DNA of 64,000 nt from Antitrichia curtipendula (taxonomy: Eukaryota > Streptophyta > Bryopsida > Hypnales > Leucodontaceae). The DNA lies in the NCBI GenBank assembly GCA_951230915.1, contig OX579634.1, positions 17,634,725 to 17,698,724 of the forward strand, in the 5' to 3' direction. This document shows positions 1-64,000 of this stretch, piece after piece. The notes beneath the pieces were generated by a model that worked only from the letters and a program-made list of their open reading frames with translations, was not told the DNA's origin and searched no databases. Position numbers and translations under genes: made by a program. Numbering within the stretch: the stretch's first letter is position 1; every line of letters starts with the position of its first letter.

Positions 1-1502
1 AAGACAAAAGTGTTGTCCACATCACTCTCTCCTTTGAACTTAAAATTTAGTTTGAATGCAAAGTTACATTCTTTGGACTTCTCAATTTTGGAGTCCCTCA
101 TTGATTGGAAGTTTTCTCTCCATAACCTCGCAACTCTATTTTGAAAGAAAGACGCCCTAAGATAGGGTGCTACTAGAATAGTGTGCGGATACTGAGCGGC
201 AATGACGGGAACTTTTGTCTCTGCTGGAGCAGCTTGCGAGTGTTCCAGAAAGCTCAAAAATCGTATGGTGAAGTCGATTGTAGAACTCCGCCAGTCATCT
301 CCTTCAACTTGTGGAATTTCCTTTCTGAATGGATTAGTGTAATGAGAATTAGATTGATTGTCAGAGAGCTGTAATTGTCATCATTTTGCGAATTTGGATG
401 TTGTAATCTGGTCACATTCAGGTTCAGAGAAAAATGCGAATTGATGTGATTAGGTATTACCGTTAGTCGTTTTAGGTTCAGGAGGGGCGGATTGTGTCAA
501 TACTCTGTGCACCTGAATGCTTTATTCAACCTGTTATTTGGTAGCATCTAGCCAAGAAAGAACCTCTGCAGACAGAGGTGTGTAAAATTTATTTCTAGTC
601 ACACAACTTCAACAAAGGAATAAAGGAAGTGTAAGATTGTAACCCTGAATCATCAAAGAAGACTCCAAGTGTGCAATAAATGACGTTCAGGGTTCTTATA
701 GAAATGGAAAATGCAACTATTCATCCATTATGTAGGTGATTTTAAGGGAAAAAAATCAGCAGTGAAAGGCTCTTTGTCCTTTTAGAGTTAAAAAAAAATT
801 AAATTGGGCACAATTGCACACAATTTCAAGTTCAAGTGTAGCAACCTATAAATGAACAATATTGTCAAAATTAGTTGTCAAAAGGATGGAGAATGATCCT
901 GATGATTGTGCATTTGAATTCTTATTCAACTTGCATTTTTGTAGAATTACAAGAAGGCATGATAGCGCACAATCTAAGGAGCACTTGGGTTGGTTTTGAC
1001 AAGAAAGTGTCAAAATTGAATTTCTACCTAAGATTATCAAGTTTTAGCACCCATGTCACTTAAAACCAATCACAAGATGACAATCATGACATGTGACACT
1101 TTATGACAATAAAATACTTAATTTATGCCAAACCTTACAATCATAGTGTAATCATGTGTTCTTGTCTTCTTCCTAAATTGAGGAGTTTAGATTCCATCCT
1201 TGCAACTCCACATCAAAAAGGGGGAATAAAAAATTAATACAAAAATCTCTTTATCCCTTCTATGTGCAAAGGTGGGACCCAAACCGCAAGGCAAATAAAT
1301 GTGATTTAATTAGAAGCAACCATGCCTTCTTGTCATTTTAAGAATATGTCACAAGTTTGGTCAATCCCAATCATGAGAACACTCAGTCCAGCTACCTTGA
1401 CTGGAACAAGACGTGATTTATAATAGTACAACTAGCTGATGCCAAAGACAACAAATAGATCTGAAAAATAATCCACATGTGATCTGTTTCTGGCTGATCA
1501 CC
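1..1502. other. AT-rich stretch without a recognisable gene
   Basis: Only short ORFs of about 60 codons occur on either strand and none resembles a known family. A small inverted repeat (ACCTCTG/CAGAGGT) lies near 562-579. I see no transposon ends, RNA gene or conserved motif here. Confidence 0.5.
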
Positions 1503-1718
1503 CACAGGGAGCTCATATCGCGTTCCCGGTGTTCATTCCCGGTGAATTCCCGGTGAGTCTCAAATTTCCCACTGAACTTTAAAATCTGACACCTGTAAAA
1601 ACTTTCTATTTACAGGTATTTTGGACACATGTTGCAACTACACATATACAGGGAAATTTGAGACTCACCGGGAATTCACCGGGAATGAACACCGGGAACG
1701 CGATATGAGCTCCCTGTG
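1503..1718. mobile_element. Foldback MITE with perfect 68-bp inverted repeats
   Basis: Positions 1503-1570 and 1651-1718 are exact reverse complements over 68 bp, separated by an 80-bp spacer. The outer ends read CACAGGGAG...CTCCCTGTG. The trinucleotide ACC lies immediately outside both ends, which fits a 3-bp target duplication as made by CACTA-superfamily elements. The CAGGG termini could instead suggest hAT, but no 8-bp duplication is visible. Each arm holds three close copies of TTCCCGGTG, like subterminal transposase-binding repeats. Perfect arms in an otherwise decayed neighbourhood suggest a recent insertion or recent conversion. A transcript through it would form a long perfect hairpin. 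Seen: arms and flanks. Inferred: class and age. Confidence 0.8.
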
Positions 1719-2103
1719 ACCTAGTCAATCAGCTGAAACTTATTGCACAAATTAATGATTTCTCCTATCAGGCCGAGCAAAACATCCACAAGGTGATCAC
1801 ATGCATAAACCATATTGATTCAAGATGAAGTAATGTATAAGTTAATCTCAACAAGCTTTGGTGCATGCTGCAGTCAAAGCCTTACACTTCCACGTACAAG
1901 GTGTCTATCATCCCAGAAGACTCTCTAAAACTATCTCAAAGGTCTACATAGATAGAGCCCAGTCTTACTTCGTCAAAGATCAAACCAACACAAATTCTCA
2001 CAACCTGCTGAAACTCAGCTAGCATTAGCACCACGAAAGTGCATAAGTGACACAAAAGAAGTCATGCCTCGATCTTCTTTGCCTCGATCACAGATGAAGC
2101 TGA

Positions 2104-2629
2104 TCACTGACCTCCTGGAATCACTTGACCTGCACATTGAACAGAAAATTCAACCACATAGCCATAAGTGAGCTAACATGCATGAAGAGCGCGATACAAG
2201 TACGTGACTGGGACTAGTTTAGAACAATCACCTGGAAGCATGCATTTCAATCATCATTCGATCAAGGAGCAGCTTGGTGAAGAAAGAAAGTTCTAGCTTA
2301 CCATTGCACACGCTACCAGCCTTGAACAAGAGCTTGCACTTCTGAGGGAGCTTGATAGCGTACTCTGCTTTTGCACCGGACTTTGTAAACTGAGGATCGT
2401 TTGCAGCCTGGCAGAGGCAAACTGGACCGGAAGTTGAGATATAGGTCTGCAGGCCCTGGCAGCAGGCAGCCGAAGGCACAACATCCGCCACCGCAGCGGA
2501 ATAGCAGGTTGCCAAGTTCGGGGGTGAACCGCATGCAGCCTGTGTTTCTGTGAAGATTGAGCTGAACCCTAGCAGCAGCAGGAGCGCAAGAATAGGGCTT
2601 GTCATGGTGAAGCTCATCTTCAGGGCCAT
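2104..2629 (-). CDS. Non-specific lipid-transfer protein, two exons
   Basis: Secreted lipid-binding protein of the eight-cysteine plant nsLTP family, expected to carry lipids in the apoplast. Exons are 2629-2302 and 2129-2104; the intron (2130-2301) starts GTAAGC and ends TGCAG. Splicing gives 117 residues. Residues 1-31 form a signal peptide (hydrophobic LALLLLLGFSSIF core, likely cut after TQA). The mature part has the pattern C-X8-C-X12-CC-X13-CXC-X24-C-X9-C. This is unlike type 1 LTPs, which have about 19 residues between CC and CXC. The joined C-terminus NGQVIPGGQ is LTP-like, whereas unspliced read-through would add an unrelated 22-residue tail. No GPI-attachment tail follows, so a soluble protein is likely. 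The start ATG lies in a good plant context (GGCCATGGCC). An intron just after the last cysteine is common in this family. Gene family is certain; the second exon is inferred from splice signals. Confidence 0.9.
2130..2301 (-). other. Predicted intron of the LTP gene
   Basis: A 172-bp phase-1 intron, with the glycine codon split G|GT. The donor is G|GTAAGC and the acceptor TGTGCAG|GTC. It was chosen over a nearer acceptor at about 2233 because it gives a short LTP-like C-terminus and a prompt stop. Confidence 0.7.
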
Positions 2630-2742
2630 GGCCTGGAGTCTAGCAGATCGAATGATCGATCAGAATCGGGAGATCGAAGTGTGTGCTTCGTAGCTACTTG
2701 GAGAGAAGTGTGACCTGAGTTTAGGAATGTGAGAGCATTGCG

Positions 2743-2750
2743 TTTATATT
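2743..2750 (-). promoter_or_regulatory. TATA box of the LTP gene
   Basis: On the minus strand this reads AATATAAA, about 115 bp upstream of the ATG. That places a likely transcription start near 2715 and a 5' leader of roughly 85 nt, normal for a plant gene. Confidence 0.6.
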
Positions 2751-2769
2751 GAGCTGCTGGTATTGTTGT

Positions 2770-2791
2770 TGATGTGAAACATTTCACATCA
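2770..2791. promoter_or_regulatory. 22-bp palindrome just upstream of the LTP TATA box
   Basis: Ten-base arms TGATGTGAAA and TTTCACATCA are separated by CA. The site is about 20 bp upstream of the TATA box on the LTP side. A perfect two-fold symmetric site there is a good candidate for a dimeric transcription factor. The factor is unknown; role is inference from position and symmetry. Confidence 0.45.
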
Positions 2792-2799
2792 GTCAGGTA

Positions 2800-3456
2800 C
2801 GTCTCTGGACATAAATAATGGTAATACGGTAGCTGTTACAACATTATTAATAGAGATAGGTATAAGAGTGCTATCAGAATTCAGTGTGGCAGAGGCAGAT
2901 GAAGGAGACATCCTTGTTTGCTAGACTGTTAATTATTACTTCAATGTCAGAATGGGAAATCAAGTGTAAACCTGCAGTGGTTGGGGGACATACAGTGATT
3001 AGACACTCGAGGAAACTCTACTGTACATGAGAAGGTAAAATTGCAGGAAGTAGACAAGAGTTGTGTGAGAGTAAGGTGTCCAAGTGCATGTGATTCTGTC
3101 AGTCGACAATATTATGAGTTCACAAGTGTTGAAGTGAAGGGAGAAGAGGAGAAGCAACTTGCTTGCAGTAAGGCAACTTCACCTCATTGCAACCTGTTTC
3201 GAAACCTGACACCGACAAATGTTTGCGTAATATGAACAACTTCAACTCGTGAGTGTCTAGGGTCGCTTTTGCATTCACCTATTATCAGCACTTTTAAAAT
3301 TCTAAGGATTTTTAATCCTATCAAGTCCGACAAATGTATACATTCAAGTGATTTGGCTATCCTGTTTTGACTGTCATTCTGTCAACAATAACTCAAACAT
3401 TCAAATATTAGGAAACCACGCTAAAAATTCATTCTTATTCAGACGGACAATCTTTG
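2800..3456. other. Upstream flank of the LTP gene, no other gene seen
   Basis: A 64-codon ORF at 3041-3235 has no recognisable features. The stretch probably includes distal promoter sequence of the LTP gene and otherwise decayed DNA. Confidence 0.4.
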
Positions 3457-3743
3457 GGCAATTTTGTTAAAATGGCAGTATTCCGTGTGCCATTTTCAGA
3501 GTGCCCACTCTTACCATAAAAGTGACATCTAGGACAGATATGATTTCAAAAATCTAGGATAAGTATAGATTTCAGACCACACAATTTGAAAAATCTAGGA
3601 CCTTTATAGATTTCAGATATCTACAACTAATATAGAATTTAGAAACATAAGATAGGTATAGATTTCAGAACATTTCAAAGTGCACAATTTGAACTATTAA
3701 AAGTGCCAAACTAACGGAATACTGTCATTTTAACAAAATTGCC
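3457..3743. mobile_element. MITE with ~30-bp inverted repeats (GGCAATTTTGTTAAAATG)
   Basis: The left end GGCAATTTTGTTAAAATGGC and the right end, read in reverse complement, match over about 30 bp with one or two differences. The 287-bp body has about three degenerate ~55-bp repeats built on AAAATCTAGGA and TATAGATTTCAGA. A diverged relative lies at 12701-12929. No clear target duplication is visible, so the superfamily is undecided. Confidence 0.65.
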
Positions 3744-4002
3744 TATATTTATTGTACTGGACAACTAATGCCATATTTAACTACTTCTGGACTTTTGAAA
3801 ATCTAGAAATAATAATGGTCATTGGGAGATCTATACAAACATTGGGAGATCTCACAATGTTATTATCCCGTGATCTTCAGATGTTTAGTCCATAATTCAT
3901 TGAATAGTCTAGAAGTAGGTAAATGTGGCATGCTACCTTCAAGTGCAATTTTGATGATACATGCATATTACCATGTCAAAGTTGTGATGGTATCAACCTT
4001 AA

Positions 4003-4924
4003 CCCCTAAAGGTCAGAGACTATGTTTTCACCAAAATCGCTCCAAAACTGCTATTTCTAATAGAAGTACCAAGTTTTAGAAAAAAAACATTTTTGGAAAA
4101 ATGTAACTGTAGGATCTTGTATTAAACTAGTTTGGCAAGTTGTAGAAAAAATTCCAGATATTTCCACGGTGTGGATTGCAAGAAATTAGCATTTGAATTG
4201 ACAAAAATTCTTCTTTTGTCCCTGCGAAAATCCGGGCAGCTGCACTTCACAAGGTCACATTTGTATGAAAAATGTCCAAAATGATGGTTACTCTTTGGAT
4301 TCATTCTTCAAGGCAAGTTGGCTACATGCTTGAAAAATTTCAGATCATTTGAGATTGTAAAACATATAGGGAAAAAAATAGTAAGTAGAAAGAGGTAGAG
4401 AATGTTCAAAACACTAAATTGTAAAGAATTTATTTATGAAATTGAAAAATGTCAGCCCCAATGGTTGTAATGTTGTAATAAAAATCTACATCCAATGTTT
4501 GATTTTTTTTTCAAAAATATTGAAAATTGAGTTAAATAAAGGACTTCAAAGTTTATCTTAGAGTAGAGATTCCTTAACTACCCTCAAACTAAGACTCCTC
4601 ATAACTTTCATCTCATTAATCAAAATGGAATGATTCAAATCTTCCCATGTATATATAAATATAAAGAATCAATTTTTTATTTTAAAAAAAAGTAATTTTT
4701 AAAGAAGTTTTTCAGCTGCTTGGGCTGCCCGCCGACCAATGAAAATGACATATCATGCAACAACTTTTTAACCACGTAGTCAAAAGTTATAAAAATTGTT
4801 GGGCCTTAAAGCTACTCTTTGGGCACAACTTCTGTGAAAATTTCAAAGAAAAAAAAAATTTCGGTCATAGTGAGCTGCTCAAAATTGCTATGTTGTCAAA
4901 AAACAATGTTTGGTCCTTTAGGGG
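4003..4924 (+). mobile_element. TTAA-flanked element, copy 1 (subfamily A)
   Basis: This 922-bp element starts CCCCTAAAGG and ends CCTTTAGGGG, with TTAA directly outside both ends (3999-4002 and 4925-4928). It carries the subfamily A body: CCATTTCTAGTACAAGTACC-like text near the left end, then GTAGGATCTTGTATTAAACT, GATTGCAAGA and TTGTATGAAAAAATGTCCA. No ORF of useful length and no transposase. A 4-bp TTAA duplication with CCC-starting ends is characteristic of piggyBac-type DNA transposons, so it reads as a non-autonomous piggyBac-like element. Confidence 0.75.
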
Positions 4925-5167
4925 TTAAGAGAAAGAGACTACACCATCTTTGTATAGGACAAGTTGACATATATATTTTATAGAGTAGAAAATAAATTTC
5001 AAAACCTAGATAATTATGAATTATTTGTTGGTGGCCTCCATGTACAATTTTGTCCCGTCCTTGAAGAAGTCCATGTCATGATCGTAAAGGGATGAAATTT
5101 TGCCATAAGATAATTAATTAATTGCACCTAAAATTGTCCAAATAAACATTTGAATATAGTTCTTAGT

Positions 5168-5497
5168 ACTCCCTCCATCTCCACATGATCTTCCTATTGG
5201 CTTCATTTTTTTTGTCTCCAAATGATCTTTTTGTTGCACTTTGTGACATTGAAAATTGGTCAAATTCAGCTTTTGATTGTTATCTAGGACCAACTAAACA
5301 ACTTGGAGCAATAGTTCTCCCTCCCTCCATGTAATCATCAATTGAAAGACAAATGAAATGGTTGAAAGGATCAATTGTTCTTATATTTTACATCAAACTC
5401 TACTTACAACGCAAAACAAGTGTAAAAAATGTTATTTTCTGCCTTAATCAAGAACATTTTGTCCAACAAGAAGATCATTTTGAAATAGAGGACATAT
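5168..5497. mobile_element. Stowaway-like MITE, degenerate
   Basis: The left end TACTCCCTCCATCTCC resembles the CTCCCTCCRTC terminus of Stowaway (Tc1/mariner) MITEs. An imperfect inverted partner near 5460-5497 (AGAAGATCATTTTGAAATAG) matches the left CATGATCTTCCTATTGG region. The outer right end is eroded, so the boundary is approximate. Confidence 0.4.
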
Positions 5498-6415
5498 TTA
5501 ATTATTTAACTATTTATTGGATCTTCTTGGGAGTCAAGTAGATTCCATATCTTTCTAGAATGCATTTTATAAAACACTATATAAATAAACTATAAATTTT
5601 CAAAGGAGTGAAATATGTATATGGATAAGATTGCCTCCAAACTCTCATGTAAACAAGAACCTACTTGCATAACTACATGCAATTATCATTTTGAGTTTTT
5701 TGAGTTTTTTTTGAGAAATCAGAAACTTTCTTTAATTATTAACAATACAATTAGAATAGAAACGCAATTGATGGCCTTAAATGTTTTATTGGATTTTATA
5801 TAGCCTTAGGCACCTAGTAAGATCTAATTTCTTAGAACTCCTTTAAATCTTCAATCATTCCTTTCTTAGAAACTGATTCGTACAGCCTCTTGCCTAATAT
5901 GAACTCCTGTTATTTTTAAGTCTAGGGTTAGTTTTATAAACACCTCTTCAAGACTTTGATAACTCATAGTTAATTCATATAATGTTTTAAAAAATGCATT
6001 TAAAAAGAATTTAAAATCCACATTTGACAACCAATAGGGCCCCAAAAAAACTTTTTCAATATAATAAAGGAAATCACACTTTTAGGTGTAGTTACCTTGT
6101 TTAAATAAAAGATATGATAGTGGATAACTAAATGCAACATAATGCATAACTTTACTTGTGCACAAATTGATGATTTATCCAAGTCCAACTGTGTCCATTT
6201 AAATTATAATTTTAGCTATACTACTTGGAAGAATTCTCTAATTGATTCAATCATGGTCCATTCACATGGGTTTTTTTTCCAATAAGTGCATATTTTGAGA
6301 TAAGACTATGAAAGGTTTTACGCAACTATTATATTCAATGGTTTGATTTTGATGGGTGGGGCATTGGAATTGGTACATATACCTAGGTGAAATATTGAAG
6401 TGGTTGAAACCTTAC
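5498..6415. other. AT-rich stretch without gene
   Basis: ORFs of about 62 codons on both strands are low-complexity translations of AT-rich DNA. No ends or repeats recognised. Confidence 0.4.
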
Positions 6416-6419
6416 ATAA

Positions 6420-7365
6420 CCCCTAAAGGTTTTTGACTATGTTTTCACAAAAAACGCTCCCAAACTGCCATTTCTAGTACAAGTACGAAATTTTGGAAAA
6501 AAAACATTTTTGGACACATGGAACCGTAGGATCTTGTATTAAACTAGTTTGAGAAGATGTGGAAAAAATTTCAGAAATCTCCACCGTGTAGATTGCAAGA
6601 TATTAGCATTTGAAGTGACAAAAACCCTTTTTTTGTCCCTGCGAAAAAACAGGCAGCTGCACTTCACATGGTCACATTTGTATGAAAAAATGTCCAAAAT
6701 GGTGGTAACTCTTTGGGTTCATTCTTTAAAGCAAGTTAGATACATGCTTGAAAAATTTCAGATCATTTGGAATTGTACAACATATAGGAAAAAAATAGTA
6801 AGTAGAAAGAAGTAGAAAATGATTCAAAACACTAAATTGTTAAGGATTTAATTATGGAATCGAAAAATGCCAATCCAAACGATTGTAATGTTGTAATAAA
6901 CAATCTACACCTTGTGTTTATATTTTTTTCCAAAAATATTGAAAATTGAGTTAAATAAAGGACTTCAAAGTTTATTTTAGAGTAGAGATTCCATAACTAC
7001 CCGCAAACTACCCACAACTAAAATTCCTCATAACTTTCATCTCATAAATCAAAGTGGAATGATTCAAAGCTTTCCTTGTGCACATAAATCTAGAGAACCA
7101 ATTTCAAATTTTTATTTCTCTAGAAAATGATTTTTAAAGAAGTTTTTTTTGCTACCCGGGCTGCCCACCGAACAATGAAAACTATATATCATACCATAAC
7201 TTTTTAACCATGTGGTCAAAAGTTATGAAAATTGTTGGGCCCTAAAGCTACTCCTCGGGCACATCTTGTGTGAAAATTTCAAAGGCAAAAAAATAAAAAT
7301 TCCATTCGTGGTGAGCTGCCCAAAAATGCTATGTTGTCAAAAAACGGTGTTTGGTCCTTTAGGGG
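6420..7365 (+). mobile_element. TTAA-family element, copy 2, with ATAA target duplication
   Basis: A 946-bp subfamily A copy, starting CCCCTAAAGG and ending CCTTTAGGGG. Both flanks are ATAA in direct orientation (6416-6419 and 7366-7369). If these bases belonged to the inverted ends, the right side would read TTAT. This shows the four bases outside CCCC/GGGG are a target-site duplication and fixes its length at 4 bp. The body aligns throughout with copies 1, 3 and 4. Confidence 0.8.
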
Positions 7366-7369
7366 ATAA

Positions 7370-8080
7370 ATTTTGAGTGCTCAAACTCATTTTCAAATTC
7401 AACACAAATTTATTTGTGAATGTTCTATTAGTAAAAGAGTCTGATTAGTGCAAGATTCACACACTAATTTAGAAGGATATTAAATGAATGTGGTTCAATG
7501 AGAAACAATATCTGAATGAATGTAGATGAAAATAGATGGAATTTGCATAGAGATAGATATAACTTGGATGACCATTATACTATTTGAGATAATATAAAAT
7601 AATACAAATCACATTATATTGATTTTATGTAAAAATCTATAAATTGTCTTCCATATTAATCCACCTTCTAAATTTGAGAAATTTTCAAATTAATGTAAAT
7701 TAGTCTTATTATTGTGGGATGCACTAATTATCCTATGATTCCATATAATTATCCCATGTCACCTAAATTTAAATAATTTAACCCTTAAATCTTCAATCCA
7801 CCATTTTGAGGATGTTGTCTAATTTCAATCATTTTATTTGGGCAGAAAAAAAATCATTCAATCTCTTTTATGCAAATTATATTGGATGTTCTCTATTTTT
7901 TGAATTAAGATTTTTATGGTCAAAAGTTCTTAACCCTTTATGCACTTAGAAGTCCAAATTGGTCCTCACATTTTTTAGCAATTTTGAATCATTTATATGG
8001 ATTCTTTTAGATTTACTTTAACAATTATTATTTTGAAACCAATGCATGCAATGTTCTTCATTCAAGCTAATGATATAATC
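7370..8080. other. AT-rich stretch without gene
   Basis: No ORF above 60 codons in this stretch, and no transposon ends recognised. Confidence 0.35.
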
Positions 8081-8440
8081 GTAGTATATAGTATTTGGTC
8101 TATAATAGAACACAACACCTAAAGTTTCAAAGATCCCACACGTATATAGGTTAGAAACCTCAAATAACAATTTAGAATATTTTGTAAATACCTCCCAAGA
8201 TGCCTAATTCTACCCAACATGTGACGCTTTATGGCTAAAATAGTTTAATGGACCCCTAGTGGGATCCCTAAGTCATTCTCCAAAGATAAGTTTCAATTTC
8301 TTAGTTGTTCCAAGAAAAATAAAAAAATCAATTTTTAGCCAATTGATTTTAAAAACTCACAACATACCAAAAGAATGCATCTACGATTAAAATCATGCCA
8401 AAAATCTAATGATGAAATCAGTTTGCCAAGACTCTTCTTC
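8081..8440 (+). repeat. Dispersed repeat, shared with 34425-34810
   Basis: The texts around TTTATGGCTAAAATAG, GGGATCCCTAAGTCA and AAATCATGCCAAAAATC recur in the same order and spacing at 34425-34810. Ends are not defined, so the class is unknown; it may be part of a decayed retrotransposon. Confidence 0.5.
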
Positions 8441-9382
8441 GTGTAAAAGTAGTAATTAAAGGAGATAACATGATTTCAATCTTCTTTTTTGAATGTGTAG
8501 AATAAAAATATGAGCCTATGCATCTTTTATTGGATTCCATGAGAGGTTTCATAAAAATTTATGGAATATTTTGATTGAAAAAAATCCTTTTTCAGACAAT
8601 CAACTACGTAAACCAACAATAAAAAATTCCTAGAAACTACCTAGGTTGCAATAAAATCTCACTAAAAGTTAGGACAATTTTTCATGCTAATAATGGTCCC
8701 TAATAAGCTTCAAGGCATTCTAAGAGCAAAAAGGTACACAAATCAATGAGATTCCCCGATTTAGGAAAAACTGCAAAATATTTGTGGAGTTGATCGGTCA
8801 CTGGCATTCCAAGAGCATACGAAAGTGGAACGAGCTTGAAGCAGGGGCTTTTGCATACACCTTCTATTTAACATAGGTTAGTCAAATTCTTCAGAAAATT
8901 AATCTTCAAATTTTGGATTTTACTCCCGTTTCTGATTGAAATTTGCGGTAGCTTTTTGCATCCATTTTGCGACAGAAAAAATGATCATACACATTAAAAA
9001 TGTCCCTTTGAAGCTAATGGTGCATTATACTTGTAATTTAGAGTCTTTCTTCAAAAATTAGAAGTTTGACCAACATTGAAGTAGAAAATCTCAAAAATCT
9101 AAATTAAAATTAGCAGAACTTGGATTTACATTAGGAAAAAATATTTAAGGGCCCTTTTTTCTCTCTCAAACCACCCTTTCTTATGTCACTTGGTTACTTG
9201 GGCCCATATTAGTGGATTTTGGTCAATTTGGCCAACTTTCATCTATTTGGTATTTTTAGAGCCATTGTGCTTATGTATTGTTGTTTTTGGAATTTGCTTT
9301 GAAAGATGTTGGGGTTCCTTCAAAGCTTTTTTTTCTCTTTGTTTTAAGTATTTTTTCTTTGCCTAATTATTTGATATTAATC
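8441..9382. other. AT-rich stretch without gene
   Basis: No coding potential, RNA gene or transposon ends recognised. Confidence 0.35.
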
Positions 9383-9515
9383 CTAGAGAAGTTCCAACCA
9401 AATTCTGACAATGTTGGCTGAAACCTTCTAGCTTGTTTAGATTTTTTTTTCAATTCAATTAACCGTAGAAGGTTTCAACCAAATTTTGGCAATGCCATTA
9501 GTTGGAACTCTCTAG
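9383..9515. repeat. Imperfect hairpin, ~133 bp
   Basis: Outer arms CTAGAGAAGTTCCAAC and GTTGGAACTCTCTAG, and inner arms TGAAACCTTCTA and TAGAAGGTTTCA, pair in register to make one long stem with internal bulges. The size suits a small foldback element or a microRNA-like precursor. Function is not shown. Confidence 0.5.
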
Positions 9516-10329
9516 TAGTGTCATACCATCTTATAGTTTTTAATTTTGCACAAGATCCTTGTGGTGAAATCCAAACTCATTGAGAATTCTCTACATAGCT
9601 TTGACATACAAAATTAAGATCCTTGTCAAGTCTCTTTATCTATTTCATAATTTTTTGAGTCATATTTTTAAACTAAAAATTAATGGTTTGACTTTGCTTG
9701 TGACATCTTATATGTTTTCAAAGTTTCCTTCTTCTTTTCTACTAGTCTTCATCATTAAAAATTGTTCGACAGTGAAGCTTTGAATTTGGCACTAAGGAAA
9801 TTTTTCTTTGAGGGATTAGAAAGAATTTTGACAATATTTGACATGAGCATTTTTAATGTAAGCTATAGTTTGTAACTTGTTTAAAAGAAAATACATACAA
9901 ATTGCAACTTATAGATTGTTTTGAAGAATGTTGCAAAAACCTTGAGAGTTGCTACAATTGTTGGATTTGTGTTGAAATTTGGTATGAGATCTTTTTTATT
10001 TTCTTATTTTTAGTTTTTGAAGCATCGAGAACCGTTAGAGTTTTCCAAAAACATCAAAATTGTTGAAACTAACAAATTATAAGAAAATTTCAAAGTTTTG
10101 AAACCAAACAAAGATTCGGAAAGTTGTTTTGCAAGCAGTGGTTGATGTTTTTGTGTGTTGATAGAAGTTGGCAAAGGTGAGAGACGAAGTCATCAAGATA
10201 ATTGTTGGGATAATGTTAAAAATGGTTGAATAAAATAACTGTGGTAATTTTAAAAAACTATCAAGATTGTTATTATAGTAGGCTTTAGTTAAAAAATTTA
10301 GATAAGAATTATAAATTTCATCCAATTAG
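9516..10329. other. AT-rich stretch without gene
   Basis: ORFs at 9580-9783 (+) and 10077-10325 (-) have low-complexity composition and no recognisable domain. Confidence 0.35.
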
Positions 10330-10570
10330 AGTAAAAAAAGAACCTTAAAATTTAGATATAGCTTAGAACCAAACTCCAAAAGAAAAGTCAACTTGAACAA
10401 ATAATCTAGTAGAAAGTGATGATGAATTTTCTTAGGACAACTTACAATTAAAACCTCATCCATCTATAACTTTTGCTAGGGAAGTCCAAATATTAAATGC
10501 CTTACCACTCTAAAAGTTAATTTTATTTTTTACAGCATAAAATAGTTTGAAAACACAAAGTATTAATTCT
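10330..10570 (+). repeat. Dispersed repeat D, copy 1
   Basis: Contains AACTTCATC-like text followed by TATAACTTTTGCTAGGGAAG and TCCAAATATTAAATGCC. The same order recurs at 18266-18990 and 38160-38770. The copies are long and diverged, and might be LTR or internal sequence of an old retrotransposon. Confidence 0.45.
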
Positions 10571-12573
10571 AGTTTTAAAAATTCACTAGAAGAAAATAAG
10601 AGGTTTTGCAATTACCAAAAATAATCTCATTTTTTTTGCATGGGACATTTGCAATTGGTACTAATTTAGAGACCCGTAGTCATTGTGGACAAGTCGCATG
10701 TGGAACTATAGTTGCAAAAGACAAAGGAGGTTGTTTCTCATCTGAAAATCACTAGAAGAAAAACGTATTTGGCACAACCGACTACTATGCAACTAGTGTC
10801 CTATACAACTATCCTCTCTATTTGCACCAAATCTAATGTAATTGTTTTATATTGTTGTCTTACAACATTGATACACTATTTTAATCGCAAAACAATCAAT
10901 CTATAGTTGCAAAAAACAACTAGGAAACAAGTTTTTTCTTTCTCTGAGAAATGAGCTAACCCATTTTCTGTTCATGAAAAACAATGAAAGGAGGCGGACC
11001 AACCTTTAAATGGTCACTTTTAAAGTACACTACCTTCATTGTTGTAGTGCATGAAATCTTGAATTGAAGGAATATGTGTTCAAATTACTTTGCGGTATGA
11101 TGAATACAATGAAATAATATTATTAGACAAGGTTCCTAACAACTTGGCTCCATTTTCTAATTCAAAAAATAATGAAGATGAATAAGACGCTCTAGTTTTC
11201 TAACACTTTTTTCTCTTTCATACACATTGTTTTTTCTCCATTTTAAGAATCTTGAAAAATAAAATACTTGCTGTCAAAAGGTATTTGATAATAGCTTTGA
11301 AATTGACTTTTGTGGTAATAGTTGCTAAGTTGACTTTTGTGAGTATGCAATTAACATAACAAAGTATGCTATTTTCAACCATTCTCATCAAATCAATGCC
11401 TTATTTTTCATATTTTTTGAAAAATGTCCCTATAATTTTCTAGTATATTTTAAGATGATGAACAAGAAAAATTTCTTCAAAAAGTTTCAATTCTTTATGG
11501 ATTTTTTATATGTAAATATTGTCTCCTTTATTCTTTATGCCTCTACTTTCATTTTTTAAATAATGAGTATAGACACAAGCGTATTTAGAACACCTTCATA
11601 TTCTCACTTTCAATGAAACTATGAAAGGGCTCTCAACGTATTGTGATATTGAGTTTTTTGTGCTATTTTGTAACCACGTGCATCCAAGCTGTATTTTGTA
11701 GGAATTTTAGTAACATTTTGGGTTTACCTTGAGGTTCGTAATAATTTAAAAATATTCCCCCTCCTATATTCATGTTATAAAAATAATTTATTTGGAAAGA
11801 GGTACATATCCATATCACTGTCACATATCACTGTCACCTTGACATAGAATTACAAATGTTCATTTCAATTGTCAAAATGTTCTTCTCATTAAAAATTATC
11901 CTATGTGTTTTGTTTTTATCCCCAAAAATTGAACATTGAATTCAAAAAGAATTCTACATGTTCATTTATGTATGTGGTACCAACAAAATGGAGTCCTTTG
12001 CAACTTCCATCTTATTAGTTGGAATACAATGCTTCTGAACTATATACGTTGATATATTCAGCCAATTTATTCCAATCCAGTCCAACTCAATCGATTGAAT
12101 TTTAAAAGATAGCTAGGTGTTTATAGCATTTTGTTTTGAGATTGATGGCATTAAGTTTAAAAAGACGTTTTTGTTGTACTTACAAAATGACATGCAACAA
12201 AGATTCACATGTGGAAGGTATTGATTAGAAGCTACTTCAAAAATTTCATGCAATGCCTGGAGGTTATTTGAAGTCACCAAGGTTTGCCCAAATTTATTAA
12301 ATAATTTGGAATGGACTCGATGAAAATCTACAGGATTAGGAAATACAACTCATATTGCTTCATCTACCTTTGGCTACACTATTTGACAAAAACACCCTCA
12401 TTTGCATGGATACATAATGTTGTGAGCCAAACAATCCTCAGGACAGTCACTCATTGTTTTTATGATCAAAAATTCATTCTAAAAAATATTAAAACAATGA
12501 CACTCAAAATATATATCATTTTTTTGTTTGCAAGGAAATAGCTAAATGAATTCAACGTAATTGAATTGTATCC

Positions 12574-13026
12574 CTATAAGAACCCCGCGTTTTAGGTGAC
12601 AAACTTTGATTTATTTGGACGGATTTCAGTAGACGTCCAATGCAATAAACCGATGTTTTTTGGTCAACAAACATGTTGAACGTAACATCAATGTTGATAT
12701 GGCCAATTTCATTAAAGTGGCACCATTTCATTACTTTGACACTTTCGAACATTATAGATTTCCGACATCTATGGTACATATAGTTTTTAGACCGTGCTAT
12801 TTGAAATTGATATTGGTCCTAAATTTTTGAAATCTATAAATTTTCTAGATGACTATAATCTATACCAACTCTATATGTCACATGTCACAAAATGGCACAT
12901 GGAATACTTCTATTTGAATGAAATTTGCCATTGATATCAAAACATGCATAGGTTTCTTGCATCGACATCCACTGATATCCATCTCCAAAAACAGGACTTG
13001 TCATCTAAAACACATGGTTCTTATAG
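12574..13026. mobile_element. Mutator-like MITE with ~27-bp inverted ends
   Basis: Ends CTATAAGAACCCCGCGTTTTA and, inverted, CTATAAGAACCATGTGTTTT match over about 27 bp. Flanks ATTGTATCC and TGTGTAATCC are similar and could be a decayed 9-bp duplication, which would fit a Mutator-like element. The foldback in the copia-A LTR (27337-27578) shares the ends and the internal AACGTAACATC text, so this is a family. A second MITE (12701-12929) is nested inside. Confidence 0.55.
12701..12929 (-). mobile_element. Diverged relative of the 3457-3743 MITE, nested
   Basis: Read on the minus strand it begins GGCAAATTTCATTC and continues with GAAGTATTCCATGTGCCATT, the same order as at 3457. The other end is GGCCAATTTCATTAAAGTGG. 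It lies wholly inside the 12574-13026 element, so it inserted later or is part of that element. Confidence 0.5.
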
Positions 13027-14039
13027 TGTGTAATCCAATGTGTGGAAGACAATTTACACAAATATAATTTGTATAATCTATTGCGTACTTGAGTATGACA
13101 AGAAGAATAAGGACAAGGACAAGGTGTCCCTCTTAAAGGTATTTTGTTCGGTTCGATGCCATTGAAATGTTTTGTTGCTATGTTATTCTCTCATTGGCTT
13201 GAAAGGAAACTAGTTGCTTCTATTTGACCATCAATCTCAACATGTGTCTTTAGGCTCAAAATCATCCATTGTTTGATTTTCTAATTATAGATTACATATC
13301 GTTTAAAAAATAATGAAAATAACTAAATTACTAAAAAATTATTTCTGCGATGGATGCATAAGTTTTGGGATGAAAAATTGAAATACCTTTGCTTATAGTA
13401 GTGAAGGCTTGTACTCCTCATTTTGGCAAGAGGGAGGGGTACTTGTGTAGTGCAAATTCTTGAGTTAGTGATCATTTTTAGGATAAGATGGCAAGTTCGT
13501 TTGTAACAGGACTCCAAGATAGTTATTAACTTCAAAGTTGAAGTGCATATATATGTTTTTGAATGCAATTGGAGGTGCATTGTAGAACCAAGACAATTTT
13601 TTCGGCAATCATTTCTTATCCCAATTGTATAAATGTCATCACATTTTGACTAGTCAACTTTTTAAACAATTTAAAGATAAACATGAATCACATTCTACCA
13701 AACTAGCTACAGATGCAATTTGTATCATTCCAAATCACTTGCGCAACAACAATTGGGTATCAGTTGAAATGAAATCCCACTCTATCCAATGTACAACTTT
13801 TTATGTTTGTAATTTTGAATTCATCACATGAATATAGTATGGCTCATCCAAATGAATGCAAACAATCGAGGATCATAATCGGATTTGTGAGGCAGTGTCA
13901 CTATGCTTCATTTATGAACCAATTGTATACAGTTCCAAATTCCAATTGAAGGTGATTTTATTATAAGCTTGCAAGTCCTTGAAATTGAACACTTGTAAAT
14001 GTGCTCAATTTTTAAATGTAAGATCCCTTTCACGGAGAC

Positions 14040-15280
14040 AGTGTGTTGTATAGTATAGTCATCCTACCAACATTCTACTACCTGGCACAAAAACACTGCC
14101 CGAAATGGGTGTGCAAACGGTGCTCGAGGTACTTGGGCCAGGAAAAACAACGACCTGCGATTTCAAATGCTACAAGCCAAAAACACCATGTTCACAACCT
14201 CAAAATTGCATTTGCCCACACTTGGAGATGCAAACCGCCTGGCTTGTACAAAATATTCCATACCCATTAGCATCCGCAACCACAATTCCATCAAATAGAC
14301 CAGCCGATGAAACATCCAAAAAGCTTGAAAAAGCTTAACAATACAAGTCATGGTTCTACTGCAAGGCTCACAACTCTGCGGCAACGAGCATAGTGCACAA
14401 GTAAGTTACATCCTCGTTTGTGATCAGGAGTAGCACTTCTAGAAGCAACGACTACAATGCATACTTCACAAGCTCAAACTTCACAATTCAGGACAACATG
14501 TGCTCCAAATAGTCTCTCTCAAGGAGGCACCTCTAGGAATCACCCATGGAATATTTAGGTGAAATCAGATGTTCTAATTCTACCAGAGTGCTCACACGAT
14601 GTATGCCAAAAAAGCCCTCCCAATCCTCAACAAACCTACAAAAATTTACATCCTCCAATTATAATTACAAATTACAAGTTTTTGGCTTCTTGCAAATTTA
14701 GCTTCATTACCTGAAGTCTCTTCGTATGGAGAGCTTGATCAAGTGTGGCAAAATGGCTTGTAGTGAAACCGTGAAGCAATGGCACCGGCCAAACCCATGC
14801 ATTCAACTTCCAAGACAAACTATGGATTGACATTCTAAGATGCTCTACACAGCAAAGATGGCTTCACAAACATTCCCTCGGACAAGAGGTCGGAAGCTAT
14901 TGGGAGCTTATTCCAGTCAACGGTGGATAAATCCAAAAGCCCAAGAAATGGAGTTCTCCAATCAAAGTACAAAGTGAGTACCACAAAAGCATCACATGCA
15001 GTAAGACTTAGGGCAGATAGTGTGTTAGCCTTCGGCTCTTGGAAAAATGGGCATTCATATGATTTGCACCGCACCCAATCTGTCATATGATGTTGAAGAC
15101 AATACTCGGTGAAGCAAAGAACTGGATGACCCGTTCCGCGATGGGATGCATCCACTTACATATGCAACACCACCGTACGGTCGTTCTCAAGCACCGAGTC
15201 AATTGTGGATCCTGCTATACGGCCAAACAACTAGGAAAAGATTGCAACTATAAAATGACCATAGTTGTTTCCTAATCGCT
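14040..15280. other. GC-richer segment inside the CACTA cluster, origin unknown
   Basis: Base composition is visibly richer in GC than the surroundings. ORFs of 73-106 codons exist on the minus strand (14163-14384 and 14835-15155), but I recognise no domain. It might be a host gene fragment captured by the CACTA-type element or remnants of transposase. Confidence 0.3.
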
Positions 15281-15317
15281 TTCAAGTCATATACTAGTTG
15301 TCTTTAGTCATTTTCTA

Positions 15318-15485
15318 CAATACTAGAAAATTCAGCTTTTCTTGTTGATTTGGTTGCATAGATTTGATTCACTTTTCTATTGATTTGGAGAATAATTTGT
15401 TGATTTGGATAGAAATCAATAGAAAAGTGAACCAAATGAATGAATTGCGACCAAATCAACAAAAAAACTGAATTTTCTAGTAGTG
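15318..15485. mobile_element. 168-bp foldback ending CTAGAAAATTCAG
   Basis: The left arm (from 15318, CAATACTAGAAAATTCAG) and right arm (CTGAATTTTCTAGTAGTG, ending 15485) pair over about 65 bp with few mismatches. The right terminus is CACTA-like in reverse. No matching 3-bp flank is seen. Confidence 0.55.
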
Positions 15486-15834
15486 AAGCTAGTTGTTTCC
15501 TAGAACTTTGCTCTTAAGTTGTACACTAGTTGTTTCTTAGTCGGTTTCTAGTTGTTTCCTAGTTGCTTCCAAAATTAATTTCCATTTGTCTTTTATCAAT
15601 TGTCCCATATTAATTGTAAAGAGTACCATTAGATTCAACATATAAGATTTGTAAGTTGTTGTAGTCTTATGCAATGAATTTTGTTGATAGAATTCTAAGA
15701 CTTCTAAAATTTGTAGATTTCTACAATCTATGAAAATTTAAAAAAAATTAAATTTTTTTTTTTTTTTAAATCTATGAAATTTTAAGGTATCCTAAACCAA
15801 TGAAATTTATTAAATACCAGTATTTGAATTTCTG

Positions 15835-15975
15835 AAATCTAGGAAAAAAGTACATCTGAAATTTTGAAATCTAAAAAAAAGTAGATTTGAAATTCAAAAT
15901 TCTAGAAAAAAGGTAGTTTTGAAATTCAAAGATCTAGACAAAGGTAGATATGAAATTTTAAAATCTACAAATCAA
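15835..15975. repeat. Degenerate tandem repeat, ~38-bp unit
   Basis: About four diverged units of GAAATCTAGAAAAAAGTAGAT-like sequence follow one another. Related text occurs near 16400-16470. Confidence 0.4.
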
Positions 15976-17327
15976 TGAGATTAATATTTTAAAATCTACA
16001 AACCTATAAGTTGCAAATAAGTCGCAAATGAGTCACACGAGGCGTGACTTTTGCATTTGCTACACCTTTTTCCTAGATTTTAGAGTGTCCACTGCAACTA
16101 CAAGTCTCCAAATTATCACTAGTCGCAAACTGGTCACAAGTGTCCTATGCAACTGAAAAACTAGTTGCATAATGTAGTTGCAAAATCCCTCATTTTCTTC
16201 TAGTGAATCTACTTGGAACTTTGTCAACAAGCTTTTTTAACGTGGTTGTTATGGGGTATTCATTGCTACTTGAGGTTGGCTACTCAATTCATGAATTGTA
16301 CAAGTTATTGGCGACTAATTTGCAACTAATGTATAACAAACTCATTTGCAACTCATCTGTCTCTTATGTACGACATATCTATGATTCATAGATTTTGAGA
16401 TTTGAACCTTAATTATTTGTAGATTTTGAAATTTCAAATCTAAGTTTATTTTAGTTTTCAAGAATTCAAATATTAATATTCAATAGATTTCAGTAGTTTA
16501 GGAAACTTTACAATTTTATAAGTTTAAATTTTTTTTGGATTTTATATATTAATAGATTTCTATAGACTGTAGAAATGTATATATTCTAAAAAAACTATAA
16601 ATTGTAGAAATCTTAGAACTCCATTAGTAGAATTCAATACATAAGAGTACAACAACTTACAAGTCTTTTGTGTCCAACCTAATGGTACTTTTGACAATTG
16701 ATATGGGACAATTGATTCAAGACAATTGGGGGATGACTATAAAATAACTAAGAAACGACTATTGTCATTTTACAATTGTAGTTGTTTTCTAGTCATTTTT
16801 AGAGACTGCATATTGATACGGTGGATTACACAGAGTGTTTACATCAACTATTGTGATGAATATTGGATGTAGAATAACTCATATTTATTCTACATTTGAA
16901 CTTTGTTACAACCCTTGTAATCCTACACTTCATTCTACAAAAGCTTTGTTACTAAAAAAATGTATAATTACACTTTATTCTACTACTTTGCAGCTAAAAT
17001 AATGTACTAATGATGTAAAATAATGACATAAAACAAATTACATAAGATTTAGTGCTTATAAAGAGGGCTATAGTCACTGGGTAGTTGTATAGGACACTTA
17101 GTTGCTTTTAGCCGGTTGTGGCAAACACATTTTTCTTCCATTGACTCAATGTATATACCACAAAGTAGGAGCTCAAGTTAGTCCCTCAAGGCTTTTGTAA
17201 AACACAAATTTCAATTCCAATTGCTATAGAGAATTTTTAGGGGTTTTCAAAATTGGTTTAAACTTTGAATTTGGATAAAAATTGAAATAGTTAGAGTAGG
17301 ATCACTAGGATGAAGTTTAGTCCTTAA

Positions 17328-18261
17328 CCCCTACAATCTCAAGGCCTTTTTTCTCTTAAAAATCATTCAAAACTACCATTTCTAATGAAAGATAAAAAAC
17401 TTTTAAAATTTTCATTTTTTTGGCATAATTATCTAACCACAAGATCTTGCACCAGACTAGTATAAAAATGTGTAATAAATTTTTTAGAAACTTTGATCAT
17501 GTAGATTGTTAGATATTTGCGTTTAAAGTGAAGAAAACAAGTTTTTTTGCACATTCTGTGACTAGATTTTTTGGCTTTGAATCTTCTTCATTTAAAACTA
17601 TTAAATTACTGAGTCTGAGGTTAAATTTTTTATGTTGAAGATGTGAGTTGAGAATTAGGGAAAAATATTGTAAAAAAACACACTTGATTTTCATTCATTA
17701 AAAATTGTTAAGTAGAAATAAGTCCAAGATTAAACAAAACACTAAATCTTTAATAGCTCTAAGATGAAAATGAAACACCATAATTCCAAAGGTTAGATTT
17801 TTTTTGCAAACAAACATAATTCTATCAGACAATTTTTCCTGAAAAATTGTGAAAATTGCATTCAAAAATGATTTCTATAACTTATTTTTTTAAGCAGATT
17901 TTTAGACTGGACAAAAAGCAAGATTGTCCATAACTTTCTCATTATTAGTTCCAGTAGAATGAATCAAAGCTTCAAATGTAAACAAAAATATAATCTTTGA
18001 GAAAAAAAAAATTTTAATTTTAAATTCAAATTTTTATAGATTTTTTGTACTCCCTGGCAAACTGCTTTTTGGACCTGTTGTGGCATAAATTATGCTTCTA
18101 GGCACCAATTGAAATAAAAGTTATATTTTTAGAAAGCTAATGTGATTCCCTATCTTTTTTAAAAACTTAAAAAATTTAAAATCATGTCAAAAATTGAGGT
18201 CACACAAAGTCTTTCCAAATTCGCAAGAGACCTTTGAGGGGTCACTTGGGACTTTAGGAAT
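17328..18261 (+). mobile_element. TTAA-family element, copy 5 (subfamily B)
   Basis: A 934-bp element starting CCCCTACAATCTCAAGGCC, with TTAA just outside both ends (17324-17327 and 18262-18265). The right end is eroded (CTTTAGGAAT instead of CTTTAGGGG). The body aligns with the reversed copies at 30019, 36093 and 46400. It interrupts dispersed repeat D sequence. No coding capacity. Confidence 0.65.
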
Positions 18262-18265
18262 TTAA

Positions 18266-18990
18266 AGATTTAGATTTGGTTGAAAAGAACTTATGTTTAT
18301 TCAATTAGATTAAAACAATAAGTTTTGAATCTTTCCACAATCTACAACAAAAACTTGATGACAAAAGTCAATTTGGAAACCTCTGACAGTGAGGCCGTAG
18401 CATTTAATGAATGAAGTTTTTAAGGTTCATTGAGATCCAAAATTCCATCTGCCTATAACTTTTGATAGAGAAGTCCAAAATTTAAGTGTTTTAACATTTT
18501 TTATAGTTAATTTTTTTCTCTACAGATTAAAAATACTAAAAGTCTAAAAATAATAATTTAAAATTAAAATCTTAAAGTAGTAGTTATTGAATAGACAGTA
18601 AATTAAAATCTTTTGAAACAACCAAGAAACAATTTATAAAAGGGATCCTTTAGGAAATCTTTAGAAGATTCTAAAACTAATTCATGCATAGAAAATAGGT
18701 TAAAAGTAAAGAAAATAATGTAGGATGAAGTTTGGTCTTAGACTTGGATGAAAATAATAATTGTCCATCCGATTCAAGTTAAACTTAAAACTTAGATACT
18801 AGGAATAATTCTAGAATAACCTCTAAAACCAAAAGTAAATTGGGGCTCAAAAGTTAGTAGGAATTGATGGATGAAGTTTTGAAAGAGCAATTTCAAGTTA
18901 AAACTTCATTCAGCCATAACTTTCACTAGAATTCTCTTGTTTCAATTATTCTTACCATTTTAGAAATGGAAAACCGTGCTCTATAAATTA
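18266..18990 (+). repeat. Dispersed repeat D, copy 2
   Basis: Same ordered blocks as at 38160-38770: TGCCTATAACTTTTGATAG, AAACAACCAAGAAACAA, GATGAAGTTTGGTC and ATTGATGGATGAAGTTTTG. Ends are not resolved. Confidence 0.5.
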
Positions 18991-20879
18991 GGATAGCAAA
19001 AATTTGATTTTAATCAACTTCATATCAAAAGACCAAAAAATTTGGTTTGATTAAGCTAGTACAATCAAATATATTATTTATCAAAGTTTGAACCTTTTTT
19101 CTTGTGTGATTTTAACTAATTAGAGCAACCACTCATCAAACATTTTTCCATTGCTTGGAAGGCACAATGGACCGTGGTTAGACATATGATGTAGGAAATT
19201 AACATTGAAAACTTAAAGAACCCAGTTGTACTTGTTCTATCTCAAGGATGGAGATAAAATGCTCACAATAGGGAATTTCAATGAAAGCAACATATTTTAC
19301 ATGCATCAGAACTCAATTATAAGATGTTGTCAATGACCTTGATTTCCTAGGTCAAATCTACAAATGGCTCATCATTTACATAATTGCTAATAATGGAGGG
19401 TTCCTAGAACTACCTCTAATTACAAAAAATCTTGTATATGTTGATCTACATGTACCGATTATACTCCTCAAAATGAAGCACAATTCTACCTACAAAGTAC
19501 ACTTCTAAATTTTCCTTTACATGCCATCCTACTAGCACAACTATAGCATGAAAAAGTTACACAATTTCCCTCACTCTCTCAACATCATGTTAGCAAATGT
19601 CTCAATAAATGACTACATTATTATATCACATGTCTAAAACAATTTATAATATATGATGGCAAACGAATGCTAACACCATCACAATTCTCAAAACAATTTA
19701 ACACCAACAAATTTTTTGTAACAAATACAATTGTTTATTGCATCCCAACTCTTTAGTCAATTAGACTCCTTACCTACTTGCCACCATCCCTATAAAATAT
19801 ATAGCCCTAATTTTAAGCTAATCCATATCTTCCTTCCTCACATCCCTTTATATTTAGCATAGAAAATTTCACTAGCTAATATAAAAATAATCCCATTGTC
19901 CATACCTAATATAACATCCATTTTCACATAACAAATAATTCAACCAAATTTCCATTTATCAAAACTACAGTAGTAAAAGATAGGGTAACCCTAAACAAAA
20001 ACATCTCCAAAACTATCAAAACTTATCAATGTCAATAGATTTTAGGCAACTAAAATCAAATGTACATTAAATGGATGCATCATTCAACATCAACAACAAA
20101 TACTCAAAGATCACTTTCATCAGCTGCACTCTAAGACACTAGATACATCACAACCCTACTTCACATTCCTCTCATACACATCAATTTAGATGAATGTAAA
20201 TTTGGCTCAAACATTTTTATTCACAAACCAATAATTTCAATACAAAAAGACAAACCACATCTCTATGATAACATAAAAACATCATTCTTTTCAATACAAT
20301 GGTTATAGGAACAATACTAAGATAGTATTTGCATATATCCAAATTCAAGCACTACTACAAAATGTTCTACAACAGATAAACTACAAAATCACCAAATGGA
20401 CACATTCATACAATCCAAACAAATAAGATGCCATCCATTATACTAACAAAAATACTAGTTTTTTTCAACATCCAACTTCTCAACCGTCTAGTCACTTGTC
20501 CACTACAAAACAAACAATACTATTCTCCACATAAAAGAGACAAAATGTTTGTTTTCCTTGGACCACCATATATCCATTAATGGAATGGAAGAAGACTTGC
20601 ACAACTCGCACACAATTTTGACATCAATCAAGCCTTCAATTGAGCTCGCCTAGCAGCTTCTAGTAAATCTTGCAATCTCATCATATTCATCACAATTGAT
20701 ATAGATTGGTGTCATTAAAATACACCTTAAGACCTTCTAGAAGTAAAAGGAAGTAACAACAAACTAATATTTAAGTAATAGAAAAAATACTGATAACAAT
20801 AATATTAAAATAAGGCAATATAGGCTTTTTATACAACAAGGACTTCAATTAGTCCAAGAGTTGTGATCCTTTACATTTA
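18991..20879. other. AT-rich stretch without gene
   Basis: No ORF of interest. It borders the 3' end of copia-B and may include that element's decayed 3' LTR, but I cannot define one. Confidence 0.35.
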
Positions 20880-20929
20880 TGACATATGAATGTGTAGTTT
20901 CACTATCCTTAACATTTCCATTGAAACTA

Positions 20930-21594
20930 AATAATTCAAATACTATATTCATCCACTATCTCTAAATTTTGCATACAATACATGCGCTTTTTTCCTACAG
21001 CTTTTGTGAGATAATTTGCATACATATTTTTTGTGCTACAAATCCTATAATATTCTAATTTGAGTTCATTATTGCATATTTAATCAAAAATGTAATGAAA
21101 TTGCATTTTGATGTGTTTTGAGTTAGTGCAAAACCTGGGATTCTCACTTAAAGCTATTGCACTTTGATCATTGCAAAAAATTGTGGTTGGAAAGTCTTGA
21201 TTTTTTCTAAGCTCTCCAAATAGTTGCCATAACCATGTCGCTTCTTTCACTGCTAAGGTAGTCAATATGTATTCTACTTCAACTGTTGATAATGTTGTAG
21301 TAGTTTGTTTCTTGCTTGCCCAACTTATGACCCTTTTGTAAGTAGAAATAAAAAAATGTAGATTTTTTGTCAAATATGTCACCCATCCAATCGTCATCAA
21401 AATAAAACTTTAATGTTAACATAGAAAATGTTCCATCTCCTTTGTAAAAGATGCTATGGTGCTAGATTCCTTTCAAGTAGCAAAAAATCCTTTTAACTAC
21501 AATCTAGTAAAAAGCTAATGGATTTTGTAAATATTGAGAAGTATGCATTACATCATAATTAAAATTGAGTCTTGTACAAGTTATAGATGATACT
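20930..21594 (-). pseudogene. Copia-B: 3' part of pol (RNase H), broken
   Basis: Minus-strand translation gives a Ty1/copia RNase H: KKQTTTTLSTVEVEYI, then EATWLWQL and CNDQSAIALSENP, then KHIKMQFHYIFD. Further 3', in decayed frames, there is YLTKAVGK. Next to 21594 is TCTRLNFNYDVMHTSQYLQ, the stretch linking reverse transcriptase to RNase H. The upstream part of the same gene resumes at 27711 beyond copia-A. Frameshifts and stops make it non-functional. Confidence 0.85.
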
Positions 21595-21774
21595 TTTTAG
21601 AATGGAGAAAAAAAAAGTGTTTGATGTAAAATGAAGTATGTATGATAAAAATATTTTTTTACATACTCCAATATATATCTTTTTTAGAATCACAATTTTT
21701 TTTGTTGAGAGCCACAACTCTCTTACTAATTAGTATACTACTCAATATATTATATATGTACAATATGTCTAATA
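21595..21774 (-). repeat. Copia-A 3' LTR
   Basis: About 180 bp, beginning TTTTAGAATGG (decayed TGTTAGAAT) and ending TCTAATA (decayed TCTAACA). It aligns with the 5' LTR on both sides of the foldback inserted there. Confidence 0.75.
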
Positions 21775-21839
21775 TCCTCACTAGTATACTACATTAAATT
21801 TCATCCATTTGGATGAAGGTCATAATACAATCATCCATG

Positions 21840-22780
21840 ATGGTCTTCTTCTCCTTTGACTAGGAATTGGTGTCTCATTCATCTACTTGTGGTTGCGCCA
21901 TGCTGCTAAGCAGTTATCCCTCTCTCCCTTTTATATCTTGAGCACAATGTATCTATAGTTTTGAGGACTTGAAGTTGATGGTAATAGTGTTGTGGCATGA
22001 AGGCAAGTTGTTGTAGTGCAACGGCACTTTGATCCAACACAACAATGCGCAAGGTCCTTTGTTTGGCGCGCCTTGGCTCTTGGCACTTGTGTGGGCCGTG
22101 AGCTACTATGATCGCAATAACAAGCTGTGGAGTCAAAAGCAACAAAGAACTTGGTCCTTGAGTGCTTACTATTGATCCTCCAACATATGGACAACTGCAA
22201 CCTTGCCCGCAATAGGAGCAAGTAATAGGGTGGGACAAACGGTTGAGGTTTTGTGTCTTGTTGCCCTCCTTGTCTCGAATCTTCTCTACCTTGTGAATTT
22301 GCACAATGTCTTTGACGTGTTTTTCTAGGACAAGAAGGCCAGCTCCTCTAATGAATGGGAGAATGTGACCTTGTTGTGCTTAGCGGGAGGTCAAATCTTC
22401 ATGTTGTTCAAGTGAATAGGTATTGTTGCTCTTACTTTGTTTGTGCTGATTTGATGTCCACTTGTTGTTGCATTCTATGTTTTCTTTGTATATAGTTTTG
22501 TTGTAGGAATCATTGGTCACCACCTTGGGTACTTTGCTACATGATTGATTTGGCCTCATTGGTTTTTTCTTTGCTCCATTTTCTTTGTATTGTCTTAAGA
22601 GTCTTTGATATAATATGTGCTTGTAGAAGATAGTGTCTCCCACTCAAAGATGTTTCAAGGTGATGAAAGTTGCGCTCCCATGTGAGAAAGACTAGTTGAG
22701 AGGTGTGTACTAAGTTATAAGTGTTTGAAAGGTTGTACTTGATGGAGGTAAAGGAACCAGGCATATTCCAAGGCTAGTCA
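21840..22780 (-). other. Region between copia-A RNase H and its 3' LTR
   Basis: It contains overlapping minus-strand ORFs of 75-132 codons (21906-22304, 22380-22643, 22537-22764). None matches a copia domain that I recognise. It may be an extended 3' untranslated region or another insertion. Confidence 0.35.
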
Positions 22781-22789
22781 TACAATGAA

Positions 22790-25700
22790 GATATTTGTCA
22801 CGTGGTAGATATTTGGCAAGAATATCAACAATCATATCAACTGTACATAGAGATAGATTTGAATTCAATATCTTAAGTTTGGTTAGAACTTGCTCACAAG
22901 TAAAATTATATTTGGTTTCAATATGTTTAGAACATGAATGAAATTTAGGATTGTCTATTCAAGCAATAGTACTTTGACTATCAAAATATATAAGTGTAGG
23001 ATGTTTTTGTGGAAATCTAAGTACTTAAAGTAATTTTTGCAATCAAATTGCTTTAGCAATGCCTTTTGCCAAGACCATGTGTTGTAATTATGTAGAAGAA
23101 AGAGCTACTGACTGTTGTTTCTTTTTGCCCTAGGAGATAACACTACCAACTAAAAAAAACAATAACAAGAGGTAGAACAACATGTATCTTTACAGCCAAC
23201 CCAATTAGTGTTAGAGTAGCCATGAAAAACATTGCTTTGTGTGAAGATTTTTGGTAGTGTATGAACCTTTGACAAATTTCAATGTTTGTTTCAATGTTTA
23301 TACATGTGAATGAGCTAGGATTGAAAGATACTGGCTTGAATTGCCGATTATATAAGTACAATTAGGTCAAGTATTTAGTTATTAACAATAGCATGCATAA
23401 TGCTACCAACTATTTGAGAATAAAAATGTTGATCTTGTTGTGATGAAATTTCAAATAAAACATGTTCTTCATTATATACTTGACTGCATAGGTGTATTCA
23501 CATGATTGCAATTTAACATGTTGTATTCTTTATGTTTAGAATTGAGATATTTTGGTTGATGGTAATTGTCCATCCTTCAGTTTTGTTTTTTAAGATAGTA
23601 TTGCCAAGAGTATAATGAAGATCACCTTCAACTGCCATGTCAAATTCCATTTTTAGTATAGCTTCAATACTTTAAATAAAAGTCAGTTGATTATCCATAA
23701 AAATACAGTTATCAACATAAACAATAAAATGATAAAATTGTGAACACTTCTTTTTTGAAGTTAATGCTTGCATCTGATTCTGATCTTTTTGCAAACTAGA
23801 TTTGAACTTGAAAGGTATTGAAAAGTCTTGAAGTATAGACATTTAAATGTCTTCTTGAATAAAGCTATTCATGAAAGCAATCTTGACATCCAATTGATGG
23901 ATTTCAAAATTATGTTGAGTAGCAAGGACTAATAGCACTTTAGTGGAATTGAAGTTAATAGTAGTTAAAAAATCTCCATGTAATCAATACCTTGTATTTG
24001 GATGAAGCCACAGGCCACCAAATATGCTTTATACTTGTTTAAAGTTCCATCAACCTTACTTTTTAAAACATTTTGAACTAATAGGTTTTTGATTTGGTGG
24101 TGAAGGTTGGAAATCTAAGTTTTATTCTTGAGAATTAAATTGAACTTGATTGGTTGTTTACCATTGGTGAGAATCAGGCCGAGACAAGGCTTCTTGCATA
24201 ATTTGAAGAAGATCCAAAGAAAAATGAACAACACTGGCTTGATATTTCTTGGGATTGGACTTCTTTGTGGATGATTGCCCAACAATTGATTCAAGTAATT
24301 GTCTTGTGGGTTTTATTTTCCTTGCACGTAGAGCTAAAAAGCTTGGAGGTGCATATGGTGATTTAAAAGCACAAGTGACTTCAACTTCATGAGGTAAAGG
24401 TTCAACAACTAGATTTGAATCTAAAGATAATTTGTTGGACTATTGTCATTGAATTGAATACTTTGGTGTAATATAGTTGATAAAGATTGGCTTTGTGGAC
24501 TTAATATACTTTGTTATATTGAAGAATTTATAGTAATTATAATTGCGCTTGAATAGAAGGTTGAGGCAATTCTTGAATTTGAGGAAAATCATTTTGATAG
24601 TTCCCTAGAGTAGGTTGTATTTTAAGTAAAGCACAATCTATCAAAATCTTTGTTTCATTGTCTTCTTGTAGCAAATGCTTTTCTGAAATTTCAACAAGAA
24701 TTTCATCAAAAATGACATCCCTACTCTCTAGATATTATTAGTTTTTTAGTTTGTATATTCATCAAACAATAAGCTTTAGTTTCTTCATTGTAGTACAAGA
24801 AAATTGCTTCATGAGAATGGGAGTCTAGTTTATATCTTTGTTCTTGGAAAATAAAAACATAAGTTTTACATCCAAAAATTTGAAGATAAAATCAGGGCTT
24901 TTTTTTAGGACTTGTGTCCTGTGTGTTCGCTTCACTGGAGAGGCTAGTTTTTGGAGGAACGAAGCCAGAGAGGCCAAATTTTTAAAGTCTGGCCAAATTT
25001 TGCCTAAAAAAAAAGTCTTGGATAGGATATGTCAAGTTGTCAGCCATGCTAGTATAGCCTTGGTAGGACTCCTAATTTGGAGATAATTAGTTGTATGGAG
25101 TGTTTTCTCCTAAATATTTTTGGTAACTTTGCATAGGATAACATTGAAAGGATTGCTCCTACTGATGTTCTATCTTTGTGTTTTGACACACCATTCTGTT
25201 GTGGTATGTAAGCAGTGGTCGTATTTTGTTAATACCTTATTTATGGCAAGAGAAATTAAATTCATAAGACATGTATTCACCATCCTAGTCATATCTTAAT
25301 ATCCTTGTTTTATGATGTGTTTGTTTTTCTACATATTTCTTGTAGGATTGAAATTTAGCAAATGCTTCAAATCATTATTTATCAAATAAATATAACATAG
25401 TCTTGTTAAATCATCAATGAATGTGATAAAATAAAGATAAATTGTATATGTTGCAATTTGCATTGGTCTACATATGTCTAAATGGATTAATTCTAATATT
25501 CCAATAACTCATCTTGCACCTTGTTCAAGAAAATTTTCCATATATTGCTTGTCTTCTATGCAAAATTGGCATAAGGTGATTTGCTTTTCATCAAAAGATT
25601 CAATACCTTTTGTCACAACTTCTGTTTGTCTTAGTCTTTATTGATTTATATGGCCTAGCCTTTAATTTCATGATCAACTTTATTTAGTGTTGTAGTAATT

Positions 25701-27240
25701 GAAATTGCTAAAATATAGTTAGTAGATGTAATGGTCTCACACAATTCATATAAATTTGGATAAAGTTTGTAAGTTGCTATTGTTTGATCCAACTTATTTA
25801 TGAGAATATATACTCCATCTTTTATATGGGTTACCCCACCTGCATTGTCAAACTACTTTGTTGAAAATAAATTCTTTACAAGGTGAGGAATATGTAAAAT
25901 ATTAAATATGTATATTTCATCCCCATAGGATAATTTTACATTAGAATCACTATATCTTTGGATGGTGTATGACATAGAGTCATTACCTAGATAGACTACT
26001 TATTGATCATTACACTTAGTGTAGCTTACAAATCCTTCACGTAGATGGCACATGTGCTAAGTTGTCTCTAAATCTACATATCAAGTGGAATTTATTTTCT
26101 CTTGGATTGCTAATGCTACCACATAGAATTTTTTATTTGCTATGGCAAAATTTGTTTGATTTTGTATATTTTATTTTTTTGCAGCAATTTTGATTCTACA
26201 ATCTCTAAAGTGATGCCTAGATTTTTTGTAGTAAAAAGATTTTTTCTCAGTTGCAAGATTCTTCTTTTCAAAAGGTTTGTAGCTACTACTTTTCTTTTTA
26301 ATATGAACTTTAAAAAAAGTTCTTATTGAAATAAGGTTTCTTGTCTTTATTGGAAAACTTCTTTCCAACATAAAGTGTTGATTTATTTTCAGAAGTAGAA
26401 CACATATCTTTGATAGAAGTTTCTTCTTGAGTTAAATTTGTAATTAGAGATTGTAAAGTGATTCTAAATTTCTAACTTGCCTTCGCAAGAAGCGAATGAA
26501 GACTTGATAGTTTTGAAGAAGACTACTCATCAACATTATTATAGCTTCATTATTTGGTATTACTGACTAGCTACTAGAAGTTGTTCTAAGTGAGCTTTGC
26601 AATTATGAATGTCTTCAACGACACTTGAATTTTTTTTCATTGTCAAATTAAGTAACACGTCTTTCAGATGCATTTTTGTCACTATATCTTGTGATTCAAA
26701 ATGTTGATCAATTCTAACTATATTGTATGAGAGGGTTTACAAGATTGAATATGGGAAACAATTGAATTTCAAGAAAGTTTTTTATAATAGTTATACTCCA
26801 CTCACTATAGGCTATAACTTTTTTACTTTAAAAACAAAAATTAATCTATGTTTCTATATGTTAAAAATAGAATCCATCAAATTTGATGATATGACTTATA
26901 TCAATTTTTGTGTTGTCATTTTTAATATATAGTCTCATCTTAACATTGCTTGAATTTCACATTTTTCAATGAAACCTTCAGAAAAGAATTCAAGATTTGC
27001 TACACTGAAGTTTGCTAGTGCTTCAATGTAAGTTTTAGTGGTGTTGCTAATTCTATATATATTTTATGAAAATTCCAAAGGCTATTCATGCTCTTGAATT
27101 GGAAGTGGGTCTAGATGTACTTGGAAGAATGCATTTACAAATTGAAGAGTAGCTTCAACTTCATCTCTTTCACGTTCAAAAATTGGTAAATCAAAGACAT
27201 CCTCATTTGAGCATTTTGCAGTAGGAGTTTGAGTATAGCA
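22790..27240 (-). pseudogene. Copia-A gag-pol remnants
   Basis: Read right to left: a gag part near 27000-27240; a zinc-knuckle relic at 26171-26371 (YKKSRHHFRDCRIK, first cysteines lost); a protease/GAG-pre-integrase part with LHIPHLVKNLFS near 25850-25900. Then comes integrase, split by a 128-bp MITE at 24893, and an integrase end with KKLIISR and DVIFDE. Reverse transcriptase follows, then RNase H near 22900-23200 with SKKQQSVALSST, FDSQSTIA and SKHIETKYNF in decayed frames. Many stops and frameshifts; no product is expected. Confidence 0.8.
24893..25020 (+). mobile_element. hAT-like MITE, 128 bp, copy 1
   Basis: Starts CAGGGCTTTTTTTT and ends AAAAAAAAAGTCTTG. Flanks GATAAAAT and GATAGGAT are an imperfect 8-bp duplication (6 of 8), as hAT elements make. 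An inverted relative of nearly equal length lies at 61226-61352. The shared core includes TTTTTGGAGG and AAGCCAGAG. It interrupts the copia-A integrase region. Confidence 0.65.
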
Positions 27241-27245
27241 CATGG

Positions 27246-27258
27246 TGCTCTGATACCA
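27246..27258 (-). other. Copia-A primer binding site
   Basis: Minus strand TGGTATCAGAGCA, complementary to the 3' end of plant initiator tRNA-Met and immediately next to the 5' LTR. Confidence 0.8.
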
Positions 27259-27705
27259 TGTTAGAATAGAGAGAGAAGAAGTGCTTGATGTAAAGTGAAG
27301 TATCTAAAATAAAAATTATTTTTTTACATACTTGCACTAAAGAACCCCGTGTTTTATCTGATGTTTTCATGATTTTAGGTGACGGATTTTAGTAGATGCT
27401 CAATAAAACAATTTGTGTTTTTATGTCAATAATAACATCCTATGTAACATCCACATTTTCTAGATGTTACATTCAACGTTATTATTGGCATAAAAACACA
27501 AGTTATTTTATTGAGCGTCCACTAAAATCCGTCACCTAAAATCATGAAAACATCACATAAAATACAAGGTTCTTATAGCGTTGTAGTGTAAGGCTTATCT
27601 AATGTATGTCTTTCTTAAAGTCACAATTTTTCTTGTCAAGAGTCACAACTCTCCTATTAACTAGCATATTATTTAATATCTTATATATGTATAATATATC
27701 TAACA
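27259..27705 (-). repeat. Copia-A 5' LTR, interrupted
   Basis: Begins TGTTAGAAT and ends TCTAACA on the plus strand. It matches the 21595 LTR except for about 250 bp of inserted foldback DNA. Confidence 0.75.
27337..27578. mobile_element. Foldback element in the copia-A LTR
   Basis: Two arms of about 115 bp, over 90% alike by eye, flank an ~11-bp centre. Ends are CTAAAGAACCCCGTG and, inverted, CTATAAGAACCTTGT. It shares ends and internal GATTTTAGGTGACGGATTTT text with the 12574-13026 element. The uninterrupted LTR at 21595 shows that it is an insertion. Confidence 0.7.
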
Positions 27706-27804
27706 ATATTAAACTACCAAAGATTTCTTTATAAACAAATGTACTCAAATGATAATTTGAATTGTCATTAGTAGAAAGAGTATTTGGAAACAAAAACAAT
27801 AAAC

Positions 27805-28126
27805 CATTACAAAAAATATGAGGCCTCAACAAGGCCGTGAGTGCTGATTTTCGGGACCCGCGGGTGATATTACGGAAAAAAAAAAAAAAAAAAAAAATCT
27901 TTTTTTTTTTGAAAAGAAATTACCTTTTTTTTTTTTTTTTTTTTTCCCGAAAAAAAAATTGAAAAGTGACGTCACGCTGATGTGGCGCTGACGTCAGCGC
28001 TGGCGTGGAACTTCGACCACGTCAGAATTTCAGTTTCTGAATTTTTTTTTAAAAAAAAACCCTCTGTAGTATCACTACGGGGTCCAGGCTTAACGGCCTT
28101 CCGGAGGCCTCATATTTTTTGTAATG
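27805..28126. mobile_element. GC-rich foldback with A22/T21 tracts and TGACGTCA palindromes
   Basis: Exact 23-bp inverted ends lie at 27805-27827 and 28104-28126 (…ATATGAGGCCTC / GAGGCCTCATAT…). Weaker pairing continues inward for about 40 bp. Inside are a run of 22 A (27876-27897), a run of 21 T (27925-27945) and two palindromes around TGACGTCA: GTGACGTCAC (27966-27975) and GCGCTGACGTCAGCGC (27985-28000). Flanks are not direct repeats. Class unknown. Confidence 0.55.
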
Positions 28127-28380
28127 TCTTGTCTGATTTCCGTAAGAGTGGCAACATGTTTACAGTGTTCCATATGAAATTTGGTCAATTTATCATCAAT
28201 ATATTTTGATTTGTAAATGAAAATAATCTTTAAGGTGCAGTTGTGGATTACTTGAAGTTCAAGGATGTAATTAAAGCTAGCTTTATAAGTCACTTTGAAT
28301 TTAAATTCTAATATATTTTTCACTTCAATCCAATAACCTTTGTGATACCAAGTCCTAAAAGATTATTTCATTCCATAAAT

Positions 28381-28590
28381 CACTACAAGAAAAAGGGGTG
28401 TTTTAACTAAATTTTTAAATATAACCCTAGATATAAGATTATAGGTGATGACCTTTTAAGGGATTTTTAGTAAAATTTTACTAGAAACACATGTATTTTT
28501 AGTAAATTTTTACTCAAAACCTCCTAAAAGGTCTTCACTTATGATATTATGTCTAGGACTATATTTAAAACATTCCTTTCTTTTGTAGTG
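28381..28590. mobile_element. CACTA MITE, 210 bp
   Basis: Starts CACTACAAGAAAAAGG and ends CCTTTCTTTTGTAGTG, with AAT on both sides as the 3-bp target duplication. The two halves pair along most of their length. It lies within copia-B reverse transcriptase sequence. Confidence 0.8.
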
Positions 28591-30018
28591 AATTGATTTT
28601 AGAATTAAACAAACTAAATATTCATTGCCTTATTCACAGATCTTTAGGTTGGCGCATGTATATTGTATTATATTAATATCCCTTGGCAACAAGTTGAGTT
28701 GTATACCTTTTACAAGAAGAGGTGTCAATTTTCAATTTTTTTTTCAATTTATGATTTATATTAACTTATATAAATCCTTTGGACTTGTATAGCATTTTTC
28801 CAATGACCTCCAATAGGCCCAATCATTGCTTCTTTAAATGTTTATGGTGAATCATCCTAAAGTGCGGCAACCATGACTTCAAAATTATATTATTGTTGCA
28901 ATTTCCAAGTAGGTTTGAAGTTTGGTTTGGAACACTAGAATGTTGTTATAGGACTCAAAGTCTGTGGACTTTCTATATTTTCATTGTCAAAGTTGACATC
29001 TTTATTATCAAATGTAGTGGTGGATGTATTATATACATTATTGTCCAAATCAATTGTATATTGAGTTGGAGAATTTGTAAATAGTCTTATGTGTTTGGAT
29101 AGGAGGTAATTACATACCCTCAGGTTTCCAAAATATAAATTGTCTTGCATCATCTTCATTATTTTGTAAGAAAATTTTGATACCTTCTTTTGTAATTTGA
29201 GTGGGTTTTTAAAGTATTTAACATAAAAACTAATGTTAATTTTTCAAGTAGGTTCATGATATAAGTAATAAGCTTTAGAAGTTTGATTACAAACCATGAA
29301 TGTATATGGTATATTTTTGTAGTCAAATTTTTGTCATTTTTCTATTAGAATGTGCATATAGGCAATAGATCCAATTTTTTTTGTATAAGTCATAGTTGGT
29401 TTTATTCCAGCCTACAATTATTGAAGTATTTGATTATTAATAGAATTAGTTGATAATCTATTTAGTCCCAAAATAATTTTTAAATTCAGTAAATTGAAGC
29501 ATGGAACAAGCACTCTCAACTAAACTGCAGTTCTTTTGCTCCATTATCCAATTTTGGTCTGGAATATACGGAGTAGTTATTTGCCTTATTATACCATTTG
29601 TTTGATAATACTAATTAAATTCATTAGATGTATACTCATAGCCACCATCACATCAAATCATTTAATCTTACAATTTGTAAAATTCTTGATTTTAGTTTTA
29701 AATGTTTTAAATATCTCATTTTTGTATTATAAAAAATAAATTTTCATTTGTCATGATTTTTCATCAATAAAAGTGACAAATATAATGATCCACTATAAGA
29801 AGGTGTTTACATGGGACCGCAAATGTCACTATGAACCAATTCTAGAAGATCTTTAGCTCTTATGTCTTCTTTAGTAGATAATGAAAGTCTATGTTGCTGA
29901 CTGATTAAATAACTAGAACAGAAACTTAAGTATGAATTTTTATCAATGTAAGTCTGTGTACAAAATCACGTGATTTCATTCATCTTAACTTTTGTATTCC
30001 TACTTAACCTAGCCTTAA

Positions 30019-30944
30019 CCCCTAAAGTCCCAATTGTCCCCTCGGAGGACAAAATGGATTTTGGGCAGGCTCCTACAGTCTCAATATTTTTTGTGATTTT
30101 CTGAATTTTTTTTGTGAAGATAGAGAATCACATTATCTTTCCGAAAATGTAATTTTTATTTCAATCGGTGCCCGGGAGTAAAAGTTATGGCACAAAAACC
30201 CCAAGTTTTAGTTTGGCGGGCAGAAAAAAATCCTCAAAAAAACTTTAAATTAAAAAAATTTAAAATTTGTTTCATATAGATTTTATTTTTATTTGCACGG
30301 GAAGCTTTTATTCATTCCATTTGGATTTGTTATGCAAAAGTTATGGTCAATCTTATTTTTCGGGCAGTTAGAGCATCTTTTTGAAAAAAATAACTTGTAG
30401 GACTCATTTCTGAACTCAATTTTAACAATTTGAAAAAAGAAAAAGTTTTACAAGGTCAAGATTTCTTGCTAGAAAAATCTCACTGTTGAGATTAGTATAT
30501 TTCAATTCTATCTTAGAGCTATTAAGGATTTAATTTTTCCTTCAATCTTGAACCTACTTCTACTTAACAGTTTTTTAACAAGTGAAAACTAAGTGTTTCT
30601 TCTTAAATTTTTTTTTCTAGATTCTCAACTCAATTCTTCATTATAAAAAATTAGAAATTCAAAATCACCCGAGCAAAAAATTTTAGTTGAAAAGGCTCAA
30701 AGCCAATAAATGTAGTTGAGCAAGGTACAAAAAAACTAGATTCCTTCACTTTAAATGCAAATATCTTGCAATCTACATGGTCAAAATTTCTGAAATTTCT
30801 TCCACACATTCTTACACTAGTCTAGTACAAGATCCTACGGTAAAATATGCAAAATAAACATTAAATTTGTTTTTTTGCTCTTTGCTCTAGAAATGGCAGT
30901 TTTGAGTGATTTTTGATGGAAAAATGGCCTTGGGACTTTCGGGG
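30019..30944 (-). mobile_element. TTAA-family element, copy 6 (subfamily B), inside copia-B
   Basis: 926 bp. Ends are CCCCTAAAGTCCCAA and CTTGGGACTTTCGGGG; TTAA flanks both sides (30015-30018 and 30945-30948). In reverse complement it aligns with subfamily A over the blocks CTGCCATTTCTAG, GTAGGATCTTGTACTAGACT, TTTCAGAAATTT and GATTGCAAGATATTTGCATT. It interrupts the GAG-pre-integrase/integrase part of copia-B, so the family was mobile after that retrotransposon inserted. Confidence 0.8.
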
Positions 30945-30999
30945 TTAAATGCTAAAAGTCAATAGAAATAACTAGATGTGAGCTCTGTAGAAGGAGAAT

Positions 31000-32055
31000 A
31001 ATAACCTAATTGAAAATTATCCTTTTAGTGTAATAAGTTTGTTCTAAGGAAACAATCAAGTAGGATAATTCTATACTAATATATTCAATTTCAAACTCAA
31101 TAACACAATCCAACTACCTAAGAACACACAAACTAACATAAACCCAATTCGGCAATCTAATACAAGATACATTAAGAAACACAATACATTCTTCACATTT
31201 TCAAATTGATCTACACATTATATTACATATGAACCACTTGGAATTTATAAATTAAGCATTATACACAATCCAATTAGGTTCTAAAGTATTTCTAGCTTCA
31301 ACTAATCTTAAACTTAATTATAAGATTTTCAAAGTTTATTATTTCTTTCCTATTTAGTACTCCACACAACTCATAATTCTCATCCAATTAGCATCATACT
31401 CACCGTACAAATCTCACAACTACAACGACATCAAACACACACACAAGAAATTTAAAGAAAATGCAGCCAAATCGGGTTGAACTCGCACTCGTTTGTCTGG
31501 CAATGGGTGAAAGAAAATCAACTTGGAAAGAACCTAAAGACTACCTTCACCTTTCATTCGTTGTGCAAACCCTCCTAGCGGCTTTTTCAGGCTTCTCCCA
31601 TTGCAAAAAGATCTATTCTATTATTTTTAGGCATTCACTATATGAGAACATATTGTCATTGTTTTGCAAAACGCTTTAATATTTGCCACAATGCCACCCG
31701 ATAGGATAAAATATTAAACTACCAGACATGCCAGAGAGAATCAAACACACAAAAGCAAACTAGTTAGGCAGCCCCTACTCAATTCGTTTGACATTCCACC
31801 ATCCTTTCAGTTAATTTCATCTAAGAGCCGGTGCGGCCTCACGGGCTCTCTTGCAGTGGGCTGCACTTTGTTCGCTACGCAAACAAAGGCTTTAAGAGTT
31901 TAATAAAGTTAACGAATGACTTAATATCCTACTTATTGAGGTTTATCCCATTTTGTTTATGCAGCAATGGAATGAATGCTAAAAGCTTGCAAAACAATAA
32001 AAGCAAAAAAACTGTTTTTTTGCTTTTATTGTTTTTTGGCTCGGAATTTGCCGGA
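31000..32055. other. AT-rich DNA passing into probable mitochondrial spacer
   Basis: 31000-31440 holds nothing recognisable. From about 31440 the composition changes, with ORFs at 31461-31679 and 31831-32070 and a GC-rich patch at 31825-31880. Because nad3 begins right after, I infer that this is mitochondrial intergenic DNA, but it cannot be proved from sequence alone. Confidence 0.35.
31991..32035. repeat. Perfect 22-bp inverted repeat with 1-nt loop
   Basis: Arms AAAACAATAAAAGC... and ...GCTTTTATTGTTTT pair exactly over 22 bp around a single T. It lies just beyond the 3' end of the nad3 relic, where mitochondrial transcripts often end in stem-loops, so it could be a former 3'-end-stabilising hairpin. 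Confidence 0.55.
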
Positions 32056-32411
32056 TTACTCCTAATCTAAAGTGCCTTTCTTCCATTCATATAAGATTCA
32101 ATCTTCAAAATCAATACAAATACTATCATAAACCAAAATCCAAACAAACCAATTTTGTTAAGAGAAATTGCCCAAGGAAATAAAAAGGTGACTTACAGAT
32201 CGAATATAATGACTAGAATAGAAACAAGATAAAATTGTATATCAAAACAACTTCTGGCATCATCAAAAGGATCAAAACCACATTTGTAAGCTGACAATTT
32301 CTCCAAATAAGTCAAATTACAAGAAGAAACAAATAAAAAGGAAACACCAATTAGGATAAAAGAAAATAGCAAACTAGATAGACACAAATAGGTGCAAATT
32401 CCACAAACCAA
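32056..32411 (-). pseudogene. nad3: nad3 (mitochondrial NADH dehydrogenase subunit 3), nuclear copy
   Basis: Subunit of respiratory complex I. The minus-strand translation matches plant mitochondrial Nad3 almost end to end: [31 protein letters not shown] and VTFLFPWAISLNKIGLFGF, then YEWKKGTLD and the native stop TAA at 32056-32058. Damage: the N-terminal [10 protein letters not shown] lies in another frame (frameshift); GAA has become TAA after FDL; one frameshift lies near the C-terminus; the last tryptophan TGG has become TAG. Several changes are C-to-T or G-to-A, as expected when organelle DNA decays in a methylated nucleus. No working product expected. Confidence 0.9.
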
Positions 32412-32426
32412 GAACCACTTTTTTTT

Positions 32427-32499
32427 AGGAAAATAGTTCCAATGTTAGAACAATGGTGTCCAAAACCACAATTTAAGGGTTCGAATCTCTTTTCTCTTG
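32427..32499 (+). tRNA. trnW: tRNA-Trp (CCA), mitochondrial type, in the organelle insert
   Basis: The sequence folds into a cloverleaf: acceptor AGGAAAA/TTCTCTT (one mismatch), D-stem GTTC/GAAC, anticodon stem with loop GTCCAAA (anticodon CCA, tryptophan), T-stem AAGGG/CTCTT with loop TTCGAAT, discriminator G. No intron and no encoded CCA. It starts just beyond the nad3 relic, divergently. It is probably silent in the nucleus unless internal A and B boxes happen to suffice. Confidence 0.8.
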
Positions 32500-32773
32500 A
32501 TTACACTGGCTAGAATTTGGTGAATGGTGAAGCAATCATCGAAAATGATTGATTCATTTTAGAAGAAAGAAAAGACTAATCAAACATCTATCTAAGTGCA
32601 AGCCCAAATAGTGAGTGCAAAACGCAACATTACGACAATACATAGTTAATCTGGGTCATCCAGTTAAAAACCAAATAGTAGGTAGACATGATGTATATGC
32701 AGATAATATCAATAGTACAAATACAAAGGCGGAAAGTCCTTTTCCTACTAATAGTACATTAGAAGAAAAAGCG

Positions 32774-32834
<61 letters not shown>

Positions 32835-33061
32835 TGTTAATGGTCTTGTTGCAGTTTTGTTTTCTTCAAATCTACATGTTGTTAATGTGGGGATGGAGGG
32901 TTTTTGAGCTCCACTTGTATGACAAAGCCCTACTAGAGGCATAGCTAGAGGGCGGAAGAAAAAAATTGGTTGCACCCTAGCTGCTTTCACCTTCCACCCA
33001 AAAGCACAAAAATAAAATTTGCAACCTGAAAAATAAATTTAGTTTCATTTTTTTGAACTAA
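32500..33061. other. Mitochondrial-type spacer between trnW and atp1
   Basis: Non-coding, interrupted by a TA microsatellite. A short reading frame before it (32615-32760) has no known match. It is kept within the organelle insert because genes of that origin lie on both sides. Confidence 0.45.
32775..32827. repeat. (TA)n microsatellite
   Basis: About 26 uninterrupted TA units; translations through it are artefacts. Confidence 0.95.
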
Positions 33062-33466
33062 ATGAGTTGCTAAAAAGCTCTATATAAATTTTTGACAAAA
33101 GGTAGTCAGTTGACTATCAATCTACTCAGTAATATTTGTTTGTTGTACAATAGCAAAAAATATATCTGAGTCTATAGACTTCAAAAGCTCATGTTCATAT
33201 TGATTGATGTTGGAAATAGGAAATTGATCTAAATAACCTTTGATAGCTGCATAAATAACAAATATTTGTTTTTCAATAGGAATTGGGCTATATTGTGGTT
33301 GTTTAAGAACCTATATTAGCCTTGCCCTATGATTTAATAGATACCGAGTAGCCACATCAAGGTTTGAACCGAATTGAGCGAAAGCGGCTATTTCACAATA
33401 TTACGCTAATTCTAGTTTCAAGCTACCACCTACCTGTTTCACAGCTTTTAATTGAGCCGCGGAACC
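33062..33466 (-). pseudogene. atp1: atp1 3' exon (mitochondrial ATP synthase alpha), nuclear copy
   Basis: The C-terminal ~135 residues of F1-ATPase alpha on the minus strand: GSAAQLKAVKQVGGSLKLEL, AAFAQFGSNLDVATRYLL, QPQYSPIPIEKQIFVIYAA, KGYLDQFPISNINQYEHELL, then SFLATH. The reading frame is kept, but in-frame stops occur after KLELLA-type text (TAA for CAA), after RLI, in TE*IDS and in KFI*SFL; two or three are C-to-T changes. The C-terminus is the bryophyte/lycophyte form, not the seed-plant form (GFCDRM...). A group II intron end precedes it, whereas seed-plant atp1 lacks introns. No product expected. Confidence 0.9.
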
Positions 33467-33960
33467 TCAAAAGTAGGGTTCACACCCATCTCTAGGCACT
33501 AGCACACGATATAGAACTTGGCTCCCTCTCAAAGAACTGCACGCAATAGTCGCCTATCACATGGCTCCTTTCTTCTGAAACTTGTCACCTATAGATGGGG
33601 ACAATCAAATCATCGATATTTTGTCCGTGTGTAGTTATTTAGAATGTTAAGCACACAAAGGGATTTGCTTCCCATTAAATGCTGGTTCATTATCCCAGAA
33701 CTATGCGGCATAACTCTCTTCCATATCAGTCTCATAGCCTTTGCTTAAGTCTTATGGCATGAGCTTTAAGGCATATAGAGGCATGATGGTTGTTTGTAAT
33801 ATCGGGTCTCTGGCGTTGATCATTGTAAGTGGTCTTGTCTTCTCAGGTTTTGTTGATTTTGGAACATTTACTCGTTTTGTGGGGTACTTCCCCGTGTGCA
33901 GTTGCGATGTGTTTGAATCATCTTTGATCAACGTGGATAAAAAGTAGATTTCTTCCCTAG
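33467..33960 (-). pseudogene. 3' part of an atp1 group II intron
   Basis: Upstream of the GSAAQ codons on the minus strand lies non-coding sequence containing a clear domain V (33534-33567) and a stem-forming domain VI region to about 33470. The remaining intron probably extends to near 34000; its 5' end and any maturase are not identifiable. Confidence 0.65.
33534..33567 (-). ncRNA. Group II intron domain V
   Basis: Exactly 34 nt: GAGCC at the 5' end with the AGC triad, a GCGA (GNRA) tetraloop at nt 15-18, a two-base bulge, and GUUC at the 3' end. One lower-stem pair is lost (C opposite A), fitting decay after transfer. Confidence 0.75.
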
Positions 33961-34424
33961 AAGCATCATTCTTTTTGTTATCCCCTCCATTTTATGAATC
34001 TAGATTTAATGCGTTGGTACGATGCTATGAACACATGTGGGTCACATCGGCACCCTTTTAATTCTAATTTGACTGAAAGACATGACATCTCTTAGAATCC
34101 CAATCACATAACACACATTTAATTGGTAATCTACTCAACTTACTCACTATAATTCACTCTCCAACTAGGCCTCCACTTTACCAAATTGGCACACTATTTC
34201 ACCTCTGATAGACTAAAAATCTATATTTAATCATTCAAAACTACAAATTGTACAACATGAAAAATATCCAGTAAATGAATACAATCTATAAGCTCTCAAT
34301 TCGTCACTTGAAACTTACAGTTTGTTTTTTAATTTTAATTTTAATTTTAATAATTTTAAGCTAAATTTATATACAAAAAATCTAAAAAAGAGTGTTAAAT
34401 CAAATTAGGTATGTAACATGACAA
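33961..34424. other. Transition from organelle insert to nuclear AT-rich DNA
   Basis: Composition drops back to AT-rich by about 34100. The exact junction of the mitochondrial insert cannot be placed without the mitochondrial genome. Confidence 0.3.
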
Positions 34425-34810
34425 TATAATATTTGGTCTAAAATAAGATGATATACCTAAAATAAACTAAAATTTTGCATGTGAACAAGCTAGAATCCTA
34501 GAAGTCACAAAAATTGTGAATATTAAGTGAATAGTGCTTAAATTGCCTAAATCAATCATACATGTGACTCATTTTGGCTAAAATGGTCCAAGGGATCCCT
34601 AGTGAGATTCCTAACTCAATTTCCAAGGATGGTTTTTTAATTTCCTAGTCAATTTCAATAAATAATAGAATCCAAAAATATTAGTATGCAAGTGATACAA
34701 TTCTAAAAGACGGACTAGTGGAGGGCATCTACAGCGAAAGTACAATGTTCCAAGGTTGAAATCATGCCACAAATGACGAATCCAACAACAAAATTGGGTT
34801 GCCATTTGCT
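34425..34810 (+). repeat. Dispersed repeat, shared with 8081-8440
   Basis: Shares ATTTTGGCTAAAATGGTCC, GGGATCCCTAGTGAGATTCC and AAATCATGCCACAAAT-like blocks with 8081-8440, in the same order. Confidence 0.5.
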
Positions 34811-34857
34811 AAATTGGATAGGATTCTCAAATTTTGACATACCATCCATACAAAGGG

Positions 34858-35803
34858 GTCAAGTTTGCAAATCAAAGATCCAAGGCTAAAGTCCAAGTTC
34901 AACTCACAATAGTGTCAAGTTTGAAAATTAGAGATCCAAGGATAAATTTTTAACCTCTAAATGCCCAAGGCCTATTTTGAGCATCTTGAAATTTGCTCTA
35001 AATTGAACAAAATGCCAACATTTTGATAAGTTGTATCAATTTTTTTTGAATTGTAATTGTACAAAATCAAACTAGACATATTAGAGATCTCATAGGAAAA
35101 GAAAATACAACAATATCACATATGGAGTGAAAGATTATAATTTTTGACCATAAAAATGTTAAAACTACAAAAGTGATGTGAAGTCTTTCAATCCTCTTTT
35201 CACAAGTCAAATAAAAAAATTTGGTGACCAAAAATAAATGAGATTAAAGGGCCTAACATGTAAAACCCCATTCAATTTATGGCTTCTTAAAATCTCTTTT
35301 ATAATTTATTTTTTTAATGAATTTTGAATGTGATTTTTTTTCCAAAATCTAGTTTATTTGAAGCTCATTTTCAAGAGCTCTCAACACTACAAGAAGTCAA
35401 GATTGCAATGGCTAACTTTGCACAAAATCTTGAATAGAAAAATCACTATAATTTATTTTCAAGATTGGATTTTTGATGCTAAAACTAGACTTCAAGAAGA
35501 ACTTTTCAAAAAATAAAATACTAAAAATAGCAACTTGGTTAGGTTTTATTTAACTTCAAAGTTTTGCAAACACCAGATTTGAGTGCCTTGGGCATTTAGG
35601 GGTTAAAGTTCAACCTATAAGAAGTCAAGTTTGCAATCAAAGGTCCAGCAATAAATTCAAAAGTCCAGGCCATAGGAAGTCAAGTTTGCAACTCATAAGT
35701 CTAGACTAAATTCTAAGTGCAGCCTACAAAAGTCAAGTTTGCAAATCAGAGGTCTAAGAGCTAAATTCTAAAGTCCAGTTTTAGGGTGTCAAGATTTGAA
35801 CTT
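34858..35803 (+). repeat. 55-bp minisatellite array split by a TTAA element
   Basis: Six units begin GTCAAGTTTG at 34858, 34914, 35624, 35679, 35732 and 35788 (the last diverged). Subtracting the 653-bp insertion (element plus one TTAA), spacing is 53-57 bp throughout. Units share AATCAGAGGTC, GCTAAATTCTAAAGTCCA and AGTTCAAC blocks with moderate divergence. Confidence 0.75.
34954..35602. mobile_element. TTAA-family element, copy 9 (subfamily C, 649 bp)
   Basis: Ends CCTCTAAATGCCCAAGGC and, inverted, CCCCTAAATGCCCAAGGC match over 18 bp with one difference. TTAA lies on both sides (34950-34953 and 35603-35606). The body is unlike subfamilies A and B. It sits inside one minisatellite unit whose sequence (ATAAATTTTAAAGTTCAAC when rejoined) fits its neighbours, confirming insertion at TTAA. 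Confidence 0.8.
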
Positions 35804-36092
35804 TGAGTTACACTAATTCAACTGTGAGCTCTCAATTGAATGCAATTAAAAAAATATTAGATTGGAAGTATGGCAATTTGAGAGTTGTAGGTGCTAAACA
35901 TGAGTTAGAGAAGAGACAGGATTTCAAGACTCAAGAGTGCATGTGAACCATCAAACAGGGAATAGTTGACTACCCTAACTAGGATTTGATGTTGATTAGG
36001 ACAAAGAAAAAGCCAAATAGAAAAATAGTTGACTTTTAGATATTCTAGAATTTAATTAATAGTTGAAAGAGGCTAAGCAAACTTGTCTTTAA

Positions 36093-37558
36093 CCCTTAGT
36101 TTTGGATAGGCTTGTGTGACCTCAATTTTAAACAAGATTTTTTGAAACTTAAAAAAAAAAGAAAAAAATCAGATAACGTTTATGGGAATATAATTTTTAT
36201 TTCAATTGGTACCTATTGAGCAAAAAAAATAACAACCCTAATGGAATTGTCACTTTTAATGTAGTATAGTTGCAAAGTGATTCGTTCACCAGGAATTTTA
36301 TAAATGGAATAGGAACAATTAATTCAATCATACAATCAATATGTCACATACACTTACAACAAAAATCTAATCCCTGTATTTGGAGCAATTTACAAATATA
36401 TTGGAGTACAAGACAAATTATTAAAAGCTGAATTTATACTTGAAGGAGTTCACCAGTTTACATCTAACTAAAGGTCCAAAAATAATTTCTTACATTATAA
36501 AAAGAATACCAAGAGAATGAGATAGACAAAATGACAAATTGTTTAAACTATATGCTACTCCAGAAGACAGACAACTATTCTATTTCAACCAGTATAAAGA
36601 TAATTTGCTTCTATTCCTATCCAAAGTAGTTGTAGGGTTTTAAATCCTCTTATTACAACAAGTAGCCTATATTCTTCATAGAATGTGAATATAATTAATA
36701 ATTTAGCCCCTTTTTATATTACACATTGCAAAATGTCAAAACTTAAAATTTTTGTATGCTTACAGTGTTTGGGAATAAAAGTTATGCCACTATGAGTCCA
36801 AAAAGCAACTCGAGGGGAAGCCCCCCAAAAAATCACAAAAAATTGAAATTTTTTTTTTTTTTAATTTTTTTTTCAAAGATTTTTTTTGTCTAAAGCTGAA
36901 TCTTTGATTCATTCTATTTGAACTAATGGTGAGAAAACTATGGACAATCTTATTTGGGGGGCAATCTAAGCATCTTCTTGAAAAAATAACTTATAGAATT
37001 CATTTTTGAATGCAATTTTTATAATTTTTCACAAAAAAATTGTTAGACAAGGTTAAATTTGTGTGCTAGAACAATCTCACCATTGGAATTATTGTAATTT
37101 AATTCCATCTTAGAGCTATTAACGGTTTAGTTATCCCTTCAATCTTGAACCTACTTCTACTTAATAATTTTTTAATGAGTGAAAATTAAGTATTTTTTTG
37201 TTGAATTTTTTTTCCTAGATTTTCAAATCAGTTCTTCAACATAAAAAATTAAAAGAATCAAAATCAATGGTGTAAAAAATTTATGTTAAGAAGATTCAAA
37301 GCCAAAAATTAGTCAAAATTAGTCAAAATTAGTCAAGCAAGGTGTAAAAAATCTTGTTTTCTTCACTTTAAAAGCAAATATCTTGCAATCTACAAGGTCA
37401 AAGTTTAAAAAAAATTCCATGCATTTTTATATTAGTGTAGTACAAGATCCTATGATTAGATATGTAAGAAAATAATTTTAAAAGTTTTTCGCTCTTTGCA
37501 ATAGAAATAGCAATTTTGAGTGGATTTTGATGCAAAAAAGGCCTTGGGACTTTAGGGG
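36093..37558 (-). mobile_element. TTAA-family element, copy 7 (subfamily B), with internal insertion
   Basis: The right end CTTGGGACTTTAGGGG is intact and the left end CCCTTAGTTTTGG is eroded. TTAA flanks both (36089-36092 and 37559-37562). Subfamily B text stops near 36215 (CAATTGGTACC) and resumes near 36763 (GGGAATAAAAGTTATGCC), so about 550 bp of foreign, unrecognised sequence has been inserted between. Confidence 0.65.
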
Positions 37559-37562
37559 TTAA

Positions 37563-38159
37563 AGTTCATTTGAATCCTTAGACAATTAGCAAGCAATTAG
37601 GAAGTTAGACTTAATAAGATTTACATTTCATAATCTCTTGAAAGAAATAGAATTTTTTTAAAGGAAGTAGAAAAAAAACCAAATGCACAACAAATGAGGA
37701 GTTAGACTCCTTTATTTATTTGTACGTTCTACTAATTATCACATTCAAATACAAGGGAATATAAAATGGAGGTTGAAGGTCTCTACCACAAAATTAAAAG
37801 CCATGATCCTCAAAGATGGAACAACCGTATCCGAGGAATTTGAGGTAAGTATTTGAAATACTTTCCCCATCTATTCCAATTCATAGGAATGTTAATTTAG
37901 AATAGAAAAATCAATGTAGAATTTAGGAAGTCAAGTCAGACCATTAGAAAGTGTTTGAAAGCAAAATTTGAATTTAAAATAAATTAGTTAATTTCATTAG
38001 CTTTTCAAAAAGTTATTACATTCAAAAAATAGACAAAAACTTCAAAAAATATACTTAGATGACAATTAATAGTAAGAGTGGATGAAAAATTAGAAAAGTC
38101 ATCCAAAAAAATCTATGAGGGAATCTAAAAATTTAGATTAAAATTAGGATTCAAAACCA
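37563..38159. other. AT-rich stretch without gene
   Basis: No coding or structural feature recognised. Confidence 0.35.
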
Positions 38160-38770
38160 AAGATAAAAAATTAAGTTCAAAATTCAAGTTAAAAGAATTT
38201 ACTTAATGAAGTTTGGACCACCAATTAGCTATCAAACTTCATCTAGTCATAACTTTCTCTAGGAAAGTCAGAAGTCTAAGTGTTTAATCTTTTTAGAAAG
38301 GAAATTTTTTAAATCTTCAAGATAAAAATCATTCCACTTATAAAATATTAATTAGGCACAGAGGTCCGAAGTACTAAGTAACAAATAGAAATTTAAACTA
38401 AAACTTTGAAAGACAACTAAGGAACAAGATCACAGTAGAATCATTTAAAGAATATTATGAAGTTCTTAGAACTAATTTAAAATAAAAAAATAGATTAATA
38501 TTGAAGGAGGTAGCCTAAGATGAAGTTTTGACTTAGTTCAAAACAAATTTGCATGACAGTTATCAATATTAGAGCAAATCAAGTCAAATTTAAAATTTAG
38601 AACTGAAGAATAAATATAAAATCAGTCCACAAGTCCAAATTTTATTTTCTAAGTAGATTGAAAGAAATTGATGGATGAAATTTTGTAGTTTATTTTAAAG
38701 GCTAAACTTCATCTATAAATAACTTTGAGGAAAAAATCCACATTAGACAAACTTTATCAATATGGAAAGG
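38160..38770 (+). repeat. Dispersed repeat D, copy 3
   Basis: Blocks TCATAACTTTCTCTAGGAAAG, GACAACTAAGGAACAA, GATGAAGTTTTGAC and ATTGATGGATGAAATTTTG follow the order seen at 18266-18990. Confidence 0.5.
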
Positions 38771-39408
38771 GTTAAAAGCCCTACAATTTTGGCTAGATAG
38801 CATTTGAACTTAATTAACTTTTGCTAGTCTTTAGTTTTGGCTTGCCTTAGCCTGAATTGGCTTATGTTGTTAACTTACAATTGATTTGTTTAAAAATTGC
38901 ATTTAGGCAAACTAGATAGTAGGATTAAAAAACAAAGTGTTAATTGTTTGGAAAGCGTAATAGGACGGCATGCTAGACACCCACTAGGAAATCAATTCTG
39001 ACAACAATTACAACCTGATTGTGTATACTTTATCCTAAGGGTGAAGGCCTACAAAGGGCAATGAAAATTTCAAATTAGTTCAACCGTATTTGGTGCTTGT
39101 GAGAAAGAGGGAAAGAATGTAGCAAATTTTGAAAAGAGTTATTCATGATAGCTTCCGCAATTCTTATTATTCAATCCTTAGACAAAAGGCCCAAAGGGCA
39201 TGAGATGTCTTGTAAGGATTAATTCTTATGATCAAACCACCCTAAGCATACTTACATTAATACTAAAGTTCCTCATAACACTTGGAGGATACTACCCCAA
39301 GAGCCTCCCTTTTAATTGAAGTATAGAATATTGATATCACTTATGCTATTAATATGAAACTAGGTATGGGACTCAATATGAAGAAGCCCATAATTATTGG
39401 CAATAGAA
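38771..39408. other. AT-rich stretch without gene
   Basis: Nothing recognised. Confidence 0.35.
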
Positions 39409-39412
39409 TTAA

Positions 39413-41332
39413 CCTCTAAAGGTTTTAAACTATGTTTTCACCAAAAATGTTCCAAAACTATCATTTCTAGTACAAATACCAAATTTTTGAAAAAAAAAAT
39501 TTGGGACACATGTAACTGTAGGATCTTGTATTACACTACTTTGAAAAGATATGGAAAAAAATTCAGGAATTTCCACCTTGAAGATTGCAAGATATCTACA
39601 TGGTGGAAATTTCTGAAATCACCATATAGATGACCAACATATTAGTGTTTGAAGAGAATTTATTTTATTTTTAGGCCTTGCAAAAATTGTGTAGTTGCAC
39701 TTCTCAAAGTCACATTTGTATGAAAAAATGTCAAAAATAGTGGTGCTTCTTTGTATTCTTTCTTCAAGTCAAGTTGGCTAAATGCTTGAAAATTTTCAGA
39801 TCATTTGGAATTGTACAACATAGAAAAAAAATAGTGAGCAGAAATAAATAGAGAATGATTCAAATGACTACATTGTTAACAATATATTTATGAATTTGAA
39901 TAATGCCAATCCCAATGGTTGTAATGTTGTAATAAACAATGTACACCTACTATTTTTTTAGTTTTTTTTCTGAAAATATTAAAAATTGAGTTAAATAAAG
40001 GACTTCAAAGTTTTTGTAGAGCTAGGTTGTAGAGTAGAGATTCTATAACTACCCGCAAACTACCCACAAACTAAAACTCCTCATAACTTTAATCTCATTA
40101 ATCAAAATGGAATGATTAAAAACTTTCCATGTATATGTAAATCTAGAAAATCAATTTCAAGTTTTTATTTATTTTTAAAGTAATTTTCAAAGAAGTTATT
40201 TTTAGCTGCCTGGATTGCCCACCAAGCAATGAAAACTACATACCATACAACAACTTTTAAACCACTTAGTCAAAAGTTATGAAAATTGATGGACCTTACC
40301 CCCTAAAGTTCCATGACTATGTTTTCACCAAAAACGCTCAAGAACTGCCATTTTTAGTACAAATACCAAATTTTTGAAAAAAAAGTTTTTTTGACACATG
40401 TAACCGTAGGATCTGGTCGTATGCTGACTTGAAAACAAGTGGTAAAAATTTTAAAAATTTCCACCACGTGGATTGCAAGACATAAGCATTCAAAATCACT
40501 GAAATCATTTTTTTGATCCTGAGAAAAATCGGGCAGCTGCACTTTAGAAGCTCACTTTTCTATTAAAAAATGTCCAAAATGGTGGTGCTTCTTTGGATTA
40601 TTTTTCCTAGAAAATTTGACTACATGCATAAAATAATTCACATCATTTGGAATTGAACAATATATAGGAAAAAAATAGTAAATAGAACAAAATAGAGAAT
40701 GATTCAAAATACTAAATTGTTAAGAATTTAGATATGGAATTGGAAAATGCCCATCCCAATGGTTGAAATTTTGTAATAAGCAATCTACATTCTATGATTT
40801 TATTTTTCTCAAAAAAATATTGAAAATTGAGTAAGATAAAGGACTTCAAAGTTTATTTTAGAGTAGAGTATCTATAATTGCCCGCCATAACTTTTGACTC
40901 ATTGGTCAAAATGGAATGATTAAAAGCTTTCCACGTATATATAACTCTAGAAAACCAATTTCAAATTTTTGTTTTTGAAAAAAGTGATTTTTTTGATCTG
41001 CCCGGACTACCCGGACGCGAAAAAAAGTAACATACTAGGCCATAACTTTTCACTCCTCTTTCCAAATGTCATGAAAGTTAGTGCATATGAAAGATATTCC
41101 TTGTGCACAAGTTCTATTAAAATTTCAGCCAAAAATATGAAAATCTCCAGTCACAGGTACCTGCCCAAAATTTCTATACTGCCCCAAAATGCATGTTGGT
41201 CCTTTAGGGATTAAATCTACTCCTTGGGCACATGTTGTGTGAAAATTTCAAAAATGAAAAATAAAAATCCCATTCGTAGTGAGCTGCCCGAAATTGCTAT
41301 GTTGCCAAAAATGTAGTTTAGGGCTTTAGAGG
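39413..41332 (+). mobile_element. TTAA-family element, copy 3 (subfamily A), interrupted by copy 4
   Basis: Ends CCTCTAAAGG and GCTTTAGAGG form an inverted pair; TTAA flanks both (39409-39412 and 41333-41336). Copy 4 splits it at 40296-41214. Without copy 4 it is about 1005 bp and aligns throughout with copies 1 and 2. After copy 4 it resumes ATCTACTCCTTGGGCACATG, matching AGCTACTCTTTGGGCAC of copy 1. Confidence 0.8.
40300..41210 (+). mobile_element. TTAA-family element, copy 4, nested in copy 3
   Basis: 911 bp, starting CCCCTAAAG and ending CTTTAGGGA. Left flank TTAC, right flank TTAA (41211-41214). In copy 1 the same position of the host element reads GGGCCTTAAAGCTACTC without interruption, so the target was a single TTAA that was duplicated; the left copy later mutated at one base. 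Confidence 0.85.
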
Positions 41333-41689
41333 TTAATCGTAAAGGATGTGCAAAGAGGACCAGAAATCGGAGTTTGAGAAAAACATAAGATGGAATTCCT
41401 TGAAGCATCCAAACTTGGTTTGGTGCTATGTTTCTTTTGTACTATTCTGAAACCTTCCTCTGACACCCTTTCTACAAATTGAGATTTACTTTACAATTAA
41501 TTCTAATATCTACACTAAATAGGAATATTAAGGGGACCAAAAAATTAAAGAGACTTATTGTAGAAAATTGTAGATGTTTGAAACATGATGTACAACCTCC
41601 AGACACTTCAATAACTATTGATGTACTTTACATCAAAGATCCAAGGTAGATATATATGTAGTGTGCAATGTCGATTAATTAGTATGGGT

Positions 41690-42560
41690 CCCCTTGAAAA
41701 CCCTATTCCGTGTAGATTTTAGTGGACGTTTCTTTTGTTCGCATTATTTTTGGGCAGTCGTGCTCATGGGTGAACCCACCTCTGTCCGAGACGGTTCCCC
41801 ATTTGGGCTGGTTCGGTCCAATTCCACCCCTGCCTCTCGCCAGCCCCACAAAACACAAAACCCAGTCAGGTCATGATTGGTGCGAACCAAAGTACAGCCC
41901 CCTCCAGCCCTCCCTCAGCCGCCCAGGTCCGCCGCCCAAGCGCTGTTCTCAGCCTTTTGGAGTTCAACATGTGGTGGCAACTCCACAGTAGCAAAAGAGG
42001 CACGAAAACGCGAGCTCGGTGGGTTTTCTATTGGCGAACTGATCCATGCAGCAGCAAGCACCGTTCAGTCCGAAAATGCAGACAACTGGTGCGCCGGAGT
42101 CTCCCCTGTTGCAACGTACAAAACTACTGTGCGTTCCACTACCTTCACTCATATTAAGGTACTGTTGCCTGGTTGAACCGGTGCAGTGCACAATCATTGT
42201 TGGAAACTCAGCCAGGGCGATAACTTAACTTAGTGCGTGCCGGAGATGAAGTCAAGACATAAGAGCGGGCCCATTGATTCCTTTCAGTTCCACCTTCCAA
42301 CAACTTCCTTTCCTAGCATCCTGTGGACACTGGGAGCGCTAGGACACAACCAAAATAGTCACCAACTGACGAGCCAGGGGACCATTGCAGTGGTTGCACT
42401 TTCAGGAAGAGGAACCCTTCAAGTCCCGGCAGAGCTGTTTCGGTTAGAGCGAGAATAGAGTGAAGAGCGCTGTAACTTAGGTCAGAGCAGATGCGGGGCT
42501 ACCTGCAGTGAAAAAGGAACCTACCTAACCGAATTGGACAAGGAGTGACAGCGGGTAGTC
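41690..42560. other. GC-richer single-copy segment with unrecognised ORFs
   Basis: Clearly richer in GC than its surroundings, and free of the repeats listed here. Overlapping ORFs exist on both strands; the longest on the plus strand are 41873-42157 and 41877-42176. The latter (99 codons, ARKRELGGFSIGELIHAAAS) ends near a possible donor AAG|GTACTG at 42157. It could be a first exon or 5' region of a gene, or a captured gene fragment. I recognise no domain. Confidence 0.3.
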
Positions 42561-42620
42561 ACACTTTCTTCATTCTTCAGAGAATAAGGACGTTGTGGCT
42601 TACCACTGGCTTCTCTGCGG

Positions 42621-42720
42621 CAAAATATACTTCTTGTCCAAAATCTTATTCACGTCCATTATTTTCCTTCAAAGGAGAATAGTGGACGTGAAGAAGATTT
42701 TGCACAAAAAGTATATTATG
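42621..42720. repeat. 100-bp hairpin, two 50-bp arms without a loop
   Basis: The arms pair at 43 of 50 positions, centred on CACGTCCATTATT / AATAGTGGACGTG. Length and imperfect pairing resemble both a small foldback transposon and a plant MIRNA stem. Confidence 0.6.
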
Positions 42721-42921
42721 CTCCAAAGCTCATATTTGCCCTGCTTTCTGTGTTTCTTGTTTCTTCTGTGTTGAAGTTTGCGTTCTGTACTTCATCCTGC
42801 ATTCCGCACAGCTTACACATTTTGTGCCTTAGTCCTGCATTTGGCACCAGCTGTGCGTTCTATGCTCGTAAATCTCCTTGTGCATTTGCCACCCTCGTTT
42901 TCCAAACAACGGAAAGGGAGT

Positions 42922-43011
42922 GTCACACCTTCTTCACCCAAAATTGCTCCCCACTAGCTCTTGTTTTTTTCTCATTTTTAAAAGAAGTTTGCTTCGTGAA
43001 GAAGGTGTGAC
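42922..43011. repeat. 90-bp element with exact 16-bp inverted ends
   Basis: GTCACACCTTCTTCAC at 42922-42937 and GTGAAGAAGGTGTGAC at 42996-43011. Size and ends suit a very small MITE; flanks give no clear duplication. Confidence 0.55.
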
Positions 43012-43900
43012 TACCATACCCCTAATGGGTGTGCAAAAAATTAGGGTTTAGGGTCATTGTTGGTATGGCAAGAATTTTAGAGTTTTCTAACAATGCATAC
43101 AACGTTGTTCAACATTGATGTATTAAAAAAGCACAAATAGAGGCGAGCAAAACTAGCAACCTTGCAAAAGATTCACTTCAAAGACCTTTAAATCCGGGGG
43201 ACATTACTTTCATGATTCATATAGAGCAATCAATACTGAAAAATACACCTTCAATGTGTAAAAAAACATACTTTATATGAGAAACATTTGACATGGGTGT
43301 GTAGAAAATCTTCTACGCAAAATTGGCACAAGTAATTTAGTTGTGCTTCTCTTGTGATTGGTGGACACTTACAACATAAGATGAAAAAAAGACTAAGAAA
43401 CCACACATTGTTGACCATTATATATTTGAAAGTATTGAAAACATTGCTATAAACAATATTATATATATGCCATATTTCTTTACAACAACCTTCTTTTCAA
43501 ATAGTAGAAATGATCTTTTTCGAATTTGAGTTCAACTAATGAAATAAAGCTAACTTGGCATAATGTATATCCCATTATGAAGTTTTGAAAAATTCATAAA
43601 AGTTAACAATTTATTACAATTTGAACATTGGATTCGTAACCAAGGTCTGTTGGTTTTCTAATTTTTGATTGACATGGAACTTTGCTCAAGACCGTGATGT
43701 TCTACCATATAGTATATGCTGGTGTTGGAAATTTCAGATTTCTCAAGCATATTTGCGTGAGATATACATTTTCTTTTTGTTTTCTCTTGAGGAAATTCAC
43801 AGCAATTTCAAATTTTCACAAAAAAATCTGAAAATTTCAGGATGTCTAGAGAACATGTGATTGGGTATCTGAAAAATAAAATAAAATACAAAGTTCTCCT
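43012..43900. other. AT-rich stretch without gene
   Basis: Nothing recognised. Confidence 0.35.
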
Positions 43901-44860
43901 CATGGAGCGTACCAACTAACAAGCAACCAATTCTTCAGTCCCTTGGTCCGTCCTTTAAGGGTTCAAGGCTTCAAGCACTATTCACTGCAAACCCCCACCC
44001 CCACTTCCAGAAGTGGAAACCTCGAATCTGTCCTGATCTCCAAGGAGGAATTACATTTTCTATTTTGGTCCCAAGGCCTCAGAAGGCGTGCCCGCTGCAC
44101 AGCTCACGCTGCACAACTGTTAATTACCATCAAAAGGTGTTCCTTCTCATCACCGAGGGGACCAACTCCAGTGTCTCTCACTGTGATGAGCATAAGTTAT
44201 TTCGTGCTGGCAACATTCTGTCCATACGAGTCATTTGGGTTCCATCATTTAGACATGAAAAAAGGGGAAAGTGTAGGATAACGGAGAATGGGGTCCACCT
44301 GTATTGGTGAGCTGGCTACTATTATTTGGAACACGCAAAGGCCTGTTTCTCTGTACTTTCGATTAGGTTTCTCTTCTTCTTCCACCTTCCTGTCCAGCCT
44401 TTCGCGGTTTGGCTGCTTTGTTGCTTTGTATTCTGATGTCAGTTTTACAATGGAATTTCCATTTGTTTCCCCACCCCCCACCCACCCCCAAAAAACAAAA
44501 AAAAGCACACCAGATGAGCTGTATGTTGCATGGCAACCTGAAAAGTAGATGGCCTGTGAGAGGCCGGCCGTGAAGAGGCAAGCAGGCTTGAAAAACAGAG
44601 CTGATTTTGCAGGCCTGTACACACCTCAAAACAAGCACACCCAGTTGATTGCTGGGCTGATTCCTTGACTGAGTGGTGTCTGGGTACCTTTCTCATCATC
44701 CCATTTGGGGGCTTCCCCCTGCCAGGCCCAGTGGAGATGCTCTTTAGTACATTACTGGGATTGAAAAAGAGCAAGCTAGGAAGGGTGAAGCTACTGGACT
44801 TCGTGTCCTAAACTTTGTGATGATCTTGCGCCACAGATCGATCTGATCTGCGTGGTTAAT
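43901..44860. other. GC-richer segment without a recognisable product
   Basis: ORFs of 81-125 codons occur on both strands (for example 43943-44281 + and 44245-44622 -), overlapping one another, so composition rather than coding may explain them. A C-rich tract lies near 44470-44490. It may be promoter or UTR of a diverged gene. Confidence 0.25.
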
Positions 44861-45810
44861 TGGAAGTACCAGTTACAGTGGAACTGTACATGATTCCAGC
44901 TTATCAAAAGAATCATACACAGGTCAGTCGGAGAAAAATATGTCCAGATTCACAACATTTGAAGCTCATGACACGAGACAATGTTATCATGACGGGACGG
45001 TTATTTAAACCTAAAAAGGAAAAGTTTGGGGGAGTTCTGTACACTAATAATGAAAATTGAGGGTTTGCAACACTAATTACAAATTCTAACTCTAAATAGC
45101 AACATCACTGCTAATGTTACCAACACTTAATGTAAGCATGAGCATGATTTGTCAACTAATTGAGAATTAGAGTGAGTTATATGACATGATAAATAACACT
45201 ATAGGTGGGTACCATAACACAAAATTTCAATATTAGTGTAGTAATCATCCAAGAAACATTATTATCATAATCAACTATGAATGTTGGGATGCAATGAATC
45301 TAGATGACTATATTCAAATACCACAATTAGGTACATACCATTGTTTATCAATCAAGCAAGGGTCACTCCTTAATTTCGTATCCTTGAGAAGCAACCCCCA
45401 ATAGTGAATAAAATTGTCTTATATGGCTCCTCAAACCCCCTTCCAATCCTTGAAAAACAGCTAATAACTCCCTCCTTGGTATCTAACCAAGCATAATAGC
45501 TTACGCGCACGGGAAGGACCACTACTCAGTCATCCAATCTAGTATAGAATCACCAATTCCAGAAAAATATGAAACTATGCAGATGCTTCTTGCATTCTTT
45601 CCAAGGTGTGCTATAATATTGAAATCAACAAGGCATGACTTCAAAAAATCTACCCATTCAACCTTGGGCTCTTTTCTAACTTTTGTATATTCTAATCCAC
45701 TACTGTATGTTCTTGGATTTCCCCCAACTTTATTGCAAAATTATCTTTATGTGATTCAAAAAGGAGTTCTAACTTCCCACACTCTCAATAATGCTTGTAC
45801 TTGTGATATA
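44861..45810. other. Stretch without gene
   Basis: Nothing recognised beyond short ORFs. Confidence 0.3.
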
Positions 45811-45920
45811 AATTTGCTCTGTTTAAGGTGATCCTGTGATGACGTGCAAGAAATAAGGCTTGAGATATATACATATACACGAATTTGCTCTGTTAAGGTG
45901 ATCGTATGATGACGTGCAAG
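45811..45920 (+). repeat. Direct repeat, ~40 bp, period ~71 bp
   Basis: AATTTGCTCTGTTTAAGGTG followed by ATCCTGTGATGACGTGCAAG at 45811-45850 recurs with few changes at 45882-45920. Confidence 0.8.
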
Positions 45921-46042
45921 ACCTGACTTGCATCCTGTAAGTTACTATTTCGAAGGGGCATTTTGACAGGAGACCAACACATGTGCGACCTTGTAATTCC
46001 TAAGAGTAGGTCTTCCGTGCATGCGTAACTGCGTAGCTTACT

Positions 46043-46456
46043 TTGGAATCCGCGAGTTGTGGCCATAAAACTACAAAAAGCAGACCTCGACCAAGGCTCC
46101 GTTGGGGTGGAGTGGCCGGGTCCCAACTTGGAGATAACTTCGAAGGTTACGTTACGTCATCTTTTATGATTGGAGTGGAAGCTCAGAAAGCCCACCAGCA
46201 CAAAAGAAGCGGACGGAATTCACACCTGGACTTTACTTTTAACCGGGCTGGCTTTGGTGTGAAGAATCGTCCTCACGCATTGGAACTCACTGTGCCGTGG
46301 TACAAAATCCCAAGCAATGTGGAAGCCTGTGTGCAGACTGGTGTCGGTTTCCCTATGGGCCTACTTTCAATTGATAAATGCTGTTCTACTGCAAAATCTC
46401 CCATCACAGAAGATTCTGGCTCGGGGGACAATTTGGGGCCGGGTAGGTTCCTGTGA
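46043..46456 (+). CDS. Unrecognised ORF, 137 codons, possible gene fragment
   Basis: The longest non-repeat ORF of the window that I cannot assign. Composition is protein-like (Gly, Pro, Trp and Cys present, low in Asn and Ile), with HALELTVPWYKIPSNVEA in the middle. There is no signal peptide, membrane segment or known motif. Its last ~20 codons run into the eroded left end of TTAA copy 8, so the native C-terminus is probably lost. Confidence that it is expressed is low. Confidence 0.25.
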   Translation: MESASCGHKTTKSRPRPRLRWGGVAGSQLGDNFEGYVTSSFMIGVEAQKAHQHKRSGRNSHLDFTFNRAGFGVKNRPHALELTVPWYKIPSNVEACVQTGVGFPMGLLSIDKCCSTAKSPITEDSGSGDNLGPGRFL

Positions 46457-47297
46457 CCTCAATTTGTAGAATTTTTTTGGGGGATTTTTTAAGGTTGTGC
46501 GGTTCTGCGAGAGCTTTGTGGATATATAATTTTTCTTTCAAATGGTGCCTGGGAGAAAAAGTTATGCCAAAAATAGAGTTCGGTCTTCACAAAAAGTCAA
46601 AATAAATTTCTTAAATATTTTTTCCAAAATCTATGTCTTTTTGTGTACATTTGAAGCTTTGATTCATTCTATTTGGACTAATAATGAAAAAGTTATGGAC
46701 AATCTTAGTTTTTCGGGCAATCTAAGCATCTTCTTGAAAAAATAACTTTTAGGATTCATTTTTTAATGTAATTTTTACAATTTTCAGAAAAAAATTGTTA
46801 GACAAGGTTGAATTTGCTTGCTAGAACAATCACACCGTTGGGATTATGGTATTTCAATTTTTTTTTAGAGCTATTAACGATTTAGTTATTCCTTCAATCT
46901 TGAACCTATTTCTACTTAACAATTTTTTAATGAGTGAAAATTTAGTGTTTTTTTCTTGAATTTTTTTTCCTAGATTCTCAACTGAAGTATTCAACATATA
47001 AACTTAAAAAATCAAAATCAGCAATACAAAAAATTTAAGTTGAATAGGTTCAAAGCCCAAAAATCTAGTCAAGCAAGGTGCAAAAAAACTTGTTTTCTTC
47101 ACTTTGAATGCAAATATCTTGCAATCTGTTTGGTCAAAGTTTCTGAAATTTCTTGCATATATTCTCATACTAGTCTAGTATAAGATCCTACGGTTAGATA
47201 TGCAAAAAAAACAATATTTATAGTTTTTTGCTCTTTGCAATAGAAGTGGCAGTTTTGAGTGTGTTTTGATGGAGAAAAGGCCTCGGGGCTTTAGGAG
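46400..47297 (-). mobile_element. TTAA-family element, copy 8 (subfamily B), left end eroded
   Basis: The right end GCTTTAGGAG is followed by TTAA (47298-47301). The body has GGTGCCTGGGAGAAAAAGTTATGCC, GGGCAATCTAAGCATCTTC and GTAGTATAAGATCC-like blocks in subfamily B order. Left, GGCTCGGGGGACAATTTG matches the subterminal part of copy 6, but no clean CCCC/TTAA is seen. Confidence 0.6.
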
Positions 47298-47301
47298 TTA
47301 A

Positions 47302-47840
47302 AATGTACATCTTGAAACATGACTACATGAGAACTTAGGGTTGATTTGGGGTATATTGACAACCCAAAAATTTCAAGACAATCTAGAATCTTCTTTCAAT
47401 TATTAACATCATACTATGAAATTGAAGTGGGTAAATTTTTCCTAGTTTCTTCAGTTATCTCGATCTGGTATGTGACTATTTTTATGTTTTGTGGAAAAAG
47501 TAGATGGAATTGTGAAGACAATATTACAAAATTATAAAGTTTGTTAATTTTATGTTTAAATTTTATTTTGGAAGAAAGTACAGAAAAGATCTTTGTGACC
47601 TACCTACATTTCAAGGTGCTTGTTGTTCAATTAAAACTAAGAAATAACAAAAACTAAGAATGTTCAATAATAAGAACCAAGTTCAAATTGTTGGGATGTT
47701 TTTCTATTTATACTAAAGACAACTCTACTTAGGTTTCCTTTCTAACATGTCCAAACAAGATGACTTCAAAATCTACAACTTGTATACATAGTAGGAATTC
47801 CGAAATCTCTTATTCATCATTTTATTGATTACATTAATTA
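47302..47840. other. Stretch without gene
   Basis: Nothing recognised. Confidence 0.3.
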
Positions 47841-50280
47841 TTGCTCACTGTTGCGCAAATAGTGAGGGGCACCTGTCAAGGAAGTAAGTTACCTCAGCTT
47901 CGTCGACGACCAGAAGAATCACGAACATTCGGTAATACTTGGGTCATGGCAAAAGACACTCCGTCTGAACCGCCACCATGTCAGGAGAGGACATGTTCGA
48001 AACTTCTGACCAGTAATTCTGAAACGCACAAAAAGGCATCAGTGCAGTCTCTTCTCCTCACAACCAGTCGTCTTCGTGCGAGGAAGGATCATCAGCTCTT
48101 GGAGGGCAGCTCGAGTGATGGCGGAGTCTGAGATTGTGAGGTTGTTGCTCACATTTGCAGAGTTTCCTGGACTTCCTGCCATGTCGTATGGAAGGAACGA
48201 GCGGGATGCCGACGACGACCTCACTGGATTCGGAACCGTAGCTTTCAATTTGCGTTATTTTGTTTCTTCAGGTTTAAGAACTTGGGCCTAACCTGACTTG
48301 TGGATTGACATGATCGCCTAATTCTGAATTTTCTAGTTGTTTCTGTGACCACCTTGATTCCGGCCTGGTTAGCACAAGTTCGTCAGCAGCTGGGAGACCT
48401 TTGATCGGTGCTAAACGGGCTGTTTTCAAGGTGGTCTCAAAACGGGACTCGAATTTGCACTAATTGTGGGCAGATATCAGATGTACTGTGGGTATAGGTT
48501 GAGGAACTGCAGGCAGGCTAGAGCCTGGAGGTTTGTGCGTCAGTGTGTGTAGTTCTTGGAGTCCTTACTCAATGACGAGCTAGAATTAGTGCAATCCTGT
48601 GATAGACATGATGACATGATGATGCTCACCTCCAACCTGATTTTGATCGCCACTCTTTGCCTGTTCCATGATGGCAAGGTTTTCTGTCCGATGTAAAGGA
48701 TACAGTTGTGCTCGTCAGGACCAGTCTGTGATTAGTTCTGTGTCCCAGTGCTTAGAGAAGGCCAGCGTTGCTCGACTTTGGGAAATCATTCAAGAATATT
48801 AGTAATAGATGAGTTCTAACAGGGAGAATATTGTCATCATGGTCTCTGGCTCCCGGATTGCCATTCCAGGTTTCTAGTTTCTCAACAGTGCAAATTTGTG
48901 CCACTAATTTCGTTGATGGACGCTTTTTTCTGATCACCTGTTACCCTGCATGATCACCAGTTTCCATGATCTGCCCTTTCCCCGTCCCCCGCGTTCCTAG
49001 AGCAAAATCATGTGGGAAACTTCAGATATGTTCGTAATGAGGGAAACAATTAAGGTTAATTTCGCTATTGTGTACGTGGCGCTGGATGCATGCCTGCACC
49101 AGACTCACTTAATTAGTATTCAAGTGGAAAGTCACTGAAAACATGGAACGATAATGGCAAGAATATGAATGATATTGCTGATTGTACGTGTACCATTCAT
49201 TTCCACTTTCATTATCAAACATTAGATGAGTTGGGATATCAATCAACAACAGTGTACAGAGTAGTAAATGAATTTTTCGGGGTCAGAAAGTTAATAACAA
49301 GAAAGAATGTCAATTTCGTTAAACTAGCGATATTTCACTCCTTTGGCACCTTTCTAGATCTTCGTCCTGGAACATTAATCTATATCAGTCGTAATTTTTA
49401 GAGCTTTGTGTATATTTAAGTCCCCAATTTTTGGTGCATGAATCATGCCAATTTTACGAAATTGGCGATAACAACGCTGATCAAGTGCATGAACTTGTTT
49501 CTCAGGCGAATTTCTTTCGGTTACGTTGTGTGGATATATGATTCACATGCTGCCATGCCTTTCGAAAACTGCTCAAGCGGTGAAATTAAACTGTAGTGAT
49601 CGCCGTACTCGTATGATGTTCGTATTTCGCACTTGATCGGGATTCCATTGAGACCAGTCGAAGGGTCGCAATTAGGAGCCGTTCTTGTATGTGCGACTTG
49701 GAGTTTTTTCGTAACTATTGATTTCAATCTAACAAGCTCCTGCTTGAAAATACAATTTCCGGGCAAGGATTTCCATATGGAGTCCCGGTGAGAGTCTGCA
49801 ACAAGGTTCTCACACCGTCCCAAACACTCAGTCGGCACCGGCCGCACTTCCCTCGCACTTGCGCATGCATTGCTATTGTTTATTGTATCTTTCAACTTTA
49901 GACCAGGCTTTATGCTCTGTACGTTTACCTTTTACATTCACATGCAAGTCTTATCCCCTATAGTCCTATGGTTACATGATAAAAAATTTGATTTCAGTAT
50001 TCGCATCAGAGTGCAGGCGTGCAGCAGATGAGTGCATCATGGAACTCAAGATTTGTCTCATCTGTCATCGTTATTGATGTCGTAATTTGTGGCTACTGGC
50101 AAGATATAATATAGCATGTCACCTTGAAGAGCTAAAGAGTGAAGAGTTCCGTAGCTCTTCCTAAGTTAAGACTACTTCAAGTATAGTCAATTTCGTTGAT
50201 TAAATTCACGTGTTTCCTGCGCCAAAATTTGAGACTTACATCTACACAAAGCTTTTAAAACCAAGAGAGTTATAGACTAG
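47841..50280. other. GC-richer segments with unassigned ORFs
   Basis: Two GC-richer islands (about 47860-49080 and 49480-50100) carry overlapping ORFs on both strands: 47841-48131 (+), 48039-48248 (-) and 49521-49895 (-). None has a recognisable domain. They may be exons of a diverged or broken gene. Confidence 0.25.
48118..48291 (+). CDS. Possible small protein, 57 aa, unrecognised
   Basis: Starts ATGGCGGAG in a good plant initiation context and reads MAESEIVRLLLTFAEFPGLP, then an acidic stretch, RDADDDLTGFG. The start and composition are gene-like. A possible acceptor TTTCTTCAG lies within its 3' half, so the true structure may differ. No family assigned. Confidence 0.2.
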   Translation: MAESEIVRLLLTFAEFPGLPAMSYGRNERDADDDLTGFGTVAFNLRYFVSSGLRTWA

Positions 50281-50287
50281 CGTTCCA

Positions 50288-50527
50288 CAGGAAGATTTCG
50301 TGGCGTTAGCCCCTGGGGCTAAAGTTTAGGGGGGTCTAAATTGCCCCACTTTAGACCCCAAGGCTCAACCCCGCATAAACTTTAGCCTGACCAAGATGGA
50401 CCATTTTGGGGTCTAAAATAGTGTGAAAAAAGAACGCCCAAGATTTTTCAAACACTGTGTAGAAGGGGCTAAAGTGGGGGCTATTCCTCAAAGGATTAGC
50501 CCCGGTTAACGTCATGAAATCTTCCTG
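50288..50527. mobile_element. hAT-like foldback MITE, 240 bp
   Basis: Ends CAGGAAGATTTCGTGGCGTTA and, inverted, CAGGAAGATTTCATGACGTTA differ at two positions. Flanks GCGTTCCA and TGGTTTCA agree at 5 of 8 positions, a plausible decayed 8-bp duplication. The body is unusually rich in GGGGCTAAAGT and GGGTCTAAA motifs in both orientations. Confidence 0.6.
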
Positions 50528-53500
50528 TGGTTTCAGGCTGAGCGCCCAATTCCGCGAATTGAAAGGAATTTGACTTTATGTGCCGTTAATCTGACGTAGC
50601 TTAACATTGAAAAATCTTCCCCAAGACCCGAACGACAGGAAACAAGTGCAGACTGTACGACGTAACCGGGTGTCCGCTTTAGAACAAGCAGCTACGCTGC
50701 CAATGACTCTGTAACACCTGCTAGCTTCTGGAGTATGGACCTACTTATGTAACTGCCTACGCTCCTGTCCATGCAAATCCTACTCCCTTTTAGTTCACAG
50801 CCAACAATCCAAATGCAAAGAGATTCTTAATATTCAACACATATTGAGGAAGCACTCGTCACTGTCGCAACAACCTGGCAACAGGTTCATTTGAACACCT
50901 GGAGTGTGAGCCACCTGGACACACTCAAAACCTCCTGCACAGCAATCCGAATACCGTAAATTCAACTTGAGAGTTATTTTTTGAAGAATAGACCCGAAAG
51001 TGCAATTATATGGCTACATGATGAATTTTTTTATGCAATGGTCTGTGAGAGGCAATTGAACTGACGTACCATGGCGGCTGGCAAAAAGCATGCCAACTGA
51101 CCTATCCCTCAAAAGAGACAGACACAGTTTCCTGCAATTAATTAACCACCCTGGCAAATCAAAATCACCTGATTTGCCCACCAAAATCAATAAAAAAACA
51201 AAAACTTGATACAGATATGGGGATGTATACGAAATACATGTGAGTATGACATATGGAATATAGATGTATGATATATGGAATATAGAGATCTAATACTGAA
51301 TATTGATACGGTATGACATATGGATTAAAAACTGAAAATTGCCAACAATTACACTGATATTCCTGAAATTGACAGTTTTTTGGCAATATTAGCAATGATA
51401 ATTTATTTTTTTTGGATTTGTTAGATCAATTATGTACATCATGAACAATAGTCTTCGGACAAAAATATTGAAATTAAACAGACATTACATGGCTGTGAAA
51501 CATAAATTGAACACATTGTCCAATTCAACAAATATTTCAAATACAAGGACATTAAGATGTAACAATGGTTCATATTGCAACCTATACTCTCTCTACAATG
51601 GCTAATGCTATCCCATGCTCTCAATTCCCAAAAAAGATTCAAATATTGTGGGAACCAACATCATTTGCACGTTTGTCAAAATGTTGTTAATTTAAATTCC
51701 ATAAATGTCAATTTCCTTCAATTTTTGTGTACAACAATCTAAATGATGTATACCAACATGCCAAGGCACAAAAAGTTTTTTCAAAGTTCTAAGAAAACAT
51801 TGGCAAAAGATAAAGTAATTCCAAATCATGTTGAACAAAATTGAGTTTTGACATGGCTAACTTTGAAATTGATTTTCTTTCAAATTACAACTAATTTTTT
51901 CTTCAAACTTCCATCATGACATGTAGTATGTTGCACAACACAACTTTTGTATATCTACTTTTGGATTTTATCCATTGATGCTTATGTTATGGTTGTTTGA
52001 ATGAAATGTTTCAACTTTGTACTTTGTTTCGTCAATCACTATAGGTATGAAGGAACTCCTGTAAATTGTATTATTAAGGTACAAAAAAACTGAAGTTGTA
52101 TTGAGCTACACCAAACCTAAATTAAGGTAGCAACACCCAAAACTGCCAATTTTAGAGGTTTGGACATGATGTCTATTAATAGACATCCAACAAATTATTG
52201 GACCCTACTAGCAAGAGAAAAGTAATTCCAGTGCCCTTTCAAATGTATTTTTTGGACACTATGAATATAAATTGTGAATTTTTAGAGAGCCCACTATAGA
52301 TGCACCTAATATCAACATCAAGGTTTGGTATTGATATTAAGATGTAGTACATCCTTGTAATCATATTTATTTACTTCCCAAGATTTTTCAAAATTTTAGA
52401 GGTAGCGGTTATGGGTACAATGATGCTTATGGGTGCTGCCACCTTACTACAATAACATCAACTGATGTCAATCTTAAAATAAACCTCTGAAGTTATGAAA
52501 GAAAAGTCATTGGATTCTCGTACACTTTCCCTTCTTGACCTAAATTTGATCATCACATTCCTGCTCACCTTGGAAGTTCATTTCTATAATAGAGTTAATC
52601 GTAAAATAAATCTTAGTTTGTGTAATGGATTTTGGTTCTGTGTTTCTTTTAGAAGGTAGTCTGTTCTAAAACCACCCGTCTCCTTCAAATTGTCCTTAAG
52701 GTAGCTGACTTTTTTCTGACCACTTAAGCAATTTATTGTATTTCCAGTATGCATTTGGTGAGGAAAAAAATTCCCCCTTGTGGAAAAATAGTTTTAGGAA
52801 GATTCCAAAATTATTTCTTTCTTTCCCTAAAAACAAAACAATTATGAATTTTTTTGTAAAGATTCTGTTCAACCTCTTCTTGTTATATAGGTCACCGTAT
52901 TTTCAACTACAAACTGATTATAAAATCGACCATGCTTTAACGTAGGTGATAAATGTGGCTTCTAATGTACATCTTGTGATCATTGTATGCTTTCAATGTA
53001 CACCTCCCCGGCATTTGAGCTACGTGAGTTGTCACCTAACCATGTGAGTTGTCATCCTAAACCACAATTGATCGGAAACAAAGCAACCTAACTAGCAAAA
53101 ATAGATGGTTGGTCGGAAAAAAGTTGGCTACCTTATTATTAGTTGGAGAATGGAGATGAGGTGATCCTTAAATAAATCACTTTAGCCATTGAATGAATCA
53201 AGAAAAAATTATTTTTAATTGCAAGAGCCAATCATTGTCTTTGATTTCTTCACGTTTCTTTACAAGTTGCAAGTGGAGCAATTTTGGAAGACAAAATAGG
53301 TGTGCATTTTTCCAAATCTTTGGAAATTTATAAGTAATTAAAAAATACTTGGAAAAATATAAAACCACTTATGTTAAAATTCCACATCTATTTTTCTTTC
53401 TCTGAAAAATGATATAAATATATTTCTATCCACGTAAAACTTGTGAAAAAGGCAAACCAATCCTTAAATGGTCGTTGTAAGAGCACTCTACCTTGCTAAT

Positions 53501-53930
53501 CTTTTGTCATGTGTTTTTCTCAAATTCCAACTCTTAGTCTTTCATTGCACACACTTTACAATTAACTATGATGTTCTTGACACGTTTCTCAATAAGAAAT
53601 GGTAAGTCAAAACCACTTGCAGAACAAACCAAACCAATGCAAAATGTGTAAGGTAAGTATACCTAAATGGCACTCTATCTAAAATCGCACACTAAAGATT
53701 CTTGCCTAAAATATACTCCCATTATTCATGAAAGTCTATGATCACTTTTAGGAACACCTATTTTCAGCACTTTGAAAATTCATAGTTTATTCATAAGGGG
53801 TCCAAAAAATGCATTTAAAGAGAATCTAGAATCCCCTTTTCACTACCAACATGACCCCACAAAAAGCTTTTCAATATAATAAAGGGAACCATGCTGAATT
53901 TCTTATTTGTGCAATTTTAGGTGTAGTTAA
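50528..53930. other. Long stretch without gene
   Basis: Becomes strongly AT-rich from about 51000. Short ORFs only; no transposon ends, RNA genes or repeats recognised. Confidence 0.35.
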
Positions 53931-54369
53931 GGTAAAACAGCCCATTGTGGTCAGAATTTGGAGTCTGCCCTCATGCCATTGCTGAAATTTTTCAAAATTT
54001 TTCCCACACAAAGATAAGTGTGAGAAACAGTGAGAGCAATTGAAATTTTGTTTTTCAAACAAAGTGTGAATTAGTTATGTATTTTTGAAGTGATATTCCC
54101 AACATGGTCTATAGGCTGCCCCATAACCAACAAAAAGTGTATCCAATATGCTCATCTTAATCACCTAAAGTGGTCACAATAATTTTTAATGTGGAATGCC
54201 ATGAAAGGTCACTTCCTAAAATGATTTACACTGGAAAAATTGTGTGTTCCTAATGGGTAATTAATCACTCCATAGGTGTTAGGTTAGATATTGATTGTGG
54301 TCTGAAAAACCATCATGGGGTCATGAGGTGTCCACTATGGGTCATCTTACCATAATGGACTGGTTTACC
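53931..54369. mobile_element. 439-bp element with GGTAAAACAGCCCATT ends, TTAA/TTAC flanks
   Basis: The left end GGTAAAACAGCCCATTGTGG and right end, read inverted, GGTAAACCAGTCCATTATGG match at about 16 of 20 positions. The flanks are TTAA (53927-53930) and TTAC (54370-54373). The ends differ from the CCCCTAAAG family. Possible classes are another TTAA-targeting family or a Harbinger-type element with a 3-bp duplication. Confidence 0.5.
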
Positions 54370-54373
54370 TTAC

Positions 54374-56936
54374 CTTACTTATGCCATGACAGATCATATG
54401 TGTAGTTTCCAATTGCAATCTTGAATTAAGACAGAACAAAATTTATGAACTTCAAAAATTTCAATAAAGATTTTGGACGGCATTTGTGTAGTGACGTTGT
54501 TTTTATTATTATTATCTTATTTTTTTTCATAATTTTTTTTTAATTCTTTGAAATAGACCCAAAATTTTGGATTTTCAAAACATGTCATTTGGGACTAATT
54601 TGACCTTGTCTAGACTGTAGAGCTCTAGCTTTGAGTATTCTTCTATATTCAATTTTTAATCTTGAATGTTAATAAGGCCACAAACAATGTCCCCCTATAC
54701 TAATAGAAAGGTGGTCTTCGGGCACAATGAACAATGTCAAATATACTAATAGAAGGGTGGTCTTCGGGCACAATGAACAATGTCAAAGCATGGTGCCTAA
54801 AGCCTATGGGTATTTGTTTGGTTGAGTGGATCAAATGTAACGGAAGTCTATATCCATATAACTCACTACAAGGCTAGCTAGAAAAACTTTGCATAAGAAA
54901 AATGAACCCAATAATATGGAGAGAGACACAAAGTAGTATATGATAAGCACTGGAGAGTATCCTTTTAGAACCCTACAATGTGTTCCATCCAAAATGCCTA
55001 GTGACATCATCCACTCACTCTAGTATCCTAAATCTTGAAAAAGCCAATCGTTCAATATTTATCCAATTTTCAATGTTGATTTGAAGCCCATCTTCAATTT
55101 CTAGTAACATTTAGGATTCAATTTTTTTTTAAAAACGTATTGTTTTGATTCTTCTATGGCCTTTTGAAAATTTGATTCAATTCAACCCTTTCAAAAGTTC
55201 ATAACTACTAATTCAAAATCAATATCAAGTAAAGCAATGCAATTTCTAGATACCTCAATCTATACTACAACACATAATGAGTCACTTATACAATAAAGAA
55301 TGTTCTCTTTATTAAAAAGACTCTTGTAAAATGCTATATGGAGTTTTCTAAATCCAATTTATAACTTCAAAAGTCCATGGCTCTTTATTTAAAGAAGAGA
55401 CCTTCTAAATAATTACATATTAGTTGCCTTTGCATTCAAGTTGAGATTGTTTGTTCAAATTTATAGCTATAATGGTATAGTGAATTATCTACAATGTGGC
55501 TTGCAATGCATAGGTCTTGCTGAAAAATACACTAACACTTTAAAAGTGGTCCATTCAATTGTGCAAACACATCTATATTAGCACCAAGTTAGTGCCAATG
55601 GGAGGCTTGGGCACCATGCTCTGGCACTATTTATAAGTACCCAAAACCACCCTTTCTACTAATACATGGTACTTCAAAAATCAAATAAAAAATGTGGACA
55701 AATTTTAGATCCCTAAAGAGACTATATTCTAAATTAATCAAGCATTATATGTCGCACATGCAATTTTTAAAGTAGAAAATGCTACATATGGAGTAACCTT
55801 TCCAAAGAAATTAAAGTCGAGATTTGGTGAGGATGTTCCTCTAATAGATTTGCAAGTTTTGGACAAGATTACAAAGTAATTAATAATATATTGTGTAGAA
55901 GTTTGGATAGTAAAGATTCTTTTACAAATTTGAAATTTAATATTCCCTACTATCAAATTTAGGTAGCAACTTCAGCATTTCTCTACCAAATATTCAAAAA
56001 AAAATTTAAAAAAAAGTCTTGAATTGATATTTAATTAATTATAGACTTTCGTGCAATTTATAGACAAAATCCTCATTTTCATGACTCCTAAAAAAGCCAA
56101 AAAATTTCAAATTGCAAGAAATAAAAGAAAAAATGATAACACACACTTCCTTTTTTATAGAAATATGCCAAAAAATCACATACAACCAACACATCAAGAG
56201 GTGCCAATGATCTCTAGAAACGACAAATAGAGATATTGGTAGGCAGCCAACAAATTCAACAACCGATGACGGCCATCTTCAAATAATGCATCTTTATAAA
56301 AAAGAAGTGGTTGTCACTACTAATACGATAAAATTTTTGAAAATCGTGAGCAACATAAAATACTATTAATTACTTCCATTTCAAAAGTAACATGTACAAG
56401 CCCGAAGTCAATATCATAGCTCTTATATAAGGTTGTATTGGCTAGTAGACAAAAGTAAAACTTACAAACTGTACCCTAGATCCTAGACTCTAGACCCTAA
56501 AAATCCTAAATCCTATAAATATAAAGCCCCTTGGAATCTCTAGAATGTAGTCGTTTTAGGCTCCCTCAGAGAAAATCTAATCTGCACGTAGAAAGACCTA
56601 GTAATTACATCTTGATATAACTTCCTATCCGAACATACAATAAACGTGTCGGCCGATGGCCGACATCCAGGAAATGAGTCAATGTTAGTTGACAAGGGGG
56701 TACAGTACGGACTACTGTAGATGCCACTTGAAGACCAAAACAAATGTATCAGCCGGTAGTTGACAAACACCATGGCATTGCTAGGTTAATTATTTCTACT
56801 GTTATCACTTTTGATCCACCATGGATCCAGCAGCTTTAGTTTAGAATCGACAAATATTCAGGCGCCGTTTTTGCTAAAAGCCTTAAGCCTAGTAATGTAT
56901 CGGCCGGCAACCGGCAAGCTCTTTTTAATTGTCAAG
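54374..56936. other. AT-rich stretch without gene
   Basis: Only the short direct duplication at 54696-54787 and a TATTGGCTAGTAG motif at 56436-56448 (shared with the 61063 tandem repeat) were recognised. The part right of 56640 has CGGCCGATGGCCG- and CGGCCGGCAACCGG-type repeats. Confidence 0.35.
54696..54787 (+). repeat. 46-bp tandem duplication
   Basis: Two units, 54696-54741 and 54742-54787, with GGTGGTCTTCGGGCACAATG in each; they differ at about one position. Confidence 0.9.
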
Positions 56937-57388
56937 TTAATCGACCCCATTGTCATCAATATCTCGATCCAACATGGTGCCAGCAGCTTCCAAGTTTGCC
57001 AAAGTTGTAGTAACTGAGGCGTCCGGGATGACATGAGTAGATAGAGGTCCTTTCTTTGCATGAGAAGGCATTTGGTGAGTGAACAGAACAAAACTTGCAT
57101 TAACTACTTGAGGAAGACAGTTTTTTTTGTGCCACTTGTGGGTCCAATACTCCCTTGCAATGATGCTCTTGCTTTCCTTTTTGATTTTCATTGGAGTTCA
57201 CCATTCCACCTTGAAGTTCCATAAGTTGCACCTTCTCTTAGGTCAATACATTCTAGCACTTGTCCAAGCCGAACCGGAAAGTGACTGCCACCAAAGGGTT
57301 GACAAAGAACGAAGTCCCCTTGTAATATGTCCCTATACGGATTGAAGCTCAGCTTTGGTCTGTCTTTTGCAGGACTACAATATGGCAA
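56937..57388 (-). pseudogene. C-terminal part of a DUF7869-like transposon-associated gene
   Basis: Minus-strand frames give GDFVLCQPFGGSHFPVRLGQ, then KESKSIIAREYWTHKWHKKN, then ANLEAAGTMLDRDIDDNGVD before a stop. The order (a small beta-rich module with a WT motif, then an acidic tail) is what I recall at the C-terminus of the plant protein family whose core lies at 59434-61020 on the same strand. A frame change occurs near 57190. Assignment as the tail of that gene is inference from strand, order and family memory. Confidence 0.45.
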
Positions 57389-58599
57389 GGGTTTGTCATC
57401 ATCCTCCAGTGTCGTGCTGTAGATGTAGACACTATGTAAAAATATGTATATTTACGTTCTTTAGATGAGTTTGATATTTATAAAATAGTAAAGGAAATGA
57501 CATCATTTGGAGTGGCTTCAAGGTGACGCTTCTCACTATCATGATAGATAAACTATAAAGAGAAGAGTTCACTTGTAAGCTTCATTGTATTTGATGCTAT
57601 TATTTTTGGTTTTTCATTTAAGTCATACTATGTCAAACTAGAGGGTTTTTTTTTTAGTCTCAAGATAAAGAATCTCAACTGGAGCGTGAGTTTGAGTTTC
57701 CTTTATCGTAATTGCCAAACCAACTTCAATTGTCGCTAGGTCTGCCATTGCCACATGGACGTCTATAAGATGAAGCTGGACCATCTCGACCACCGAAGCA
57801 ACCTTGTGTGGAGAAATGATGGCACGGGAATCTTCAACATGATGCTTGGGCATTGGTGATCTTGTTGCAGGTTGGGTGTGTTGAGCTTGGTAGTCGTGAA
57901 GTGACATTTGAAGGTTACTTTGAAAATTTAAACATCAATCAATATTATTGCATGGTCAAGCCTATCGAGGAAAGTCGTAGTCATCAACAATGGTTGGAAG
58001 GGCCAGTTAATTTTTTAACTAAGGCGGATTGTGCCGATTATATTGCTGCCACCATCAATGGAGATTAGGGGAGTCACATGGTCAAGACATGAGCTGAAAT
58101 CCACTTGACTTGTGTGATTTAGATAGAAGATAAGATGGAGGAAAAGGGGGAACACTATTCATCTTTTCTCTCGTTACTGTTGATAAGGCCCAAATGTTTG
58201 AGGAGCCATAATGTGTTGTGTATTAAGAATTTTGAAATGAAATCTAGAGGAATTGTGTATCATGGTGTTATGTTTCCAAAAAGTTCTCTCTTGCTTGAAT
58301 TGAAGTTGTAAATTGAGATTTGTACTAGTTTGAGTGGAGGAAGGTCTACTGCTTCTCACGAGAAGGGACAGAGACTTCAAACGACCATAGAAGACGAACA
58401 TTTCTCTAGTTTGCAATGAAGATTTGAGTGTTTGGAGGGAATTTTGTTAGCTTTTTAAGAAGCTATCATTTGTTCTATTTGGAGTATTTATGAGAGAGTT
58501 GTGTGTGTGTTGAAGTGAAGAAGAGTATACTGCCCTCAATTTTAGAGGCCAAAACTTTAGGTGGCCATAAAAATTGGAGGGAGTGTTAGAATGACTTGA
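57389..58599. other. Insertion-like DNA between parts of the DUF7869-like gene
   Basis: ORFs 57638-57907 (-) and 57853-58068 (+) have protein-like composition but no domain I know. At 58570-58592 a purine run (ATTGGAGGGAG) is followed by TGTTAGAATGAC, which resembles a polypurine tract and the start of a copia 3' LTR on the plus strand. A retrotransposon inserted here is therefore possible. Confidence 0.3.
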
Positions 58600-58701
58600 G
58601 ATTTGGAGGAGAAGTAAAGATTTGGAGGAGAAGTAAAGATTTGGAGGAGAAGTAAAGATTTGGAGGAGAAGTAAAGATTTGGAGGAGAAGTAAAGATTTG
58701 G
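58600..58701 (+). repeat. 19-bp tandem repeat, 5 copies
   Basis: Five identical copies of GATTTGGAGGAGAAGTAAA and a partial sixth. Confidence 0.95.
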
Positions 58702-58779
58702 GTAAACTTTTTAAAAAACTATCACTCATCTCATTTGGATTTTTAAAGCATCGGTGACACCTAGTCGAATTTCAATCAA

Positions 58780-59027
58780 GGAGTTGGAGTTGGAGTTGGA
58801 GTTGGAGTTGGAGTTGGAGTTGGAGTTGGAGTTGGAGTTGGAGTTGGAGTTGGAGTTGGAGTTGGAGTTGGAGTTGGAGTTGGAGTTGGAGTTGGAGTTG
58901 GAGTTGGAGTTGGAGTTGGAGTTGGAGTTGGAGTTGGAGTTGGAGTTGGAGTTGGAGTTGGAGTTGGAGTTGGAGTTGGAGTTGGAGTTGGAGTTGGAGT
59001 TGGAGTTGGAGTTGGAGTTGGAGTTGG
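58780..59027 (+). repeat. (GAGTTG)n hexamer array, ~41 copies
   Basis: An uninterrupted hexanucleotide array. Its translations (Leu-Glu, Asn-Ser or Gln-Leu repeats) are artefacts. It does not match plant telomere repeat TTTAGGG. Confidence 0.95.
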
Positions 59028-59433
59028 TATGTTGTGAGTTGTGGCTTAGTCTCTTTTTGTGTTGTGGATACAACGAAGTGGGGTTGATCACCTAAATGGT
59101 TGTACTTTTTTATTGTTCCCATTGGCGAGGCACAATTGCTGGTCATCGTGGGTTTGAAATTTAGGATTCAATTCCTTGGACGATTCAACTCTTGGTCTGG
59201 CCGTCCTGTTTTACCTGTTCAAAGATTGTGGTTTCTTATCACTTATCCTAACCTTTAAATCCAATTAGAACCACTACATGATAGGCCAACATGGAGTAGT
59301 TTGAAGATTCGACGATTGAGTTTGAAGATTCAACAATCGATTTTGAAGAATTTACACAACTACAAATTTTTTACTTTCTAAGCCATTTCTGATTGCAGTC
59401 AGAATCCCTGCGATTTCCCGAGGCAAAATGCTC

Positions 59434-61020
59434 TCAACACGACACCGAAGTAATGTCCTTTAGATTGTGAGGATTTGGTCCGGCGTCAGTAAAAACTAGG
59501 ACATGATCTTGCGTCCAGTCTGAAAGTGGACAAAATCCCTTTTGAAGATCTAAGGGAATTCTAGGCAACGAAGAACGAATCTCTGCAAGAATTCGTATCC
59601 AGTACACCACAATCTCGGACATTTCATCAACATACCTTCTGTTTTGTGCCATACCGGTCTTTCGATACTCTATGTACTTAGCAATCCTGCTTTGGATAAG
59701 CCTCTGTTTATCAATACATTTGCTAGCCCTTGCTACTTCCTTCTCGGCGTTCAATTTCTTGGCATTGATCTCAATATGTCCCCACAAGGCCTTAAATGGA
59801 ACCGGCTTCGGTACGCCAGTTAGAATCATCAGGTTGTCCAGGGCATCAGCACGCCACATCTTCACCGGTTTCCTTGGAGATAGCCAGGAGGAATCTGTTG
59901 CTCGTTTCTTATACCTCATAACCAGCCATCCTCAGTCTAGATCGTCATCTTGAATGTAAAATTTAAAGAGATGCTTATCCCCGAGTCCGATGAGTTTGTT
60001 GACTTCATTGTGGTGAAAATCCTTAACATGTGATTTAAAATCTGCAACCTCTTGGACAAACTTGGGAATTAATGCAACTGTCTTCTAAAAGTCCATGAAC
60101 GCCTTCATCAAATTAGCAAGGACGTACATGTTCTTCCTCTTAATCAATTCTGATAAATAGCTGAAATGCGCATCAATGTCCTCATGCATGTGACCCACAA
60201 TAAGAAAGCCTATTGTCACTTCCTTAAAGATCCGTCAAGTAGTAAGTAATGAACAGAAGGCCTTTAAAAATCTTTTTTTATTGTCCTTGGCTGAATTATC
60301 AAGCTGCAAGTAAAGCTTTTTGGGAAGCAAAACATTTGGATGTCTAGGTCTACAAAGGAGTGTACTCTTGTCTATGGCCCCCATAATGGAAGCTCTACAT
60401 CTTGATTTCCCATGTAGTAAAGCCTTGAAAAAATTATTTTGAGGAAGAGCTAAAAATAACTCCTTAGACTCACAAACCAGAGGCCTCTTCAATGCATGGA
60501 GGACACGACATAGAGATGAAATGGTAAAATTAGAATCCCCAAGCTATAGCAAAGTGGAATAATGTGCATATGCTCCGTCACCATGACCATGGGTAAGCAT
60601 GCTTGTACAAGAAATTGGAATCTGCCCAAGACCAGCAGTTGCTTTAGTGATTCTCTGCATTTGGGGGATAGCGGTCTTGGTCGTGTCCATCTTATCATAG
60701 ATAATACAAAGGAACTTTGATGGATTTTGAACAGAATAGGCACTCAAGCTACCATAGATATTTAGCAGGCCCTCTTGTAATTCAGGTACTGAGTCCTGTC
60801 ATTCACTAGTGACTACCACTCATCACAACCTCTGGGATACTTTGCAATGACCTCCACAAGAAAGTCACACTCAGTGTACTTCGAGAAATTACTGCCGACA
60901 GCCTTCACCTTTACATTCTTGAAGTGCGATTTGCAAAGTTGACTAATAGTAGATTGTGAAACTGGTTTCACGTAGCATTTTCCATTAATCTGCTCATTAC
61001 AGTCAAACGAAAATATCAAA
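59434..61020 (-). pseudogene. DUF7869-like transposon-associated protein, core region, broken
   Basis: Minus-strand frames give, in order: NGKCYVKPVSQSTISQL (about 60960), CIIYDKMDTTKTAIPQM (about 60700), the family signature LYLQLDNSAKDNKKRFL (about 60290), GFLIVGHMHEDIDAHFSYLS (about 60210), MKAFMDF and EVADFKSHVKDFHHNEVN, then a 161-codon open part (59919-59434) with KYIEYRKTGMAQ. In-frame stops at about 60238, 60090 and 59940 break it. The QLDN...NK...RF and VGHxHEDID motifs mark a plant and animal family with an RNase H-like fold that is often linked to DNA transposons; DUF7869 is named from memory. The N-terminal parts lie at 61425-62096 and 63416-64000. Confidence 0.65.
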
Positions 61021-61062
61021 TAGTAAAAAATAAAATTCACTACAAGACTATGTTCACATTGG

Positions 61063-61143
61063 TATTGGCTAGTAGCCGATACCTCATGTCTATTGGCTAG
61101 TAGCCAATACAACATGTCTATCGGCTAGTAGCCTATACATGTC
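61063..61143 (-). repeat. 28-bp tandem repeat of a palindrome, 3 copies
   Basis: Units at 61063, 61091 and 61119 each contain TATTGGCTAGTAGCCAATA or a near version, a 19-bp palindrome. CACTACAAGA at about 61038 may be a CACTA-type end, so this could be the body of a small insertion in the DUF7869-like gene. Confidence 0.75.
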
Positions 61144-61225
61144 TATGAACTAACAACAGACAACAGTCTAGGAAAAGCAACCAATGCATGCCTACATGTA
61201 AGAGATTGGGCACGTCTATCTGCTT

Positions 61226-61352
61226 CAGGGTTGTTTTTTTTGGCAAAATTTCGCCAGACTATTAGAAATCTACTCACTCTGGCTTTGTCCCTCCAAAAAC
61301 TGGCCTCTATAGTGAAGCCAGTAGGGGGACACGGGTCAAAAAAAAAGCCCTG
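61226..61352 (-). mobile_element. hAT-like MITE, 127 bp, copy 2
   Basis: Ends CAGGGTTGTTTTTTTTGGC and CAAAAAAAAAGCCCTG. Flanks ATCTGCTT and ATTGGCTT agree at 6 of 8 positions. It is the inverted relative of 24893-25020 and interrupts the DUF7869-like gene. Confidence 0.7.
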
Positions 61353-61424
61353 ATTGGCTTGTTGCCAGCGTAAATCCACTAGTTAGTAACAAACCACTAA
61401 GACTAAAGTTCTTAAAGATAGCTC

Positions 61425-62096
61425 TCACAGGATTTGATGGGCGAGTTTTACATAATTCACTTCTTGTCGCATGTAATCCCAATTCATGGCTGAAGGAACA
61501 ACCTTCAGATTGTCCACTTGCTTAGGTCCGAGTACTCTGAACTCATTTGGCATCTTGTCATAGTTCTCACTAATGACTGTCGCTGAAGTAGCTTGCGCTT
61601 GAATTGTTTGTGGACGTGATCGACAAGTCCCGGAGTTTCCATGCGATCCGCTAACACAACTCTTGCGAGCAGCGGACTTGTAGGCGTGATAGGCTAACTT
61701 TAAAATTCTATGAATGATGTACCACACGATCTCACATACTTCACGGTTAGCTAGAGGAATGTACATTTTGCCTCAGCAAGCACTCGGGTGAAGTTGACTT
61801 TGAATGTTGTACGCCGTCTCCCTTCTTGATTCAAAAGTACTCGTGTAGTAATTCTGGCAGAGAGTTTTAGTGGCCTCCCAAGGAAATCGCTAACAACATC
61901 TTCTTGTGCAGCAGATTTGAGTACTAACCTTCCAAACCTCTACCTCTAAAGTTTTCTTCTTTAATTTAGATAAGCGTGTGCGATCTTTAGAAAGAACTCT
62001 ACGACAAACCAATCGGTAAGGATTCTTCGGAACCCCGGCAATGCCTCCATCATCCGAATCCTCTAACTCTGCAGCTTCTGAATATAAGGTAACAAT
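61425..62096 (-). pseudogene. DUF7869-like gene, N-terminal region
   Basis: Minus-strand frames give SEAAELEDSDDGGIAGVPKN, RFPWEATKTLCQNYYTSTFE, then the open part 61766-61425 with NREVCEIVWYIIHRILKLAY, SGSHGNSGTCRSRPQTIQ and MNWDYMRQEVNYVKLAHQI. Frameshifts and stops lie near 61890 and 61770. The reading continues across the CACTA insertion to 63416 with LFSEIVTLYSEAAELED when one AAT is removed. Confidence 0.6.
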
Positions 62097-63415
62097 CACT
62101 AGAAGAAAACCCCGTTTTTGCTGTTGTTGGACCGAAACGTGCCATGTTTGCTGAGATGTCACGCATTAAGTAGTGAACGGGTGCAAAAGAGTGAATTTGA
62201 TTTGATGTTGCAAAAAATGTGTGAGATTAAGTTGGAAAACAAGTAGATGTCACCGTAGACAAAGATGTTTTTAACGATGTTTAAAAAAACAAGCTCATGT
62301 TTTGTTGTGACATCTCAAAAAACATAGACTGCTACGTCAACATGAAGTCCATTTTCATTATGGATAAATTACTAAAAATTACAACGGTCAATGGAAAAAT
62401 ATTGACCTTATATAAAGAATTTAGGAAAAAGGCAGTGACGTGGCATGCTTTCCAAAAAAAATAAAAATGGATGGATGAAAATGGATGTGTTCCATGGATG
62501 AAAACAAATAGTCTTTATATAGGTGGGGAGGTGGAAGAGAGACAATTGATATGGGATATATTAAAAAAAAATTGTGTTCAAAGTGAAATGTCCACAAAAA
62601 CGTCGAGATGTCTGAAACAACATCTCTATGTTTAAAAAAACATCTCTATGTTTAGAAGAACATGTACACGTCAAAAACAACATCGACATGTAAACAAGTG
62701 AAATAATCATATTCTACTTATTCCATATTGTTTGTCTTTCCATGGGCAGAAAATGGATATAAATACAATGTCTTTGTCCTTCATTTTTATTAACTTTTAA
62801 TGAAGTAATTCCTTCATTTGGCCATTAAAAATTCTCTTAATGGTTGATGGTAAGTTTTCTTCAATTTTTGTTGAATTTAGAATTTTATTTGTTCATTTTT
62901 AAAAAAAAATTATATTAAATTTTTATTGATATTGCCTTGTAGGTAGGGTATGTAGCAATTGATGTTTGAAAAAACGTGTAATTTGACGTTGCAAAAAATA
63001 TCTAATTTGACATCTCAAAAAACACCATTAAATTATTCAAATGACACAAAAATGAGTTGACAGGGCCTCCACGTTAGTGACCACATCACAGTTTCTCGCC
63101 TCCACGTCAAAGATCACATCAGCAATGGCATGGATGGAAAAAAAGATGACGTGGCAATGGTTGAGCATGTGGTGCTGACATGGTGCTTACGTGGCTTCCA
63201 CATGTTGACCTATGCAGACCTTTGTTCACCTTGTCATATGTGACATCAGGAAAAAACAAGCTTAGAAACGACGCGTTTTTTGTGATTTTTGCACATTTTT
63301 TGCCCGTCAATTCAAATGGATTTTAGGAGACATCTACGCTGATTACTTCTGTGTCAAACAAGACGCCGTCTCATGTTTTCTGCAACATAAAAAAAAACCC
63401 TGTTTTTTTCTAGTG
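62097..63415. mobile_element. CACTA element, 1319 bp, non-autonomous
   Basis: Ends CACTAGAAGAAAACCCCG and, inverted, CACTAGAAAAAAACAGGG. AAT lies on both sides (62094-62096 and 63416-63418) as the 3-bp target duplication. Removing the element plus one AAT rejoins a reading frame of the interrupted gene. The body repeats ACATCTC/GACATCTCAAAAAAC-type motifs (for example near 62300, 62630 and 63010). No transposase ORF. Confidence 0.85.
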
Positions 63416-64000
63416 AATTTCAGAGAAGAGCCGACCACCTTCTAATCTTGTGTGGGTTAGCCTCCAGCGCATCTTCGTCATCTAGAGAGTCTCATGCTCT
63501 GACACAAACATAACACCTATGTTTGTATCACCAAGTATATCATCATTGCAAGCCTCGTCCGGGAGGCAGACCTGGATCATCGCTCTTCCAAAAACAGAGA
63601 AGTCATCATTCAGTAATTCACAATATTTATGTCTCTATTGCGGCCGGTCTAGCCAAGGTAGACCCGATCCAATTCTTCCATCGGTGTCGTCGCCACTTGG
63701 AACTGCACGTCCGTGAGCACCACCATTGACTACTGTAGGAACACAGACGCCAACTCCGTTACCACTGCATCCATGAAGTTCGTCAAAGTCAACACTAGCG
63801 CTCCGGTCACTCTGAATGCCTAGCAAACCATTACCGGAATTCTGGCTTTTGTCGTTGGAAACTTGGAATAGTAGAGCCTAGCATCTCTATCCTCCTCACC
63901 AAAGAAATATGCAAAGCTTTGCTGTGGATTGCGCTCCTAAACTCGAACTTGGTTATTGCTTGAGCCCTGGCTGCTGAGAAGATGATTAAAGTCGGCAGGT
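63416..64000 (-). pseudogene. DUF7869-like gene, far N-terminal region, runs off the window
   Basis: Minus-strand frames include FGRAMIQVCLPDEACNDDIL, DTNIGVMFVSEHE and VDFDELHGCSGNGVGVCVPT. The acidic, low-structure composition fits the N-terminal part of the protein whose core lies at 59434-61020. It is broken by stops (about 63640, 63490). The gene start is beyond the window. Confidence 0.4.

Follow-up and report, generated by a model that had tools for sequence, protein, structure and literature searches.

Short TTAA-flanked elements in a moss genome are probably non-autonomous piggyBac transposons

The DNA analysed here (the window) is a stretch of 64,000 nucleotides that holds nine non-coding elements, with borders set by self-comparison, alignment and profile search. 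Four elements belong to family A and four to family B, which are related, and the ninth, C, is an outlier. The window contains the motif CCYCTAAAG 10 times (0.84 expected) and TTAACCYCTAAAG with up to two mismatches 21 times (4.96 expected), a count reached in 0 of 100 shuffles. The elements, and a tandem array that one of them splits, are as follows.

A1, 3999..4928 with flanks (element 4003-4924), plus strand: family A, TTAA on both sides
A2, 6416..7369 with flanks (element 6420-7365), plus strand: family A, ATAA on both sides, a non-canonical direct repeat
B1, 17324..18265 with flanks (element 17328-18261), plus strand: family B, TTAA on both sides, right end degenerate
B2, 30015..30948 with flanks (element 30019-30944), minus strand: family B, TTAA on both sides
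55-bp tandem array, 34858..35789, plus strand: split by C, anchors at 34858, 34914, 35624, 35679 and 35732
C, 34950..35606 with flanks (element 34954-35602, 649 bp), plus strand: outlier with only its ends in common, TTAA on both sides
B3, 36089..37562 with flanks (element 36093-37558), minus strand: family B, TTAA on both sides
A3, 39409..41336 with flanks (element 39413-41332), plus strand: family A, TTAA on both sides, split by A4
A4, 40296..41214 with flanks (element 40300-41210), plus strand: family A, nested in A3, TTAC on the left and TTAA on the right
B4, 46409..47301 with right flank (element about 46409-47297), minus strand: family B, left end lost, TTAA on the right

An earlier sequence-only reading had proposed nine elements of a piggyBac-like TTAA family with common CCYCTAAAG ends. 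All nine could be delimited, but the copies at 39413 and 40300 do not lie side by side: A4 is nested within A3. The ends are of the general type described, except that the left end of B3 is degenerate (CCCTTAG) and that of B4 is lost. B3 also contains an insertion of some 530 bp of additional sequence, and the right border of B1 was placed at TTAA, with its profile match ending 3 bases short (18258). Identity among window copies within each family is 71-87%. Since the A profile also matches B elements, for example B2 over its full length (E 2.1e-63), the two families form one lineage. The likeness of C to both is confined to the ends, and it may belong with them. The profile search found no further convincing A or B copy in the window (next best E 0.019 and 0.025).

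None of the nine elements contains a stop-to-stop frame of at least 100 amino acids, apart from one that overlaps the broken end of B4. Searching the window by tblastn with four host transposase frames as queries gave weak matches only (best E 0.010). No piggyBac or other DDE domain was found by Pfam at 41.4-51.4 kb on both strands, at 18.3-28.3 and 59.1-64.0 kb on the minus strand, or in ten single ORFs, parts of the window that cover few of the nine elements. The sole hits of these scans were fragments of copia, DUF7869 and an LTP gene.

The claim that nearly all elements are bordered by TTAA agrees with our count: TTAA flanks 14 of the 17 readable ends (excluding the lost left end of B4), whereas it occupies 0.8% of window positions. 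The exceptions are ATAA on the left and right of A2 and TTAC on the left of A4. Terminal inverted repeats starting with CCY, by which the piggyBac superfamily is defined, are present, with deviants at the 3' end of B1, the 5' end of B4 (CTCC) and the 3' end of A4 (TCCC). The same borders could in principle belong to PIF/Harbinger (Tourist-like) MITEs, in which a 3-bp TTA or TAA duplication next to an extra A would mimic TTAA; plant Tourist MITEs use TAA or TTA, a substring of TTAA, according to a passage of PMC10004981. However, all nine elements have A as the fourth base on their right side (the B1 border having been chosen at TTAA), which would be unexpected for a base outside a 3-bp duplication, and A2 carries ATAA on both sides. 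Neither the window flanks nor the nested insertions show a 3-bp TTA or TAA duplication.

Those nested insertions allow occupied and undisturbed sites to be compared. At the position where A4 interrupts A3, the undisturbed A1 has TTAA and A2 has CTAA. Elsewhere in the genome, at locus L003, a B element lies inside an A element at a spot where A1-A3 have a single TTAA. Judged against these relatives, both insertions agree with a duplication of the 4-bp TTAA in which one of the two copies has since mutated, in line with the expectation of a 4-bp rather than a 3-bp duplication. The array that C interrupts is compatible with TTAA duplication as well: its spacing with one TTAA kept is 57, compared with 56, 55 and 53 elsewhere, the neighbouring units have no TTAA at that position, and 3 and 4 bp are not separable there. 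Among loci fetched from the genome, TTAA was found at 41 of 45 ends, many of these loci having been chosen by their TTAA pattern and some overlapping. Points counted against the piggyBac reading were the unequal flanks of A4, the ATAA of A2 and the lack of TTAA in A2 at the A4 site.

The decisive point for a piggyBac origin is a full-length partner with A-family ends that encodes a DDE_Tnp_1_7 transposase. This element is 6,982 bp long and has a transposase frame of 967 codons. Its copies on C1 and C9 are 99.2% identical over 6,998 bp, from TTAA to TTAA, in unrelated flanks; a third copy (C5), checked in part, has a 98% identical transposase and a left end that matches at 99.5% identity over 195 bp beside a different flank. 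The frame matches PF13843 with E 1.6e-77, and Pfam gave no other domain in it, as the sequence-only reading had anticipated for a same-ended relative. Against PDB, the transposase matched piggyBat (9c0f, E 1.1e-21) and piggyBac (6x67, E 2.9e-20), and a profile of 20 sequences matched the same two structures at 3.9e-53 and 3.6e-47. A single-sequence structure model was unusable (mean pLDDT 33.6); Foldseek with a predicted model of mean pLDDT 71.6 retrieved 6x67 (E 3.5e-23). The catalytic D columns hold D in 30, 29, 30 and 29 of the 30 best domains, and the DDD triad, in columns that align with piggyBat, in 30/30, 29/30 and 30/30 of them. A C/H-rich tail was seen by eye in several frames and has no Pfam model match.

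The identity of this transposase also bears on the other superfamilies. The open frame of the same-ended partner holds DDE_Tnp_1_7 only, and the Harbinger nuclease (DDE_Tnp_4/Plant_tran) is absent from this main open frame in Pfam; we therefore regard a Harbinger origin as extremely improbable. Sola3 elements likewise target TTAA and use a Sola transposase, whereas the one linked to A ends is piggyBac. Kolobok elements share the TTAA target, and Kolobok-type MITEs are present in Xenopus, but their terminal bases are given as RR in the relevant part of PMC6004289, as opposed to CC here. With a piggyBac transposase linked to the ends, a Kolobok origin has hardly any probability left.

How closely the short elements are tied to intact transposases is less straightforward. 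In A4, positions 1-375 correspond to the right end of the 6,982-bp element (67% identity) and positions 699-910 to its left end (74%). Because A elements in general are only 62-74% identical to it along the shared ends, their source would be not this copy but an earlier or sister version of it. B elements match it only at the right end, over about 190-220 bp. Another transposase subfamily, at 56% identity, has a right end of the same kind (TTAACCCCTAAAGGACCATGACTATGTTTTGACAG), and six further full-length piggyBac elements of 5.15-5.68 kb have related but different ends. Among the loci examined, no B-specific full-length partner was found. On C1, four pairs of convergent ends with wide spacing were considered as full-length partners, but all consisted of short elements with no transposase match. 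For the 70%-identical pair C1:44586565 / C1:3471300, no right end was recognisable within about 2.5 kb. A piggyBac cluster (L016/L028/L035), a unit between 833-bp inverted repeats (99%), was rejected as a B partner, its downstream B-type end pointing away from the transposase.

It could be argued that the short elements, though descended from piggyBac, died out long ago, and that the intact transposases have ceased to act on them. The divergence of the window copies, the modest identity of A elements to the full-length ends and the six full-length elements with different ends all lean that way. On the other side stand the family with 98-99% identical copies and A-type ends, the second subfamily with the same kind of right end, and two B-type elements at L045, whose identity to B4 (89% and 92%) exceeds that of any B pair in the window. 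On balance, we consider long extinction unlikely.

Exact TTAACCCCTAAAG ends number 19,350 in the 400-Mb assembly, compared with 18 for a reversed-pattern control. From this count of exact ends, an indirect measure, it is plausible that the family makes up a large share of the genome. A genome search for the PF13843 (DDE_Tnp_1_7) family scored 116 domains, drawn from 907 candidates, all above the cut-off (best 5.1e-80). The top 30 of them fall into at least 10 transposase groups. PF13843 was found in 0 of 14 control genomes, and the A-end pattern had no match in viral contigs. The proposed plant host was upheld: a LEAFY exon is identical at 103 of 106 residues to PDB 4bhk, presumably from the moss Physcomitrium, which identifies the host as a land plant and indicates a moss.

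Taken together, we propose, with a probability of about 95%, that the nine elements are non-autonomous, MITE-like piggyBac transposons, mostly about 0.9 kb long, moved by piggyBac cut-and-paste. A full-length relative would make the transposase, which would bind both element ends, cut the element out at TTAA and place it into another TTAA, duplicating that site. A and B are probably moved by the transposase found here or by its 56%-identical cousin; the excision chemistry and recent activity of the elements are likewise suggested. The superfamily is a known one, familiar chiefly from animals, and it is the host and the abundance that are unexpected. The odds seem to us even that this is a moss lineage with piggyBac as a leading DNA transposon class, with at least 10 transposase groups, several intact frames and near-identical copies, still mobilising tens of thousands of short derivatives and possibly having arrived horizontally from another kingdom.

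PiggyBac is a main transposon of genome engineering, and the work found in our literature search concerns animals or animal cells. Intact, apparently young plant families could be a source of plant-adapted transposases, a system for studying the silencing of this class in plants, and a way to test whether mosses gained it by descent or transfer. The moss elements also show that plant MITEs flanked by TTAA are not necessarily Harbinger. The moss elements resemble piggyBac (Trichoplusia ni) and piggyBat (Myotis lucifugus) in the TTAA target and its duplication, short terminal inverted repeats, and a transposase that has a DDD triad, belongs to the same Pfam family and is predicted to have the same fold; they may also share a Cys-rich tail, seen by eye in the frames. 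Unlike these, they reside in a land plant, their full-length forms measure 6,982 bp (A-type) or 5.15-5.68 kb (six others) with end types CCCCT, CCCCA and CCCTT, and their stop-to-stop frames span 624-1,261 codons, compared with 578-594 residues in the piggyBac and piggyBat PDB chains. Animal piggyBac MITEs, likewise short and non-coding, combine piggyBac ends with TTAA and so are alike by description; here the genome is that of a plant. Among plants, PiggyBac is one of seven angiosperm MITE superfamilies in a passage of PMC10004981, and a fern annotation excerpted from PMC6890710 has 1,230 PiggyBac pieces, 0.00% of the genome. The moss class differs from plant MITEs filed as PiggyBac in being tied to full-length elements that have the same ends and long open frames for a transposase. 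Finally, PIF/Harbinger Tourist MITEs are short plant elements too, and their target is likewise AT-rich, but they have a 3-bp TTA/TAA duplication and a different transposase.

The sequence-only reading had proposed nine elements with common ends in these 64 kb, and self-comparison, alignment and a profile search, by which their limits were set, bore this out. The end motif occurs in the window far more often than expected by chance. The nine elements group as follows:

Family A: A1, A2, A3 and A4, with A4 nested in A3
Family B: B1, B2, B3 and B4
Element C: only its ends in common with A and B

Both elements proposed at starts 39413 and 40300 are real; A4 sits within A3 rather than beside it. 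Pairwise identity among the window copies is 74-87% within A and 71-83% within B. The A profile matches the B elements (B2 at full length, E 2.1e-63), which argues that the two families branched from a single lineage. None of the nine contains a stop-to-stop frame of at least 100 amino acids; a frame at 46037-46456 overlaps B4's broken end by about 50 bases. Within B3 lies approximately 530 bp of extra, inserted sequence (36230-36760). The plant telomere heptamer is CCCTAAA, identical to the terminus of all A and B ends, probably by coincidence.

piggyBac transposition is cut-and-paste and duplicates a TTAA target site, as passages of PMC11707139 describe. In the window, TTAA flanks 14 of 17 readable element ends, B1's right limit having been set at TTAA. 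A4 is flanked by TTAC on the left and TTAA on the right, and A2 by ATAA on both sides, a direct repeat that fits a 4-bp duplication. Two nested insertions were checked against undisturbed relatives. At A4's site, A3 reads CCTTAC-[A4]-TTAAATC, A1 reads CCTTAAAGC (carrying TTAA) and A2 reads CCCTAAAGC (carrying CTAA). At L003, a locus elsewhere in the genome, a B element lies inside an A element as GAG-TGAA-[B]-TTAA-AT; A1-A3 have GAG-TTAA-AT and A4 differs. Both insertions agree with a 4-bp duplication of TTAA in which one of the copies later mutated and, with A2's repeat, they are in keeping with the earlier proposal of 4 bp rather than the 3 bp of Harbinger. C interrupts a 55-bp tandem array whose other units have no TTAA at the position matching its site. 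Removing C and one TTAA leaves a unit spacing of 57, versus 56, 55 and 53 elsewhere, which supports a clean insertion of C and is equally compatible with 3 or 4 bp.

In the host genome, among 907 candidates, 116 scored matches to PF13843 (DDE_Tnp_1_7) were obtained, all above the curated cut-off, many with internal stops and many with none; 0 of 14 control genomes matched. Single-linkage clustering at 70% identity divides the 30 best domains into ten groups, with 36-69% identity between representatives, and their catalytic aspartate columns hold D in 30/30, 29/30 and 30/30. A 20-sequence profile searched against PDB matched piggyBat (3.9e-53) and piggyBac (3.6e-47), and a structure model built from the same alignment matched piggyBac 6x67 (E 3.5e-23).

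Nine loci of 7.0-8.5 kb around transposases were inspected for ends, and six proved to hold complete elements, with TTAA plus similar left and right ends:

L041: complete element, 5,681 bp
L042: complete element, 5,153 bp
L047: complete element, 5,307 bp
L048: complete element, 5,505 bp
L049: complete element, 5,310 bp
L050: complete element, 5,491 bp

In all six, the main frame carries PF13843 as the sole Pfam family at E 0.01, and the ends (for example, CCCCTGAGCGCCC, CCCCTAAACGACG and CCCCTCAAAGCCC) are similar, not identical, to those of the short elements. In the loci as originally fetched, L040 showed a single end, and no end pair was found at L039 or L051. By eye, a palindrome-like block such as GGACA...TGTCC occurs near the ends of L041, L048, L049, L050 and B2, perhaps a subterminal site common to several piggyBac ends.

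Extending L051 leftward revealed the full-length relative that the sequence-only reading had proposed to seek, with A-family ends (CCCCTAAAGGACCAGCC... and CCCCTAAAGTTCCTTCACTATG...) and a DDE_Tnp_1_7 transposase, at C1:4387183-4394172. This copy and one on contig C9 are 99.2% identical over 6,998 bp, with TTAA at both limits and unrelated flanks. The C1 copy has a 967-codon frame with PF13843, and the C9 copy one in-frame stop within the searched part. A copy on C5, examined at its transposase and left end, has a 98% identical transposase, the same left end and a different flank. That full-length copies are 98-99% identical to each other suggests that they moved recently. A4's outer parts match the two ends of this full-length element (67% over 382 columns and 74% over 215 columns), which gives A4 the anatomy of an internal-deletion derivative. 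In the simplest account, A-clade full-length elements would supply transposase to the A elements, and the same transposase may plausibly serve the B elements too. A second subfamily has a 56% identical transposase without stops in the matched part; its right end reads TTAACCCCTAAAGGACCATGACTATGTTTTGACAG and lies some 1.2 kb downstream from the transposase match. Separately, at C2 ~107790-115340 (L055, L035 and L056), a piggyBac gene is flanked by 833-bp inverted repeats (99%). This unit, perhaps a larger composite element, includes the initial portion of a B-type element, has A-type pieces at its borders and has a 98.5% identical relative at C1:42.47 Mb.

Across the assembly (400,189,583 bases; window at C2:17634725-17698724), TTAACCCCTAAAG has 19,350 exact matches (9,594 forward and 9,756 reverse), versus 12 and 6 for the reversed-pattern control. 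The density of exact ends is 48 per Mb genome-wide and 62 per Mb in the window (4 exact ends), so the window does not stand out. Were its ratio of nine elements to four exact ends to apply throughout, a crude extrapolation from one window would give some 40,000 elements, about a tenth of the genome. Other features of the window are:

2228-2656 (-): gene resembling those for lipid-transfer proteins (PF14368, E 3.4e-09), among the window's small number of plausible host genes
18300-28296 (-): scattered copia retrotransposon fragments (SH3_retrovirus, Pol_BBD, RVT_2)
58780-59041: hexamer array (GGAGTT)43, 98% matches, adjoining 58599-58701, where a 19-bp unit repeats perfectly in tandem
59434-61772 (-): broken gene with DUF7869 (PF25273, E 9.9e-32, stops read as X), perhaps another mobile element

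Regarding the host itself, two LEAFY matches among three candidates are two exons at one place in the genome. One exon is identical at 103/106 residues to PDB 4bhk and at clearly fewer to 2vy1, which are from the moss Physcomitrium patens and from Arabidopsis, respectively; the D in KMRDYVH is a moss feature.

Among the matches listed, the "piggyBac superfamily" literature concerns animals or animal cells. In plants, a review counts PiggyBac among angiosperm MITE superfamilies (PMC10004981), and two annotations report trivial amounts (one being PMC6890710). The main text of four moss genome papers does not mention piggyBac (PMC9946827, PMC9247546, PMC6723128 and PMC9631980), and in a fifth (PMC10619864) both occurrences of "piggybac" are "piggybacking". 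The Pohlia nutans paper gives a figure of 23.68% for DNA transposons, so a high content of this class in a moss has a precedent.
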